64,000 bases of DNA from Diadema setosum (Eukaryota > Echinodermata > Echinoidea > Diadematoida > Diadematidae). The position numbers and the translations under genes are program-made. This document shows, in pieces, positions 1 to 64,000 of this stretch (its first letter is position 1; every line of letters begins with the position of its first letter). The notes beneath the pieces were generated by a model. The model did no database searches and was not told where the DNA came from. It saw nothing but the letters and a program-made list of their open reading frames with translations. The DNA lies in contig CM067077.1 in NCBI GenBank assembly GCA_033980235.1, positions 2,655,972 through 2,719,971 of the forward strand, in the 5' to 3' direction.

Positions 1-1512
1 ACAAATAATTGACTACATAGTTTTTGCCTATCCTTGATAATTACATGCAGATCAAATGAGATTCACAGAAAACGTTGGAGGAAGACCTAACAGTGAACTG
101 TTTATCATTTTTATAAAAGAAAAAGTATGAAAAGTATAAGTTATGAAAGTGGGGATACCACGTTACCAATCCTTCCCAACCTGACCTTCTAATTCCCTTA
201 TTGAGGAATTTCGCAAGTATATCCGCAAATGATCACGAAATGGGCACTCATATTTCAAATACTATGAATAACAAATCATTCAGATCCACATAGAATTCTT
301 CAATGTGATAATACATGTATTTGCAAACTCTTTTGTTTTCAGCGCTGTGCTTGAACAGCAAAAAATGGAACATTCATACAATCCAGACATCCTGCATTTC
401 TCGTCATAAATACTTCTGTATGAAGTGCATTGCACATACAATCTTTCAAACACATATTTACGTATGTATTTAATGGGTAGTAATTGTCATTAAATTCCTT
501 GTAATGACTGTCTGTTCATGCTCTATATTCATCTCACCCTTTGCACACCAGCATTATATGGATGGTGATCACAAAAGAAAAATGATTCCTTTCTTCCTCA
601 CTAATGACAGTATATTGCCTTCATCACAGAATTTATATTTGTTAAAAGTCAAAGGTAAACACATCTATTTTCCTGATCTTTGTTAAGGCGCATGGGAGCA
701 GCATTGATATACGTAGATAAAGTCAGTTTTGGAAAAGTGCATGCAAGATTGTAGTTGTCGTTTTTAAGAAAGAAGAGAAAGAGAGAAAATTCTAGAACAA
801 ACCTCATTTTCAGCTTTTTCCTTGTTGCTTCCAAGACGTGACATGGAAATCTGAAGTTAAATTAAAGTAGCAAAATCATTGTTCTCACATTAACAGCAAT
901 CAAATTAAAATACCGTCAGCTTAAGTATAATAAATGTTGATTTCATCACAACCAGACAATCAAAATATTATGAACAGTGTTGCAATACCACATAGATTGA
1001 GCAACAACTTTGTTTAGGGAAAAGGTGAAGATGGAGCAGGGAAAGGAAGAGACAAATAAGAGGAAAGAGAACAAGATATATGAACAGCTACCGAGTGGGG
1101 TGGAAGGTTGACGAACATCTCCTTACATTACCATTGCAGTAGCAAAAAAAAAAATGAGGAAAAATAACATAATCAGGCAATAAGGAATAGCATTGGCACT
1201 TGAATCTCATTATCTGAACCAATCATTCATATATGATATAAACGTTAATTTAGACCCCAACTTTAATTCATGCACTTTTACAGAAAACAGCTAACCTTCA
1301 AGTAAACTGATGCTGGAGTACCATACACTGAAGTATTTAGGTAGTAAAGACTATTACATTATACAACAAAGCACACATGAATATCACTGCTGTATCAAAC
1401 TAGCTTGAGTGGCCTTCTTGGCGACGGCTAAGTATGAATCTATTTCACTATGTCCCTTCTTGGGAAAATCACAGAATCTAGCTTATAGCAAACTACATTT
1501 GATAATACTCTC
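1..1512. other. No gene recognised
   Basis: AT-rich sequence with only short random reading frames. I see no splice-bounded exon, RNA gene or repeat family that recurs elsewhere in the window. Confidence 0.5.
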
Positions 1513-1523
1513 TTGCACCTATC

Positions 1524-3336
1524 CACTGGAGTAGCCAGGGGAGGGGGGGGGGGGGCGATGGGGGCGGTCCCCCCCCCCCCCCCCCCCCTCCCCCTAAGAT
1601 TTGGACCGGGGATTTGGGAGGCGGAAAAAAAAAATGCGTGCATACTGTATGCATGCACATGAAGTGAGTCTCCTTTGCAACCTTTCATCAAATAAGATAT
1701 TTTTTTGAATATTTCACTCAAAGTGTGCACCAGATCGTTGAATTTCAATTCAAAATATGCAAAATCTCTCGTGCTTGGGAGGGGGTATCCCGCTCCCAAA
1801 CCCTCCCCCTCTGAGCCTCTTTCCCTAGCTAAGTACACTTTTTAGATTTACACAAAAATTCTGAATAATTCTGAGTGCACAAGACTTATCACTTATAATC
1901 CGAAAACTGAAGGTTCCCTCATGTATAAGGGGAATTTCCCCTTTTAATCGACCCTTTCCTCCCTCAGCCCCCCCCCCCCCCCATCAGTTTTTTTTTTGTG
2001 TGTGATTTCCCAAATGTTGATTCCATCAAATATGCGTATACGAGATACTCAATTTCAACCTTAAAGAGATAAAAGCTCCATCGGAAGGGAAGGGTGGAGA
2101 TAACACTCGCCCACGCCTTCTCCCTGCTCGCCCCCCCCCTCACCCCGCCATGCAAAGAAGTCAACTGTGGCTATACCCAGATCGCTTTATTTCAATTCTA
2201 AAAACGCAAAAGCTCCGCGAGCGGGAGGGGGAATCCCCCTTCCCCTAAGCTCTACCTCACTAGACTTTATACATACGCACAGATGGTGCACATTCCGAAT
2301 AAGAGCTAAATTCCGTGATTTTAACACTTCGATGAAAAAGTATTGCACCGAAAATTTGCACCAGATCGCTGAATTTCAGGTCTGAAAATGTAAAATCACC
2401 TTCGTGTGGGAGGGGATATGCCCCAATCTACACCCTCGTGTGCATGCTTTTTCTGTTTGATTGCTGAACAGACAGCGTTCATGATATTCGGTGTAAGAAA
2501 TAATACAAGAAGACTAGTGTATTTAAATCATACCATTGTATAGGCAATTGTTCAATAATAATCTATACTAAAATATACTGCTACCTTAAACAAGTGGGAA
2601 TGTTTCACGTCGATAAAACGCGCAAAAAACATGCATCAAATTGCACCATTTGCAACATCAAAATGCAAAAAGTTCTTACCGTGGGAGGGGGACACTCCCC
2701 TCCCACACCCTCCCCTCCCCCCTCGCTCGCTCTGCTCGCTCGGGTTCAGTCGCGTCCATAATATTCAGTCAAAAGAATTAATACAAGAAGTGTATCTAAA
2801 TTATACCATTTTATAGGCAAATTGTTCAATAATAATCTATACTAAAATATACTGCTACCTTAAACAAGTGGGAATGTTTCACGTCGATAAAACGCGCAAA
2901 AAACATGCATCAAATTCCAACATTTGCAAAATCAAAATGCAAAAAGTTCTTACCGTGGGATCCCACACCCTCCCCTCCCCCCTCGCTCGCTCTGCTCGCT
3001 CGGGTTCAGTCGCGTTCATGATATTCAGTGAACAGAATTAATACAAGAAGTGTATCTAAATTATACTATTTTATAGGCAAATTGTTCAATAATAATCTAT
3101 ACTAAAATATACTGCTACCTTAAACAAGTGGGAATGTTTCACGTCGATAAAACGCGCAAAAACATGCATCAAATTGCACCATTTACAACATCCAAATGCA
3201 AAAAGTTCTTACCGTGGGAGGGGGGACACCCCCCTCCCACACCCTCCCCCTCGCTCGCTCCGCTCGCTCGGGCTCGGTCGCTTCGCTCCCTCGCAGACTA
3301 ACCGCCCCCCCCCAAGATGAATTCCTGGCTACGCCG
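1524..3336. mobile_element. Non-autonomous DNA-transposon-like element with 11-bp target duplication
   Basis: The element is bracketed by the direct repeat TTGCACCTATC at 1513-1523 and 3337-3347. Its ends are imperfect inverted repeats sharing GTAGCCAGG on the left and CCTGGCTAC on the right, each followed inward by a G- or C-run. The interior has no long reading frame. It consists of degenerate units rich in GGGAGGGGG and CCCTCCC, including a clean tandem triplication. An 11-bp duplication would suit Mutator-like elements, but I see no transposase, so the superfamily is unassigned. Confidence 0.6.
2500..3290. repeat. Three tandem copies of a ~265-bp unit inside the 1524-3336 element
   Basis: The landmark TATAGGCAA(A)TTGTTCAA recurs near 2539, 2811 and 3071, giving steps of about 272 and 260 bp. 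Each unit ends in a GC-rich block with GTGGGAGGG, CCCTCCCC and a CGCTCGCTC run. The middle copy lacks part of the G-rich block. Weaker relatives of the same unit occur at about 1722-1810, 2178-2260 and 2357-2450, so the whole element seems to have grown by repeat amplification. Confidence 0.75.
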
Positions 3337-3347
3337 TTGCACCTATC

Positions 3348-4332
3348 AGTGTCGAAAGTGAAGTATGGTGGGCAGCAAATATGCTTGCACCTGTCAATAG
3401 TGCCAGGGTATTGTGTATAATTACTCAGACAAGACTAGACGCGCGTCTTGGTACTGATTTAGTAGCATTCAATCCGTCTTTAAAATTGTGAACATCTTCA
3501 CCCAGTAAACTATTGGTTCATGCAAAATTCAAAAGAACATTTAAGAGTGACCAGGATAATCATTTTCCTCCACAGTTGAAGTACAAGACAGTGAAGTAGA
3601 GGTGAAGTACAAATGTAGCTGCACCTCCTTCGAAATCTTTAAGAAGAAGTTGCAGCTCATTTCAAAGCTCCGATGAGTTTCTGTTTTGTTTTTAGCTGCA
3701 CATACAAAATTGTAGATGATTTTTAACTGCATACTGGGCATTCAGCACTTGACAAGCAATTAGGTACGATAATACGCCAGCGGCGGAGTGTGCCAGATGG
3801 AAAGAAGAAGAAGAAGAGAAGAAGAAGTACTTGGAAAATGAATATTGTTCATAAAGCTATAACAAAGTATGTACATGTAAAAGAAACATTGCCAGTCCAT
3901 CTACAGTCAAAAAAGGTCCGACGAATATCTCACTACAGATGGATCTCACGGCCTGAAGCAAACCCGATTTCCTTGTACAATTTCTTCAAACTTACCTCGT
4001 TCCTAACATGTCGAACAGTAAGGGAACTCAGACATGGTAGATGTAAAACGGAGTGAAGAATACTAGCCGACATGGAAGCTCCGAGCAGTTCCATTCGCTG
4101 AATCTAATTAAGGATCAAAAGCGATGTAGTGCTGATCGTGTAAGAAGTTACTGCCAGTAAAATCTCGATTACATAATAGGAAAGTAATTTGGCACTTTGT
4201 GGTGCTTGATAATTCCACAGATGATACCTTATATTTTACTCATATTCTGGTATTTTCCTTTGCACTAAAAAAAAAAACAAAAAAAAACACAGTACAACTG
4301 AATAAGTCTTTAGTATTTGTCTCATTTTATGT
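3348..4332. other. No gene recognised
   Basis: Unique-looking AT-rich sequence. A purine-rich run at 3802-3830 opens a short frame of low-complexity Lys/Arg codons that I do not consider coding. Confidence 0.4.
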
Positions 4333-4338
4333 TTTATT
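4333..4338 (-). promoter_or_regulatory. Possible polyadenylation signal AATAAA
   Basis: The plus strand reads TTTATT, so the minus strand reads AATAAA, about 20 bases past the TAA of the candidate last NLR exon. Its position is right for a polyadenylation signal, but the hexamer is common in AT-rich DNA. Confidence 0.3.
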
Positions 4339-4357
4339 CTAAAAAGCAGGGGAAATG

Positions 4358-4396
4358 TTACGTCCGCCACCGTCGACAGCGGTTAATTGACTGCAG
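4358..4396 (-). CDS. Candidate terminal exon of the NLR gene
   Basis: On the minus strand, the sequence after GCAAAG at 4402-4397 resembles the start of the LRR cassette exons. It reads twelve codons beginning Leu-Gln-Ser-Ile in phase 0, then TAA at 4360-4358. An AATAAA lies about 20 bases further on. This could be the last exon and polyadenylation site of the receptor gene. Equally it could be a decayed cassette head in which a stop and an AT-rich hexamer arose by chance. The acceptor lacks a good pyrimidine tract, as do the cassette acceptors. Confidence 0.3.
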   Translation of the reverse strand: MQSINRCRRWRT

Positions 4397-5116
4397 CTTT
4401 GCAGAAATATATGAGGAAGAAAAATGATATTATGGGAAAAGATTAATATATCATTTTGATTCCGACAGAAATGCACATATTTGATTAGAGATTGCAAGAG
4501 GAGGGTACGAACATTTTTAACACTTAATTCTGGGGGCAGTGGGCTTTTAAGGCAAAAAACAAAAACAAAAACAAACAAACAAACACACAATATGACCTGC
4601 TACCTCATCCAATTACGTCATTGTCTATGATACAACTGTTCTGAAAACAAGAAAAACGTTTGAAAGAAATGAGCTGAAGTAAATAAAAAAAAAATGAGAC
4701 AACCCTGCCTCTCATGCTGCTGCAGGACGAAAACAGAAAATTTCGTGAGAGTAGTGATAACAAACAATCATCTTTAGTGTCATTAGCTTCCCTTCATCCC
4801 TGAGAGTTAAATACATTGCGTAGACTTTCCATCCCTTCATCATCTCATTTGCATTACGTGATCGTGTCCTATATCAACCTGTCATAAATGTAGAAAGGTG
4901 AAAAGTATAAACATGAAATACTATGCTAAAGCTATGCAACATGGAAAGAAACAAATTATTCTTTTTAGTCAAGCATGGCGAAAACATCGTTTAGTATCTC
5001 AATCATCTGTTTGTTTGTTTGTTTCTTTCTTTCTTTTTGTGTTGTTGTTTTTTTTTTAATTGCAGGAAGGTTTACCATGCATTGAAAACCAAATGAAGCA
5101 AAGGAAATATATATAC

Positions 5117-5507
5117 CTTCGATCCTGCTGCCGATGTAACAAGGGCAAGAAAGAAATCGTCTGATATCTTGACACGGCCAAGCTTTAACGTCTGAAGGTT
5201 TGGCATGGTGCAGATACTCTTGGCGTAAGCCACATTACTCTGACCAGTTCTCATATTCCCTCAATGGCTCCCCAAACATAAACGTATCAGCTTTAAAAAT
5301 CCTCCTTATTGTTTACAAGATATGTAATAATCTTGCCCATCTTTTCTTAAAGATTTGATTTCCTTCTGCTCATCAACTTCAACCCGTTCTCTCCGTTCTT
5401 CCTTCACTCTCCAGTTATCACGTGATCCCCGCACCTATACCCGCAGCGGCTACATACGGTGCAGCAGGGGAGATGTCAGGTCCCTTCTGGTGTGTTATTG
5501 ATTGAAG
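5117..5507 (-). pseudogene. LRR cassette exon A, split by a 229-bp duplication
   Basis: The 3' two-thirds of an LRR exon (5231-5117, ending at a good GTATAT donor) and its 5' head (5507-5461) are separated by 5232-5460. That block is an intron sequence also found, nearly unchanged, at about 5571-5793. Six bases of exon are missing at the junction. The remaining coding part reads an LRR with the typical MPNLQTLKL core. The interruption removes the exon's continuity, so I call it a broken copy. Confidence 0.7.
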
Positions 5508-5793
5508 CTTTGCAGCAACATCATATAAGGAATAAATTAATGATATGACCATTACAAAAAAATATGACCACATTACTCTGACCAGTTCTCATATTCCCTC
5601 AATGGCTCCCTAAACATAAACGTATCAGCTTTAAAAATCCTCCTTATTGTTTACAAGATATGTAATAATCTTGCCCATCTTTTCTTAAAGATTTGATTTC
5701 CTTCTGCTCATCAACTTCAACCCGTTCTCTCCGTTCTTTCTCCACTCTCCAGTTATCACGTGGTCCCTGCACCTATACCCGCAGCGGCTACGG
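5230..5793. repeat. Direct duplication (~222 bp, 341-bp step) interrupting exon A
   Basis: The block beginning CACATTACTCTGACCAG at 5231 recurs at 5572 with only a few mismatches (for example CCCCAAAC against CCCTAAAC). Both copies run through the AAGATTTGATTTCCTTC and CTTCAACCCGTTCTCTCC landmarks. The left copy lies in the middle of the LRR exon, so the duplication itself inactivated that exon. Confidence 0.75.
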
Positions 5794-6278
5794 CATTTAT
5801 GGCCTTTTTTCTGTTATTTCCCAACCTCTTTGCAATAAACTTCCTATCTATATTCGTAATGTAAGTGTTCACAAGTTCAAATCATTCTTAGAAACTTATC
5901 TGTTCACTTAATTCTAATTTTGTTGTTGTTGTTGCAGCTGTTGTTACATCATATGCACATAATGCTGTACCTTACCTCATTTCCCCCCCCCCCCCCCGGA
6001 TTATTGTGCTTAAAAACATCAGTATTACGCACCATACAAGGAATCAACTTTAGTGTCATTACTAATCTAGTATCTACTTATCTAGTACTTTCCTAAGACT
6101 ATGTAATATGGCAATGCATTTAGGGAAACAAATTATTCTTTATAATCCAACAGGGCGAAAACATCGTTTTGCCTCCCAGTCATGCCTGTGTTTGTTCTTT
6201 TGTTTTTCTGTGTGTGTGTGTTTTATATTGCAGAAATATTTCCCATGCATTGGAAACTAAATGAGGTAAAGAAGATAC

Positions 6279-6449
6279 CTTCGCTCCTGCTGCTGATGTA
6301 ACAAGGGCAAGAAAAAAAAAAACATGTGCTATTTTGACTTTGTATAGGTGTAACGTCTGAAGGTTTGGCATGGTGCAGATACTTTTGGGGAAGGACTCTG
6401 ATACAACAGGGGAGATGTCAGGTCCGCAAAGGTGTGTTATTGATTGAAG
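6279..6449 (-). CDS. LRR cassette exon B (57 codons)
   Basis: This exon is open in the same frame as the others, from after GCAAAG at 6450-6455 to a GTATCT donor. It is 171 nt, phase 0 at both ends. It encodes two LRR-type repeats: a GPDISPVVSES segment, then MPNLQTLHLYKVKIAHVFFF and a closing TSAAGAK. An A-run has added residues (VFFFLAL), a trait shared with the decayed copies H and I, so B belongs to that older subgroup but has stayed in frame. Confidence 0.6.
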
Positions 6450-7479
6450 CTTTGCAGCAACAAAATATAAGGAATACATTAATGATATGACCCTTACAAC
6501 AAGATATGACCACATTACTCCATGCAGTTTTCCAATCCCCCCATTGGCTCCCCAAACATCAACTTATCAGCTTTAAAGTAATGCTTATTGTTTACAAGAC
6601 ATGAATCTTGCTCCATCTTTTCTTAAAGATTTGATTTCCTTCTGCTCATCCACTTCAACCCGTTCTCTCCGTTCTTCCTCCAATCTCCAGTTATCACGTA
6701 GCCCCCGCATCTATACCCGCAGCGGCTACAGCTTTTTTGGAATGGAAAGAAACAGATTTTTTTTTTCCCATCTCTTTGCAAGAATAAACTCCCTATCTAT
6801 ATTCGTAATTAAAGTGCTGACCAAGTTCAAATCATTGTTGAAAACTTATATGTTTCTTCAATCCTAAGTTTGTTGTTCTTGTTGTTGCTATTGTTATATA
6901 TGCACATGATGCTGGTACTTTATACCTCATTTCTTTAGGGATTAAAGCCCTTAGAAACGTCAGCATTGCGCACTATATAAGAAATCAACTTTAGTGTCAT
7001 CAATAATAAATGCTACATTCATAAAGCGCATCAAAAACACATGCATCTTTAATTATGCGCTGTACAATTCATATACAAGATGCAAACAAACAAATGAATA
7101 ACAAGTATAACAACCAATCTAATACATACAATAATTAACAAAAAGGGGTTATGAATATTCATCTTGATGATGGAAGACGGAAAAACATATTTTCTTTCCA
7201 TTCTTTTATCATTTCATTCGCATTACGTGATCGTGTCCCATATCAACCTGTCATAAACGTATCAAGATGACAACTATAAACATGAAATACTTTGCTAAGA
7301 CTCTGTAACATGGAAAGAAACAGACTATTCTTTTTAGTCCAACACGGCAAAAACATCGTCTAGTATCTCAATCATCTGTTTGTTTGTTTGTTTTTGTGTT
7401 TTTGTTTTGTTTTGTTTTTTTATTGCAGGAAGGTTTACCATGCATTGGAAACCAAATGAAGCAAAGGAGATACATATAC

Positions 7480-7647
7480 CTTCGCTCCTGCTGCTGATGT
7501 ACGGAGGGCAAGAAAGAAATTGTCTGCTAACTTGACATCGTCAAGCTGTAACGTCTGAAGGTTTGGCATGGTGCAGATACTCTTGGCGTAAGCCTCTGAT
7601 GCAGCAGGGGAGATGTCAGGTCCACCACTGTGTGTTATTAATTGAAG
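7480..7647 (-). CDS. LRR cassette exon C (56 codons)
   Basis: 168 nt, phase 0 at both ends, from the GCAAAG acceptor to a GTATATG donor. It encodes two 28-residue LRRs: LQLITHSGGPDIS leads into SEAYAKSICTMPNLQTLQL, then DDVKLADNFF and TSAAGAK. Compared with exon D it has eight nucleotide differences, all changing the amino acid (positions around DDVKLADN, LALR and GAK). The surrounding intron is almost identical to D's. Probably part of the LRR solenoid of the NACHT gene upstream. Confidence 0.75.
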
Positions 7648-8561
7648 CTTTGCCGCAAAATAATATAAGGAATACATTATTGATATGACCATTAAAATAT
7701 ATGAATATAATAATCTTGCTCATACTTTCGTAAAGATTTGATTTCCTTCCGCTCATCCACTTCAACCCTTTCTCTCCGTTCTTCCTTCACTCTCCAGTTA
7801 TCACATGGCCCCCGCACCTATACCCGCAGCGGCTACGGCGATATGTTTTTTTTTTTCCCCATCTCTTTGTAAGAAAAAACTCCCTATCCATATTCGTAAT
7901 TAAAGTGCTGACCAAGTTCAAATCATTGTTGAAAACTTATATGTTTCTTCAATCCTAAGTTTGTTGTTCTTGTTGTTGCTATTGTTATATATGCACATGA
8001 TGCTGGTACTTTATACCTCATTTCTTTAGGGATTAAAGCCCTTAGAAACGTCAGCATTGCGCACTATATAAGAAATCAACTTTAGTGTCATCAATAATAA
8101 ATGCTACATTCATAAAGCGCATCAAAAACACATGCATCTTTAATTATGCGCTGTACAATTCATATACAAGATACAAACAAACAAATGAATAACAAGTATA
8201 ACAACCAATCTAATACATACAATAATTAACAAAAAGGGGTTATGAATATTCATCTTGATGATGGAAGACGGAAAAACATATTTTCTTTCCATTCTTTTAT
8301 CATTTCATTCGCATTACGTGATCGTGTCCCATATCAACCTGTCATAAACGTATCAAGATGACAACTATAAACATGAAATACTTTGCTAAGACTCTGTAAC
8401 ATGGAAAGAAACAGACTATTCTTTTTAGTCCAACACGGCAAAAACATCGTTTAGTATCTCAATTATCTGTTTGTTTGTTTGTTTTTGTGTTGTTGTTTTT
8501 TTTATTGCAGGAACATTTACCATGCATTGGAAACCAAATGAAGCAAAGAAGATACATATAC

Positions 8562-8729
8562 CTTCGATCCTGCTGCTGATGTACAGAGGGTAAGAAAGAA
8601 ATCGCCTGCTATCTTGACATCGTGAAGCTGTAACGTCTGAAGGTTTGGGATGGTGCAGATACTCTTGGCGTAAGCCTCTGATGCAGCAGGGGAGATGTCA
8701 GGTCCACCACTGTGTGTTATTAATTGAAG
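8562..8729 (-). CDS. LRR cassette exon D (56 codons)
   Basis: 168 nt with the same acceptor and donor context as C. It reads LQLITHSGGPDIS, then a core TIPNLQTLQLHDVKIAGDFF and a closing TSAAGSK. Its last two-thirds are identical to exon E, while its 5' part matches C. The exon is thus a mosaic, as expected from recombination between neighbouring copies. Confidence 0.75.
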
Positions 8730-9643
8730 CTTTGCCGCAAAATAATATAAGGAATACATTATTGATATGACCATTAAAATATATGAATATAATAATCTTG
8801 CTCATACTTTCGTAAAGATTTGATTTCCTTCCGCTCATCCACTTCAACCCTTTCTCTCCGTTCTTCCTTCACTCTCCAGTTATCACATGGCCCCCGCACC
8901 TATACCCGCAGCGGCTACGGCGATATGTTTTTTTTTTTCCCCATCTCTTTGTAAGAAAAAACTCCCTATCCATATTCGTAATTAAAGTGCTGACCAAGTT
9001 TAAATCATTGTTGAAAACTTATATGTTTCTTCAATCCTAAGTTTGTTGTTCTTGTTGTTGCTATTGTTATATATGCACATGATGCTGGTACTTTATACCT
9101 CATTTCTTTAGGGATTAAAGCCCTTAGAAACGTCAGCATTGCGCACTATATAAGAAATCAACTTTAGTGTCATCAATAATAAATGCTACATTCATAAAGC
9201 GCATCAAAAACACATGCTTCTTTAATTATGCGCTGTACAATTCATATACAAGATACAAACAAGCAAATGAATAACAAGTATAACAATCAATCTAATACAT
9301 ACAATAATTAACAAAAAGGGGTTATGAACATTCATCTTGATGATGAAAGACGGAAAAACAGGTTTTCTTTCCATTCCTTTACCATTTCATTCGCATTAGG
9401 TGATCGTGTCCCATATCAACCTGTCATAAACGTATAAAGGTGAAAACTATAAACATGAAATACTTTCCTAAGACACTGTAACATGGAAAGAAACAGACGA
9501 TTCTTTTTAGTCCAACACGGCAAAAACATCGTTTAGTATCTCAATTATCTGTTTGTTTGTTTGTTTTTGTGTTGTTGTTTTTTTTATTGCAGGAACATTT
9601 ACCATGCATTGGAAACCAAATGAAGCAAAGAAGATACATATAC

Positions 9644-9826
9644 CTTCGATCCTGCTGCTGATGTACAGAGGGTAAGAAAGAAATCGCCTGCTATCTTGAC
9701 ATCGTGAAGCTGTAACGTCTGAAGGTTTGGGATGGTGCAGATACTCTTGGCGTAAGCCTCTGATGCAGCAGGGGAGATGTCAGGTCCATTCCTTGACCAG
9801 GAGTGTTCTATGAAGATTGATTGAAG
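9644..9826 (-). CDS. LRR cassette exon E (61 codons), longer first repeat
   Basis: 183 nt, in frame and phase 0. The 3' part is identical to exon D. The 5' part is different and five codons longer than in C or D: LQSIFIEHSWSRNGPDIS. The longer loop lies at the start of the first LRR. Intron E-F is only 197 bp and contains a TA microsatellite. Confidence 0.7.
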
Positions 9827-9869
9827 CTTTGCAGCAACATAATATAAGGAATACATTATTGATATGACC

Positions 9870-9873
<4 letters not shown>

Positions 9874-9921
<48 letters not shown>
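9874..9921. repeat. (TA)n microsatellite in the short E-F intron
   Basis: An uninterrupted TA run of more than 20 units lies inside the 197-bp intron between exons F and E. The other cassettes have only short TA runs or none here, so it expanded after the E-F junction formed. Confidence 0.95.
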
Positions 9922-9923
<2 letters not shown>

Positions 9924-10023
9924 ACCATCTGTTTGTTTTTGTTTTTTTGTGTGTTGTTTTTTTTTATTGCAGGAACATTTACCATGCATTGGAAACCAAA
10001 TGAAGCAAAGAAGATACATATAC

Positions 10024-10191
10024 CTTCGATCCTGCTGCTGATGTACAGAGGTCAAGATAGAAATCGTCTGGTATGTTGACCTCGTGAAGATTTAACGTCT
10101 GAAGGTTTTGCATGGTGCAGATACTCTTGGCGTAAGCCTCTGATGCAGCAGGGGAGATGTCAGGTTTTCCCCAGTGTTCTATTGATTGAAG
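10024..10191 (-). CDS. LRR cassette exon F (56 codons)
   Basis: 168 nt, phase 0, normal GTATATG donor. Key segments are LQSIEHWGKPDIS, MQNLQTLNLHEVNIPDDFY and TSAAGSK. It is closest to exon G (HEVNI subgroup) and clearly diverged from C and D. Looks functional. Confidence 0.75.
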
Positions 10192-10671
10192 CTTTGCAGC
10201 AACATAATATAAGGAATACATTATTGATATGACCATTAAAAAATATATATATAATAATCTTGCTCATATTTTCTTAAAGATTTGATTTCCTTCTGCTCAT
10301 CCACTTCAACCCGTTCTCTCCGTTCTTCCTTCACTCTCCAGTTATCACGTGATCCCCACACCTATACGTGCAGCGGCTACATACGGTGATAGGGCTTTTT
10401 CGGTTACTACAGTATTTCCCCATCTCTGTGCAATAAACGCCCTATATCTATATTCGTAATGGCAGTGTTGACCAAGTTCAAACCATTGTTGAAAACTTAT
10501 CTGTTTACTCAATCATAATTTTGTTATTGTTGTTGATGTTGTTGCTGTTATATCATATGCACATAATGCTGTATCTGTCCTCATTTTTTCCGGATTATTG
10601 CACTTAGAAACATCAGTATTACGCGCTAAGTAATCAACTTAGTGTCATCAATAATAAATGCTACATTCATA

Positions 10672-11033
10672 TGAGGTATATGAGGTATATGAGGTATTCA
10701 TCAATATATCAATGAGGAATTCATCAAGGTATATGAGGTATTCATCAATATCATATGAGCTCCCTCGTGGAGACGTAATGAGCTCCTTTATGGAGACAAT
10801 ATGAGCTCCCTCGTGGAGACTTTATGAGCTCCTTTGTGGAGACAACATGAGCTCCCTCGTGGAGACGATATGAGCTCCCTCGAGGAGACTTGGTATGCAT
10901 TTAATATTCTTGTTTATATCTCTTTAAGATCTATAATGTTTGGTTTATGTTTAAGTGCTGTCTGGGGCAAATTATTTGTATAGGGCCCCATTTCTCTCTC
11001 TTTCTCTTTCGATCTTTAAAATAACAACAACAA
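10672..11033 (+). mobile_element. 362-bp retroposed insert with 11-bp target duplication
   Basis: The cassette intron sequence CTACATTCATA is duplicated at 10661-10671 and 11034-11044. Other cassettes have a single copy followed by AAGC, so the empty site is visible in paralogues. The insert ends in an A-rich tail (AAAATAACAACAACAA), typical of LINE-driven retroposition. It contains a minisatellite of about six 25-bp units. No coding capacity. I cannot name the SINE family. Confidence 0.75.
10751..10892 (+). repeat. Minisatellite of ~25-bp units (GAGCTCC...GGAGAC)
   Basis: About six units of the form ATGAGCTCCCTCGTGGAGAC plus a few variable bases. Every unit holds a small inverted repeat (CTCC...GGAG), so the array would form a row of mini-hairpins. 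A shorter ATGAGGTAT repeat precedes it at 10671-10750. Confidence 0.9.
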
Positions 11034-11499
11034 CTACATTCATAAAGCTAACACATGTTTTATGTGCGCTGTACAATGGAGATACAAAATATAAACAAAA
11101 AATGAATAACAAGTATAACAATCAATCTAATACATACAATAATTAACAAAAAGGGTTATGAATATCTATCTTCGTGATGGAAAACGGAAAAAACGGGTTT
11201 TCTTTCCATCCCTTCATTATCTCATTTGCATTACGTGATCGTGTCCAATATCAACCTGTCATAAATGTAGAAAGGTGAAAACTATAAGCATAAAATACTA
11301 TGCTAAAACTATGCAACATGGAAAGAAACCGTAACTATTCTTTTTAGTCCAACACGGTGAAAACATCGTTTAGTATCTCAACCATCTGTTTGTTTGTTTG
11401 TTTGTTTGTTGGTTGGTTTTTGTTGTTATTGTTTTTTTTTATTGCAGGAAGGTTTCAACATACATTGGAAACCAAATGAAGCAAAGAAGATACATATAT

Positions 11500-11667
11500 C
11501 TTCGCTTCTGCTGCCGATGTACAGAAGGCAAGATAGAAATCGTCTGCTATGTTGACCTCGTGAAGATTTAACGTCTGAAGGTTTGGCATGGTGCAGATAC
11601 TCTTGGCGTAAGCCTCTGATGCAGCAGGGGAGATGTCAGGTTCTCCCCAGTGTTCTATTGATTGAAG
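11500..11667 (-). CDS. LRR cassette exon G with mutated splice donor
   Basis: 168 nt and open in the usual frame (LQSIEHWGEPDIS, MPNLQTLNLHEVNIADDFY, TSAAEAK). The donor is the exception: where all other intact copies have GT after the AAG codon, this copy reads AT. A GT six bases downstream (ATATAT then GTATC) could act as a cryptic donor and would add two codons in frame. Otherwise the exon would be skipped. Confidence 0.55.
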
Positions 11668-12603
11668 CTTTGCAGCAACATAATATAAGGAATACATTAT
11701 TGATATGAACATTAATAAATATATATATATATAATAATCTTGCTCATATTTTCTTAAAGATTTGATTTCCTTCTGCTCATCCACTTCAACCCGTTCTCTC
11801 CGTTCTTCCTTCACTCTCCAGTTATCACGTGATCCCCGCACCTATACCCCCAGCGGCTACATACGGTGATAGGACTTTTTCGGTTACTACAGTATTTCCC
11901 AATCTCTTTGCAATAAACTCCCTCTATATTCGTAAAGGAAGTGTTGACCAAGTTCAAACCATTGTTGAAAACTTATCTGTTTACTCAATCCTAGTTTTGT
12001 TACTGTTGTTGTTATTGCTGCTGTTATATCATATACACATAATGCTGTATCTGTCCTCATTTTTTTCCGGATTAATGCACTTAGAAACATCAGTATTACG
12101 CGATAAGGTATCAACTTTAGTGTCATCAATAATAAATGCTACATTCATAAAGCTTATCATAACGCATGCTTTATGTGCTTTATGTGCTTTTATGAGCGCT
12201 CTACCATGGAGATACAAAATATAGACAAACAAATGAATAACAAGTATAACAATCAATCTAATACATACAATAATTAACAAAAAGGGTTATGAATGTTTAT
12301 CTTCATGATGGAAAACGGAAAAAACGGGTTTTCTTTCCATCCCTTCATCATCTCATTTGCATTACGTGATTGTGTCCTATATCAACCTGTCATAAATGTA
12401 GAAAGGTGAAAACTATAAACATATAACATAAACATAAATTATGCTCAAACTATGCAACATCGAAAGAAACAAACTATTGTTTTTAGTCCAACATGACGAA
12501 AACATCGTTTTGTATCTCAATCACGTGTTTGTTTGTTTGCTTGTTTTTTTCATTGCAGGAAGGTTTCCCATACATTGGTAACTAGATGAGGCAAAGAAGA
12601 TAC

Positions 12604-12779
12604 CTTCGCTCCTGCTGCTCATGTAACAAGGGCAAAAAAACAAACAAACACATGTGCTATTTTTACTTTGTATAGGTGTAACGTCTGAAGGTTTGGCATG
12701 GTGCAGATACTCTTACAGGGTAGGACTCTGATACAGCAAGGGAGATGTTATGTCCCTCCAAGTGTATTATTGATTGAAT
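12604..12779 (-). pseudogene. LRR cassette exon H, decayed
   Basis: Homologous to exon B, with a GTATCT donor kept. It contains inserted bases in a CAAACAAAC run and just before the SES segment, so the frame is lost (the start reads GHNISLAVSESYPV and then shifts). The acceptor GCAAAG and leading CTTCAA are also altered, to GCAAAC and ATTCAA. A dead copy. Confidence 0.65.
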
Positions 12780-13199
12780 GTTTGCAGCAAAATAATATAA
12801 GGAATACATTTTTGATACGACCATAAAAAATATATATATAATAATCTTGCTCATATTTATCAAAGATTTGATTTCCTTCAGCTCATCCACTTCAACCCGT
12901 TCTCTCCGTTCTTCCTTCCTACTCTCCAGTTATCACGTGATCCCTGCACCTATACCCGCAGCGGCTACATAATGTGATAGGGCTTTTTCGGTTACTACAG
13001 TATTTCACCATCTCTTTGCAATAAACTCCCTATCTATATTCGTAATAGAAGTGTTGACCAAGTTCAAACCATTGTTGAAAACATATCTGTTTACTCAATC
13101 CTAATTTTGTTATTGTTGTTGTTGTTGCTGCTGTTATATCATATTATGCACATAATGCTGTATCTGTCCTCATTTTTTTTTTTTCTGGCTTAATGCACT

Positions 13200-13765
13200 T
13201 AGAAACAAGGGCGGACGTCCACTTGGGCGCGGACAAGCCCAGGAAGGGTTGCGGAAGCAAATTCTATCATTTCGGCATCCTGTCCGCGTCAGACCCGGAA
13301 TATGTGTGGGAAGAAGACTAGGCGTCCACTAGGGCGCGGACAAGACGCGGACCAGACCCGGAATGCAAATTTGGTATTCCGCACTCCTTCGGCAACCTGT
13401 CCGCACGTTGAACGTGTCCGCTCACTTTCCTAAACATGTCCGGGCGTTTCCGCACCTTCGGGAGAGAGAAAAATTTCCGCGTCCAAATTTTGATCGAGAC
13501 CAAAATTTGGACGCGGAAATGAACTTCCTGACACCTCCGGCGACTTGTCCTGACGATGTCCTGAGGATGTCCCGCTTGTCCGGAACCCTTCCGCTCCTTC
13601 AGCACACGCTCCGGAAAGAATCCCGCGGTGTGGGGAAGCTTCGCGAATGAAAGCGGGAGACACCAGGAATGGTTTAGGACAGCGCGGAGACGATGCGGAT
13701 CTATATATGCAAGTGTCCGGAACCGATGAGGAAATTTTGTGATTCAGACACAAAAATGTCGAATC
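13200..13765. other. GC-rich island with internal hairpin, unknown origin
   Basis: This block is much richer in GC and CpG than its surroundings and interrupts a cassette intron (left boundary just after a cassette CTTAGAAACA landmark). GGCGCGGACAAG occurs twice (near 13228 and 13336), and TCCGGAA and CCGCGTCC motifs recur. Open frames on both strands look like base-composition artefacts. It could be a non-autonomous element or a captured fragment. I do not recognise a family. Confidence 0.5.
13473..13520. repeat. Perfect 20-bp-stem hairpin
   Basis: The arms at 13473-13492 and 13501-13520 are exact inverted copies around an 8-base loop (ATCGAGAC). The stem contains TCCGCGTCCAAATTTTG and its complement. 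Confidence 0.95.
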
Positions 13766-13864
13766 TTTCCGCGAGCGTCATGCCAATGAAACGCAAAATG
13801 AGCAAGAAGGGAGGGGAGGCCCCCATGCAAATATCCCAATGTATATTTCTCAATAAGCCATGAC

Positions 13865-14062
13865 TGTAGACGGTTTAGTCCGGAAACATTTTTATCATAA
13901 CTATTGTTCACATTTTGTGTAAATAACAATACTTATCATCGATTATACGGATTCAAATTTTTACTGTGGTTGTTTCTAAATCCCTAACTCACATTCAAAA
14001 ATTATTTTAAAGCACTAATGCTGGGTTTTTGTTTCATCTGCAAATGGTAAATTATGCCTTTA
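13865..14062 (-). mobile_element. Partial MITE, TTAAAGGCATAA family
   Basis: Reverse-oriented fragment of the repeat seen at 28260-28606 and 39961-40341. Shared landmarks, in plus sense of those copies, are AGATGAAACAAAAACCCAGC, AAATGTGAGTT and the TTAAAGGCATAATTTACC end. Confidence 0.7.
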
Positions 14063-14556
14063 ATCCCAAACAACATCTATGTGATATGCCCTGGGTGTAT
14101 GAATTGTGTATCTATGTTTTACGCGTGTCGTGATGCATGAACGGCCATGAGGTTCCAGTCTATACGTGATGCCGTATATTTGGCGTGTTTCACTTGCTTA
14201 AGACCTCGTCACCGAATTTGACCAATGGTTTCAATTCATTACAAGATTTTTTATGTTATGGTTACGTAGGCCGAGAAATGAGTGCATAAGATCTCAGAAA
14301 AAGAAGACATTTGAAAGACTAAAGGTTGTCATCAATACTGACACAAATACCCTGTGAAGCATGATATACCACTTTGTTACACACACTCTCTCTCACACAC
14401 ACACATGATATGTAGGCCTACATATGAAATACACGCTTCAATGTATTTTTACAACATCAGTCTACACAAATAACGTGTATGCCCGACATGTATATGATAT
14501 ATGTATATATTCAAAGTTGTCCACGTGTATATTATCAAAATACTTTTATGATATTA

Positions 14557-14594
<38 letters not shown>

Positions 14595-15356
14595 TATGTA
14601 TATACTCCTAGATGGGTCATTTGGAAGACATTTCCATTTGTTTTATATGCAAATTTTTATATACATGTTCAATGACAGTCACACCTTTCGTCTAGTGATG
14701 AAGAACAGGTAAATATAAGGAATTTCCGGTCCCAGAAGGCGAAGAAGAAGGTAGTATAGAGACTGTGCCAAAAGCAACCAGAAAGAAGTGAAATCAGCCC
14801 CCTAACTTCCTAGTAAGTTTGTGTTAATTTGATCTTTTCAGAAATTATTTTTCATCTGAGTGACTTTCCTGGTTCATATTACTTACTCTGGTACATTTTC
14901 CTTTATGTTGTTTTCGTATTTTATTTGCAAACAAAATAGGTTGTCCCATGTGACAGCCCAGCTGAAAAATCACAAAAGTAGGTGGAAGTACACTCATAAA
15001 AAAAGCATAGAATTTTTGGCTAAATGTTAATGTATTATATAAACATGAACAAGTTGTTATTCATACGTAAATGCTTTCTAATGATTCAACATATTAGAAC
15101 AAAAGACAAATTCATCACACTAAAAAGCATGAATTCATATTGCTAAGATATACCTGTGGTCTCATTACAATGTTATATATTTGAAGCCCAAAATAACAAT
15201 GAAAGCTAAAGATGATGGAGGACAATAAAGATATTTCTGTCACTTCAAAATTCAAGTGAAATGAGAGAAAAAGCAATAAATCATGAACTCGAAAAAGTGT
15301 TAAATTTCTGTCTTTCTTTTTTTTTTTTTTGCTGAGTGTATATATTCAAGTACACA
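14063..15356. other. No gene recognised; microsatellites
   Basis: AT-rich sequence with CA/CT runs near 14382-14404 and a (TA)n run at 14558-14592. The segment around 14910-14970 is a diverged direct repeat of 15830-15885 (both contain GACAGCCCAGCTGAA), so the MITE between them may lie inside an older duplication. Confidence 0.4.
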
Positions 15357-15744
15357 TTAAAGGGATCGTATAGTTTTGGTTGAGACCTAATTTCAGGTTT
15401 CTAACATTTTTGGTGAGATAATGAGAAACCTCTTATGAAATATGAAAGAGCATGTAATTCCATGAGGAATTCAATGTTTATTTGATGAAAATTGGATTTG
15501 AAATGGCTGAGATATCCAAAACAGAGCGATTCTAATAAGTGTGGGACCCACACTTTATTACGATCGCTTTGTTTTACTTTGTTTTTGGATGTTTCAGTCA
15601 TTCCAAACCCGATTTTCATCAAATAAACTTTAAATTCCTCTTAAAATGGTATGCTCTGTACTATTTCATAAGTGTTTTCTTGGTATCTCACAAAAGGTTA
15701 AAAGCCCAATTCTCATCTCCACCAATACTATACCATCCCTTTAA
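15357..15744. mobile_element. Palindromic MITE with TTAA ends (copy 1)
   Basis: Near-palindromic ~390-bp element. The left end reads TTAAAGGGATCGTATAGTTT and the right end is its imperfect reverse complement, finishing CCATCCCTTTAA. The centre is GTGTGGGACCCACAC. TTAA at both ends suggests TTAA-type integration (piggyBac- or Kolobok-like). A second copy lies at 36677-37072 inside FB2. Confidence 0.8.
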
Positions 15745-16317
15745 GCATCACAAATCATTTCAGAAATATTCTTTACCTGAATGATTTTCGTAGTTGTTAT
15801 TACCTAATAATTTTTTCTTCTCTTTTTGTTTTAGTTGCAAATAAACTCGATTGTCCAATTTGACAGCCCAGCTGAACCCCCCCCCCCAAAAAAAAAAGTA
15901 AATTAAAGTAGGTTAAAAATATTTCCCCATTATTCACTTCACTGACAATAGGCTGGTAAGCTCTTAGCATGAATGAATAACAAGTATGACAATCAATCTA
16001 ATACATACAATAATTAACAAAAAGGGTTATGAATATTTATCTTCATGATGGAAAACGGAATAAAAAACGGGTTTTCTTTCCATCCCTTCATCATCTCATT
16101 CGCATTACGTGATCGTGTCCCATATCAACCTGTCATAAATGTAGAAAGGTGAAAACTATAAACATAAAATACTATGCTAAAACTATGCAACATGGACAGA
16201 AACAATCTATTCTTTTTAGTCCAACACGGCGAAAACATCGTTTAGTATCTCAATCACGTGTTTGTTTGTTTGCTTTTTTTTTTCATTGCAGGAAGGTTTC
16301 CCATGCAAAGAAGATAC

Positions 16318-16486
16318 CTTCGCTCCTGCTGCTGATGTAACAAGGGCAAGAAAAAAAAAAATCTGCTATTTTGACTTTGTATAGGTGTAACGTCTGAAGG
16401 TTTGGCATGGTGCAGATACTCTTGGGGTAGGATTCTGATACAGAAGGGGAGATGTTAGGTCCGTAAAGTTGTGTTATTGATTGAAG
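16318..16486 (-). pseudogene. LRR cassette exon I, frameshifted
   Basis: An exon-like block of 169 nt with the usual GCAAAG acceptor and a GTATCT donor. The length is not a multiple of three: an A-run (about 16350-16361) and a shortened segment near 16424-16445 shift the frame. It belongs to the B/H subgroup and is probably a dead copy. Confidence 0.65.
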
Positions 16487-16523
16487 CTTTGCTGCAACAA
16501 AATATAAGAAATTAAAAAAAAAG

Positions 16524-16651
16524 TGATTGAGATACTAAATGATATTTTCGCCGGGTTGGACTTCAAAGAATAGTTTGTTTCTTTCCATGTCACATAGTCT
16601 TAGCAAAGCATTTCATGTTTATCGTTTTCAACTTTATACGTATATGACAGG
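16524..16651 (+). repeat. Inverted copy of cassette intron, left of FB1
   Basis: Reverse complement of the cassette block around 16150-16255 (AGTCCAACACGG, ATGGAAAGAAACA and related landmarks). With 19935-20570 it forms one continuous inverted cassette intron, into which FB1 has been inserted. Confidence 0.85.
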
Positions 16652-16659
16652 TGTATCAC

Positions 16660-17760
16660 CCCTAAATGTAATATCAACGCTAAATGTAATATCGACCCTA
16701 AGTGTAATACACCTTAACCCTAAATGTAATAACAACCCTAAAAGTAATACATTTTAACGCTAAATGTAATAATCGAGTCAACCCTAAATGTAATACATTT
16801 TAACCCTAAATGTAATAACCGGAGACAACCCTAAATGTAATACATGTCAACCCTAAATGTTATATCGACCCTAAATGTAATACATGTCAACCCTAAATGT
16901 AATATCGACCCTAAATGTAATACTTTTTAACCCTATATGTAATATCGACCCTAAATGTAATACATGTCAACCCTAAATGATATATCGACCCTAAATGTAA
17001 TGCTTTTTAACCCTAAATGTAATATCGACCCTAAATGTAATACATCTTAACCCTAAATGTAATATCGACCCTAAATGTAATACACCTTAACCCTAAATGT
17101 AATAACAACCCTTAATGTAATACATTTTAACGCTAAATGTAATAATCGAGTCAACCCTAAATGTAATACATTTTAACCCTAAATGTAATAACCGGAGACA
17201 ACCCTAAATGTAATACATGTCAACCCTAAATGTAATATCGACCCTAAATGTAATACATGTCAACCCTAAATGTAATATCGACCATAAATGTAATACATGT
17301 CAACCCTAAATGTAATATCGACCCTAAATGTAATACATGTCAACCCTAAATGTAATATCGACCCTAAATGTAATACATGTCAACCCTAAATGTAATGTCG
17401 ACCCTAAATGTAATACATGTCAACCCTAAATGTAATATCGACCCTAAATGTAATACTTTTTAACACTAAATGTAATATCGACCCTAAATTTAATACATCT
17501 TAACCCTAAATGTAATATCGACCCTAAATGTAATACACCTTAACCCTAAATGTAATAACAACCCTAAATGTAATACATTTCAACCCTAGATGTAATATCG
17601 ACCCTAAATGTAATACATCTTAACGCTAAATGTAATAACAACCCTAAATGTAATACATTTTAACGCTAAATGTAATAACAATCCTAAATGTAATTCATGT
17701 CAACCCTATAAATGTGATACATCTTGACGCTTAATGTAATTACCACCCTAAATGTAAAAA
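16660..17760 (+). repeat. FB1 left outer array (CCCTAAATGTAATA units)
   Basis: Several dozen units alternate between an 18-bp form ending ATATCGA and a 22-bp form ending ACATGTCAA, with larger blocks (CGAGTCAA, CCGGAGACAA) that themselves recur every few hundred bases. This points to higher-order duplication of unit groups. Confidence 0.95.
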
Positions 17761-18834
17761 CCTCATTATAGAGAGTGTAACCAACGCAGAATATCGGGCA
17801 AAAGGTCAGGGGGTATATATGAAGGGGATATGACGCAACTTTTTACAGCACTCTTGAAAGAACAGCAATAGTTGCTTAGATTTGTTTTTGTTGTTTACCC
17901 AGGTAAAGACCACACAGTCTTATTAATTCCTTTGTTTGCTGCAAAGTTAATTAGGTACATTTGACATAGTTTTTCTTTTTAATCTATACCTTTATCATAC
18001 AATCACATAAACATTTTGTATTCCAAGTGTTCATGTTAGTTTAAAGTTTTGATGAAAAAGAAAAGAAAGGGCAAAAATTCTCTGCAAGGAAATTCTGAAT
18101 ATAAATAATATTGCAAGAAAAAGAAATATACCTACTCATGAAACGGGATGATAGAGCGAGTAGATTGAGAAAATTAGAAATTAGAAAGATTTAGAAAGAT
18201 TTCGCAAATTCTTTACGAACCATCATTATCTGATATGTAATGTTTCAATGACGAAATAGCTGTCACACATTGACATGGCAGCAAATCACTGTCTGAAATA
18301 TCAGCCTCATGACATTGTTCACCGGTACTCCTGGTAATCAGTACTATACTTAGTGACACGAAACTGGGACAGTTGGTCGTGGGGGGGGGGGGGGTACACG
18401 AAATAAATTAAAAAATGCCAGTAAAGCAAAAAGAAATAGATGTTTTTTTTATCATCTTTGAGTCACCATTTGTATATTGACTTTTCTATGATATGTAAAT
18501 GTATGAGTAAGGCAAACTGACTTAACTTTTGCCCATTTTTTTCTTTTTCAACAAAACTCTAAGCAATAATGAACACTGAATAAAGATTGGAATACAAAAT
18601 GTTTATGTGATAGTATGATATTTAAGAACTATGTCACATGGACCTAATTAACTTTGCAGCAAACAATAGATTTAATATGACTGTGTGATTTTTACCTGGG
18701 TAAACAACAAAAACAAGTCTAAGCAACTATTGCCGTTCTTTCAAGAGTGCGAGAGAAGATTGCGTCATAATTATCTCCTTCGTATACCCCCTGACATTTT
18801 GCCCGATATTCTGCGTTGCTTACCCTCTCTATAA

Positions 18835-19925
18835 TCAGGTGTATTGCATTTAAGGTCGTAATTACATTAAGCGTTGAATGTATTATATCTAATAGGGTTG
18901 ACATGAATTACATTAAGTATTTTTATTACATTTAGCGTTAAAATGTATTACATTTAGGGTTGTTATTACATTTAGCGTTAAGATGTATTGCATTTAGGGT
19001 CGATGTTACATTTAGCGTTGACATGTATTACATTTAGGGTCGATATTACATTTAGGGTTGTTATTACATTTAGGGTTAAGGTGTATTACATTTAGGGTCG
19101 ATATTACGTTCAGGGTTAAGATGTATTACATTTAGGGTCGATATTACATTTAGGGTTAAAAAGCATTACATTTAGGGTCGATATTACATTTAGGTTTGAC
19201 ATGTATTACATTTAGGGTCGATATTACATTTAGGGTTAAAAAGTATTACATTTAGGGTCGATATTACATTTAGGGTTGACATGTATTACATTAATATTTT
19301 AGGGTCGATATTACATTTAGGGTTGACATGTTTTACATTTAGGGTCGATATTACATTTAGGGTTGACATGTATTACATTTAGGGTTGTCTCCGGTTATTA
19401 CATTTAGGGTTAAAATGTATTACATTTAGGGTTGACTCGATTATTACATTTAGCGTTAAAATGTATTACATTTAGGGTTGTTATTACATTTAGGGTTAAG
19501 GTGTATTACATTTAGGGTCGATATTACATTTAGAGTTAAGATGTATTACATTTAGGGTCGATATTACATTTAGGGTTAAAAAGTATTACATTTAGGGTCG
19601 ATATTACATTTAGGGTTGACATGTATTACATTTAGGGTCGATATTACATTTAGGGTTAAAAATTATTACATTTAGGGTCGATATTACATTTAGGGTTGAC
19701 ATGTATTACATTTAGGGTCGATATTACATTTAGGGTTGACATGTATTACATTTAGGGTTGTCTCCGGTTATTACATTTAGGGTTAAAATGTATTACATTT
19801 AGGGTTGACTCGATTATTACATTTAGCGTTAAAATGTATTACATTTAGGGTTGTTATTACATTTAGGGTTAAGGTGTATTACCTTTAGGGTCGATATTAC
19901 ATTTAGCGTTGATATTACATGTAGG
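18835..19925 (-). repeat. FB1 right outer array, inverted
   Basis: Reverse complement of the left array (TTACATTTAGGG units), with the same CTCCGG and GACTCGA spacers in mirrored order but not base-for-base identical. The two arms have diverged or undergone separate repeat gain and loss. Confidence 0.95.
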
Positions 19926-19934
19926 GGTGATACA

Positions 19935-20570
19935 ACAGGTTGATATGGGACACAATCACTTAAAGTGAATGAGATGATGAAAGGATGGAAAGAAAACCCT
20001 CTTTTTTCGTTTTCCATCATTAAAAGGGATGGCTAGTAACTGATCAGTGGGAATCAGTGGGAATGCTGGAGGATGATTGTTCCAATCCTTGTGGGATTCA
20101 TTTAAGAGTACACTATATATCTATTCTTGTGTGAAAATTATTTGCTTCAGAATGGTCTCATATTCAAGTAATGTGCAGTAGCCTTCCCCTGTAAGATAAT
20201 TATTTGTAACCCCTTATTGTAATACTTGTTATTCATTTGTTTGCTTGAATTTTGTACCTGAATTGTACAGCGCATATAGAAGCATGTGTTTTTTTAAGCG
20301 GTTTATGAATGTAGCATTTATTATTGATGAAACTAAAGTTGATTCCTTATATAGCGCGTAATGCTGACGTTTATAAGCGCATTAATCCGGGGGGAAAAAT
20401 GAGGTAAGAAACAGCATCATGTGCATAACAATAGCAACAACAAAATCAACAAAATTAGGATTTAGTAAATAGATAAGTTTTCAACAATGATTTGAACTTG
20501 TCAACACTTAAATTACGAATATAGATTTGTTTGTTTGTTTTTTGGCAGAGAGATGGGGAAATAACCGATA
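19935..20570 (+). repeat. Inverted copy of cassette intron, right of FB1
   Basis: Continues the inverted cassette interrupted by FB1: GGTTGATATGGGACAC, then a GTTTTCCATCAT block, then GTAATACTTGTTATTCATTTG and TTTATGAATGTAGCATTTATT, all reverse complements of cassette landmarks. It is interrupted at 20020-20194 by a MITE. At about 20570 the orientation switches back: a scrambled direct piece, including a decayed exon head (GATTGGAGCTTTGC at about 20663), runs to 20740. Confidence 0.8.
20020..20194. mobile_element. Short MITE, AAAGGGGATGGCTAGTA family (copy 1)
   Basis: About 170 bp, left end TTAAAAGGGATGGCTAGTA and right end AGCCTTCCCCTGTAA, an imperfect inverted pair. The internal landmark GGGAATCAGTGGGAATG and the TGGTCTCATATTCA block recur at 47715 and 52322. 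It interrupts the inverted cassette intron. Confidence 0.7.
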
Positions 20571-20739
20571 TAAGGAATACACTAATGATATGACCCTTTC
20601 AGAAATATATGACCACATAAATTCACTTCTTCAATTCCCTCACTAACTAACTGTGTTCTGTTGATTGGAGCTTTGCATCAATATATACATTAATGATATG
20701 ACGAAGGAATACAATAATGATATGACCATTACAACCACC

Positions 20740-21000
20740 GTAATCGCCCCAACTATGCGATCTGCCAAGTTATATGAAAACGGTACAAGTATAAAGATTC
20801 ATGCGCAGTTTTGATGCACATTGATTTAACTTAATAAACCATCGATACGTCATAATACCGTTGAAATAAATGATTCGTAAATTTCCCGGCAAAGTTTCTA
20901 CATTTCCCGTCAAAACTGAATGTTTTTACAATTTCCGTCGATGCCATTTCCAAAATTTGTACATTTCCCGGGGAGGCGTTTGTTCATTTCCCTCCCGTTG
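20740..21000. mobile_element. Degenerate relic of an FB2-type arm
   Basis: ATTTCCCGGCAAAG, CATTTCCCGTCAAAACTGAA and CATTTCCCGGGGAGGCGTTTG follow one another. These match, with decay, the right outer array of FB2 (about 39035-39190), and a CATGCGCAGTTTTGAT sequence precedes them as it does in FB2 at 38948. A TTGTACA remains near 21000, but I find no duplication. Confidence 0.6.
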
Positions 21001-22201
21001 TACAAATCTTCGTGTTTGTATTATACAAGGCTCAACATGAATGAGGGCTACACACTTCATGGCAGAGGTATGAAAAAAATGATCATTTTGTATCTCATTT
21101 TCATTATTCAGTTGTCACTGATACCATCGTTGTGAAAACATTAAAAACTACCATTTTATATTTTTTGCAGAATTTTTGCAACATTTTCATCCATTACTTT
21201 TACACACTGCCTCGTCCTCTTTTGTTGTTGTTGTTGTTTTTTTGGCAGTTAGCATTGACATGCGTTGGACATTTCCTTCAATAAAAATGAGCTGAAGTAA
21301 AAAGAAAAAAAAAATCGGCAAATAAAAAAATAAAGGCGTAGGGAGAAGAATAATGTATTGTTTTTATCCGAAAAGAAAATTCTCAGATAACTGAATAGAG
21401 GATATGGCAAAGACCTGTACACTTTTAGTGCTTTTTTCTCTCCGGGGTTGGTATGATCTGTATATTGTGCTACAAATGAACTTTAACCTGTCTACTTAGG
21501 TTTCTCTGCTGAAAAAGATGGATAGCCGACGATTACAGACCGGATATAGCACGAATAGATTCATAGACAGTCAAATACAATACCGCGTTTATGCCCTCTA
21601 AATTCAGCAACATTTTTTTTTCTTTTCAAACGGATTAGATAGCATTATTTCACAACGTTCATGGGGCTCACAAGATGATAGGGTTACACATGCCCAAATC
21701 ATCTGGTTTTATGGTTTTGTGATATAATAACATAGGATATTCTGTAACTTTTCTTTTCCTATCTCTCTCAACATAGGCCTAATATTTTCTATGATTATGC
21801 ATAACACCTAAAAATTTGATCTCAAGTGTACTGTAAAAAAAAGTTACATCTTTGATATATAAGTATGATGAGTTTTTTTATTGTCTGTTGTACACGTCAG
21901 TCTTGTCAGTATATGAATGATTTTAATTTTCAGTATCTTTTTTTTTTCTTGCATAAACACAGACGAATTGTATGAATATAGTTTAAAGGAATGAATTAAT
22001 CATTAAGTCAGGGGGGGGGGGGAGAAGGGAATTGGGGTAAAACAACATAACCTTGTGACTGTAGTTCTTTTGAACGCAAACTACATACCACATGGAATAC
22101 CAAGGAGGCAAATCCTGAGATGGTCTAAGACCATGGAAGAACGAGTAAATACATATCCCCTCTTTTCATGACAAAACAAGCTTTACCGATTGTGAGCAAA
22201 A
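21001..22201. other. No gene recognised
   Basis: AT-rich intron-like sequence on the minus-strand gene's path, with a poly-G run at 22011-22022. No exon with flanking splice sites seen. Confidence 0.4.
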
Positions 22202-22855
22202 TGACCTTGCATCACAAAACAAACAAAAAGTTACACACACTGATTTTGTGTGAGGACTGAAAACATCTTGACTTTTCCATATTTCTGAAAGAGCAAGTCT
22301 TCTTCTACAATATGATAAAATTTGGGATCATAAACGGGCAGAAAAGTGTGTTTTTAGCATATTATCTAATTTTCTTTTGTTTGCAAAAAGTGTGATGAAA
22401 TATGGCTTTAGATTATTCTTTTCATTTCTTAAAAACCTTGTACACACTCTTCACTTTCAACTCCTATAACTTTTGAAAGGATGATGCTACTACTTGGAAA
22501 GTTGACATTAATTAAGGACGGAGTGTGTTGATAAGGCAAGCTTAATTTCAGTTTAATCTAATAATTCATTCGTTGCTGTTACTCTGGTGGTTTTCATCCT
22601 GTTTTTTCTCCCATTCATGGCACAGCCAGCACGGCTTGGTGAAGATAAGCGCTTGAAAAGACACGGTACTTCAGAGTCTCTTTTCTCAGTTCACACTTTT
22701 CCTGAGTGTGCGGTTTCTGTGCAATATTTAGATAGATTAGAAGAGTCCATTTGATTTGAGTTATACAAGCCTTTAAAGCTTAAAGGCTGCTCTTTCAGAA
22801 TATGCTCTTAATTTCATGTCTGGCGATTTTCTGTTTGTTTTGTGATGCAGGGTAA
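22202..22855. mobile_element. MITE with TGACC-TGCA..CAAAACAAACAAA ends (copy 1)
   Basis: Inverted ends: CTTGCATCACAAAACAAACA on the left against TGTTTGTTTTGTGATGCAGG on the right. The interior matches 63005-63705 in opposite orientation, with shared blocks such as TCTGAAAGAGCA, ACTCTTCACTTTCAACTC and CACGGCTTGGTGAAGA. No coding frame. Confidence 0.75.
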
Positions 22856-23213
22856 CAAACGATCCTCTAAGGTTGGAAAGCACGATTCTAAAACATGTTT
22901 TTTTCTTTCATTTAATAAGGCGTCCATAAGGTTCCACTGTTTCCACAGCACATGATTCTTCTAAAGTATACTTATGCATCAATCATCTTTGATCTTATAA
23001 CTGTGTATCATCATCTCCTGAGTGGAAGTTAACTCAATTCTTACAAATTATTTCTACGCTGTTAAAATTAGAGAAAAACAAACACATAATAATGTATCAT
23101 ACAAGCACTCTAATAGATTCATTCGAACCTTCTTACAGCAATCACAGCTGATGCCAAAATCGACAAAGAAAAGTAAAGAAAATAGTAATACTCTTTGAAC
23201 AAGAGATTCTAAC

Positions 23214-23393
23214 CTTTGATTGTGAGGCCATAGAAGCCATTCCTGTGTAGAACGCGTCATGCAGCTGGACGTCGCCCAGTCTCATTGACATGAGATTGGA
23301 TAGTGAGCAAATGCCTCGACCAGCAAGTCGAGCAGAAGAAGCAGGACTATCGTCCTTGTCTGCTATATCACACTTATCTGAACGCTCCGATGC
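23214..23393 (-). CDS. NLR exon 4: first LRR exon
   Basis: 180 nt, phase 0 at both ends, acceptor AATCATCAG and donor GTTAGA. It encodes SPASSARLAGRGICSLSNLM then MRLGDVQLHDAFY and MASMASQSK, which align with the cassette exons (SPAASEAYAKSICTMPNLQT, DVKLADNFF, TSAAGAK). It has four codons more at the 5' end than a 56-codon cassette. It is the most diverged member and probably the anchor from which the cassette series continues. Confidence 0.85.
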
Positions 23394-26300
23394 CTGATGA
23401 TTGAAGAAGTAGAACATTAAGACATTCAGTTTTGCGTTTGTGTTACACTTGAAATGTGCAATAATCTGGACAGAAATGATGGAAAGACGAATATTTGGTA
23501 TTTGTCAGTGAAAATTGTGCCAATAACTTGCAGAGATATCAATTCTGAATGCATGGTCAGTTGAATGTCACAAGTTCGGTATGCGATTGACATTCTCGTT
23601 TTCTTTTTGATCCGGCCACTCATTGTGCGTGTGTGTATGTGTGTGTGAGGCACACAAAATACAACAAATGAACTTTGACTGTAGAATTAAAACAGGTCAT
23701 GAGAATTATAAGAATTAACGTATAATCATAACTCTCGTGAAAATAAAGCTATAATGATGTACCGTGCTGCTGTGTATGTGGCATAACAGTAATATAGAAA
23801 CGTAGTGATGTGAAGGAAAGGTGAACAATGCTTACAGAGTAACTACAGGCCTGAAGTACATACATCCATCCAGAAGTTGTATGGTCAGAACCTTCAATCC
23901 ACAATGATGAAAGTGTGTTAAGATGAAGAATCAGAGGCTTGGCGGCATCCAGATAATTGCATTCAAAGGCGACATTAATGACAAACAACAGTTCGTCCTT
24001 ATCCTCAACATTCAACATCTCACATAAGAAACCTAGGACAGCCGTTGCAACATCTAGTCCTTGTGCTGCAGTGAAGTAGAGGAGGTATCGATACAACTGG
24101 TAGTCACCAATCAGCTGTTTTGTCAGCCGGTTGAACTCCTCCGGGTTGTTCTCATACAGCCATGCCAGATGTATTCCCGCTAGATACTCATGAAATAACT
24201 TGTGGGGAATTCGGTATTCAACCACGAGTTCTGTTTTTCTCTTGTTGTTTTCCCAACTTGAAACAAAACGCTTCTCTCTTGTGAGGACCCCAATATCACA
24301 TGCCGTCTGTAAATCATCTTCACTTGCAGTGAGGTCTTTTCCTCTAAATACAAGTTCGTTACGAAGGAGACTATACAAAGCATCTTTGCCAAAATTCTGT
24401 AAACAGACGTTACCTTGCTCCAATTTCTTTTGTTGGTCTTCTTGGACAGTCACTTTACCAGCATAGTGCTCTTTAAGAAGGAGTATCAATTGGTCGAAGA
24501 GTTTGGGAAATGTCTTTAGTTCCTGAATCACACTGCGGCTTCCTTCGTTCTGCCAGATGAAACAAAGCATGCTGCAGTAAATGGGGTAGGGTGCCATATT
24601 CTGTGCTACAAGGCTGTCCTCCTCTGTCATCAATCTAGTGAGACTCTCCCTGGCCTCTTCGTTGTTTTGGAAGAATTTCGAAATGTAGCACGAAACATCA
24701 CCTGGCTTGAAGCCCTCAATCTTAACAAATGTGTACTGCTTCTTCAATTTCTCATCGGATCTTATCCAATCAGCTTTCCACGGTCTAGTGGTAACAATAA
24801 CTCTGGAATTTTTGAATTTCTCGCACTTGATCACTGCAGGGGTGGCATCTCTTAAAGTTTTTACGCTCATATCCCGACCGTACTCATCAAGACCGTCATA
24901 GAGAATCACTACTTTCTGCTGGTTCGTTCGAATGTATTCGTCTAATTCAAACCAATCACAGTCCAGATCATCGGACAAATTGTTCATGATGGTATGACTA
25001 AAGATTGTACTCTCCTCGATTTCCCTAAGATGAATTAGGAAAAGGAGATCAATGGTCTGCAGACATCTTCCCAAAGCCCAGTCAAGTGCAAGTTTAGCAA
25101 GGAAAGTTGTCTTGCCAACACCCGCTTCTCCACAAACTGCAATACGTTTGGGCATACCTCTTTCAGTGCCAATCTGCTCCAAGTGTTTAATGAGATTATC
25201 ATAACTGATGTCCTTTTTTTCATCCCTCTTATCATTAGAGAACATCACTAAATTTGTGTAGATATCCTGCAGCTTCACTGATGATTCCGGAAAAAGCGGG
25301 GAAGTGCACACACTGCTGTACATGCTGACATAATGTTCCTGTAGCCCCTCCTTGATTTGTTGAATTCTGTCATTTGTAGAGCCTTTACTGGCTGAGACTG
25401 AACTTGGTGAACCTGATGAATCTGAAAGAAGAAAAATTTGAGATCATCAATACAGTGTACCAATAAAATCTGGAATGCACACTACGCAACAAGGATACTT
25501 CTATGTTCACCAAATCATGGATTCGGCCATTTTATTATTACATAAAAAATAAAAAAAACAAAGGTTAAATTATTCGACTTCAAGGACGTCACATTGTTAA
25601 GCCCTGGTCACAACTCGCCGTGCGTGCTTTTCGTCCGTGCGTTCTTGGCGGAGGCCACGGCATTCACGTTTTTTCTAAAAACGTGGGGAGGAAGTGACTA
25701 GCGCAGGGAGGAAGTATGTCAACGCACGACACTCGCACGGTTGCGCAGGGTGTAAGTACGTGGCCCGCACGCCACGCCTGGCTTTGAGGGGTTACGTGCA
25801 TCGTACGTTGTGCACGTGGTAAGTGAGTTGTACGTGCGTACAACTTATAATCTGCGTGCGATTGCCACGTTCTCTTGCAGAGGCTGTTATTACACGTGGT
25901 GCTCACGTACGGTATCCCTACTCTCTCGCATGTTGTAAGTGCGTGCAAGTGCGATGATTTTTTCCCCGTCAGATGCTAGGGGTAGGTCTAATTATAGGAC
26001 CACCTTCCGAGGTTCTTCGGATGTATAATCATACGTCTTCTCCATACGTGTAAATGGTAGTTTAACCTCCTGTGTGTCATATTCATTTCATGTCTATAGG
26101 TTTTTATATTTTGTTGAAAGAAAATTAGATTGAAATAAATGAACCAATGAAACATGTGAAATGTGTGCATATTTGACTCACTGACAGAGAAATGGTTAAT
26201 AGGCTATATCAGGTATAGGACATAAGTTACATCACGTATGAAATGGCATTGTATACCTGATGTAGGCTAATAGGCTACTGTCAATATCAGGTATACAATG

Positions 26301-26830
26301 ACATTGTATAACATCATTTTGCTTGAAACATCCTAACACATTGGCACTGGAGGTGAGATGCATATGATTTGCTGTTATGAAGTCTACCATCTTTATTCCC
26401 AGTTTCAGAGGTGGTGGCATTTCAGCCATGGAGGCATTTTTTAGCTAGATTTATCAGCATATTACTAGAAGAATGAATGTAGGCCTATGGTTTTGCAGTG
26501 TTATCTGAGTCTGAAGGTGTCACGTTTGCAATTAAGGCCCTAAGGTAATACTGGCATAGAAATTTCTTCCTTGCTTAATTTCAAAATATACACATTCTCA
26601 ATTTCAGAGAATGGTACTGACTTTATCACTGTTCTGCATACACAGTGATGGTCAATGCCATTTCACCACGCTTGTGCAGCTCTTCAATGTAACAATTTTT
26701 CAAAACTCCAAAAACCTGGTCACTTCATGTACTGACCACTCAGAGCTCAAGATTTCTATATGCTTTGCTTCTTCAAGCACTTTTTGACTGTGTCTTATGT
26801 GCCGCAAAATATGATGCAAGTGTATAATTA

Positions 26831-26887
<57 letters not shown>

Positions 26888-29800
26888 ACTTCGAAAGAGT
26901 TTTGAAAGCCCTTTCTAGTGATATAACAGTCATTTTTCTGTGTATGCGATTTTTTTTTTGATCCCATAATCCTTTACAGGGCATTTCTGCCCTGTAGGTG
27001 AAATAGAACAGTTTGAATATATAATTGCCAACATCAGGACATCTTGGAGACGAAATGATGATGTACTCTTCCGTCGGCTCGGCTCGTGTACATTGCAGAA
27101 ATCACTGTGCACAACTTGCGTTTTAAGTGCGGAGCAGGTGCTTATTCGGCAAGTTCGGTACGGTCTGCGTGCTCTATTGAACAGTTGAACTCAGGGAAGT
27201 GTCCAATAAGCACGGGCCGCGTGCATATTACGTGCTCAACACGTACGTGCTACGTGCGCCGTCCGTCGAGCAAGTGACGGTGGGAAAATGTTAAAAGACG
27301 CACGGAGTCAGTGCGTTGTACGCACGTTCGCTGTAGAGGGCACGTACGTTGCCCGCACTTAGGGTGAATCCGTAGCCCGAACGCAGCGAAAGTTCCTCGT
27401 GTCCTAAAAGTGCTACGGCGTGTCTGCGTGCTCCAAAATCCGTACTGAGGCGGTACTTACTACGTACGGATCCCGAAATTTTGCCCACGTTTTTGCAAGT
27501 AGACAGCACGCACTTGCAAGTACGGCGAGTTGTGACCACGGCTTTAATCACAGACCCTCTTCCGCAGCGCAGGGGGGGGGGGGGGGTGGGGTTGGGGTAC
27601 ACTTGCTATAAGACGTTGTTTCCATTCATTTTCTAACATCCATTGAACATTTGCTGTGTCAGTATCCTCCTTAAATTAAAAAAAAACACACAAAAAAATT
27701 GAAATTATCCAAACATTTTCTCACTGACATAGTACAGCACGGGCACAAGATAGACAATAATCTTTAGGTTTAAACTCTGAATCCATGGAATCATATTTAC
27801 AATCTTTCTTAAGTGTTCTGCCATATTTCAAATCTACACCACACACACACACAAATAAAAATGTCACTGGAATCAAACACCATTTTAACCGATTCCGGGA
27901 AAAAAAATGTGCTTTACAGCTGTGATCATTCGGCAGATTTTCTCAATACATATTTCGGATGGGCAACATTCTGATAATCCTTTTTGATTAAAAAAACAAA
28001 GCAAAACAAAAAACAAACAAACAAAACAATAATTTGCACGTCATCGCCCAATATGCTGCCGCAAACTTAATTCAAAGATTCAGTCTCTGATAGTTTGGCT
28101 ACAATTGTAATCCTCAATCAGAAAAAAAAAAGCCTGCCAGCTAATTCATATAATCACATTTCTAATTAGATGTAATTTTTAGTCTGTAACTCCCAAAATG
28201 AGTACCAAAGTAGTAATAGTAATTATACATCGTTACACATTGTTTTAACTTAAACACATATTCTACCATTTGCAGATGAAACAAAAACCCAGCATTCGTA
28301 ATCTAAATAGTTCTAAAATGTGAGTTTGTGATAGAAACAACAAGTGTAAAAATTTGAATTCGTATAATAAAAGATTAATATTGTTAAATACACAAAATGT
28401 GAACAATAGTTATAATAAAATTGTTGCCAGACTAAACGTTTACAGGTAAATGGGTACAGTTTCATGAGAAAAATACTGCTATCATCTTACATTATATGGT
28501 AGGATGTAGAATGCTTTGTGATACAACAGACCTACACATGTGTATTAAATGTGATGTCCTGAAAATTGTTCAAATCACTTTTCCCAAAGGAAAACAGGAC
28601 CTTTAATGACATGATATTTTAATATGGGAGGTGAGAGAAAATATGTCTAGCAGAGTATAAATCGGGTAGACAATGCATCTCTAACACGTGTGTGGATTCT
28701 TTCGATCGATTCCTATATTTTGGTAGTTGAAACACCCACAATGTCATCCTCTAGACAAATGACAAGTTAATAGCTGAAGGCAAATGTCAAGTAATAAGCT
28801 GAAATACCACTGGCCATTTTATCTTAAGCATAATTCTCTCAGTATGATCCCTTCATGCTGGGAGTTATAATACAGCTAACATTCAACCTTTGTATTTTTT
28901 ACATTGAAATTACAAAAGTTACTGCAGATGAATCGAATATTTATTTATTCTTTTTACACCGAATGTCAAATGTATCAACAACAGAAAATATGTGGATGTC
29001 TGTTGGATCTCCCTGAAGGTATTTTTGAATTTATGTGTGTGTCTGTTATTTTTTGTTTAATACATTATTTCTGTATCCGTGTATATACATTTTATCTGCA
29101 TGTTTTTAGGAATATCTTATTGTATATACTATTATGTGCTTTGTAAGAAGCGAAGAAAGAGTATAATGATAATAATAATTGTAGTATATTGCAGATAGTC
29201 TTCATGGCATAACACGTTACCATATATATTTCCTAATACATTGCTGCAAGAATGTCCTAAATTGTCTTTCAAGTTAATGCAGACAATTGAATTTTTAGTT
29301 GAATTATAGATAAAGTAATCACGATTTCCAAGAGAGTTTGGAACAATTGCAAGAATTCCTTCAAAATGTTTGATGACAAGAGATCATAAAATATATGCAT
29401 TCTTACAAGTTTGGTAAGTGAGGAAATAAAATAGGGCAGAAAGATTATGAAGGTTGATTTTGGGGAATAAATAAAATTGTACATTAAACCAATGTAAAGG
29501 ATTAAGGGAATTGGGAGTAACCCCTATAATCACCTATCGTCATAGCCCTGTTACAAGTTATTTCTCCCTTGATCTTTGCTTATATTGATGCTACGTAGTC
29601 ACTTAGGTTATTGCCATGAGGCCATAATATAATAATATTTTCGTGATTGTCCCTGTACAGCACAGAAACTGGTGAATGATTAGCATTGTTTTATGTACCA
29701 ATACTTGGCTCCTTCAACATAATGCTGCTTGTCACTGGCAGCCTGGCATTTTCTTCAAGTAATTCCAGACTCAACTTTAATTGGCAGGTGGAGGAGAGGA

Positions 29801-30889
29801 AACAGAGATGCCACAAAAAGTGCGTATATGACTATCTGTTCTACCATGAGGTATTATTATCATTATTTATTTTATTTATTTATTTATTTATTCATTCATT
29901 TATTTGACCATATAAATAGCATCTAGGCTACATAGCATAAACATTATAATCATGAAACAAAAACGAGAGTGAACATAACCACACACACTGTATGCATGTA
30001 ACACAAAATGGTAGAGGAATAGATCATGACAATAACTACGGCGCACATTTATCTAATCAGGACTACTCTTTTAATGAACATTATCATGTTTGTCTCCTGT
30101 ATCACTCTGTCTATGGGAAGATTACCCTATGCATCGTTTTTAGACTGCACAGTGCACACAATAGTTTTCATCGCTTTATCTTTACAGTGTGATGACCTAC
30201 CAGAGGGTAGATGTGTCTCAGCAATCCGGACAAGCTTGGCTCTCATCAGAGCTTCTCTCAGGTCTGATCGAAGTGACGACGAGCTCACCCCCTCCCTCCA
30301 TTTACGGAGCATGCTGACAGTTCCATCACTGGTTACTTCATGGTAACGACTGTTGGTTTTGATAAAGTTCTGGATTTCTCCCAGAGGGAAACCCAATTGT
30401 TTCCCAAGGTTCTCGATGTCTCTATTGTTTGAGATATCTCCTGCAATATTTGTCAGAAGGGTATCCACGTCATCTGACATCCTGTGATAAATTGAGAGGA
30501 ATGGGCCCATTTTGAATTCTGTATAATTATATATATTAATTAGGTGAATAATCAAGTGCCTCGATCAGTTCTGCTTGTTCAAGTTTGATGCAAATCCTAT
30601 TGTATCCCTGATTGAGTACCCCTACAGTATTAAAGGGGATTAAGTTCTAAGTGAAAACAATGCATGGGTGGCAGTAAATGCATTACATCTGTAATATTGG
30701 TTCGTCAAGGAAAAATTTCTATTGCAACTGATTGACAATTAAATTGCCCTACATCGACACAAGTAAGCGCTGAAATGATCAATGTTCTTGTAGTAGTCAT
30801 GATAAACAATCATGGGCGTACGTATTCGAGCAGGATTCGAACCTACGACCTCCTGAACTCCGGACAGGCGTCATCTCCACTAGACCACC

Positions 30890-30925
<36 letters not shown>

Positions 30926-32155
30926 GAGATTTCTAATTGATAAGATTTAGTTTTCTGTTGCTGTGGGATTACTTACATGCTTCTTAATTTCCAAGGGAGA
31001 TGTGTCATACATTTTCATTACAAGTTCTGCTCTGTGAACTTAAACGTATTCATTTCTGTTGTATAATCAGCTCACATTAGGGTTTCATCAGAGTGTTATG
31101 ACTGAAACGTACCGACTTTAAACATCCGTTTATTGTACTTTTCTAACAATAATTAACTACAAAACCAATGCTTACACCACCGAGTATACCGGCATACTCA
31201 CCACATTATAGACAATAGCACATCCATTTACATTGCAATGATTAAAGGCATCACATGGTTATTTCTCCTGGTGATGAGCATTTTTTTGTGTGTTCAAGCT
31301 ATCCATTCCTTTTCATTCGTAGTCTAACTTGCCTGCAAGAAGGCATTTCAGATATTTCTTTTTGAATTTCTGATCATCAATGAATTAACCAAGGTTTTGT
31401 TGTTGTTTGTCTTTTTAATCATGTTTGAGCACTAGTATTTTGAAATGAGTAACCCACGATGCATTTCATAACCAGATCTTCCCTTCTTCGTGAATACCTG
31501 GGTAGTGTTAGTGACAATCAGGCAATCTCCAATGTGACGAATCACAAACAGAAGAAAGTCGATGTAACGTACACAAATTGATATGAGTTAGCCCAGATGC
31601 AAACTTTATCATGCAATCAAAGTAGTCGATCAGTTTGTACAATGCAAAACCAATTTCGAATGGCTAAGAGAAAATAGCTATGAATATAACCAGCCCTAAT
31701 CCAGATGCCCTGTTAAGTCTGCAAATCATTTTAGTCATGATTCGAAATGTGCTTATTGAAAATCCATATCAATCAATTGAACATTCCCGACTGGTTTTTC
31801 TTTTGTGAAGCAATTATTATCATTATTTTTATCATATATATTATATATATTGATTACATCATTTCTTCCTTTTTTATGTATAAAAACTGAACATGATTTT
31901 ACAAAGGTCAGAAACATACACTTGGAACTTTCCATTTGTTTTAAGAAACCCGGTATGCGAGCTTTATCTACTACCCTGCCTGTCATCAAAATTGAAAGTC
32001 ATACGCACGGCTTGAAGACTTTCCTATCTGATTAAAATTTCCTGTTTTGACTATGATATGGCTTACCTCTTCTCATCAACTTGGTGTTGAAACTTGGCAT
32101 GTTTTACTGCTGGCTCTTCTTCCCTCTCATATTTCAACAAACGCTTTTTGAGCAT
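23214..32155 (-). CDS. DEATH-NACHT-LRR NOD-like receptor gene (5' part, four exons)
   Basis: Joining 32155-32067, 30481-30201, 25421-23836 and 23393-23214 on the minus strand gives 712 uninterrupted codons. Every junction has GT/AG sites and matching phases (2, 1, 0). The predicted protein has a ~30-residue basic leader, a DEATH-type domain (about residues 35-118), a NACHT ATPase (Walker A at 221-229, Walker B at 294-303), a helical/winged-helix region to about 650, then LRR. NLRs are cytosolic sensors that oligomerise through NACHT and signal through DEATH partners. In sea urchins the family is strongly expanded and thought to act in gut immunity. The last visible donor is phase 0, the same phase as the downstream LRR cassettes, so transcription very likely continues into them. 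What this receptor binds cannot be told from the sequence. Confidence 0.88.
23836..25421 (-). CDS. NLR exon 3: NACHT ATPase and winged-helix region
   Basis: A single large exon of 1586 nt, typical for NLRs. The acceptor is TTTTTCTTCTTTCAG; the donor after TACTCT is GTAAGC. Visible motifs: the linker TSPLFPES, Walker A GEAGVGKTT, Walker B VVILYDGLDEYG (Asp-Gly-Leu-Asp-Glu present), sensor VIVTTRP, the APYPIYCSML segment matching the conserved NLR proline motif, and PHKLFHEYLAG in the winged-helix/HD2 part. All residues needed for ATP binding appear intact and there is no frameshift or stop. The exon begins with the last two bases of an Asp codon whose first base comes from the DEATH exon. Confidence 0.95.
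25600..27541. mobile_element. ~1.9-kb non-autonomous element with TTAA duplication, in NLR intron 2
   Basis: The ends are inverted: TTAA then GCCCTGGTCACAACTCGCCG on the left, CGGCGAGTTGTGACCACGGC T TTAA on the right. TTAA target sites are typical of piggyBac- and Kolobok-type transposition. The subterminal 300-450 bp on both sides are packed with ACGTGC, GCACGTAC and TGCGTGC motifs, unlike the AT-rich middle. No transposase frame. A (TA)n run lies at 26829-26883. Confidence 0.75.
26829..26883. repeat. (TA)n microsatellite
   Basis: More than 25 TA units in an uninterrupted run in the centre of the TTAA element. Confidence 0.95.
28260..28606 (+). mobile_element. MITE, TTAAAGGCATAA family (copy with intact right end)
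   Basis: Aligns through its length with 39961-40341: CAGATGAAACAAAAACCCAGC, AATGTGAGTT, TGTAAAAATTTG, ACAACAGACCTA and the right end CCAAAGGAAAACAGGACCTT followed by TAA. The left end is diverged. It lies in NLR intron 2. Confidence 0.75.
28607..30200. other. NLR intron 2 sequence, no further gene seen
   Basis: AT-rich, with a TTTA/TTCA microsatellite at 29855-29912. No exon with canonical sites and coding character on either strand. Confidence 0.45.
30201..30481 (-). CDS. NLR exon 2: DEATH-type domain
   Basis: 281 nt, acceptor CTCTCAATTTATCACAG, donor GTAGGT. It encodes an all-helical ~90-residue domain. Features fitting the death-domain fold are LLTNIAGDISNNRDIENLGK, GFPLGEIQNF, a Trp in the MLRKWREG helix, and LREALMRAKLVRIAE at the end. 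Death domains recruit partner death domains to signalling complexes. The first base completes an Arg codon begun in exon 1. A Met immediately follows, so this exon alone could be mistaken for the gene start. Confidence 0.88.
30720..30920 (-). mobile_element. tRNA-headed SINE-like insertion
   Basis: On the minus strand the head reads CTCGGTGGTCTAGTGG, which holds an A-box-like TGGTCTAGTGG (30887-30877). A good B-box GGTTCGAATCC lies at 30843-30833, as in RNA polymerase III promoters of tRNA genes. A poly-A (plus-strand poly-T, 30894-30920) precedes the head. The body ends in GATGTAGGGCAATT and CAATCAGTTGCAAT, the same words that form the hairpin at 50128-50226. I could not fold a good tRNA from the head, so I do not call a tRNA gene. 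Confidence 0.65.
30921..32066. other. NLR intron 1, nothing further seen
   Basis: AT-rich intron sequence between the leader and DEATH exons, without a recognisable repeat apart from the SINE-like insertion at its left. Confidence 0.45.
32067..32155 (-). CDS. NLR exon 1: leader with likely start codon
   Basis: The minus strand reads ATG at 32155-32153, then 28 further codons beginning MLKKRLLKYEREEEPAV, ending AG before a strong GTAAGC donor. The phase (two bases) fits exon 2 exactly. The leader is basic then acidic, Lys-rich and helix-prone, with no signal peptide, as expected for a cytosolic receptor. The frame is open about 25 codons further upstream without another ATG and then meets TGA. 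I cannot exclude an additional 5' exon. No clear TATA box was identified upstream. Confidence 0.7.
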
Positions 32156-33779
32156 GATTTCCAGAGAAGTATTGGCGCCCAAAATGCATAAAGTGAAAAT
32201 GGAGGATGGTGCAGGGTTGTAACAGGTTAATCGATGAACTGATCATCAGAATACCTCACTGGACTGAATTCTTAGTCCAAGACCTGGAATGAATGAGGCA
32301 TATGACCACTCTGTTTGCAGTCATTGATCAGTGTCCTTCATGATATTCTTGTTGGGTTGGAAACCTTCTCCTGGACCCTATTGCATAAAATTTGAGATCA
32401 ACCAGAACATAAAACATATAAAAAGTACCGAACTCTGCTTGACTCATATCTGATTTACTCTGACCTGCGTTTGATTGCATGTTGTCATCCAAGAGGAGGC
32501 AGAATTCTAAAATGAATTAGAATAATTTGATAATTATCATGATTATGAAGTCTATTTTTAGTTGTACATAGGCCCAATTGCATTTTTTTGTGTGTGTGAA
32601 ACAAAAACAAACGAAAAAGAAGAATAATCAAGAAGGCCAGTTGCATTCAGGAACTAAACATTCCCAGCGCCTTTTTTTTCCGTGCGGCGCTCACGTATGT
32701 GTATGTATACGTGTGTATGCATGGGTGTGTTTCAGTTTCAGTTTCAGTAAGTTTTATTTATCCATTATAATATTCGATAGAACAAAAATAAGTATGACAA
32801 TATCAAACATTCGCAAATCATTGACATTATTATAAACAGGAGTTCGTAGTATATAATCATAGTGAATGATATATTTTCATGACGACAAAACTTTTAATAT
32901 TAGTATACAGGTGGAGGAGACCGTTTGTCAATAGGCACATCTCTTGACTTTGACAGGGGCGTGTAAGCATTACTGCTTTGAACTATAATATATATTTATT
33001 TCACTGAAAGAACACAACACATACACAAATATCTATAGAATAAATAACATCAAAATTTAAGGTATTTGGAATGTCATTTGACCGAGAAAGGACAACACAA
33101 GGTGGAACATACAAAAGGACAAAAAAGCAAAAACGAGAATAAGGGACAAGAATAAGAGTGGACTCAAAATGCCAAAGAACAGAGAAGCGAAAAGAAGCGA
33201 AGGGAAAAATATGTAAACAATATTCAGGAGCTGGGGGCTAAAAAGGGCATATTTCTGATTCGACTGATATGTTGCGAAAAACGTTTATAGGATGATTAGA
33301 AACACTGTCAAGAAGAACTGCGTCTATAGGGAAGATCATCAGTTAATGAGTTTCATATATCTGGACCGTTATGCCTGACGGACTTTTGAGCTATAAAGAG
33401 TTTGAGATTTTCTATGATATTCTGTTGCATCACAGGTAGGATATGAATGGATACAAACATTTGACAGACATGCAAATATTGCATGGAGCTGATTGTAAAT
33501 ATTCCTTCCGAAAACATTCCCAACTCTCGATGGAGACGGAAGTACAGCTGTAGTTCTCCCGGGTTGTCGGCCGCCGCCCTATTTTCCAGCCTTTTCCTCT
33601 CACAAGATTCGTTACTATACAACTCTTCGTGCTCCTCATTTACTACAAATTACACCATTATTTCTGTGAAGCCCTTACTCTACCCTCGTGGAGCTGTATT
33701 TCGGGCAACTTGAACTCTGTTTGCTTGATATAAAACAGCGTGATAATAGCTTCCCGCAAAATTCGGCAAACCACTAAAC
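32156..33779. other. NLR upstream region, no second gene recognised
   Basis: Presumed promoter side of the NLR gene. A TTTCAGTTTCAGTTTCAGTAAG stretch near 32730 followed by TTTTATTTATCC resembles the 3' tails of some retroposons, but I cannot assign it. Short frames at 33350-33720 are not recognised. Confidence 0.35.
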
Positions 33780-34426
33780 AAGTGAGTGCCATCGCGCCCA
33801 TCTGGCCCACTCTGCTCGGGCCGAATCTTCGAGCGACACCGAGCCCGCCGATCTAACACTGGCTGACATCCACCGCAGTATTCAACTTTCTTCCGCCAAC
33901 GTCTGTGCGCAGATTAATTCGTTGTCCAATGAAGTTGCCTCCATCAACAAAAGTTCTCCGACCTTGAGGATTCTGTCACTATGAATTACTCAGAAAATAT
34001 CACAGAGGTGGAACAGAGAAAAATCCCAGCGAAAAAAATGGCGGAGGAAATCAACAAGCTTCAGGATAAGCTGACATCCATGGATATTCATGGTAGACGT
34101 ACACATCTTGTCTTCTATGTTGTTGCAGAAACCCGGGATGAGCACGTCGATGACGTCCTTTGGGATACCTTCTCTTATCTTGGGACTAGGGACGCTGACA
34201 ACATTGCCATGGTTAACCCCCATCGCCTTCCACGCCGTGACAACGCTTCCAACCAGGCCAGCGGAGGGTCCGTCCCATGACCCAGCTCCACGCAATATCC
34301 TTGCCACGTCCGTATATATAACAAATCGAAACAAAATCCTGGCCGCATTCGAAGACCGTCAACGCCAACGACAACCACAAAGATCCCACGCCGCCGCCGA
34401 AGACCAGAACCCGCGTAGAATCACCG
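33780..34426 (+). pseudogene. LINE ORF1 relic, 5' part
   Basis: Plus-strand frames read TEPADLTLADIHRSIQLSS, then a coiled-coil-like NSLSNEVASINK, then EINKLQDKLTSM, HLVFYVVAETRDEHVDDVLW and, after a frameshift near 34275, VYITNRNKILAAFEDRQ. This order (coiled coil, then an RRM-like core) fits ORF1 proteins of L1- or CR1-type non-LTR retrotransposons, which bind RNA. Frameshifts and stops (for example near 33981) show it is dead. FB2 interrupts it at 34426, and the same protein continues at 39200. Confidence 0.6.
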
Positions 34427-34650
34427 TGTGGAGCCGGGAAATATGCAAACGCCGGGAAATGTGCAAACGCCGGGAATTGTGCAAACGTCTCGCCGGGAAA
34501 TGCGACATTGTGCAAACGCCGGGAAATGTGCAAACGTCTTGCCAGGAAATGTGCAAACGCCGGGAAATGTGCAAAGTTCATCAACGGGAAATGTGCAAAC
34601 GTGACGCCGGGAAATGTGCAAAAAAATCGCCGGGAAATGTGCAAATTATA
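34427..34650 (+). repeat. FB2 left outer array, 18-bp units
   Basis: About ten units of CCGGGAAATGTGCAAACG, mostly with exact spacing; a few are separated by short insertions such as TCTTGCCA or TTCATCAA. Confidence 0.95.
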
Positions 34651-36676
34651 TACTTAAGCGATATTGTGTATAAAGATAATAGATAAACTCCATATCAAAA
34701 CTGCCCATGAACTTCCACCATTTATATTTTCTTAATGAAATCCTTGACAGATTTTCAACAAAAGTGGCAGGTAGCACGATTATGGCAATGGGATCTCTAT
34801 TTGTTTATAGTAGCCACCCCCCCCCCCCTCCCGAAAAAAGGGGAGAGGGCCTCAAAGTCCCAGAACTACGGTTTTATCGAAATTCTTCTTATATTCTCTA
34901 ACCAAATAAGAATGAGCGAGGTTGGTTCTATATAGACATTGATGACAGAAGTTCAAGTTTAATGGCAGATCCAGGGATGCAGGGCACCGGCCATAAGTAG
35001 GGAGGAGGCTTCAAATTCAAGCCTCAGAGTCGCTAAACTAGTGCTATGAAGACATTAATGACTGAAATTGCATGTTTGATTACGACGGGGTGCCCGGATC
35101 GCGGGGGGGGGGGGGGTTGGGGGTGATCGGGAGAAGAGGGATTTTCTACATTTTCAGTATCTTCTTGAAAAGTATATGACAGATATTCACCAAACTTGTC
35201 AGATAGCCTCATTACGGTGATATGATCTTTATAAGTTGAAATTAGCCCCCAAGTAAACCCCCCGCCCCCGGTCGAAGGGGTGGGGGGGGGGGGGGTTGAA
35301 GCCTCAGAGTCCCTAAACTCTGGATTTTTAAATCTTCTTCTGTCGAACAAAAAAGATAAAGTGCCTTAAAGTTAGTGCCTTGAAGACATCAATGACTGAA
35401 ATCTCATGTTTGATTATAGCGGATCCAGGGTGCCCTGATTTTGAGGGGGGGGGGAGTGATGGAGAGGAGGGGGATTGTCCACATTTACTGCATCTTCTTG
35501 ATAAATCTCAAGAAGGATTTTCACCAAACTTTTGGCAGACAGCATCTTTACGGTGATGATCTTTATTACATTTTGTTACAATGAGCACCACCCCCTCCCA
35601 CCGCCGGGGGGGGGGGGGAGGAGTTGAAGCTGTCAGGTCCCTGAACTCTGGAATTTGTAATCTTCTGTCGAACCGAAGCATATAGAACTATGTTATATGA
35701 AGATACTAGTTACAAAAAAGAAAAAAAAATCAGGTTTGATTATGACTGGTCCAGGAGTGCCCTGATAAAGGGGGGGGGGGGGGGGGGGGGGGTGAGGGGA
35801 GGAGAGGGATTTTTCACATTTTCTGCATAGTCTTGTAAAATCTATGACGGATTTTTACCAAACTTGGCAGATAGTATATTTATGATGATTCGATCTTAAT
35901 TTGTTAAAATGACCCCCCCCCAACCGCTGAAGGGGGCTTGAACCTTCCGAGTCCCTAAACTCTTGATTGTTTGTTGTGTTTTTTTTTTTTTTTTACTTCT
36001 GTCGAACCCAAAAAGTTCGTGCGATAAAGACATTAATGACAGATATATCATGTTTGATTATGGTGGGTCCAGGGGTGCTCTGGTCGGGGGTAGGTGGGTG
36101 AGTGGGAAGAGGGGGATTTTCAAAATGTTCTCCATAATCTTGAAAACTCTATGACGAATTTTCACCAAACTTGGCAGATAGCATCCTTATGGTGATACGA
36201 TCTTAATTTCATAAAAAGAGCCCTCCCCCCTCCGCCGAAGATTGAGGTGGGGGATAAGGGGGGGGGGGGGGTTGAAGCCTCCCATTCGCTAAACTCTGGA
36301 TTTTTCTGATCTGTCGAACCGAAAAAAAAGAAGATAGAGCTAAGTTAGTGTTGTGAAGACTTTCATGCCTAATTATACCGGATCCAGGGGTGCCCTGATG
36401 GGGGCGGGGGGGGGGGGAAGGGGTGTTTCGGGATGGATGATGAAGAATGTATTTTCAGCATCTATGACAGATTTTCAGCAAACGTGGGAGGTAGCATCAC
36501 TAGTGTAATAGAATCTCACTAAGAGGCAACAAACCGCGGGGGGGGGGGGGGGACGGGCGTGATTGGGGTGAGACGAAGGCTCAAACCTAAGGAATTGAGA
36601 GTGAATATATAAATATCTCTCTCACCATACGTAAGAGAGATATAAAGATAGTACCGCGCTTTTTTAGTAAGTATAG

Positions 36677-37072
36677 TTAAAGGGATCGTATAGTTTTGGT
36701 TAAAACCTAATTTTAGATTTCTAACATTTTTTGGTGAGATATTGAGAAACCTCTTATGAAATATGAAAGAGCATGTATGTTCTATGGAGAATTCGACATT
36801 TATTTGATGAAAATTGGTTTTCAAATAGCTGAGATATCCAAAAAAAAAAAGAGCGATTCTGATAAAGTGTGGGACCAACACTTTATTACGATCGCTTTGT
36901 TTTACTTTGTTTATGGATGTTTCATTTATTCCAAACCCGATTTTCATCAAATAAACTTTGAATTCCTCTTAAAATAGTTTGCTCTGTACTATATCATAAG
37001 TGTTTTCTCGGTATCTCGCAAAAAGTTAAAAGCCCAATTCTCATCTCCATCAATACTGTACGATCCCTTTAA
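36677..37072. mobile_element. Palindromic MITE with TTAA ends (copy 2, nested in FB2)
   Basis: Same family as 15357-15744: TTAAAGGGATCGTATAGTTT at the left, GTACGATCCCTTTAA at the right, and the centre GTGTGGGACCAACAC. It sits in the loop of FB2, so it either hopped into the element or was carried along with it. Confidence 0.8.
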
Positions 37073-37684
37073 TGCATGGAGTAGGTTCACTAAGGGATGC
37101 CCAAAAAGGGGAGGGGGTATAAAGGAGGCTTAATTTTCACATTTTCGTCTTTTTCTTGAAAACTCAAGACGCATCCCTCGGGTAATAAATTCCTTTCCAG
37201 CTTAAAAAAAAAAGCCTATACAAAAGTGAGGGAGCTAATAGAGTGCTGTTATAGTAAATTCATGGATTAATTTCAAGGGCGGGGGAAGCGGATTTTTGAG
37301 GTAATTATTCAGCTTCTTCTCGAAACCCTTAGATATTTGCCAAGCTTGGCACGTAGCGTACCATATTTATCTGGTGATATGACCTCAGTTTGTTTAAATG
37401 AACACTGCCCCAACCCATAAGAAGGGAGGAGATGGAACTCCCCCTCCCAACCATCTCCGCCCCTTGAACAAGACGAGGGGAGTGGGGTCGCGTGGAATTC
37501 AGAATTTTCTGGAAAATCCTACATATATGAAAATAGGAATACATACTTGAAGAAATTTTCTTCGTAGCACTATACACTAAGCTCTATCTTTTTCCGTTTT
37601 GACAGAAGAAGATAAAAATTCCAGAGTTTAGGGACTGTGAGGCTTCAACCCCGCCCCCCCCCCCCCCTTCGGCCCCTCGGCGGT

Positions 37685-37693
37685 GTGTGTGTG

Positions 37694-37722
<29 letters not shown>
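37685..37722. repeat. (GT)n microsatellite in FB2 right arm
   Basis: GTGTGTGTGTGTGTCTGTGTG and further GT units follow a CGGCGGTG; a related TGTGTGTG run lies at 38049. They replace part of the G-rich block of the ~320-bp unit. Confidence 0.9.
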
Positions 37723-37724
<2 letters not shown>

Positions 37725-39019
37725 GTTTAGTATGGGAGGGGGCTCATTTGAACAAATTAAGAGCATATCACCATAAAGATGCAATTTGCCAAGTTTGGTG
37801 AAAATCGGTCGTAGATACTTCAAGAAGATGTTGAAAATGTGGAAAATACCTCTCCTTGCCCTTACCCCCCCCCCCCCTCGATCTGGAGACCCCTTGATCC
37901 GCCATAACCAAACATGAAATTTCATTCATTAACGCTGTGTCTTCATAGCACTAACTTAGCTCTATCTTTTTCGGATTGACAGAAGAAAATATTTTTAATA
38001 TCAGAATTTATGGACGCTGAAGCTTCAACCCCCCCCCCCCCTCGGCGGTGTGTGTGTGTGTGGGGGGGGGGGGGGCTCATTTGAACAAATCGTCTGTTGA
38101 GAATGAGAAGGGCGTTAAGTTATCTTGAACACTCTGGGTTTTGTGACAACTTAAGGCCCTTATCATTCTCAACCGACGAAATTAAGATCATAATTATTAC
38201 CATAAACATGCTATCTGTAAAGTTTGGTGAAAATCCCTCGTAGCTATTTCAGGGAGATGCTAAAAATGTGGAATATCCCCTCCACCCCGATCTGGGCACC
38301 CCTTGATCCACCTTAATGATACATGACATCTCATTCATAAATGTATTCATTGCACTAACTTAGCTCTATCTTTTTCGGTTTGACAAAAGAAGATTTTTTT
38401 TTTTTAATCAGGATTTTAGGGACGCTGAGGCTTTAACACCCCCCCCCCCCCCCATTTTCGGCGATGTGGGGCTCATTCTAACAAATCAAGATCATGTTAT
38501 TACCATAAATGTGACTGTATCTGCCAAGTTGGGTAAAAATCCTTCCTAGATTTTTCGAGAATATGCTAAAAAAGTGGAAAATCTCCTTCCTCTCACCCCC
38601 CCCCCCCCCCGATCAGGGCACCCCTGGGTCCGCCATAATCAAACATGAAATTTCAGTCATTTATGTCTTTATAGCACTAACTTAACTCTATCTCTTTCGG
38701 TTCGACATATGAAGAAAAAAACATTAAGCGTTTAGGGACTCTGAGGCTTCAACTCTTTCCTCCCACCTCCTTGGTGGTGGTGGTGGTGGCGGGGGGGGGG
38801 TCATTTTTAACAAATTACGATCATATGTTATATGCCAAATCAGGTGAAATTTTCTTGTGGGGTGTACAAGAAAATGCCGAAAATGTAACAAAAAAAAAAA
38901 GAGAAAAAGATTGTCGCTAAGACAGGTGGTAAAGATGATAATGGTTCATGCGCAGCTTTGATTGAGAGTTTCTCTTCCATCTACGAGTATATATAATATA
39001 GGTAAAATGAATGGTTTGC

Positions 39020-39194
39020 CCGGAAGGCTTCTGCACTTTCCCCGGCAAAACTGAACATTTGCACATTTCCCGGAGTCACGTTTGCACATTTCCCGTTGAT
39101 GAAATTTAGAGATTTGCACATTTCCCGGCGTTTGCACCTTTCCCGGCGAGACGTTTGCACATTTCCCGGCGTTTGCACATTTCCCGGCTCCACA
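39020..39194 (-). repeat. FB2 right outer array, inverted
   Basis: About eight degenerate units of the reverse complement (GTTTGCACATTTCCCGGC), ending CCCGGCTCCACA. Confidence 0.95.
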
Positions 39195-39199
39195 CACCG

Positions 39200-39353
39200 T
39201 CCGCACAGGCCTCCCCCAGCTCTGAAAGACAGAAGGAGTGTACTGGCAAAAGATGCCTACAACCTGCGCAAAGAGAAGCACGTCTCTACGAAAATTTCAG
39301 TTGTCGGTTCTAATGTGCTGCTGCATTGGAAGGAAAAACGTAGCAACAGATGA
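39200..39353 (+). pseudogene. LINE ORF1 relic, continuation beyond FB2
   Basis: Reads PPALKDRRSVLAKDAYNLRK then STKISVVGSNVLLHW, the C-terminal part typical of LINE ORF1 proteins (a DLP-x4-RR-x-L-A-like motif). Relative to the fragment that ends at 34426, the frame differs by one base within a C-run near 39213. The two halves are therefore one ORF1 cut by FB2 that had also acquired a small frameshift. Confidence 0.6.
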
Positions 39354-39361
39354 AACATATA

Positions 39362-39365
39362 TTGT

Positions 39366-39397
<32 letters not shown>

Positions 39398-39430
39398 CTA
39401 CTACTACTACTACTATTATTATCATTATTT
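39362..39430. repeat. (ATT)n and (ACT)n microsatellite
   Basis: TTATTATTATT changes into ACTACTACTACT and back to ATTATTATC, directly after the LINE fragment. Confidence 0.95.
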
Positions 39431-39960
39431 CAAGATTGTCCTTTTGCTCACGTGAATCCTTTTCTCTTCTGATCTAATATACCATCAGATACCTTTCAGT
39501 TAGTGCAGGTCATGATTCACCTACAGTGCGTGCCAGCATTCTTACTTTGTAACCTCATTTCCATTAAGTGTATCACCGTTAATGATTGTTATTGCTTCTG
39601 CGACAATTGAAGTCTTTCAACTCTCGAATGTCATGTATCCCTTTGGACTATCACCGGGTGATCTCAAATTACTATCCGTTACATCGTCAAGCTGATACAG
39701 TTGATTCCTTTTTAAATTAACCGGCATGTTTTCCTGTGTGTTGACGTATAGTTACGGCCTTTCCAATGGTACAGAGTAAAGCTTATTAGTCACCTCAGAA
39801 TGCCTTCAAGGTTTTCACCTATTTAGATTATGTCAACTTCGTTTCTGGAATAGGAGGCTTGAATCCTCTCCTCATGTCTGCATTTTCGTAGCTTTATTCC
39901 AGCCGAATCCCATTTTGTATTAGTAAAAAATTCCATTTTTTTTTTGCAACTAGCATGACT

Positions 39961-40341
39961 TAAAGGCATAATTTATCATTTTTAGATGAAACAATAAACC
40001 CAGCATTAATGCTTTAAAACAGTTTTAAAATGTGAGTTCAAAGATAGATATAACCACTGTAAAAATTTGTATTAGAAATTGATGTTAAGTACTGCTAAAT
40101 ATACAAGATATGAAAAAAAAAGTTATAATAAAAAAAAAGTTTTTAGATCAAACCGTCTACAAACAGTACAGTTATGGTTTATTGAAAGAAATACAGATAT
40201 CTCTTTATGATTCAGGCTTTATTGGGAAAATTTTATATGATAGGATGTTTTGTGGTACAACAGACCTATACGTATGCATTAAATGTTATATTTTGAAAAT
40301 CTTTAATATCACTATTCCCAAAGGTAAACATGACCTCTAAG
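39961..40341 (+). mobile_element. MITE, TTAAAGGCATAA family (fullest copy)
   Basis: Left end TTAAAGGCATAATTTATC, right end CCAAAGGTAAACATGACCTCTAA. It is homologous throughout to 28260-28606 and, reversed, to 13865-14062. Ends sharing TTAAAGG suggest a TTAA-type MITE. Confidence 0.75.
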
Positions 40342-41099
40342 TGACACCTGTACTGTGGCTAAAGAGTAGGGTGGGTGGCCGTAGAAAACCGCCAAACTTG
40401 GTTAAATATTAAAGGTATGTTTGTTAGGAGTCTTTTCTTGATTGCGTACTTCTATACAGTGCTATGTTCAAAGTTAGAGCCATTTTTTTTTGTACATAAT
40501 TTTTTATCTACTTTTCTTTGCGAATGCGTTTGAATTAATTCTTATCTTTTTAACTTCTTGATAATTATGCCTACCATAATTTATTTTTCATGCATGCACC
40601 CCAGGTCTTCTCACTCGACAATTATGCTAAACAACATGTCTGCAAACTCTTGTAGCAAAATGTTATATGTCGTTGATATACATGTTCCCTGATTGCAATT
40701 TTCTGCACACCTATAACTTGGCTTCGAAAAAAAACTCACGCTGAATTTTGATTTCAAAATAAGCTTTAAGTCCTCGTTTACGCTTGCAATGTTTAGACAA
40801 ATCTATCCACCTGCTCTTGTTACTACAGTGTTATGCCACATTTTGGCTTGTGCATCTCTCCGTACTCCACGTCTTTCTGTGTTTATGACGCAGATTACTC
40901 ATGACGCTTCTTTCTCACCTGTGTGTTACTAGCCCGCTGCCCGAGCGGTATTCCCCCCCCCCCCCAATTATTATTAACAATAAACCGTCCTCTGTAGCTC
41001 AATATCAGAAAGGGCTCGTAGATCGCAGAGAGGCAACACCAAGTCGACACCGTGGGGTAGCAATTTGTGGGGTGTCAACGATTCTCACGCCGCCCCGCC
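40342..41099. other. No gene recognised; becomes CpG-rich at the right
   Basis: AT-rich until about 40920, then GC-richer (CGTGGGGTAGC, CACGCCGCCCCGCCC) up to the FB4 insertion. A matching CpG-rich stretch follows FB4, so FB4 seems to have landed in a CpG island. Confidence 0.4.
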
Positions 41100-41105
41100 C
41101 GCGCG

Positions 41106-42424
41106 TATGGCAAGCCTTTTTTACATGTAAAGTTAATTTCTGATATCACAAATTCCACTTTGTGATATCAAAAAATCAAATTTTTGATATCAAGAATTCA
41201 ATTTGTGATATCAAGAATTAAATTTGTGATATCACAAATTCCCGTAAGTGTAGCACATGGACTTAATTTGTGATATCAAAAAATAGAATTTGTGATATCA
41301 CAAAATCCATTTTTGATATCACAAATTCAATTTGTGATATCAGAAATTCGAATTTGTGATATCTAAAATTCAATTTGAGATATCACTAAGTGAATTTGTG
41401 ATATCAGAAATTCCAATTAGTGATATCAAAAATAGGTTTCACGTGAAAAACCAATGGTAATTCGTGATATCACAAAATGATTTTTTTATATTACAAATTC
41501 GAATTTGTGATATCACGAAATAAATTTGTGATATCACTAATTTGAATATGTGATATCAAGAATGTTTATTTGTGATATCATAAATGCGAATTTCTGATAT
41601 CACAAATTCCATTTTGTGATATCACGAATTGAATTATTGGTATCACAAAATCGAATTTGTGATATCAGTAATTCACAGGGAATTCGAGCGTTAGTTTTGC
41701 GCTGAAATTCAACTGTGAATTCGACCGTTAGTTGAGCGCAGAAATACATAGGGATTTCGAGCGTTAGTTCAGTGCAGTAAATTCCTGTGAATTCGAGCGT
41801 TAGTTGAGCGCAGAAATGCTCGAATTCCCTGTGTATTTCTGCGCTCAACTAACGCTCGAATTCACAGTTGAATTTCAGCGCAAAACTAATGCTCGGGAAT
41901 TCACTTTGTATTTCTGCGCTCAACTAACGCTCGAATTCACAGTTGAATTTCAGCGCAAAACTAATGCTCGAATTCCCTGTGTATTTCTGCGCTCAACTAA
42001 AGCTCAAATTCCCGTTGGTTTTCTGCACTGAACTAAAGCTCGAATTCCCTGTGTATTTCTGCCCTCAACTAACGCTAGAATTTACGGTTGAATTTCAGCG
42101 CAAAACTAATGCTCGAAATCAAATGATTTCTTTGTAAATTAATGATATCACAAATTGGAATTAGTGATATCACAAAATGTATTTCTTGATATCAAGAATG
42201 TGAATTCGTGATATCTCGAATTGTATTCATGATATCACGAATTGAATTTGTGATATCACTAATTCGATTTCGTGATATCAAAAATTGGTTTTACATGATA
42301 AACCAATGGGTATTTGTGATATCAAAAATTGAATTTGTGATATCAGAAAGTCGAATTTTTGATATCACGAAAGGGAATTCGTGATATCAGAAAATCTTTT
42401 TAAAAAGTAATATGGCTTGCCATA
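41106..42424. mobile_element. FB4: nested palindromic element of GATATC units
   Basis: Ends TATGGCAAGCC and GGCTTGCCATA, with CGCGCG directly outside both (low complexity, so only weak evidence of duplication; TA is an alternative). The outer arms (41140-41670 and 42120-42400) are repeats of about 20-33 bp containing TTTGTGATATCA. The core (41675-42115) is itself an inverted array of ~36-bp units (TTTCTGCGCTCAACTAACGC), switching orientation near 41820. No gene. Confidence 0.8.
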
Positions 42425-44044
42425 CGCGCGCGGTGCGATAGGCTATAATGCGGTATACGAGAGGGCGACATAGGATAGGACCATAGAGATGTATACTAAT
42501 AATATACTAGAGCGCGGACTGCGTGTGGCGCGTACGCAGTGCTCGTGTGCCGAGTTGAAAAGGCCGCGCGCCATCTTTGTCCGGGCAAAAACAAATACCG
42601 CGTCCGGGCAGCGCAGTAGTGGTGGACACGTAAACAAGTACACAAGCGCTCACGCATATAATGCATATAGGCCCTACTTGTCTTTCAGCAAGAAGATGAG
42701 GGCGTCGGAGATGAGAGAAGGAAACAACTCAAAAATTGAAGTTGCTCAGCAATCTCTTATGAGTGGTAAAGAAAATGAAAATTAAACAAAGTTTTACCTT
42801 ATTCTCCACGAGGTAATACTTTCAAGCCGACCGAACACGACCATGGTCCATGCAATATAAAGGGTTCTCTCGGTCGATCTCCAGACAGCCGGGTGCCCCT
42901 TGTGATATGATAATTACCGCAATTACATTAAATTGTCCTATAAGCTGCGTCAATCTTTGTATTTTTTTTTTTTGCAATTATATATTTTCTGTATGAGGGG
43001 ACTGCATTCTATAGTCCTGACATCTGTGTATACCAGTGTTTCATTGTATGTCTATTTTTTTTGTTGTTGTTGGTGGAAATGAAATAAATCATTTCTATAA
43101 GTACGCGTAGGCATATTGGTTCCATGACATAATGTCCAAGCTCGAAATGCTAATGCTGAAGCTTACATAAACAAAAACCCAAATCATAACACCTAGGCCT
43201 AACCCTAATCCTAATCCTCACCCTGGGGCTGCCTTGAACCAAAAGCCCAATCATACCCATGATGCTATATAACTCTATTTTCAGAAAGATATCAATGCCG
43301 GAGCATAATATGTCCTGTCACCAGGCATGTTTACGTATTCTATCTTTTCTCACACTACCATCATAGTCAAATTAACTGCTGTATAGCAAAGGGTGGAGGA
43401 ACGATTTTTTATTTATTTATTGTTTGTTTGTTTCTTTGTTTGTTTGTTTGTTTGTTGTTGTTTTTTTTTTTTTTTTTTTTTGGGGGGGGGGGGGGGTCAA
43501 GGGCCAAATAGGGTACTTAGATAAGAGCACTTTTGGAGTTTTTTTTTTTTTTGGAAAGGGCGCAATTAATGCCCCCCCCCCTCCCGTTCCGCCGACCTTG
43601 CATATAGTTATGTACTGTATTAGCTATCTAGTATAGCACTAGATCGAGAATGGCTGAGGGAGGTCGGATTGCCCCCTGATGAATTTTGCAAGACCTTTTC
43701 TTTTCTTTTTCTTTTTTTTTGTCTTGAATCAATCTGTTTAACACACACTATAAATGTCATTTTAGTTACTTGTGAAAGGAAACTCCGCTCCCCTTCTTTT
43801 CACCTGTTTCTACATCAAAAGGCAACACATATTTTGCAACATAGATCTATGCTACTTGAAGTAGAATTTGCAAATTTAAGAACACTTTCAATTTCCAAAC
43901 TCCGATGGAGACTTTGGCATAGATGCTAGCCTACTGCCGTTGCATCCCGTCGTCGATCTCCCTGCATGCTCCACTAGCACTACACGTTATCGTTACGGTC
44001 GCTAGTCGAAATTTGCCCGGACCAAAATGGCGAACGCCTCCTTC
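42425..44044. other. CpG-rich stretch, then AT-rich sequence; no firm gene
   Basis: 42425-42650 is CpG-rich. An open frame of 98 codons at 42489-42785 (plus strand) begins in it and ends KMRASEMREGNNSKIEVAQQ. I do not recognise it, and composition alone could explain it. 43440-43575 has poly-T and poly-G tracts. Confidence 0.35.
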
Positions 44045-44046
44045 TA

Positions 44047-44513
44047 GGGCTCACACCCATAAATATTTCCCCATAGGGACGTGTGTTAAAAATCAAATTT
44101 CAAAAAATTCTGTAAAATAGCTGGGAGAAATGAGGTGTTTCAGCTTCACTAACCTGGATAAGTTAGATGTACCCTTTCATCCATCAAATTCTCAGGTTGG
44201 ATAGTTCAGTTCAAATTCTGTTCAGGGGTCCGAAAAGCCAGACTACGAGTTCTTGTCACTCAAAAAGTCACCCATTTTCCGTACACGTACCCAATGAAAT
44301 ATAGTCCCCTCAAATTCCACCAGAAAAGCTTTCATCTTCTAACCAAAATGCAATTTGTAGAGGAATTCATACTCAATACCTACAGCTATTCATTTTTTTG
44401 CCAAACTACATCATTGATTTTTAATTAATTTTTTTCTTCATTTATTTTGGTATCTTTGGTACGAATTTGTGAAGGGGCCTGGGGCATTCCCTTGTATTTA
44501 CGGGTGTGAGCCC
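44047..44513. mobile_element. 467-bp MITE with TA target (copy 1)
   Basis: Inverted ends GGGCTCACACCCATAAATA and TATTTACGGGTGTGAGCCC, flanked by TA on both sides as in Tc1/mariner-type insertions. No coding frame. Copy 2 at 45771-46242 is almost identical. Confidence 0.85.
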
Positions 44514-45765
44514 TATAGTGAAGGTCATATTTCTCATTTGACTCTTAAACATTATAAATGTGTTTTTGATGATATTTGCACCTACATCATATGGGAAATT
44601 ACACATTCTAGGGTTATAAAGCTTCTCAAAGGGACACTTTTGAAACTCACACCCTTTGAGGTTTTTTTAAAAAATAAAAATGTAGTGTTGATCAGTTCTT
44701 CATAAGATGAATACCTAGATGCAGGCAGTAATCTTTGATTATGGGGGTGTCATCATCACATTATTGCCTACAAAATACTTGAAAAGACTTTGTTTTGTCA
44801 AACAGACTAACTTTATGAATTTTGACATGTTCCAGTGGTAGTCAAACAAAGAAATACATTAAAATAACACAGTCATTCAAAGTTGTGTGATACTGATGAC
44901 TGCTATGTACAAAGATCTATCTATACCACAACAACAAAACAACATAATAAGAAAACTAATTATAGCCAAACAGAGTTGGGGGGGGGGGGGGTAGAGGAGA
45001 GAGAGAGAGAGGGGGGGGGGGGGGGGTAGGAAGGGGAAGGGGGAGGGAGGAAGAGATCTGACACTATACATCAACATAAACCAGCAGATTTTGTATGGGA
45101 TGAATACTTCCCATAGACTTGTGTGCATTGCATGCACCCTCTATAGTGAAGGTCATATTTCTCATTTGACTCTTAAACATTATAAATGTGTTTTTGATGA
45201 TATTTGCACCTACATCATATGGGAAATTACACATTCTAGGGTTATAAAGCTTCTCAAAGGGACACTTTTGAAACTCACACCCTTTGAGGTTTTTTTAAAA
45301 AATAAAAATGTAGTGTTGATCAGTTCTTCATAAGATGAATACCTAGATGCAGGCAGTAATCTTTGATTATGGGGGTGTCATCATCACATTATTGCCTACA
45401 AAATACTTGAAAAGACTTTGTTTTGTCAAACAGACTAACTTTATGAATTTTGACATGTTCCAGTGGTAGTCAAACAAAGAAATACATTAAAATAACACAG
45501 TCATTCAAAGTTGTGTGATACTGATGACTGCTATGTACAAAGATCTATCTATACCACAACAACACAACAACATAATAAGAAAACAAATTATAGCCAAACA
45601 GAGTTGGGGGGGGGGGGGGTAGAGGAGAGAGAGAGAGAGAGAGGGGGGGGGTAGGAAGGGGAAGGGGGAGGGAGGAAGAGATCTGACACTATACATCAAC
45701 ATAAACCAGCAGATTTTGTATGGGATGAATACTTCCCATAGACTTGTGTGCATTGCATGCACCCT
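44514..45765. repeat. Tandem duplication of a ~626-bp unit between two MITE copies
   Basis: The unit beginning CTATAGTGAAGGTCATATTT at 44513 recurs at 45141 with very few differences, mainly in the length of G and GA runs near 44980-45025 and 45605-45650. A third CTCTATA junction at 45766 leads into MITE copy 2. Confidence 0.9.
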
Positions 45766-45770
45766 CTATA

Positions 45771-46242
45771 GGGCTCACACCCATAAATATTTCCCCATAG
45801 GGACGTGTGTTAAAAATCAAATTTCAAAAAATTCTGTAAAATAGCTGGGAGAAATGAGGTGTTTCAGCTTCACTAACCTGGATAAGTTAGATGTACCCTT
45901 TCATCCATCAAATTCTCAGGGTGGATAATCCAGTTCAAATTCTGTTCAGGGGTCCGAAAAGCCAGACTACGAGTTCTTGTCACTCAAAAAGTCACCCATT
46001 TTCCGTACACGTACACAATGAAATAATTATAGTCCCCTCAAATTCCACCAGAAAAGCTTTTATCTTCTAACCAAAAAGCAATTTGTAGAGGAATTCATAC
46101 TCAATATCTACAGCTATTCAGTTTTTTTGCCAAACTACATCATTGATTTTTAATAATTTCTTTTCTTCATTTATTTTGGTATCTTTGGTACGAATTTGTG
46201 AAGGGGCCTGGGGCATTCCCTTGTATTTACGGGTGTGAGCCC
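45771..46242. mobile_element. 472-bp MITE with TA target (copy 2)
   Basis: Same ends and interior as 44047-44513, again flanked by TA. Differences are a handful of substitutions and an AATT insertion near 46024. Confidence 0.85.
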
Positions 46243-46559
46243 TATATGGGACACACACAAAAGAAGAACAAGAGCCTTGTCCAGTGTGTTACACGAAATT
46301 TTCCTTTATGTACTGCCTGTCCCTTGACATCTTGTATTTGTCCTTCACTAAAGATTCACTGCGCATTACAGTTATTACCAACCGCAAGGTCACTACCATA
46401 ATGTGAACGCCGTGTGTTATGAATATACTGTGCTTACCGACTGAATGTTATTCCTGAAACTCGTTTCTAAGAGGCCTACGGTGTTCTAAGTCATGAACAT
46501 GTATTTCCGGTAATCAAGTTATTATTCAACTTGTGTTCGTTCACCTTTGATAACGGATG

Positions 46560-47715
46560 AGTTCATTAACGCTATGTTTTCTCCTGATAACGATGCAAAT
46601 GATTATCAATCAGCTGCACTAAATCCCCCCCCCCCTAAATTCTTATGACAGTGAAGAAGTTGAAGATTCCGATTTTATTACTTCTTTACACACAGAAACC
46701 AAAGATCTGAAGCTTGATTTTGACACTTATGATGCGTCTGCTCGAAATGAAAGCCAACTTTCTCACCACCACTTGGAAAAAGAAATAATTACATTTTCTC
46801 ATTCACACTGCAATGAACTTTTTGTTTCACTGCTTGAACATTAGAAGAATTTCGATCAATTACTCTAATTTCTCAACGAATTACAATTTAAACACAGCAT
46901 TATCGGTCTCAGTGAAACCTGGCTCAAGGAAACGTCACATCCTTCTCTATTTACCATCGACAGTTGTAAATTAGTTATCAAAAACAGGACTTTCAAAAGT
47001 GGTGGTGTTGTAGGTTTCTACGTCACGCAAAATTTAAACCACAAACTGTTAAATGGAAATTGTATTATGTCTGAATGCCTTGAGAGTATTTTCATTGAGG
47101 TCATGACTCCAAACAAGGGGGAAATCATTTTGGGGGAAATTTATAGACCTCCACATTCCAAACTTTCTGAACTCATTGAGCTATTTCACAATCTTCTCTC
47201 TGTTGATCACTTTGACAATAAGACATGCTTCATTATGGGTAACTTCAATATAAATCTTCTAAATTGTAATGATACTTTAATCTGTCAAGACTTTCTTAAT
47301 TGTTTGTTGTCAAAATCATTCATTCCTCTTATCGGGAAACCTAGTCGGATATCTGATGCTACTTTTACTCTCATTGATAATATATTCGTTAATAATCTAT
47401 TTACTGATGTTACTTCTGGTATGGTAGTTTCTGATCTTACCGATCATTTCCGATATATGCGCTTGTACCACACTTTTCTACTATGACAATGCCTACCCTT
47501 AACTAATGTTTTCGTGACACGTCCGAATGTAATCGTGGGATTGAGGTCAGTTGATTGGTCCTCTGTTTATAATCAAAGAAATGTAAATTCGTCCTTTGAT
47601 GTTTTCGTGAACATCCTTTTAGATACTTGTACACGTAATGCTTATATAGTCAAGTCAATGCAGATCGAATTATAAGAAAGTACCAAGACAACCGTGGATA
47701 TCAAAGTCCCTACTT
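46560..47715 (+). pseudogene. LINE fragment: endonuclease domain
   Basis: Conceptual translation gives GLSETWLKE, SGGVVGFYV, FIEVMTPNKGEIILGEIYRP, CFIMGNFNINLL, a TLIDNIFVNN motif and a final SDLTDHF. These are the ordered motifs of the apurinic/apyrimidinic-type endonuclease of non-LTR retrotransposons. Asn stands where the usual GDFN Asp would be, and several stops and frame changes lie before 46870 and after 47486. Truncated at 47715 by a MITE. Confidence 0.75.
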
Positions 47716-47890
47716 AAAGGGGATGGCAAGTACCTCATCAGTGGGAATCAGTGGGAATGCTGGGGGATGATTGTTCCAATCCTTGTGGGATTAATTTAAG
47801 AGTTCATTATTTATATCCATTGTTGTGTGAAAATATTATTTGCTTCAGAATGGTCTCATATTCAGGTAATGTGCAGTTTAATCGCCCTGT
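47715..47890. mobile_element. Short MITE, AAAGGGGATGGC family (copy 2)
   Basis: TTAAAGGGGATGGCAAGTA is followed by GGGAATCAGTGGGAATG and TGGTCTCATATTCAGG. The right boundary is unclear: related sequence (AGGCATGCTTACCTGG) continues to about 47920. Confidence 0.65.
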
Positions 47891-47920
47891 CACTGTACAG
47901 GCATGCTTACCTGGAAAGAA

Positions 47921-49084
47921 TGATCCAAGTCCAGGACTTGGGCCATTCTTACATTCATATTATAGCGCCCTCTCTCATCACTCCTTGTCCAGGCCTATTC
48001 ATGTATACAAAAAATGAACATGACTTGCTGGACAGTGATGAGGAGTTATGTTGAGAAAAACAAAGGAATTAGTTAGAATGGAAGCAAAATAAGAGCAAAA
48101 GGCTTTAGAGCAGTTGGAGAAAGGTACAAAAAAATGCAAAAGAACCAAGTTCCTGCCATTTGAATTACACAAAATTATTGAGGAAAAATGAAGAAATTTG
48201 TGTTTTCATTTCGCATGTTAGTTATAGGACGATGTATGGTCTGCATTTAGGAGTAACTAAAAATGTAGCATTCAAACCATTTTAGAGGATGGGGAAACTA
48301 GTGAAATGGCAGCATTTTTTACCTTACCTTTGAACAAATGGCCATACAGATTCAGAGAATTGATGTCTAGTAATACGTGTGTATTATAACTTCAAGAAGT
48401 TACTTTCCCGCACTGCAGAGACACGGGGAAAATTGTGACATTTTGCAATTTAAACTTTACCAATAACCTTTGACCCTTGACCTTAGTTATGTGCAACTAT
48501 GGGTTGATGGCGACAGCTTTATCCACTTATTTATGCATGTGCAAATATTCAGCTGCGGTTCCTTAGTTATATTGTACACATATTATTCCTCATAAGAGAC
48601 AGATGGAAGACATTTCCACGCATTTAACACATACACATAATACACATTATAGCTCCATGTATACACACAGACGTGCACACACACAGATACACACACATGA
48701 TGAATTATATAGTATAGAGATGAGGGACATTATACTATGGTAGACAACTACATTTTTGTATTCCATACGGACTAAAAGCTGAAAAAAAGTAACAAACCTC
48801 TCTTATCTTTTGCTTAACTTTAACCATACCATTGATATAGCAGCCTATCCTGTATGAATCACAGAACGACCCAAGTCCATATGATTCAAAGAACGACTCA
48901 AGGCCATCACACAAACAGACCTCTCCACAATTAATGTAAATGTTAATTGTGATAGTAATGTATGTACTGATTTGTATTTAGAAATGTTGCCTTCCCATCA
49001 CAGTTAAATATTATTGGAGAAATAAAAAAGATATGAAGTTTGTGTTTTTTTTTAAGTTTTCTCGAAATGACCTTCCATTGACTT
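47921..49084. other. No gene recognised
   Basis: AT-rich sequence with a CA-rich run near 48660-48700. Nothing coding seen. Confidence 0.4.
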
Positions 49085-49800
49085 GAATCGTTCGTATATT
49101 CAGATACTCAATTCTCTACAAGCTATTCCTGATGACGTTAAGATAAATGGTATTAATCTAACCCGAGTAGAGAGTACAAAGTTTTTAGGATTTTACATTG
49201 ATAACGAACTCTCCTGAAAAACTCAATTTAATTTTTTTAAGCAAAACTTTGTAACGAAACACAGGAATCCTAAACAAACTGAAATATGTTTTGCGTAAAC
49301 ATATTTTGCAGATTATGCATGTATATTCCACCATGATTTTCCCATATCTCAACTATGGAATTCTTGCTGCGGTAACGCCTCCAAATATTTGCCGGATTCG
49401 CTTGTTCTTCTTCTAAAGCGAGCGATCAGAATTATTAACCACGCCGGGTATTTATCTCACACAAGCGTTACAAAATTTTGAAACTGACAGATTTGTTTGA
49501 TTATAACTTAGATATTTTCATGTATTAACTTTTCCTCAAAAGATCTTCCACATTTGTTTTTTACAGAATCGTTCATAAGAATTAAGCAATTTTGTCCACC
49601 ACTTATCCAACTCGCCAAAGTGACGCTTATCATCTTCCATGAACTCGAACAATTTTCGCTAAAAACACAATTATGTATACAGGTCCAAAATATTAGAATG
49701 ATCTCCCTACAGAAGTCTTGCAAGCTGTTTGTCATTATCCTTTAAACGTAAACTCAGACAGCATGTATTGAATAGTTACGACACACAAGTGCAATAACAT
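49085..49800 (+). pseudogene. LINE fragment: C-terminal part of reverse transcriptase
   Basis: Broken frames read INLTRVESTKFLGFYIDNEL, then sequences near LLLKRAIRIINHAGYLSHT and a closing RKLRQHVLNSY-like segment. The motif 'TKFLGxxID' followed by a thumb region and 'KRAIRII' is characteristic of the end of non-LTR reverse transcriptases. Many frameshifts. It may be the 3' part of the same LINE family as 46560-47715. Confidence 0.65.
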
Positions 49801-50127
49801 TCCTTTTTATCATGTTCATGCTCACGGAAGCTCTGCTATATACTGCTCGGTTGTTGCCATGTGAACAGGCTTATGCATACGTATAGTTGTATGCTCTCTG
49901 AAGATTCCTGTCTATCGGTGTGTTTCCTTCCACTTCTGGTATAAAACCTTCGGTCACGTCACATACCGTCATAGTTTACCCTTCTTTCTTCTTTCTCTTT
50001 TCATGCGGCATTGCAGATGGCTGGTTTATCACATAATACACATTGTTAATTCATGTCTTCCATTTTCTGACTCTTTCCCAGTGTATTTTCAATGGAAGCA
50101 GGAATTTTACAATCATAGAATTATGTC

Positions 50128-50226
50128 GCAACTGATTGACAAATTGCCCTACATCGACGTAAATGAGCACTGAATTGATGTCAGTGCTCATTTACGTCGA
50201 TGTAGGGCAATTTGTCAATCAGTTGC
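50128..50226. repeat. Perfect 46-bp inverted repeat (hairpin)
   Basis: The arms 50128-50173 and 50181-50226 match without mismatch around a 7-base loop (ATTGATG). The arm contains GCAACTGATTGACAAATTGC and CGACGTAAATGAGCACTGA. One arm-like copy, diverged, is the tail of the SINE-like insertion at 30720. Confidence 0.95.
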
Positions 50227-50744
50227 AATGAAAACATCTCGACGGAAGAAATTCATGAATTAGAATTAAATGTCGTATTCACATCATCACTCCCCTGTCA
50301 AATTGCTCTTGGAGCAAGAACTGCTATTTAGTGTGCAGCGTGTGGATACTTGTTCTCATTTTATATGTGAGAAGAATCGTCTGCGCCCCCTTCGTATTGA
50401 TAGTCATTCTCTTTTGTTTATTCTTATTTCGGTCTTTAGTTGTACCCGTGCTCCTCATCCTGTTCTCCACACTTAGCTTTTGTTAAGACCTACGCTCAAC
50501 AAGACCGGTATGTACAATGTTGTTTTTCTTTTTGTATATATCCAAGCTGGACATTTTGTTTGATCATATTTTGTTATAGTTTATGCATTTTCCATCGAGA
50601 AACACGAAGTGATATTTAAATTGAAATTCAAATTGAAATACATTTATAAAGAAACATTGCTTTTTGCCATACATGCATGTATGAATAACGGAAATTTTAG
50701 TCTGGGTGCCAGAGGCTGAACCTTGTATTATCGTCTACACAAAT

Positions 50745-51560
50745 TATTTTGATGCTTTTACCCTATTTTGAGGTGCTGAATCTCAATCTGAATAAAGCAA
50801 CCCTTGCATCCTTGAGGGTTTGGAGATATTCAAGATGGCTGCCAATAATAGTCGCCCAAACCGGAAATTCTCATGTATTTCCTTCTAGTTGTGAGAAATT
50901 GAAAACATTTGATGGTTCTACCCTATTTCAAGGGTGCTAAGTCAGAATCTGGATGATGCAACTCTTGCATCCTTGAAGGTTTTGAGATATTCAAGGCTGC
51001 CGCCAAAATTGCCGCTAAAATGCCTCCAAAATGGCCGGAAATTGAAAATATGAATTAATTTTCACGTATTTCCTTCTAAATAGTGAGAAATTGAAAGCAA
51101 TTGATCATTTTACCCTATTACGAGGCTCGGAATCCGACTCGGGAAGATGCGACACCAGATCCTTGAAGATTTTGAGATATTCAAGATGGTCGCCGAAATG
51201 GCAGCAAAAGACTGAAATTCCTGTGTATCAATTCCTTCTAAATGTTGACAATTCGAAAGCAATAAGTGGTTTGTATTCTATTTTGTGTGTGTTTAGATAA
51301 TACAGAAGGCGGCCAAAGTGACCGCCAAAAAAGAAAATTCACATGTAGGCCCCCTATTTCCTTGTAAACGGTGTAAAATTGAAAAAGGTTGGTGGTTTCA
51401 CCCTATTTTAAGTTTGCATAATCCGAAACTGCAGGATACAGCTCTTTCATCCAAGGTTTTAAGATGATAAAGATGGCAGCCAGAATGGCCCACAAAATGG
51501 CCGTCAAAAAAGAATGGTTTTAGCCTATTTCGAGGGTGCTGAAGGTTTTTTTTTTTTTTT
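50745..51560 (+). repeat. Four diverged tandem repeats of ~190-200 bp
   Basis: Each unit contains TTTACCCTATTT, GGTGCTGAATC-like, TTGCATCCTTGA, GAGATATTCAAGATGG, a run of GCCAAAATGG-type words and ATTTCCTTCTA. The copies start near 50750, 50925, 51110 and 51395, and they are strongly diverged. Confidence 0.65.
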
Positions 51561-52321
51561 TTAAGGTTTGGGGACTTTAATAAATATCCCGCTTAAAGGA
51601 AGTTTTCTATTATGTTGTTATAAATAGTGAAATATTGTGGTCTAACGCGAAGCGGGGGATTAAGCCCAGGGTAAAGAGCAGCAATTCGTATTCTTAAATT
51701 CAACTCAGTTGAGCGAATTTGTCAAATCAGCCAAAATCAATGGCATCCAAAATGATTGTCACAATATTTTTGTAATAAACTAAGATATCCCGATATGTCT
51801 CAAACGGAACTTTAACACGTACTGAAAATAAAAATGATATTGACATCATACTAACACGTACAAACACAAAGATATGAGTGAAATTTTTAAGGCATAATGG
51901 TTATAAAGTAATGCTTGTGGTCATTGATTATATGGCTCCACAGATGTGAAATTAATCCTTTTCGGCTATCAATAGAGTACAAATTAAATATGGCATGCTG
52001 GTATTTGGTGTTGAAGCTTGTTGCATATTCTCATTTCGTCATTAGAAATGGTTGCATCCGTGACCACTATAATACATATCAATAAAGGTAACTTCAAAAG
52101 CACTCTGCGTGATTATGATGTTCGTAAGAACCGGACAATGAACTATTACCATACATGTGGTCATTTTGTTTGCTTTAGTGTTTTTAACGGCGCGTTGCCC
52201 GCCACTTTTCCTTACCGTTTGTTCGTAATAGGTGATAATGTTGCAAATTTGGTATTGGCTCCATATAACGAAGAATCAAGAAATAAACTAGTAATGCATT
52301 ATTTCGCCAATAAAGAATGAG

Positions 52322-52530
52322 TTAAAGGGGATGGCTAGTAACTGATCAGTGGGAATCAGTAGGAATACTGGGGGATGATCGTTCCAATCCTTGTGGGATT
52401 CATTTAAGAGTACGTTATATACATATTGTTGTGTGAAAATTATTTGCTTCGGAATGGTCTCATATTCAAGTAATTTGCAGTTTTGATGTTTCCAGGTTAG
52501 CTTGCCTGTACAGAGACGGGGCAATAAACT
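52322..52530. mobile_element. Short MITE, AAAGGGGATGGC family (copy 3)
   Basis: TTAAAGGGGATGGCTAGTAA is followed by the same GGGAATCAG, TTCCAATCCTTGTGGGATTC and TGGTCTCATATTCAAG landmarks as the copies at 20020 and 47715. The right end lies near ACGGGGCAATAAACTG. Confidence 0.65.
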
Positions 52531-52835
52531 GCACATTACTTGAATTTCCGATTTGGGCGGCCATTTGAAATCGAAGTAGGGTAGAACCATTAACAAATAA
52601 CAATTTTTCTCAATTTTGAAACACTGGACAGAAATAGTTCACTCCACAAAGTTACCATCATAATGCTTTCTCCGACAACCACAAAAAACATGTCTTGCAC
52701 ATCTCCAGCTCAATGTCATCAAGTACACAAAATTTGAGTTCAATAGCTTCCAAGTTGTGGAAGTAGTTCACTGCACAATATTTTCAAGAGAATATGCCGT
52801 TGCCATGGCAATGCCTTACCGCGTACAAACACGAA

Positions 52836-53144
52836 GGCCCGAATTCACAAAGGTGGTACAAATTATGAAACTATGGTTTAAACCATGGACAAAACCATGG
52901 AGCGCCAAGTGTCGCATGGAATATTTCGTTATGAAATTGGTCATTTCGTCACTGAAATGATTATTTTGTAACGAAATGACAACGTTTTGTAACTATACGA
53001 ACATTTCGTTAACGAAACCGTCATTTTGTCGACGAAAAAAACCAATTTCGTAACGAAATATTCCGTGCGACACTTGGCGTTCCATGATTTTTGTCCATGG
53101 TTTTAACCATGGTTTCATTTGTACCACCTTCGTGAATTCGGGCC
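52836..53144. mobile_element. 309-bp MITE with GGCCCGAATTCAC ends
   Basis: Inverted ends: GGCCCGAATTCACAAAGGTG on the left and CACCTTCGTGAATTCGGGCC on the right. The inner arms contain AACCATGG and TTTCGTAACGAAAT words, so the element is a near-complete palindrome. No frame. I did not find an unambiguous target duplication. Confidence 0.85.
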
Positions 53145-54613
53145 AAAGTGTGTCTTGCATAACCACACCAAAAGATCATTGTACAACCCAAATTTAAAGT
53201 AAATCGCGTAAATACTGTGGAAGTAGTTAAATCCACAAGGTTTTTGGAAAAAAATGGTTACCATAATAAGGGCAACGCTTTTTCTGACAAACACACATAC
53301 ACACAAACACACACACACACACACACACAAAACATGTCTGCACATCTACACTTCAATGTCATCTTGTACCCCAAGTTTCATCAAAAGTGCTTCAAAACTG
53401 TAGAAGGATTTTCCGACGCAAGATTTGCAACTGACGCCTGTTAAACCCACAAATGTAAAAACGCCCACAAATGTAAAAACGCCCACAAATGTAAAAATAC
53501 ATTGCCCACAAATGTAGAAAATCGACCACAAATGTAAAAATTTAACATCGCCCACAAATGTAGAAAACGCCCACTTAGTCTAGCAGCCAGAAAGGGTCCC
53601 CGTGCACCCCCCCCCCCAAAAAAAAAAAAAAAATTCTACGATATGTTCGAAGATCGTCAGAACCTGTATTTTCCGAATCCGGTTGTCGCCAGCGGAAAAA
53701 AAGGTTGCGCGCGCGTCTTATTTGCATATTTCTAAGATGGCCGCCGCCCGTTGCTAGGAGACGGATTATTTTTGAATAACTTTATTTAGGAATAACAAAT
53801 TACCATAAAAATGGTATCATTTTGAAGAGAATTAAATTTCCTACAAGCTGATACCCCATTTGATGGGATAAATAGTTGTTGTTATGAAATATTAAGGAAG
53901 GAATTATGTTTTTTAGCATTTTTCTAAAAAGATACGGAATTTGGTTATAATGTTCTTTTCCATACATCTAATATGCATTTACAAATAAAATTTGAAATTT
54001 CCTAAAATTATCCCCTAAAGATAGCTATTATCATGTGAAAACGGCTTTCCAATTCACCAATTCCTTTAAAAGTTACACGACATTAAAGGGGATAAGGTTC
54101 AATAGGTTTTACAGCAATATTTAAGGGTTATAATGTCCCCGCGCGCAATTGCGTAGGTTCTGTATATGGGGTTTGTTATCTATTGCTACTGCTATCTATT
54201 GATCAAATCTCATCGAAATCGGCGAAGAAAGAAAGAAAAATTACACTTTCTATTCCTTATATGTAATAAAAATGTTTTTTTTTTTCTATTCTGTGTTACC
54301 AAACTCAATCCATTCAGCTTCCCATATGAACAGTTTCTTGTCTTTTTGGATTCCCTCCAAAATCACAACTTATCTGATATTAAAAAGTTAAAGAAAAAAA
54401 TTTGACGTGACAGTTTCCTCTTATTGGAAGATTAAAGTGAAAAAAAAAGAAGAATCTTATGCTAAAAGCCCTAAGAAATAAAGAACTTGTTAAATTGCCT
54501 TTGTTGGCAGAGCTTAAAATGAAACATGGCTATCTTATTTTTTCATAACAAAATGAAGGGAAGTATCTGTGTAGTTCATGTCGGCCCATACTGGGTTACT
54601 ATTCTTCAGAAAT

Positions 54614-55160
54614 GGTCCCCGTGCACCCCCCCCCCCCCTCAAAAAAAAAAAAAATCTACGATGTGTTCGAAGATCGTCAGAACCTGTATTTTGCGAATCT
54701 GCTTGTCGCCAGCGGAAAAAAGGGTTGCGCGTGCGTCTAATTTGCATACTTCTAAGATGGCCGCCGCCCGTTGCTAGGATACGGATTATTTTTGAATAAC
54801 TTTAGTTAAGAATATCAAATTACCATAAAAATTGTATCATATTAAAGAGAATTAGATTTCCTACAAGTTAATACCCCGTTTTATGTAATAAGTAGTTGTT
54901 GTTATAAAATACTAAGGAAGGACGGATTTTTTTTTTATACATTTTTCCCAAGAAATACAGATTTCAGTAATGTTTTTTTTCCATACATTTAATTTCTGTT
55001 TACAAATAACATCGGAATTTTCCTTAAGTTAAACCCCATAGATAAGTATTATTCTGTGAAAGCGGCTATTCAATACACCAATTTCTTAAAAAGTTACACG
55101 ACATTAAAGGGAAAAGGTTCAATACGGTTATACAGAAATTTAAGGGTAATGTCGACGGCC
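54614..55160 (+). repeat. Direct second copy of the FB3 arm segment
   Basis: GTCCCCGTGCACCCC, TACGATGTGTTCGAAGATCG and AAGATGGCCGCCGCCCGTTG repeat the order seen at 53597-54150, with moderate divergence. FB3 thus has two left arm copies but one clear right copy. Confidence 0.85.
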
Positions 55161-56159
55161 GCACTTGCGTAACGCGTGTAATACTATAATAATCATTGCA
55201 AGTATGAGACCCTATCACTTCTTACATCCAAATTATTGATTAAATATCATTAAATCTTGTGGAATATGAAAACAAATTAAATTTTTTATTCGCTATCACC
55301 TTTGATCTACTCAGCTTCACTTTTAGTTTACGTCTTTTTTCATCAAATAGAATGAAGGCCTTACGAGAGGTGTAATTTTATGACGGCCGAAACGGGCTTA
55401 CCTTGATAGGGGTTTCCAACATATCGATATTAATCAAACTTCTCTTCATCAACTCTCATTCTTCTGATCATCTTCACACACATACTCACACCTCCAGTAT
55501 CGCACACAGGCATTCATGCAGGGGAAATGAGCTCAGTCATGAATTTCGTGAATTTATTCAATACGCCATTAATGCATTCATGGAACATCAAACTCGAATG
55601 CTTTATTTAGATGTCGAAATAAGAGTTACATGTATACCGCACAAGCGAAATATTTCTCACCATGCTCTAGCATGAAATCAATTTATTTTTTTAAGATAAG
55701 ATCGCACATACGTGTTCTCATTCTTTGGTGGTTCGCCTGATGGTTTTTAAACATATTGCTCATACGTTTATTATTGCCAAGAAACTAATAGATAGATTAC
55801 AAATACCAAGGAATGGCATTGATAAAAACGAATAGTTGCAAGTCAAATCCAGTCGCTTTCAAATTCTGTGGGTTGTTTTTTTTATAAAAAATGATTTCAT
55901 GCACTTAACTTTATTACATGGGTTGATTTAAATGCAATACAACGTAAACTTGGTTGTTAAATCCGTTAGGAGTGACTAATAATCAATATTATACAAAAAT
56001 GAGAGAGAGAGAAAAAAAAATGTTATGGTTAAGTAGACCTTCATGCATGGATCTATAAAACATGAGGGAAATGTCTGAGGGAACATTAACTATGCATGCG
56101 TGTATGTATGTATGTGTGCATGTATATACTATAACTATGTATATATAATATATCTATAT

Positions 56160-56182
56160 CTATATATAAATATATATATACA

Positions 56183-56222
<40 letters not shown>
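56160..56222. repeat. (TA)n microsatellite
   Basis: Compound TATA/TATC run with two short interruptions, inside FB3. Confidence 0.95.
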
Positions 56223-56225
<3 letters not shown>

Positions 56226-57009
56226 GGTTTGTATACTTTTGTGTTGTGTGTGTTTGTGTTCAAGGATGTATGTGTATGACTAATGTGTTAAACATTAGAC
56301 ATATTCAGAGTGTAAATGTTTAACCACAACGAATACAATATTTTCATGTTTTCCACAGAAATTAGTTGCTAAAATGATTTGAAGTGTATCTGCTATAGGC
56401 GCATCTGACGTGCAATCCACTTTTAGAGCGCATGTAAGTTCCGCTGGAATAACATTTTAACTCATGCATGAATTAAATACACCATCCAATGTTTTCAGAT
56501 ATCCATGCCCTACTCGTCCGCCGGTCCTTTTTAGATAGAGTATATAACTATAGATGTGCATTATCGATACCCAAAAGATTATTGACATTGCACGTTAAAC
56601 ACTTTCACTAGGTTGCCATTGTCGCGAGTCTCGATATGCTAATACATGTATACTATCTACCACAAATCGATTCTTAGTCTACGAGTGACCGTGGTGATCA
56701 TGGCTTATCACATCTTGAGGTCTATGGTGGTAATCGTGTAGATCGTAGAAGAATTATTGGACTGTTCGAAAAATTACTACGATCAACACAATGTCTTTGA
56801 CTGACATCAAGATTTGATTATCTGATGATCAGCACGATTAGTCCCCGAGTAAGACCACGATTTCGGGCGAATCGAGAAAGTGGACCCAGCTTAGTGAATT
56901 CCACAAGAGTGGTAACGTACCATAAGGATAATCAACACAACAGTTTCAATACCGTACATATCAATATCTACATATCTTCAAAGATTACTTCACCAATGTA
57001 ATCTAGATT

Positions 57010-57990
57010 CTTTTGTATGCCTCCGCCAAGAAGTGGTGCCGGAGGCATTCTGTTTTCGGGTTGTCCGTCCTTCCGTCCGTCCTTCTCTCCGTCCGTAATG
57101 AATTTTGCGGACAGCGTAACAAAAAAAAAAAAAAAAAAAACAAAAACAAAAACAAAAAACTGAAATATTGCATGTATGTGTATTGGGGGTGAAATTCTGC
57201 CTATCAACTTTTGGGTGCACATGCTCAAGGTCAAAAGTCAAAAGGTCGAGGTCGCAAATGCTTAAAATTTCACTATTTCCCTCATATCTCTGCAATGACT
57301 AAAGATATTTTCTTGAATCTTAGTGTGTACAGGTATTACCAAATTAAAATTCACTGGTAAAAGTTTGGGGTGATAAGGTTAAGGTCAAATGTGAAAAGGT
57401 CATGTGAAAATGTTAAAATTTTACTTTTTTTCTCTGTATCTTGGATATTGTTCAAGGTATCTTCATGGAACATAGTATATGTTATGCATGTACTGACTGG
57501 AAGTGATTATCTAGGGAATTTGGGGTTCATGGGGTCAAAGGTCAAGGGCAACACTTCAAAATTTTACTATTTCCCTCATATTTATGCAATGCCAGCAGGA
57601 CTCTTTTTTTAAACTTGGTGTATGCATGTATAACCCAAAATAGAGATTCTCTGGCAATTTCTTTTTTTTTGCCAAAAAGGTCAAAGATCAAGAGAAAATG
57701 CTGAACTTGCTTCTTCCTCCATGTCTTGGAAGTGGCTCATGGCATCTTGAAACTTAGTACATATTTATGCATGTTCTGCCTGACAGTGATTCTCTTATGA
57801 ATTTTAGGGTCAAAGGCCAGATGAAAATGGTAACAATTTTCTACACAATACAAAAATTGCACTTTTTCTCCATACCTTGAAAATTACTTAATGCATAAAC
57901 TTATGAAAGGGCCAAAGTCAAGTTAAAGTCCTAAAATCCCCAAATACATGCTCTCCTATTCATCCAATTAGACCTAGGTCAAGGAAGGTG
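57010..57990. repeat. Dispersed repeat with GTCCGTCC start and 'AAGGTCAA' blocks
   Basis: Starts CTCCGCCAAGAAGTGGTGCC, then GTCCGTCCTTCCGTCCGTCC, then about four imperfect ~200-bp units with CAAGGTCAAAAGTCAAAAGG, ATTTCCCTCATAT and TTGGTGTATGCATG-like words. A reversed end of it (TTGACCTAGGTTTAATTGGA, ATGCCTCCGCC) appears at 59380-59560, so this is another inverted pair within FB3. I recall similar sequence as common in marine invertebrate genomes, but have not checked. Confidence 0.6.
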
Positions 57991-58005
57991 ACCATTTTGA
58001 ATTTT

Positions 58006-59088
58006 GAATGGAAACAATGTCATTATCGTTTTCAAATTCCCAGTAACAGGGTATTTAATCTTGTTGCTTTCGCGTGGCCTTTCTTTCTATAATATACAAG
58101 AAGTAAATTTGTTATTGCTTTCAGCAATAACAAATTTGGGCCCGTTTATCTATATCATGACGAACCTCCGGAATAACGAACCTTTGGGAAAAAAAAAAGA
58201 ACCTTCGGAATAATAAACTGTGACCAATATTGTTATATTGTACAAGCTTTAACGCCGACATCTATTAACCTACTATATTACTACTTTCACTCTTTGAAAG
58301 GAAACACGCCAACAACCAACGACACAACAGGAATGGAAACAATGTCATTATCGTTTTCAAATTCCCAGTAACAGGGCATTTAATCTTGTTACTTTCGCGT
58401 GGCCTTTCTTTCTATAAAATACAAGAAGTAAATTAGTTATTGCTTTCAGCAATAACTAATTTGGGCCCGTTTATCTATATCATGACGAACCTCCGGAATA
58501 ACGAACCTTTGGGGAAAAAAAATGAACCTTCGGAATAATAAACTGTGACCAATATTGTTATATTGTACAAGCTTTAACGCCGACATCTATTATCCTACTA
58601 CTACTTTCACTCTTTGAAAGGAAACACGCCAACAACCAACGACACAACAGGAATGGAAACAATGTCATTATCGTTTTCAAATTCCCAGTAACAGGGCATT
58701 TAATCTTGTTACTTTCGCGTGGCCTTTCTTTCTATAATATACAAGAAGTAAATTTGTTATTGCTTTCAGCAATAACTAATTTGGGCCCGTTTATCTATAT
58801 CATGACGAACCTCCGGAATAACGAACCTTTGGGGGGAAAAAATGAACCTTCGGAATAATAAACTGTGACCAATATTGTTATATTGTACAAGCTTTAACGC
58901 CGACATCTATTAACCTACTACTACTTTCACTCTTTGAAAGGAAACACGCCAACAACCAACGACACAACAGGAATGGAAACAATGTCATTATTGTTTTCAA
59001 ATTCCCAGTAACAGAGCATTAATCTTGTTACTTTCGCGTGGCCATTCTTTCTATAATATACAAGAAGTAAATATGTTATTGCTTTCAG
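58006..59088 (+). repeat. Tandem array, 3.3 copies of a ~320-bp unit
   Basis: GAATGGAAACAATGTCATTA recurs at 58006, 58331, 58651 and 58971 (steps 325, 320, 320). The copies are nearly identical. Each complete unit has a small hairpin (TTATTGC-TTTCA-GCAATAA) and the words CCTCCGGAATAACGAACC and GAAACACGCCAACAACC. Confidence 0.95.
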
Positions 59089-61096
59089 CCGGTAGCATAG
59101 CTTTCGATGTTTTGTGATATTATTAGAATTTAAACATTGAGCTCTCTATAGCTGACAATTGTAAAGTAGTAGCCCGCCAAAGTTGGATTACCTTTTTTTG
59201 ATACGCACTGTATAACCTGAAAAAAACACAGATATTTTTATCAATTGTACATTATAGCCACTCATATAATGATGTATTGTTTGAGTTAGTCTTCGTACAC
59301 CACATAATTACCAACTGCTAATAATAGTCGTAATCTTCGTTGTAATATTAAACTAGAAATGTCGCTATGACGACTGGTATGCCTCCGCCATAATTCTCCT
59401 AATAGGTGTATAGTACATGTGGACAATGTGCGATTACATTTTCACAAAATTGGCAAAATATTATAATGGCATGTTTGTCACAAATGTGCTGAATGGTCAC
59501 CTTCCTTGACCTAGGTTTAATTGGATGAATAGGAGAGCATGTATTTCACTTGATCTTTGACCTATCGTAGATTTTTTTTTTTTTGGGGGGGGGGTGCACG
59601 GGGACCATTTCTGAAGAATTTATGATGTAACCCAGTATGGGCCGACATAAACTACACAGATGCTTCCCTTCATTTTGTTATGAAAAAATAAGATAGCCAT
59701 GTTTCATTTTAAACTCTGAAAGGCCATTTAACAAGTTTTTTATTTCTTAGGGCTTTTAGCATAAGATTCTTCTTTTTTCACTTTAATCTTCCAATAAGAG
59801 GAAACTGTCACGTAAATGTTTTTTCTTTAACTTTATAATATCAGATAAGTTGTGATTAATTTCACGTTCTTGGAGGGAATCCAAAAAGACAAGAAACTGT
59901 TCATATGGGAAGCTGAATGGATTTAGTTTGGTAACACAGAATAGAAAAAAAAACATTTTTATTTCATATAAGGAATAGAAAGTGTAATTTTTCTTTCTTT
60001 CTTCGCCGATTTCGATGAGATTTGATCAATAGATAGCAGTGATCTACAACAAACCCCACATACAGAACCTACGCAATTGCGCGCGGAGACATTATAACCC
60101 TTAGATATTGCTGTAAAACCTATTGAACCATATCCCCTTTAATGTCGTGTAACTTTTGAAGGAATTGATGTACTGGAAAGCCGTTTTCACATGATAATAG
60201 CTATGTTTGGGGGATAATTATAGGAAAATTCAAATGTTATTTGTAAATGCATATTAAATGTATGGAAAAGAACATTATAACCAAATTCCGGATCTTTTTA
60301 GAAAAATGCTAAAAAACATAATTCCTTCCTTAATATTTTATGACAACATCTATTTATCCCATCAAATGGGGTATCAGCTTGTAGGAAATTTAATTCTCTT
60401 CAAAATGATACCATTTTTATGGTAATTTGTTATTCCTAACTAAAGTTATTCAAAAATAATCCGTCTCCTAGCAACGGGCGGCGGCCATCTTAGAAATATG
60501 CAAATAAGACGCGCGCGCAACCTTTTTTTCCGCTGGCGACAACCGGATTCGGAAAATACAGGTTCTGACGATCTTCGAACATATCGTAGAATTTTGTTTT
60601 AGGGGGGGGGGGGGTGCACGGGGACCCTTTCTGGCTGCTAGACTAACTAATGTGGAAATGATTTCAAACGTCGCCCACAAATGTAAAAACGATAAGTACT
60701 ATAGTACGTTGATATAAATAGACTCACTTCTTTAGGATAGCAGTGCACTTCTTGTAAAATAATGTGTACGTGTACGGAGACGAGTGCGTGTGTGTGGGTA
60801 ATAGTAGTTCGGCGGGGGAGATGTGTGTGCGTGTGTCTGTCTGTGTGTTACGGTGTGCTGCGTGTGTCACACCTTTCCGGCGGGCAGCTGCGCCTCCGGG
60901 CAAGTTACGCGGGCTTGTTGCGAGTACGAGCAGTACAATTTCTGCGGGTGGACAAAGATGTTAATCGGAGTTCCGTACTTGCGTTTTACCTGCTAGACGC
61001 GTGCCACTTACCTGCTATTTGCATGCCGACCTGCCATGGAGTATCGTTGCATGTACTACTGTGATAACATGCTTGTCTTCTGTCTGTTTGTTTGTG

Positions 61097-61141
61097 TGTT
61101 TGTGTGTGTGTGTGTGTGTGTGCGTGTGTGTGTGCGTGTGA

Positions 61142-61190
<49 letters not shown>

Positions 61191-61210
61191 GTGTGTGTGT
61201 GTGTGTATGT
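61097..61210. repeat. (TG)n microsatellite
   Basis: Long GT run with a few GC and GA interruptions. Confidence 0.95.
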
Positions 61211-61460
61211 GTTTTCCTGCAAGTTTCTGTTTCTGGGCGGCGGATGAGGACTGACTTATCTGCAAAGGAATCCCTCTGAAGTAATTTGAAATGGCAGAAA
61301 GTCATACAGAATGTCTATATTATACTCTCAACTAACCAGCAGAGAGGCAGTTACTGACCCTCAACATGCACGCAGATGAACAGCGACACTGGCAAATCAG
61401 ACTTGCGTGCGCATCTCCGGGTACTAGTGCGGGCCAACACCACTGCGGGGAGCTCCGGAG

Positions 61461-61512
61461 GAAAAAACAAAACAAAACGAAACAAAACAAAACAAAACAA
61501 AACAAAACAAAA
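61461..61512. repeat. (AAAAC)n microsatellite
   Basis: About ten units of AAAAC with one G substitution. Confidence 0.95.
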
Positions 61513-61697
61513 CTCCCCGGAAGTCAACCCGCAGGCTTTCCCACACACGATGTGACAAAGCCTTAGTTTTAGAGCTCCAGTCCCCGTATGTCGCTCGTAA
61601 CTGAAAACGGATCGGCTTCGACAGGTCACAGTACACGGAATACATGCAATTAAGTACTGTAGCTCGCGTCTAGTAGCGTGAGACGCACGAAATAACG

Positions 61698-62455
61698 GTC
61701 TACATAAACGCCCACTTACATACGTCAACCACAAATGTAAAAAAAAAAAAAAATTACATTTGTGGTTGATGTTTGGATTTTTTACTACATTAGTGGGCGT
61801 TTTTTACATTTGTGGGCGCTGTCGTTTTTACATTTGTGGTTGAAATTTTGTTACATTTGTGGGCGGTGTTTTTTACATTTGTGGGCGATTTTTACGTTAT
61901 TTTGTGGGTGATGTATTTTTTACATTTGTGGGCGTTTTTACATTTGTGGGTTCAACACGGTCTACATAAACGCCCACTTACATACGTCAACCACAAATGT
62001 AAAAAAAAAAAAAAATACATTTGTGGTTGATGTTTGAATTTTTTACTACATTAGTGGGCGTTTTTTACATTTGTGGGCGCTGTCGTTTTTACATTTGTGG
62101 TTGAATTTTTTTTACATTTGTGGGCGGTGTTTTTTACATTTGTGGGCGATTTTTACGTTATTTTGTGGGCGATGTATTTTTTACATTTGTGGGCGTTTTT
62201 ACATTTGTGGGTTCAACACGGTCTACATAAACGCCCACTTACATACGTCAACCACAAATGTAAAAAAAAAAAAAATACATTTGTGGTTGATGTTTGAATT
62301 TTTTATTACATTAGTGGGCGTTTTTTACATTTGTGGGCGCTGTCGTTTTTACATTTGTGGTTGATTTTTTTTTTTTACATTTGTGGGCGATTTTTACGTT
62401 ATTTTGTGGGCGATGTATGTTTTTACATTTGTGGGCGTTTTTACATTTGTGGGTT
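61698..62455. repeat. FB3 right outer domain: three ~260-bp supra-repeats
   Basis: GGTCTACATAAACGCCCACT recurs at 61698, 61959 and 62219. Each supra-repeat starts with a hairpin (CAACCACAAATGTA, an A-run, TACATTTGTGGTTG) and contains six to eight inverted 18-bp units (TTTTTACATTTGTGGGCG). This amplification has no counterpart at the FB3 left end. Confidence 0.9.
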
Positions 62456-62465
62456 CAACAACGCC

Positions 62466-63004
62466 CGACCTACCGTCAGACCGCCCGACCACACGGCGAT
62501 TCCTATACCCCTTTACGCATTTTGTGTATACTGGGGTATATTATTAATCTCAAACTCCCTCAGCAACTTACAATACATATAAACTTGACAAGCCTTGCTA
62601 CCGGTTACAAATACGATAAAGAAACGGTAATACGTGTGGATGCAAGTTTTCGACCTTGACTTCCATCAAAACTGTAACATCTGCATTCTATGTTGACTAT
62701 TTGCTGTAGCAGGAAGTGTCTGAGTGTCTGTGTGTTGTAACGGTCATTTCATGAGGCTAAAAACAAGTGTGTGTTTCTTGTTGAAAGAGTGCATTTTCGA
62801 CTAACATAAAAGTACTGGTTTACATGCACTGCATAATAAAGACGTACAGTGTGATGGACTTAAGAGTAAAAAACAACAACAACCCATTAAACATTGTTGC
62901 TTATAGAAGGCATGTACATGTCTTTGGTAGAAAATGTTTCCACATTGTGTTTCTGTAACAGACTACTTAGTTAATAGAATGATAACTTACAATGCACCAT
63001 TAAT
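62466..63004. other. No gene recognised
   Basis: Right flank of FB3. The first 50 bases are GC-richer (CCGTCAGACCGCCCGACC); the rest is AT-rich without coding signal. Confidence 0.4.
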
Positions 63005-63705
63005 AATTGTGACCCTGCACCTCAAAACAAACAAAAAGTCGCCAGACATGAATTTTTAGTTAAGACCATATTCTGAAAGAGCAGACTTTAAGCTTTAAAA
63101 TGATGTATAACTCAAATCAAATGGACTCTCCTAACCTATCTAAATGCTGGAAAGAAAGCACAAACGCAGGAAAAGTGTGAACTGAGAAAAGAGGCTCTGA
63201 AGTACAGTGTCTATTCAAGCGCTTAGTCTTTACCAAACCGTGCTGGCTGTGCGATGAATGGGACAAAAAACAGGAAGTAAACCACAAGAGTAACAACAAT
63301 AAAGGGATTATCAGATTAAACTGAAATTAAGCATGCCTCATTAACACATTCTGTTCATAATCAATGCCAACTTTCAAAGCAGTAGCACTATCCTTTCAAA
63401 AGTTATTAGAGTTGAAAGTGAAGAGTGTGGACAAGGTTTTTCAGAAATGAAAAAAAGGATTCTAAAGACACACCTAATCACACTATTCTACCAAAAATGT
63501 TCGAGATAAACTGCTAAAAAAACACACTTTCCTGCCCGTTTTATGATACCAAATTTTAGCATAATGTAAAAGAAGACCCGCTCTTTCAGAAAATATGAAA
63601 AAGTCAAGTTCGGCTATAGGTTGACTCATTTCACTTATTTTCAGTCCTCACGCAAAATCACTGTGTGCGACTTTATGTTCGTTTTGAGGTGCACGGTCAC
63701 AATTA
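63005..63705. mobile_element. MITE with TGACC-TGCA..CAAAACAAACAAA ends (copy 2)
   Basis: Left end TTGTGACCCTGCACCTCAAA, right end TTTGAGGTGCACGGTCACAA, a good inverted pair. The interior is the reverse of 22202-22855. ~700 bp, no coding frame. Confidence 0.85.
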
Positions 63706-64000
63706 TAAAATAACTGAGCAACTTTCACGGTTTTTTAGCATTACAGCAGCATTTGCTCAGATTGTTTGTTAAATTACTGTAACTGGTCTTTTCAACATCC
63801 AAGTGGGGCAGAGTGATTTAAACAAAATGGTAAGGAAGACTCTATTTAGGAAGAGATGTAGTTTCATGCATGAGAAATAAGACACAGAAACTGAAATTTA
63901 AAACTTGATTAAATATACCATCATTATACATACACAGTCAGAGAGTGCCTGTTGAGTTGTCAAACAGAAATATGGGTCCTGCAACTAGTGATGCAGTTTT

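What the first reader, a model, noticed from the sequence alone, without database searches (positions are those of the whole stretch)
16652..62460. Three unrelated-looking giant fold-back elements share one terminal code
FB1, FB2 and FB3 have arms of different sequence and size, yet all three begin TGT, end ACA, are bordered by 5-bp duplications, have CC at positions 8-9 and AAAT(G/A)T at exactly positions 13-18. They then repeat an 18-bp unit with the pattern AAATGT-NNN-A-N-C(G/A)-N-C: AAATGTAATATCGACCCT, AAATGTGCAAACGCCGGG and AAATGTAAAAACGCCCAC. This looks like one transposition machinery reading a 5' TGT plus an arrayed 18-bp binding site, while the rest of the cargo is free to change. TGT...ACA ends with 5-bp duplications are characteristic of retroviral-type integrases (Ty3-like, and the related Ginger DNA transposons, usually 4 bp) and of bacterial Tn7-type enzymes. 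Sea urchin TU elements have a comparable layout, but as I recall with 15-bp units and a different duplication length.
Basis: partly seen in the sequence, partly recalled or inferred. Interest (0 to 1): 0.88.

Follow-up and report, generated by a model that had tools for sequence, protein, structure and literature searches.

The report
Integrase-driven fold-back jumping genes
Three hairpin-shaped pieces of mobile DNA in what looks like a sea urchin genome share one ladder-like end code, and one intact relative carries the gene that probably moves them, an enzyme of the kind retroviruses use to insert themselves.

Summary
FB1 (16652-19934), FB2 (34427-39194) and FB3 (53439-62460) begin TGT, end ACA and carry exact 5-bp duplications. 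The terminal code has 357 matches in the 886-Mb host genome and 0 for the reversed pattern. Of 35 end-paired copies examined, 32 have a 5-bp duplication, against 2 of 1190 mispaired flanks. The code is longer than reported: AAATGT boxes recur near 13, 31, 49, 72, 90 and 113, less regularly in FB3 beyond 31.

The predicted coding relative exists. One 14.8-kb FB2 copy with intact ends and duplication GACCA encodes a 981-aa integrase-core plus OTU-protease protein. No inner terminal repeats frame that gene, whereas two LTR retrotransposons in other FB2 copies sit inside their own LTRs. The model matches foamy-virus and Ty3 integrases, but no HHCC zinc set is conserved.

Best reading: a lineage of Ginger-like integrase transposons, distinct from Ginger1 and Ginger2 as defined, with fold-back ends made of arrayed sites. 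The FB2 link rests on one copy; FB1 and FB3 are linked only through end homology.

The parts
16652..19934 (.). FB1, non-autonomous fold-back element of 3283 bp (TGTATCACC family); no match to the transposase family
   Evidence: Ends and flanks; inverted arms; tblastn with five members of the transposase family finds nothing in the window
16647..16651 (+). FB1 target-site duplication ACAGG, left
19935..19939 (+). FB1 target-site duplication ACAGG, right
16652..17288 (+). FB1 left arm with inward-reading AAATGT boxes (exact ones at element positions 13, 31, 71, 111, 135 ...), spacings mostly 22, 18 and 40
19298..19934 (-). FB1 right arm, 98% complementary to the left arm over 637 bp
34427..39194 (.). 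FB2, non-autonomous fold-back element of 4768 bp (TGTGGAGCC family, the family of the coding copy)
34422..34426 (+). FB2 target-site duplication CACCG, left
39195..39199 (+). FB2 target-site duplication CACCG, right
34427..34645 (+). FB2 left terminal array (unit GCCGGGAAATGTGCAAAC)
39058..39194 (-). FB2 right terminal array
53439..62460 (.). FB3, non-autonomous fold-back element of 9022 bp (TGTTRAACC family); the nine other FB3 copies measured are 1.3-1.9 kb
53434..53438 (+). FB3 target-site duplication ACGCC, left
62461..62465 (+). FB3 target-site duplication ACGCC, right
53439..53573 (+). FB3 left terminal array (boxes at element positions 13, 31, 49, 72, 92, 118)
61695..62460 (-). FB3 right end, about 261-bp unit repeated 2.7 times; the terminal sequence also ends at 61957 and 62218, but only the outermost copy abuts the duplication

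Best explanation
FB1-FB3 are non-autonomous members of one superfamily of DNA transposons. Their ends are a TGT tip, a 12-bp cap and a ladder of inward-facing AAATGT sites. The mobilising enzyme is a retroviral-integrase-type DDE transposase with an added OTU protease domain, encoded by an intact 14.8-kb FB2 relative.

Proposed action (inferred): several transposase molecules bind the spaced boxes at both ends and pair them. The CA-3' ends are joined to a GC-rich target with a 5-bp stagger, and gap repair gives the 5-bp duplication. Extra boxes raise affinity, so arms can lengthen and the interior is free to change.

Shown: the code, the ladder, the 5-bp duplications, the GC-rich target and the coding FB2 copy with no rival terminal repeats found. 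Inferred: that this protein moves FB2, that related enzymes move FB1 and FB3, that the boxes are its binding sites, and that movement is cut-and-paste.
For: Code matches 357 vs 0 reversed. 32 of 35 copies with exact 5-bp duplications vs 2 of 1190 mispaired. The symmetrised target (32 sites, families pooled) is GC-rich: the three central positions are 77-82% G or C. Boxes (one mismatch allowed) at 13 and 31 in all 70 ends; at 49, 71/72, 89/90 and 111/113 in 8-10 of 12 FB1 and 30-33 of 38 FB2 ends; in FB3 at 49 in 13, 72 in 12, 92 in 8 and 113 or 118 in 12 of 20. In the terminal 400 bp of 70 ends, 706 exact boxes read inward and 42 outward. FB2 copy C3:27886724-27901536: GACCA duplication, 105 bp of identical ends, 981-aa open frame with rve (1.7e-14) and OTU (1.4e-11). 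No inner inverted (longest exact 12) or direct (13) repeat frames the gene, shuffles giving 11-15, while LTR retrotransposons in two other FB2 copies have 618-bp and 198-bp LTRs at 99.5-99.7%. The model matches foamy-virus and Ty3 integrases. E275 is invariant and D240, OTU C500 and H621 nearly so. Four of 8 other integrase-OTU loci lie within 50 kb of an FB end against 2 of 32 Gypsy-type loci (Fisher 0.0095, post hoc). Same-family neighbours are in excess (FB1-FB1 within 50 kb 3 vs 0.16 expected; FB2-FB2 2 vs 0.21), as local hopping would give.
Against: One coding copy with FB ends only. Apart from L039, no FB copy fetched holds an integrase-OTU match; the integrase match in L034 lies outside the FB3 copy there and is Gypsy-like. 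Neither genome search listed a match inside an FB1 or FB3 end pair, but only 47 of 2475 candidates were scored. The C5 locus has an FB2-type end 3.1 kb away that points away from the gene, and an upstream stretch there matches the start of a Diadema setosum protein over 19 aa at 100%, so C5 may be a host gene; without C5 the contrast is 3 of 7 vs 2 of 32 (about 0.03, my arithmetic). At 100 and 200 kb the contrast shrinks to 4 of 8 vs 5 and 6 of 32. The C7 and C22 genes have no FB1 end adjoining them. Half of the FB2 ends beyond contig 7 could not be listed. Clustering is partly segmental duplication (L070/L071). The window itself puts three families within 46 kb, which local hopping within families does not explain. 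FB1 end homology is weak. No binding or transposition data.
Confidence: 0.7

Rival explanations
1. The integrase-OTU gene is cargo: an unrelated gene or decayed transposon that landed in one FB2 copy, and the true FB transposase is of another class and unseen.
For: Only one FB2 copy carries it. Other FB2 copies do carry foreign inserts, namely two LTR retrotransposons. Sister genes at C5, C7 and C22 lack adjoining FB ends in the right orientation in the end lists obtained (the Y half of the FB2 list is missing), and C5 may be a host gene. FB1 and FB3 coding copies were not found.
Against: No inner terminal repeats frame the gene in that copy, unlike the LTR inserts. It is an integrase-type enzyme, the class that makes TGT..ACA ends with short duplications (4-5 bp for Ginger; PMC2836005 and PMC10045372), so the match of enzyme class to end type would be a coincidence. 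Integrase-OTU loci lie nearer FB ends than Gypsy-type loci do (4 of 8 vs 2 of 32, post hoc).
Confidence: 0.2
2. The elements are non-autonomous LTR-retrotransposon derivatives or products of Gypsy integrase, since TGT..ACA and 5-bp duplications also fit LTR elements.
For: TGT..ACA ends and 5-bp duplications. Gypsy-type integrases are abundant in this genome.
Against: The ends are inverted, not direct, repeats. Ends bear arrayed boxes in mirror orientation. The 981-aa frame has integrase and OTU but no reverse transcriptase match. Its integrase core groups apart from the Gypsy-type rows (100/99; one row without an OTU label, P0035, falls inside).
Confidence: 0.04
3. Fold-backs of the Mutator, P/Galileo or Transib kind that converged on a similar layout.
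For: Most fold-backs are thought to belong to Mutator, with exceptions (PMC4079207 passages). Galileo, of the P superfamily, has arms with many transposase sites (PMC3688188 abstract). Transib also makes 5-bp GC-rich duplications (recalled).
Against: Duplications are 5 bp, not the 8-10 bp reported for Tetris. Ends are TGT, not the CAC of Transib (recalled). The only transposase-like gene found in a coded copy is an integrase.
Confidence: 0.05

Closest known systems
Ginger1 DNA transposons, OTU-bearing families (PMC2836005, sections 5 and 6 read)
   Same: Integrase-type DDE core followed by an OTU protease domain; TGT termini; inverted repeats; GC-rich target
   Different: 5-bp duplication with loose GC preference instead of 4-bp CCGG/CCGT; no conserved H2C2 zinc set; coding element 14.8 kb instead of 2.6-7 kb; arrayed boxes in fold-back arms that reach 637 bp in FB1 instead of 40-270 bp repeats
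Ginger2/TDD-4 and TDD-5 of Dictyostelium (PMC2836005)
   Same: Integrase-type transposase; 5-bp duplications for TDD-4/5; inverted repeats of 260 and 297 bp
   Different: Ginger2 has H2C2, no OTU domain is mentioned for it in the section read, and its members target AT-rich RTATAY; the metazoan ones make 4-bp duplications
Galileo (P superfamily) and Tetris of Drosophila (PMC3688188 abstract; PMC4079207 passages)
   Same: Long internally repetitive inverted arms; in Galileo these hold many transposase sites
   Different: Other transposase class; 8-10 bp duplications for Tetris
Bacterial Tn7 ends with TnsB (recalled)
   Same: TGT..ACA, 5-bp duplication, integrase-fold transposase and several spaced binding sites per end
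   Different: Eukaryotic; OTU domain; partner proteins like TnsA, C or D were not specifically looked for
Sea urchin TU elements (recalled; a 1983 sea urchin fold-back report is cited second-hand in PMC4079207)
   Same: Sea urchin fold-backs with tandem units in the outer arms
   Different: As recalled, 15-bp units and 8-bp duplications; not tested here

Membership tests
Ginger1 | Gypsy-integrase-like DDE core | tested here: met
   Pfam rve 1.7e-14; Foldseek PFV integrase 3.5e-20 (TM 0.56 by target length), Ty3 integrase 4.6e-17
Ginger1 | C-terminal OTU or Ulp1 protease domain | tested here: met
   OTU 1.4e-11; C500 and H621 nearly invariant
Ginger1 | H2C2 zinc finger upstream of the core | tested here: not met
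   No PF17921 in P0001. Of 37 aligned rows about 25 have letters there; two columns are H in 14 of 25 rows (126 and 150) and no column is rich in C. None of the 36 OTU-bearing hits carries PF17921
Ginger1 | 4-bp duplications CCGG or CCGT/ACGG | tested here: not met
   5-bp in 32 of 35, varied sequences
Ginger1 | Termini TGTNR | tested here: inconclusive
   FB2 TGTGG and FB3 TGTTA/TGTTG fit; FB1 TGTAT does not
Ginger1 | YPYY and GPY/F motifs | not tested
   No Ginger1 reference alignment was at hand; a strand-rich region follows the core at 389-446 in the model
Ginger1 | Same clade as Hydra Ginger1 in an integrase tree | not tested
   No reference Ginger1/2 protein available; the OTU family is separate from Gypsy-type rows
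Ginger2/TDD | H2C2 plus DDE | tested here: not met
   DDE yes, H2C2 no
Ginger2/TDD | AT-rich RTATAY target | tested here: not met
   GC-rich core
IS3EU/GingerRoot | 6-bp duplications, TA..TA termini (mostly) | tested here: not met
   definition from PMC10045372 passages
Mutator-type fold-back | 8-10 bp duplications | tested here: not met
   definition from PMC4079207 passages
LTR retrotransposon | Direct terminal repeats and reverse transcriptase | tested here: not met
   Inverted ends; no RT domain in P0001
Fold-back element (structural class) | Long internally repetitive inverted arms | tested here: met
Sea urchin TU elements | 15-bp outer units, 8-bp duplications (recalled) | not tested
   No TU sequence available

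The most novel reading that the evidence does not exclude
A distinct eukaryotic superfamily of integrase-OTU transposons, without the HHCC zinc site, has evolved a Tn7/Mu-like system: an ordered ladder of transposase sites (12-bp cap, then spacings of about 18-18-23-18-23) is the whole recognition code. Families that differ in sequence keep the ladder, and arms and cargo of any kind and size ride between two such ladders.
Probability: 0.45. Interest if true: 0.8.

Novelty: new variant of a known kind. Interest (0 to 1): 0.68.

Why it matters
Fold-back elements often lack an identified autonomous partner (Tetris is one example), and those assigned are thought to be Mutator mostly, or P (PMC4079207, passages). 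This gives one set of giant fold-backs a probable enzyme of the retroviral-integrase class and a concrete recognition code. It makes two questions testable: whether long repetitive arms are arrays of transposase sites, and how an integrase without its zinc-binding module finds transposon ends. It also widens the range of integrase-derived DNA transposons, which bear on where LTR-retroelement integrases came from.

Tried and rejected
Rejected: LTR origin, Mutator/P/Transib type, and cargo (see rivals). A fourth family with A or T at position 10 was sought: of 16 matches, 11 look like FB1 or FB2 variants by eye and 5 are singletons (one, C13:17963809, looks code-like); families with C or G at position 10 would not show there. 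Variant FB2 ends (10 matches) and variant FB1 ends (14 matches) were sought near the sister genes; only C5 had one, pointing away from the gene. Hypothesis that the C7 and C22 genes are autonomous FB1: FB1 pairs lie 34.8 and 43.6 kb away, but no adjoining ends were found, so it is left open. On re-checking I followed its second match (L034): the FB3 copy there is L034:255-1535 and the integrase match at 1578-2021 lies outside it, beside a gag-like frame, best matched by Gypsy-type proteins.

Four loci (L058, L059, L077, L078) had no end pair within three mismatches and were dropped before the 35-copy counts (39 loci in all with the window's three). The tree held 104 of 109 proteins; 5 were dropped for short core matches. 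Of the frames of the coding copy only the 981-aa one and one repetitive 193-aa one were scanned with Pfam; the latter gave nothing above cut-off.


Full report
The window lies in an 885.7-Mb assembly of 96 contigs (C19:2655972-2719971). The closest named proteins to the transposase found below are from the sea urchins Lytechinus pictus, L. variegatus, Diadema antillarum and D. setosum, so the host is probably a sea urchin. The species is not established.

OBSERVATION. All three elements are as described. FB1 is 3283 bp with 637-bp arms at 98% complementarity; FB2 is 4768 bp; FB3 is 9022 bp. The 5-bp duplications are exact. A pattern made of TGT, CC at 8-9 and two boxes has 357 matches in the genome and none for the reversed pattern; the printed part of that list shows only the three families and close variants, by eye. 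FB1 has 70 strict ends, FB3 99, and the FB2 ends preceded by A or G number 88; those preceded by C or T did not complete. I fetched 40 stretches chosen from the printed list; with the window elements these make 39 loci after re-joining split stretches. 35 have both ends within three mismatches. In 32 of 35 the flanks repeat exactly 5 bp, against 2 of 1190 mispaired flanks. The three failures are L047, L067 and L073. Two of the 32 (L049, L052) lie in C or G runs, and L070/L071 share one flank.

THE CODE IS A LADDER. In 70 ends, TGT occurs 70 times, CC at 8-9 70 times and AAATGT at 13-18 68 times. With one mismatch allowed, boxes follow at 31 in all 70 ends, and then near 49, 71-72, 89-92 and 111-118: 8-10 of 12 FB1 ends, 30-33 of 38 FB2 ends, but only 13, 12, 8 and 12 of 20 FB3 ends, some of which shift by a few bases. 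The order of spacings is thus about 18, 18, 22-23, 18-20, 22-26. In the terminal 400 bp, 706 exact boxes read inward and 42 outward. With boxes kept and the letters between them shuffled, FB2-FB3 identity is never reached in 300 trials; FB1-FB2 and FB1-FB3 are each reached 3 times. The ends are therefore diverged versions of one end, FB1 with less certainty. Target sites have a GC-rich core (77-82% G or C at the three central positions, symmetrised, all families pooled).

THE CODING RELATIVE. One FB2 copy, C3:27886724-27901536 (L039+L040, 14,813 bp, duplication GACCA), has 105 bp of identical ends and an interior of about 13 kb with no blastn match to the other loci fetched up to then. It contains one long non-repetitive frame of 981 aa with rve (1.7e-14) and OTU (1.4e-11) domains. 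The predicted model (pLDDT 72, pTM 0.46) matches full-length foamy-virus integrase (E 3.5e-20, TM 0.56 by target length) and Ty3 integrase (4.6e-17). Among 37 aligned relatives E275 is invariant, D240, C500 and H621 are nearly so, and QIDL with D178 is the consensus for the first acidic residue. No zinc-binding H,H,C,C set is conserved: of about 25 rows with letters in that region, two columns are H in 14 and none is rich in C. A likely F-box-like stretch near residue 855 is my reading only; Pfam did not report it.

IS THE GENE PART OF THE ELEMENT? Two other FB2 copies hold retrotransposon frames (gag and protease in L041; integrase H2C2, RNase H and SCAN in L043), but those lie between LTRs of 618 bp (99.7%) and 198 bp (99.5%), so they are nested. 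In the coding copy no inner repeat frames the gene: the longest exact inverted match is 12 and direct 13, where shuffles (inverted only) give 11-15. The FB2 ends are the only terminal repeats found around it. In all other loci fetched, tblastn with 37 family members finds a Gypsy-like core beside, not in, an FB3 copy (L034), a weak match in the L041 retrotransposon, and a short match upstream of the C5 gene.

OTHER INTEGRASE-OTU LOCI. A search with the OTU part finds clear matches at the C3 copy and at C5, C7, C22, C9, C6, C16 and C11; C17 appears only in the full-length search. C7 is open over 973 aa; C22 scores almost the same and has one stop. Excluding C3, 4 of 8 lie within 50 kb of an FB end, against 2 of 32 Gypsy-type loci (Fisher 0.0095); at 100 kb it is 4 of 8 vs 5 of 32, at 200 kb 4 of 8 vs 6 of 32. 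The cut-off was chosen after seeing the distances, and FB2 ends preceded by C or T beyond contig 7 are missing from the list. Against a simple story, the C5 end faces away from its gene, and 1.5 kb upstream of that gene a stretch encodes the same residues (19 aa at 100% in the tblastn match, more by eye) as the start of a Diadema setosum integrase-OTU protein, so C5 may be a conserved host gene. C7 and C22 have no adjoining FB1 ends. Same-family elements cluster (FB1-FB1 within 50 kb 3 vs 0.16 expected; FB2-FB2 2 vs 0.21; FB3-FB3 1 vs 0.26). Between families the counts are 1 vs 0.41 (FB1-FB3, the window itself), 0 vs 0.18 and 0 vs 0.26 (FB2 pairs, contigs 1-7 only); at 500 kb FB2-FB3 is 6 vs 2.56. 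That is what local hopping would give, though segmental duplication explains some of it, and the window's own three-family cluster is not explained.

MECHANISM. Most likely, a multimer of the integrase-type transposase binds the spaced boxes, pairs both ends, exposes CA-3' ends and joins them to GC-rich DNA with a 5-bp stagger. Shown here are the ends, duplications, target, ladder and the coding copy. Binding, pairing, excision and cross-mobilisation of FB1 and FB3 are inferred.

PLACE AMONG KNOWN SYSTEMS. Ginger1 is the nearest by domain make-up (integrase plus OTU), but it is described with H2C2, 4-bp CCGG/CCGT duplications and 2.6-7 kb elements (PMC2836005, sections 5 and 6 read). H2C2 and the duplication were tested and not met. 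Ginger2 has H2C2 and AT-rich targets, not met. IS3EU/GingerRoot lack the zinc site but make 6-bp duplications with mostly TA..TA ends (PMC10045372 abstract and passages). Fold-backs in print are mostly thought to be Mutator, with exceptions (PMC4079207 passages), and Galileo of the P superfamily has arms with multiple transposase sites (PMC3688188 abstract). In the listings of searches I saw no report of fold-backs tied to an integrase-type transposase (open-licence library only; Repbase not available). I therefore call it a new variant of a known kind: it works like Ginger/integrase elements with Galileo- or Tn7-style arrayed ends, and is not filed as Ginger1 or Ginger2.

Noticed in passing
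window 41135-42393: Another symmetric repeat structure: arrays of a 22-bp palindromic unit (AATTTGTGATATCACAAATTCG) on both sides of 36-bp arrays in opposite orientation; looks like a further fold-back type, ends not examined.
   Followed up: no
window 23752-25443 (-): 564-aa frame with a NACHT domain (5.7e-21), an NLR-type gene of the kind expanded in sea urchins (expansion recalled).
   Followed up: no
window 58006-59089 and 61695-62460: 320-bp unit repeated 3.4 times at 96% inside FB3, and the FB3 right end present three times: end duplication inside an element.
   Followed up: partly
L079:1819-1902 (C5:7986618-7986701): 1.5 kb upstream of the C5 integrase-OTU gene a stretch encodes LLMLLLSLNPQCAFGLGRKPPFDLFKW, identical by eye to the start of Diadema setosum protein P0007: possible conserved exon of a domesticated gene, or a recently moved copy.
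   Followed up: partly
L039:5228-8170 and proteins P0002, P0003, P0006: Sea urchin integrase-OTU predictions share a hydrophobic signal-peptide-like leader before a conserved MNDD/MTDE start; could be a real leader or translated splice-acceptor sequence.
   Followed up: no
P0003 (Diadema antillarum): The catalytic D of the HDQGSEF motif reads E in this relative, so it may be inactive or repurposed.
   Followed up: no
C7:21638636-21646288 and C22:2693677-2697359: FB1 pairs 35 and 44 kb from the two sister integrase-OTU genes at C7 and C22, which score almost alike.
   Followed up: partly
FB3 copies: In most listed pairs one end reads TGTTAAACC and the other TGTTGAACC, so the two ends are distinguishable.
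   Followed up: no
L043:5374-8577: Gypsy-like element nested in an FB2 copy, with a SCAN domain in its frame and 198-bp LTRs at 99.5%.
   Followed up: partly
L034:255-1535 and 1578-3034: An FB3 copy beside gag-like and Gypsy-like integrase frames, perhaps an insertion into a retrotransposon; the retrotransposon was not traced on the other side.
   Followed up: partly
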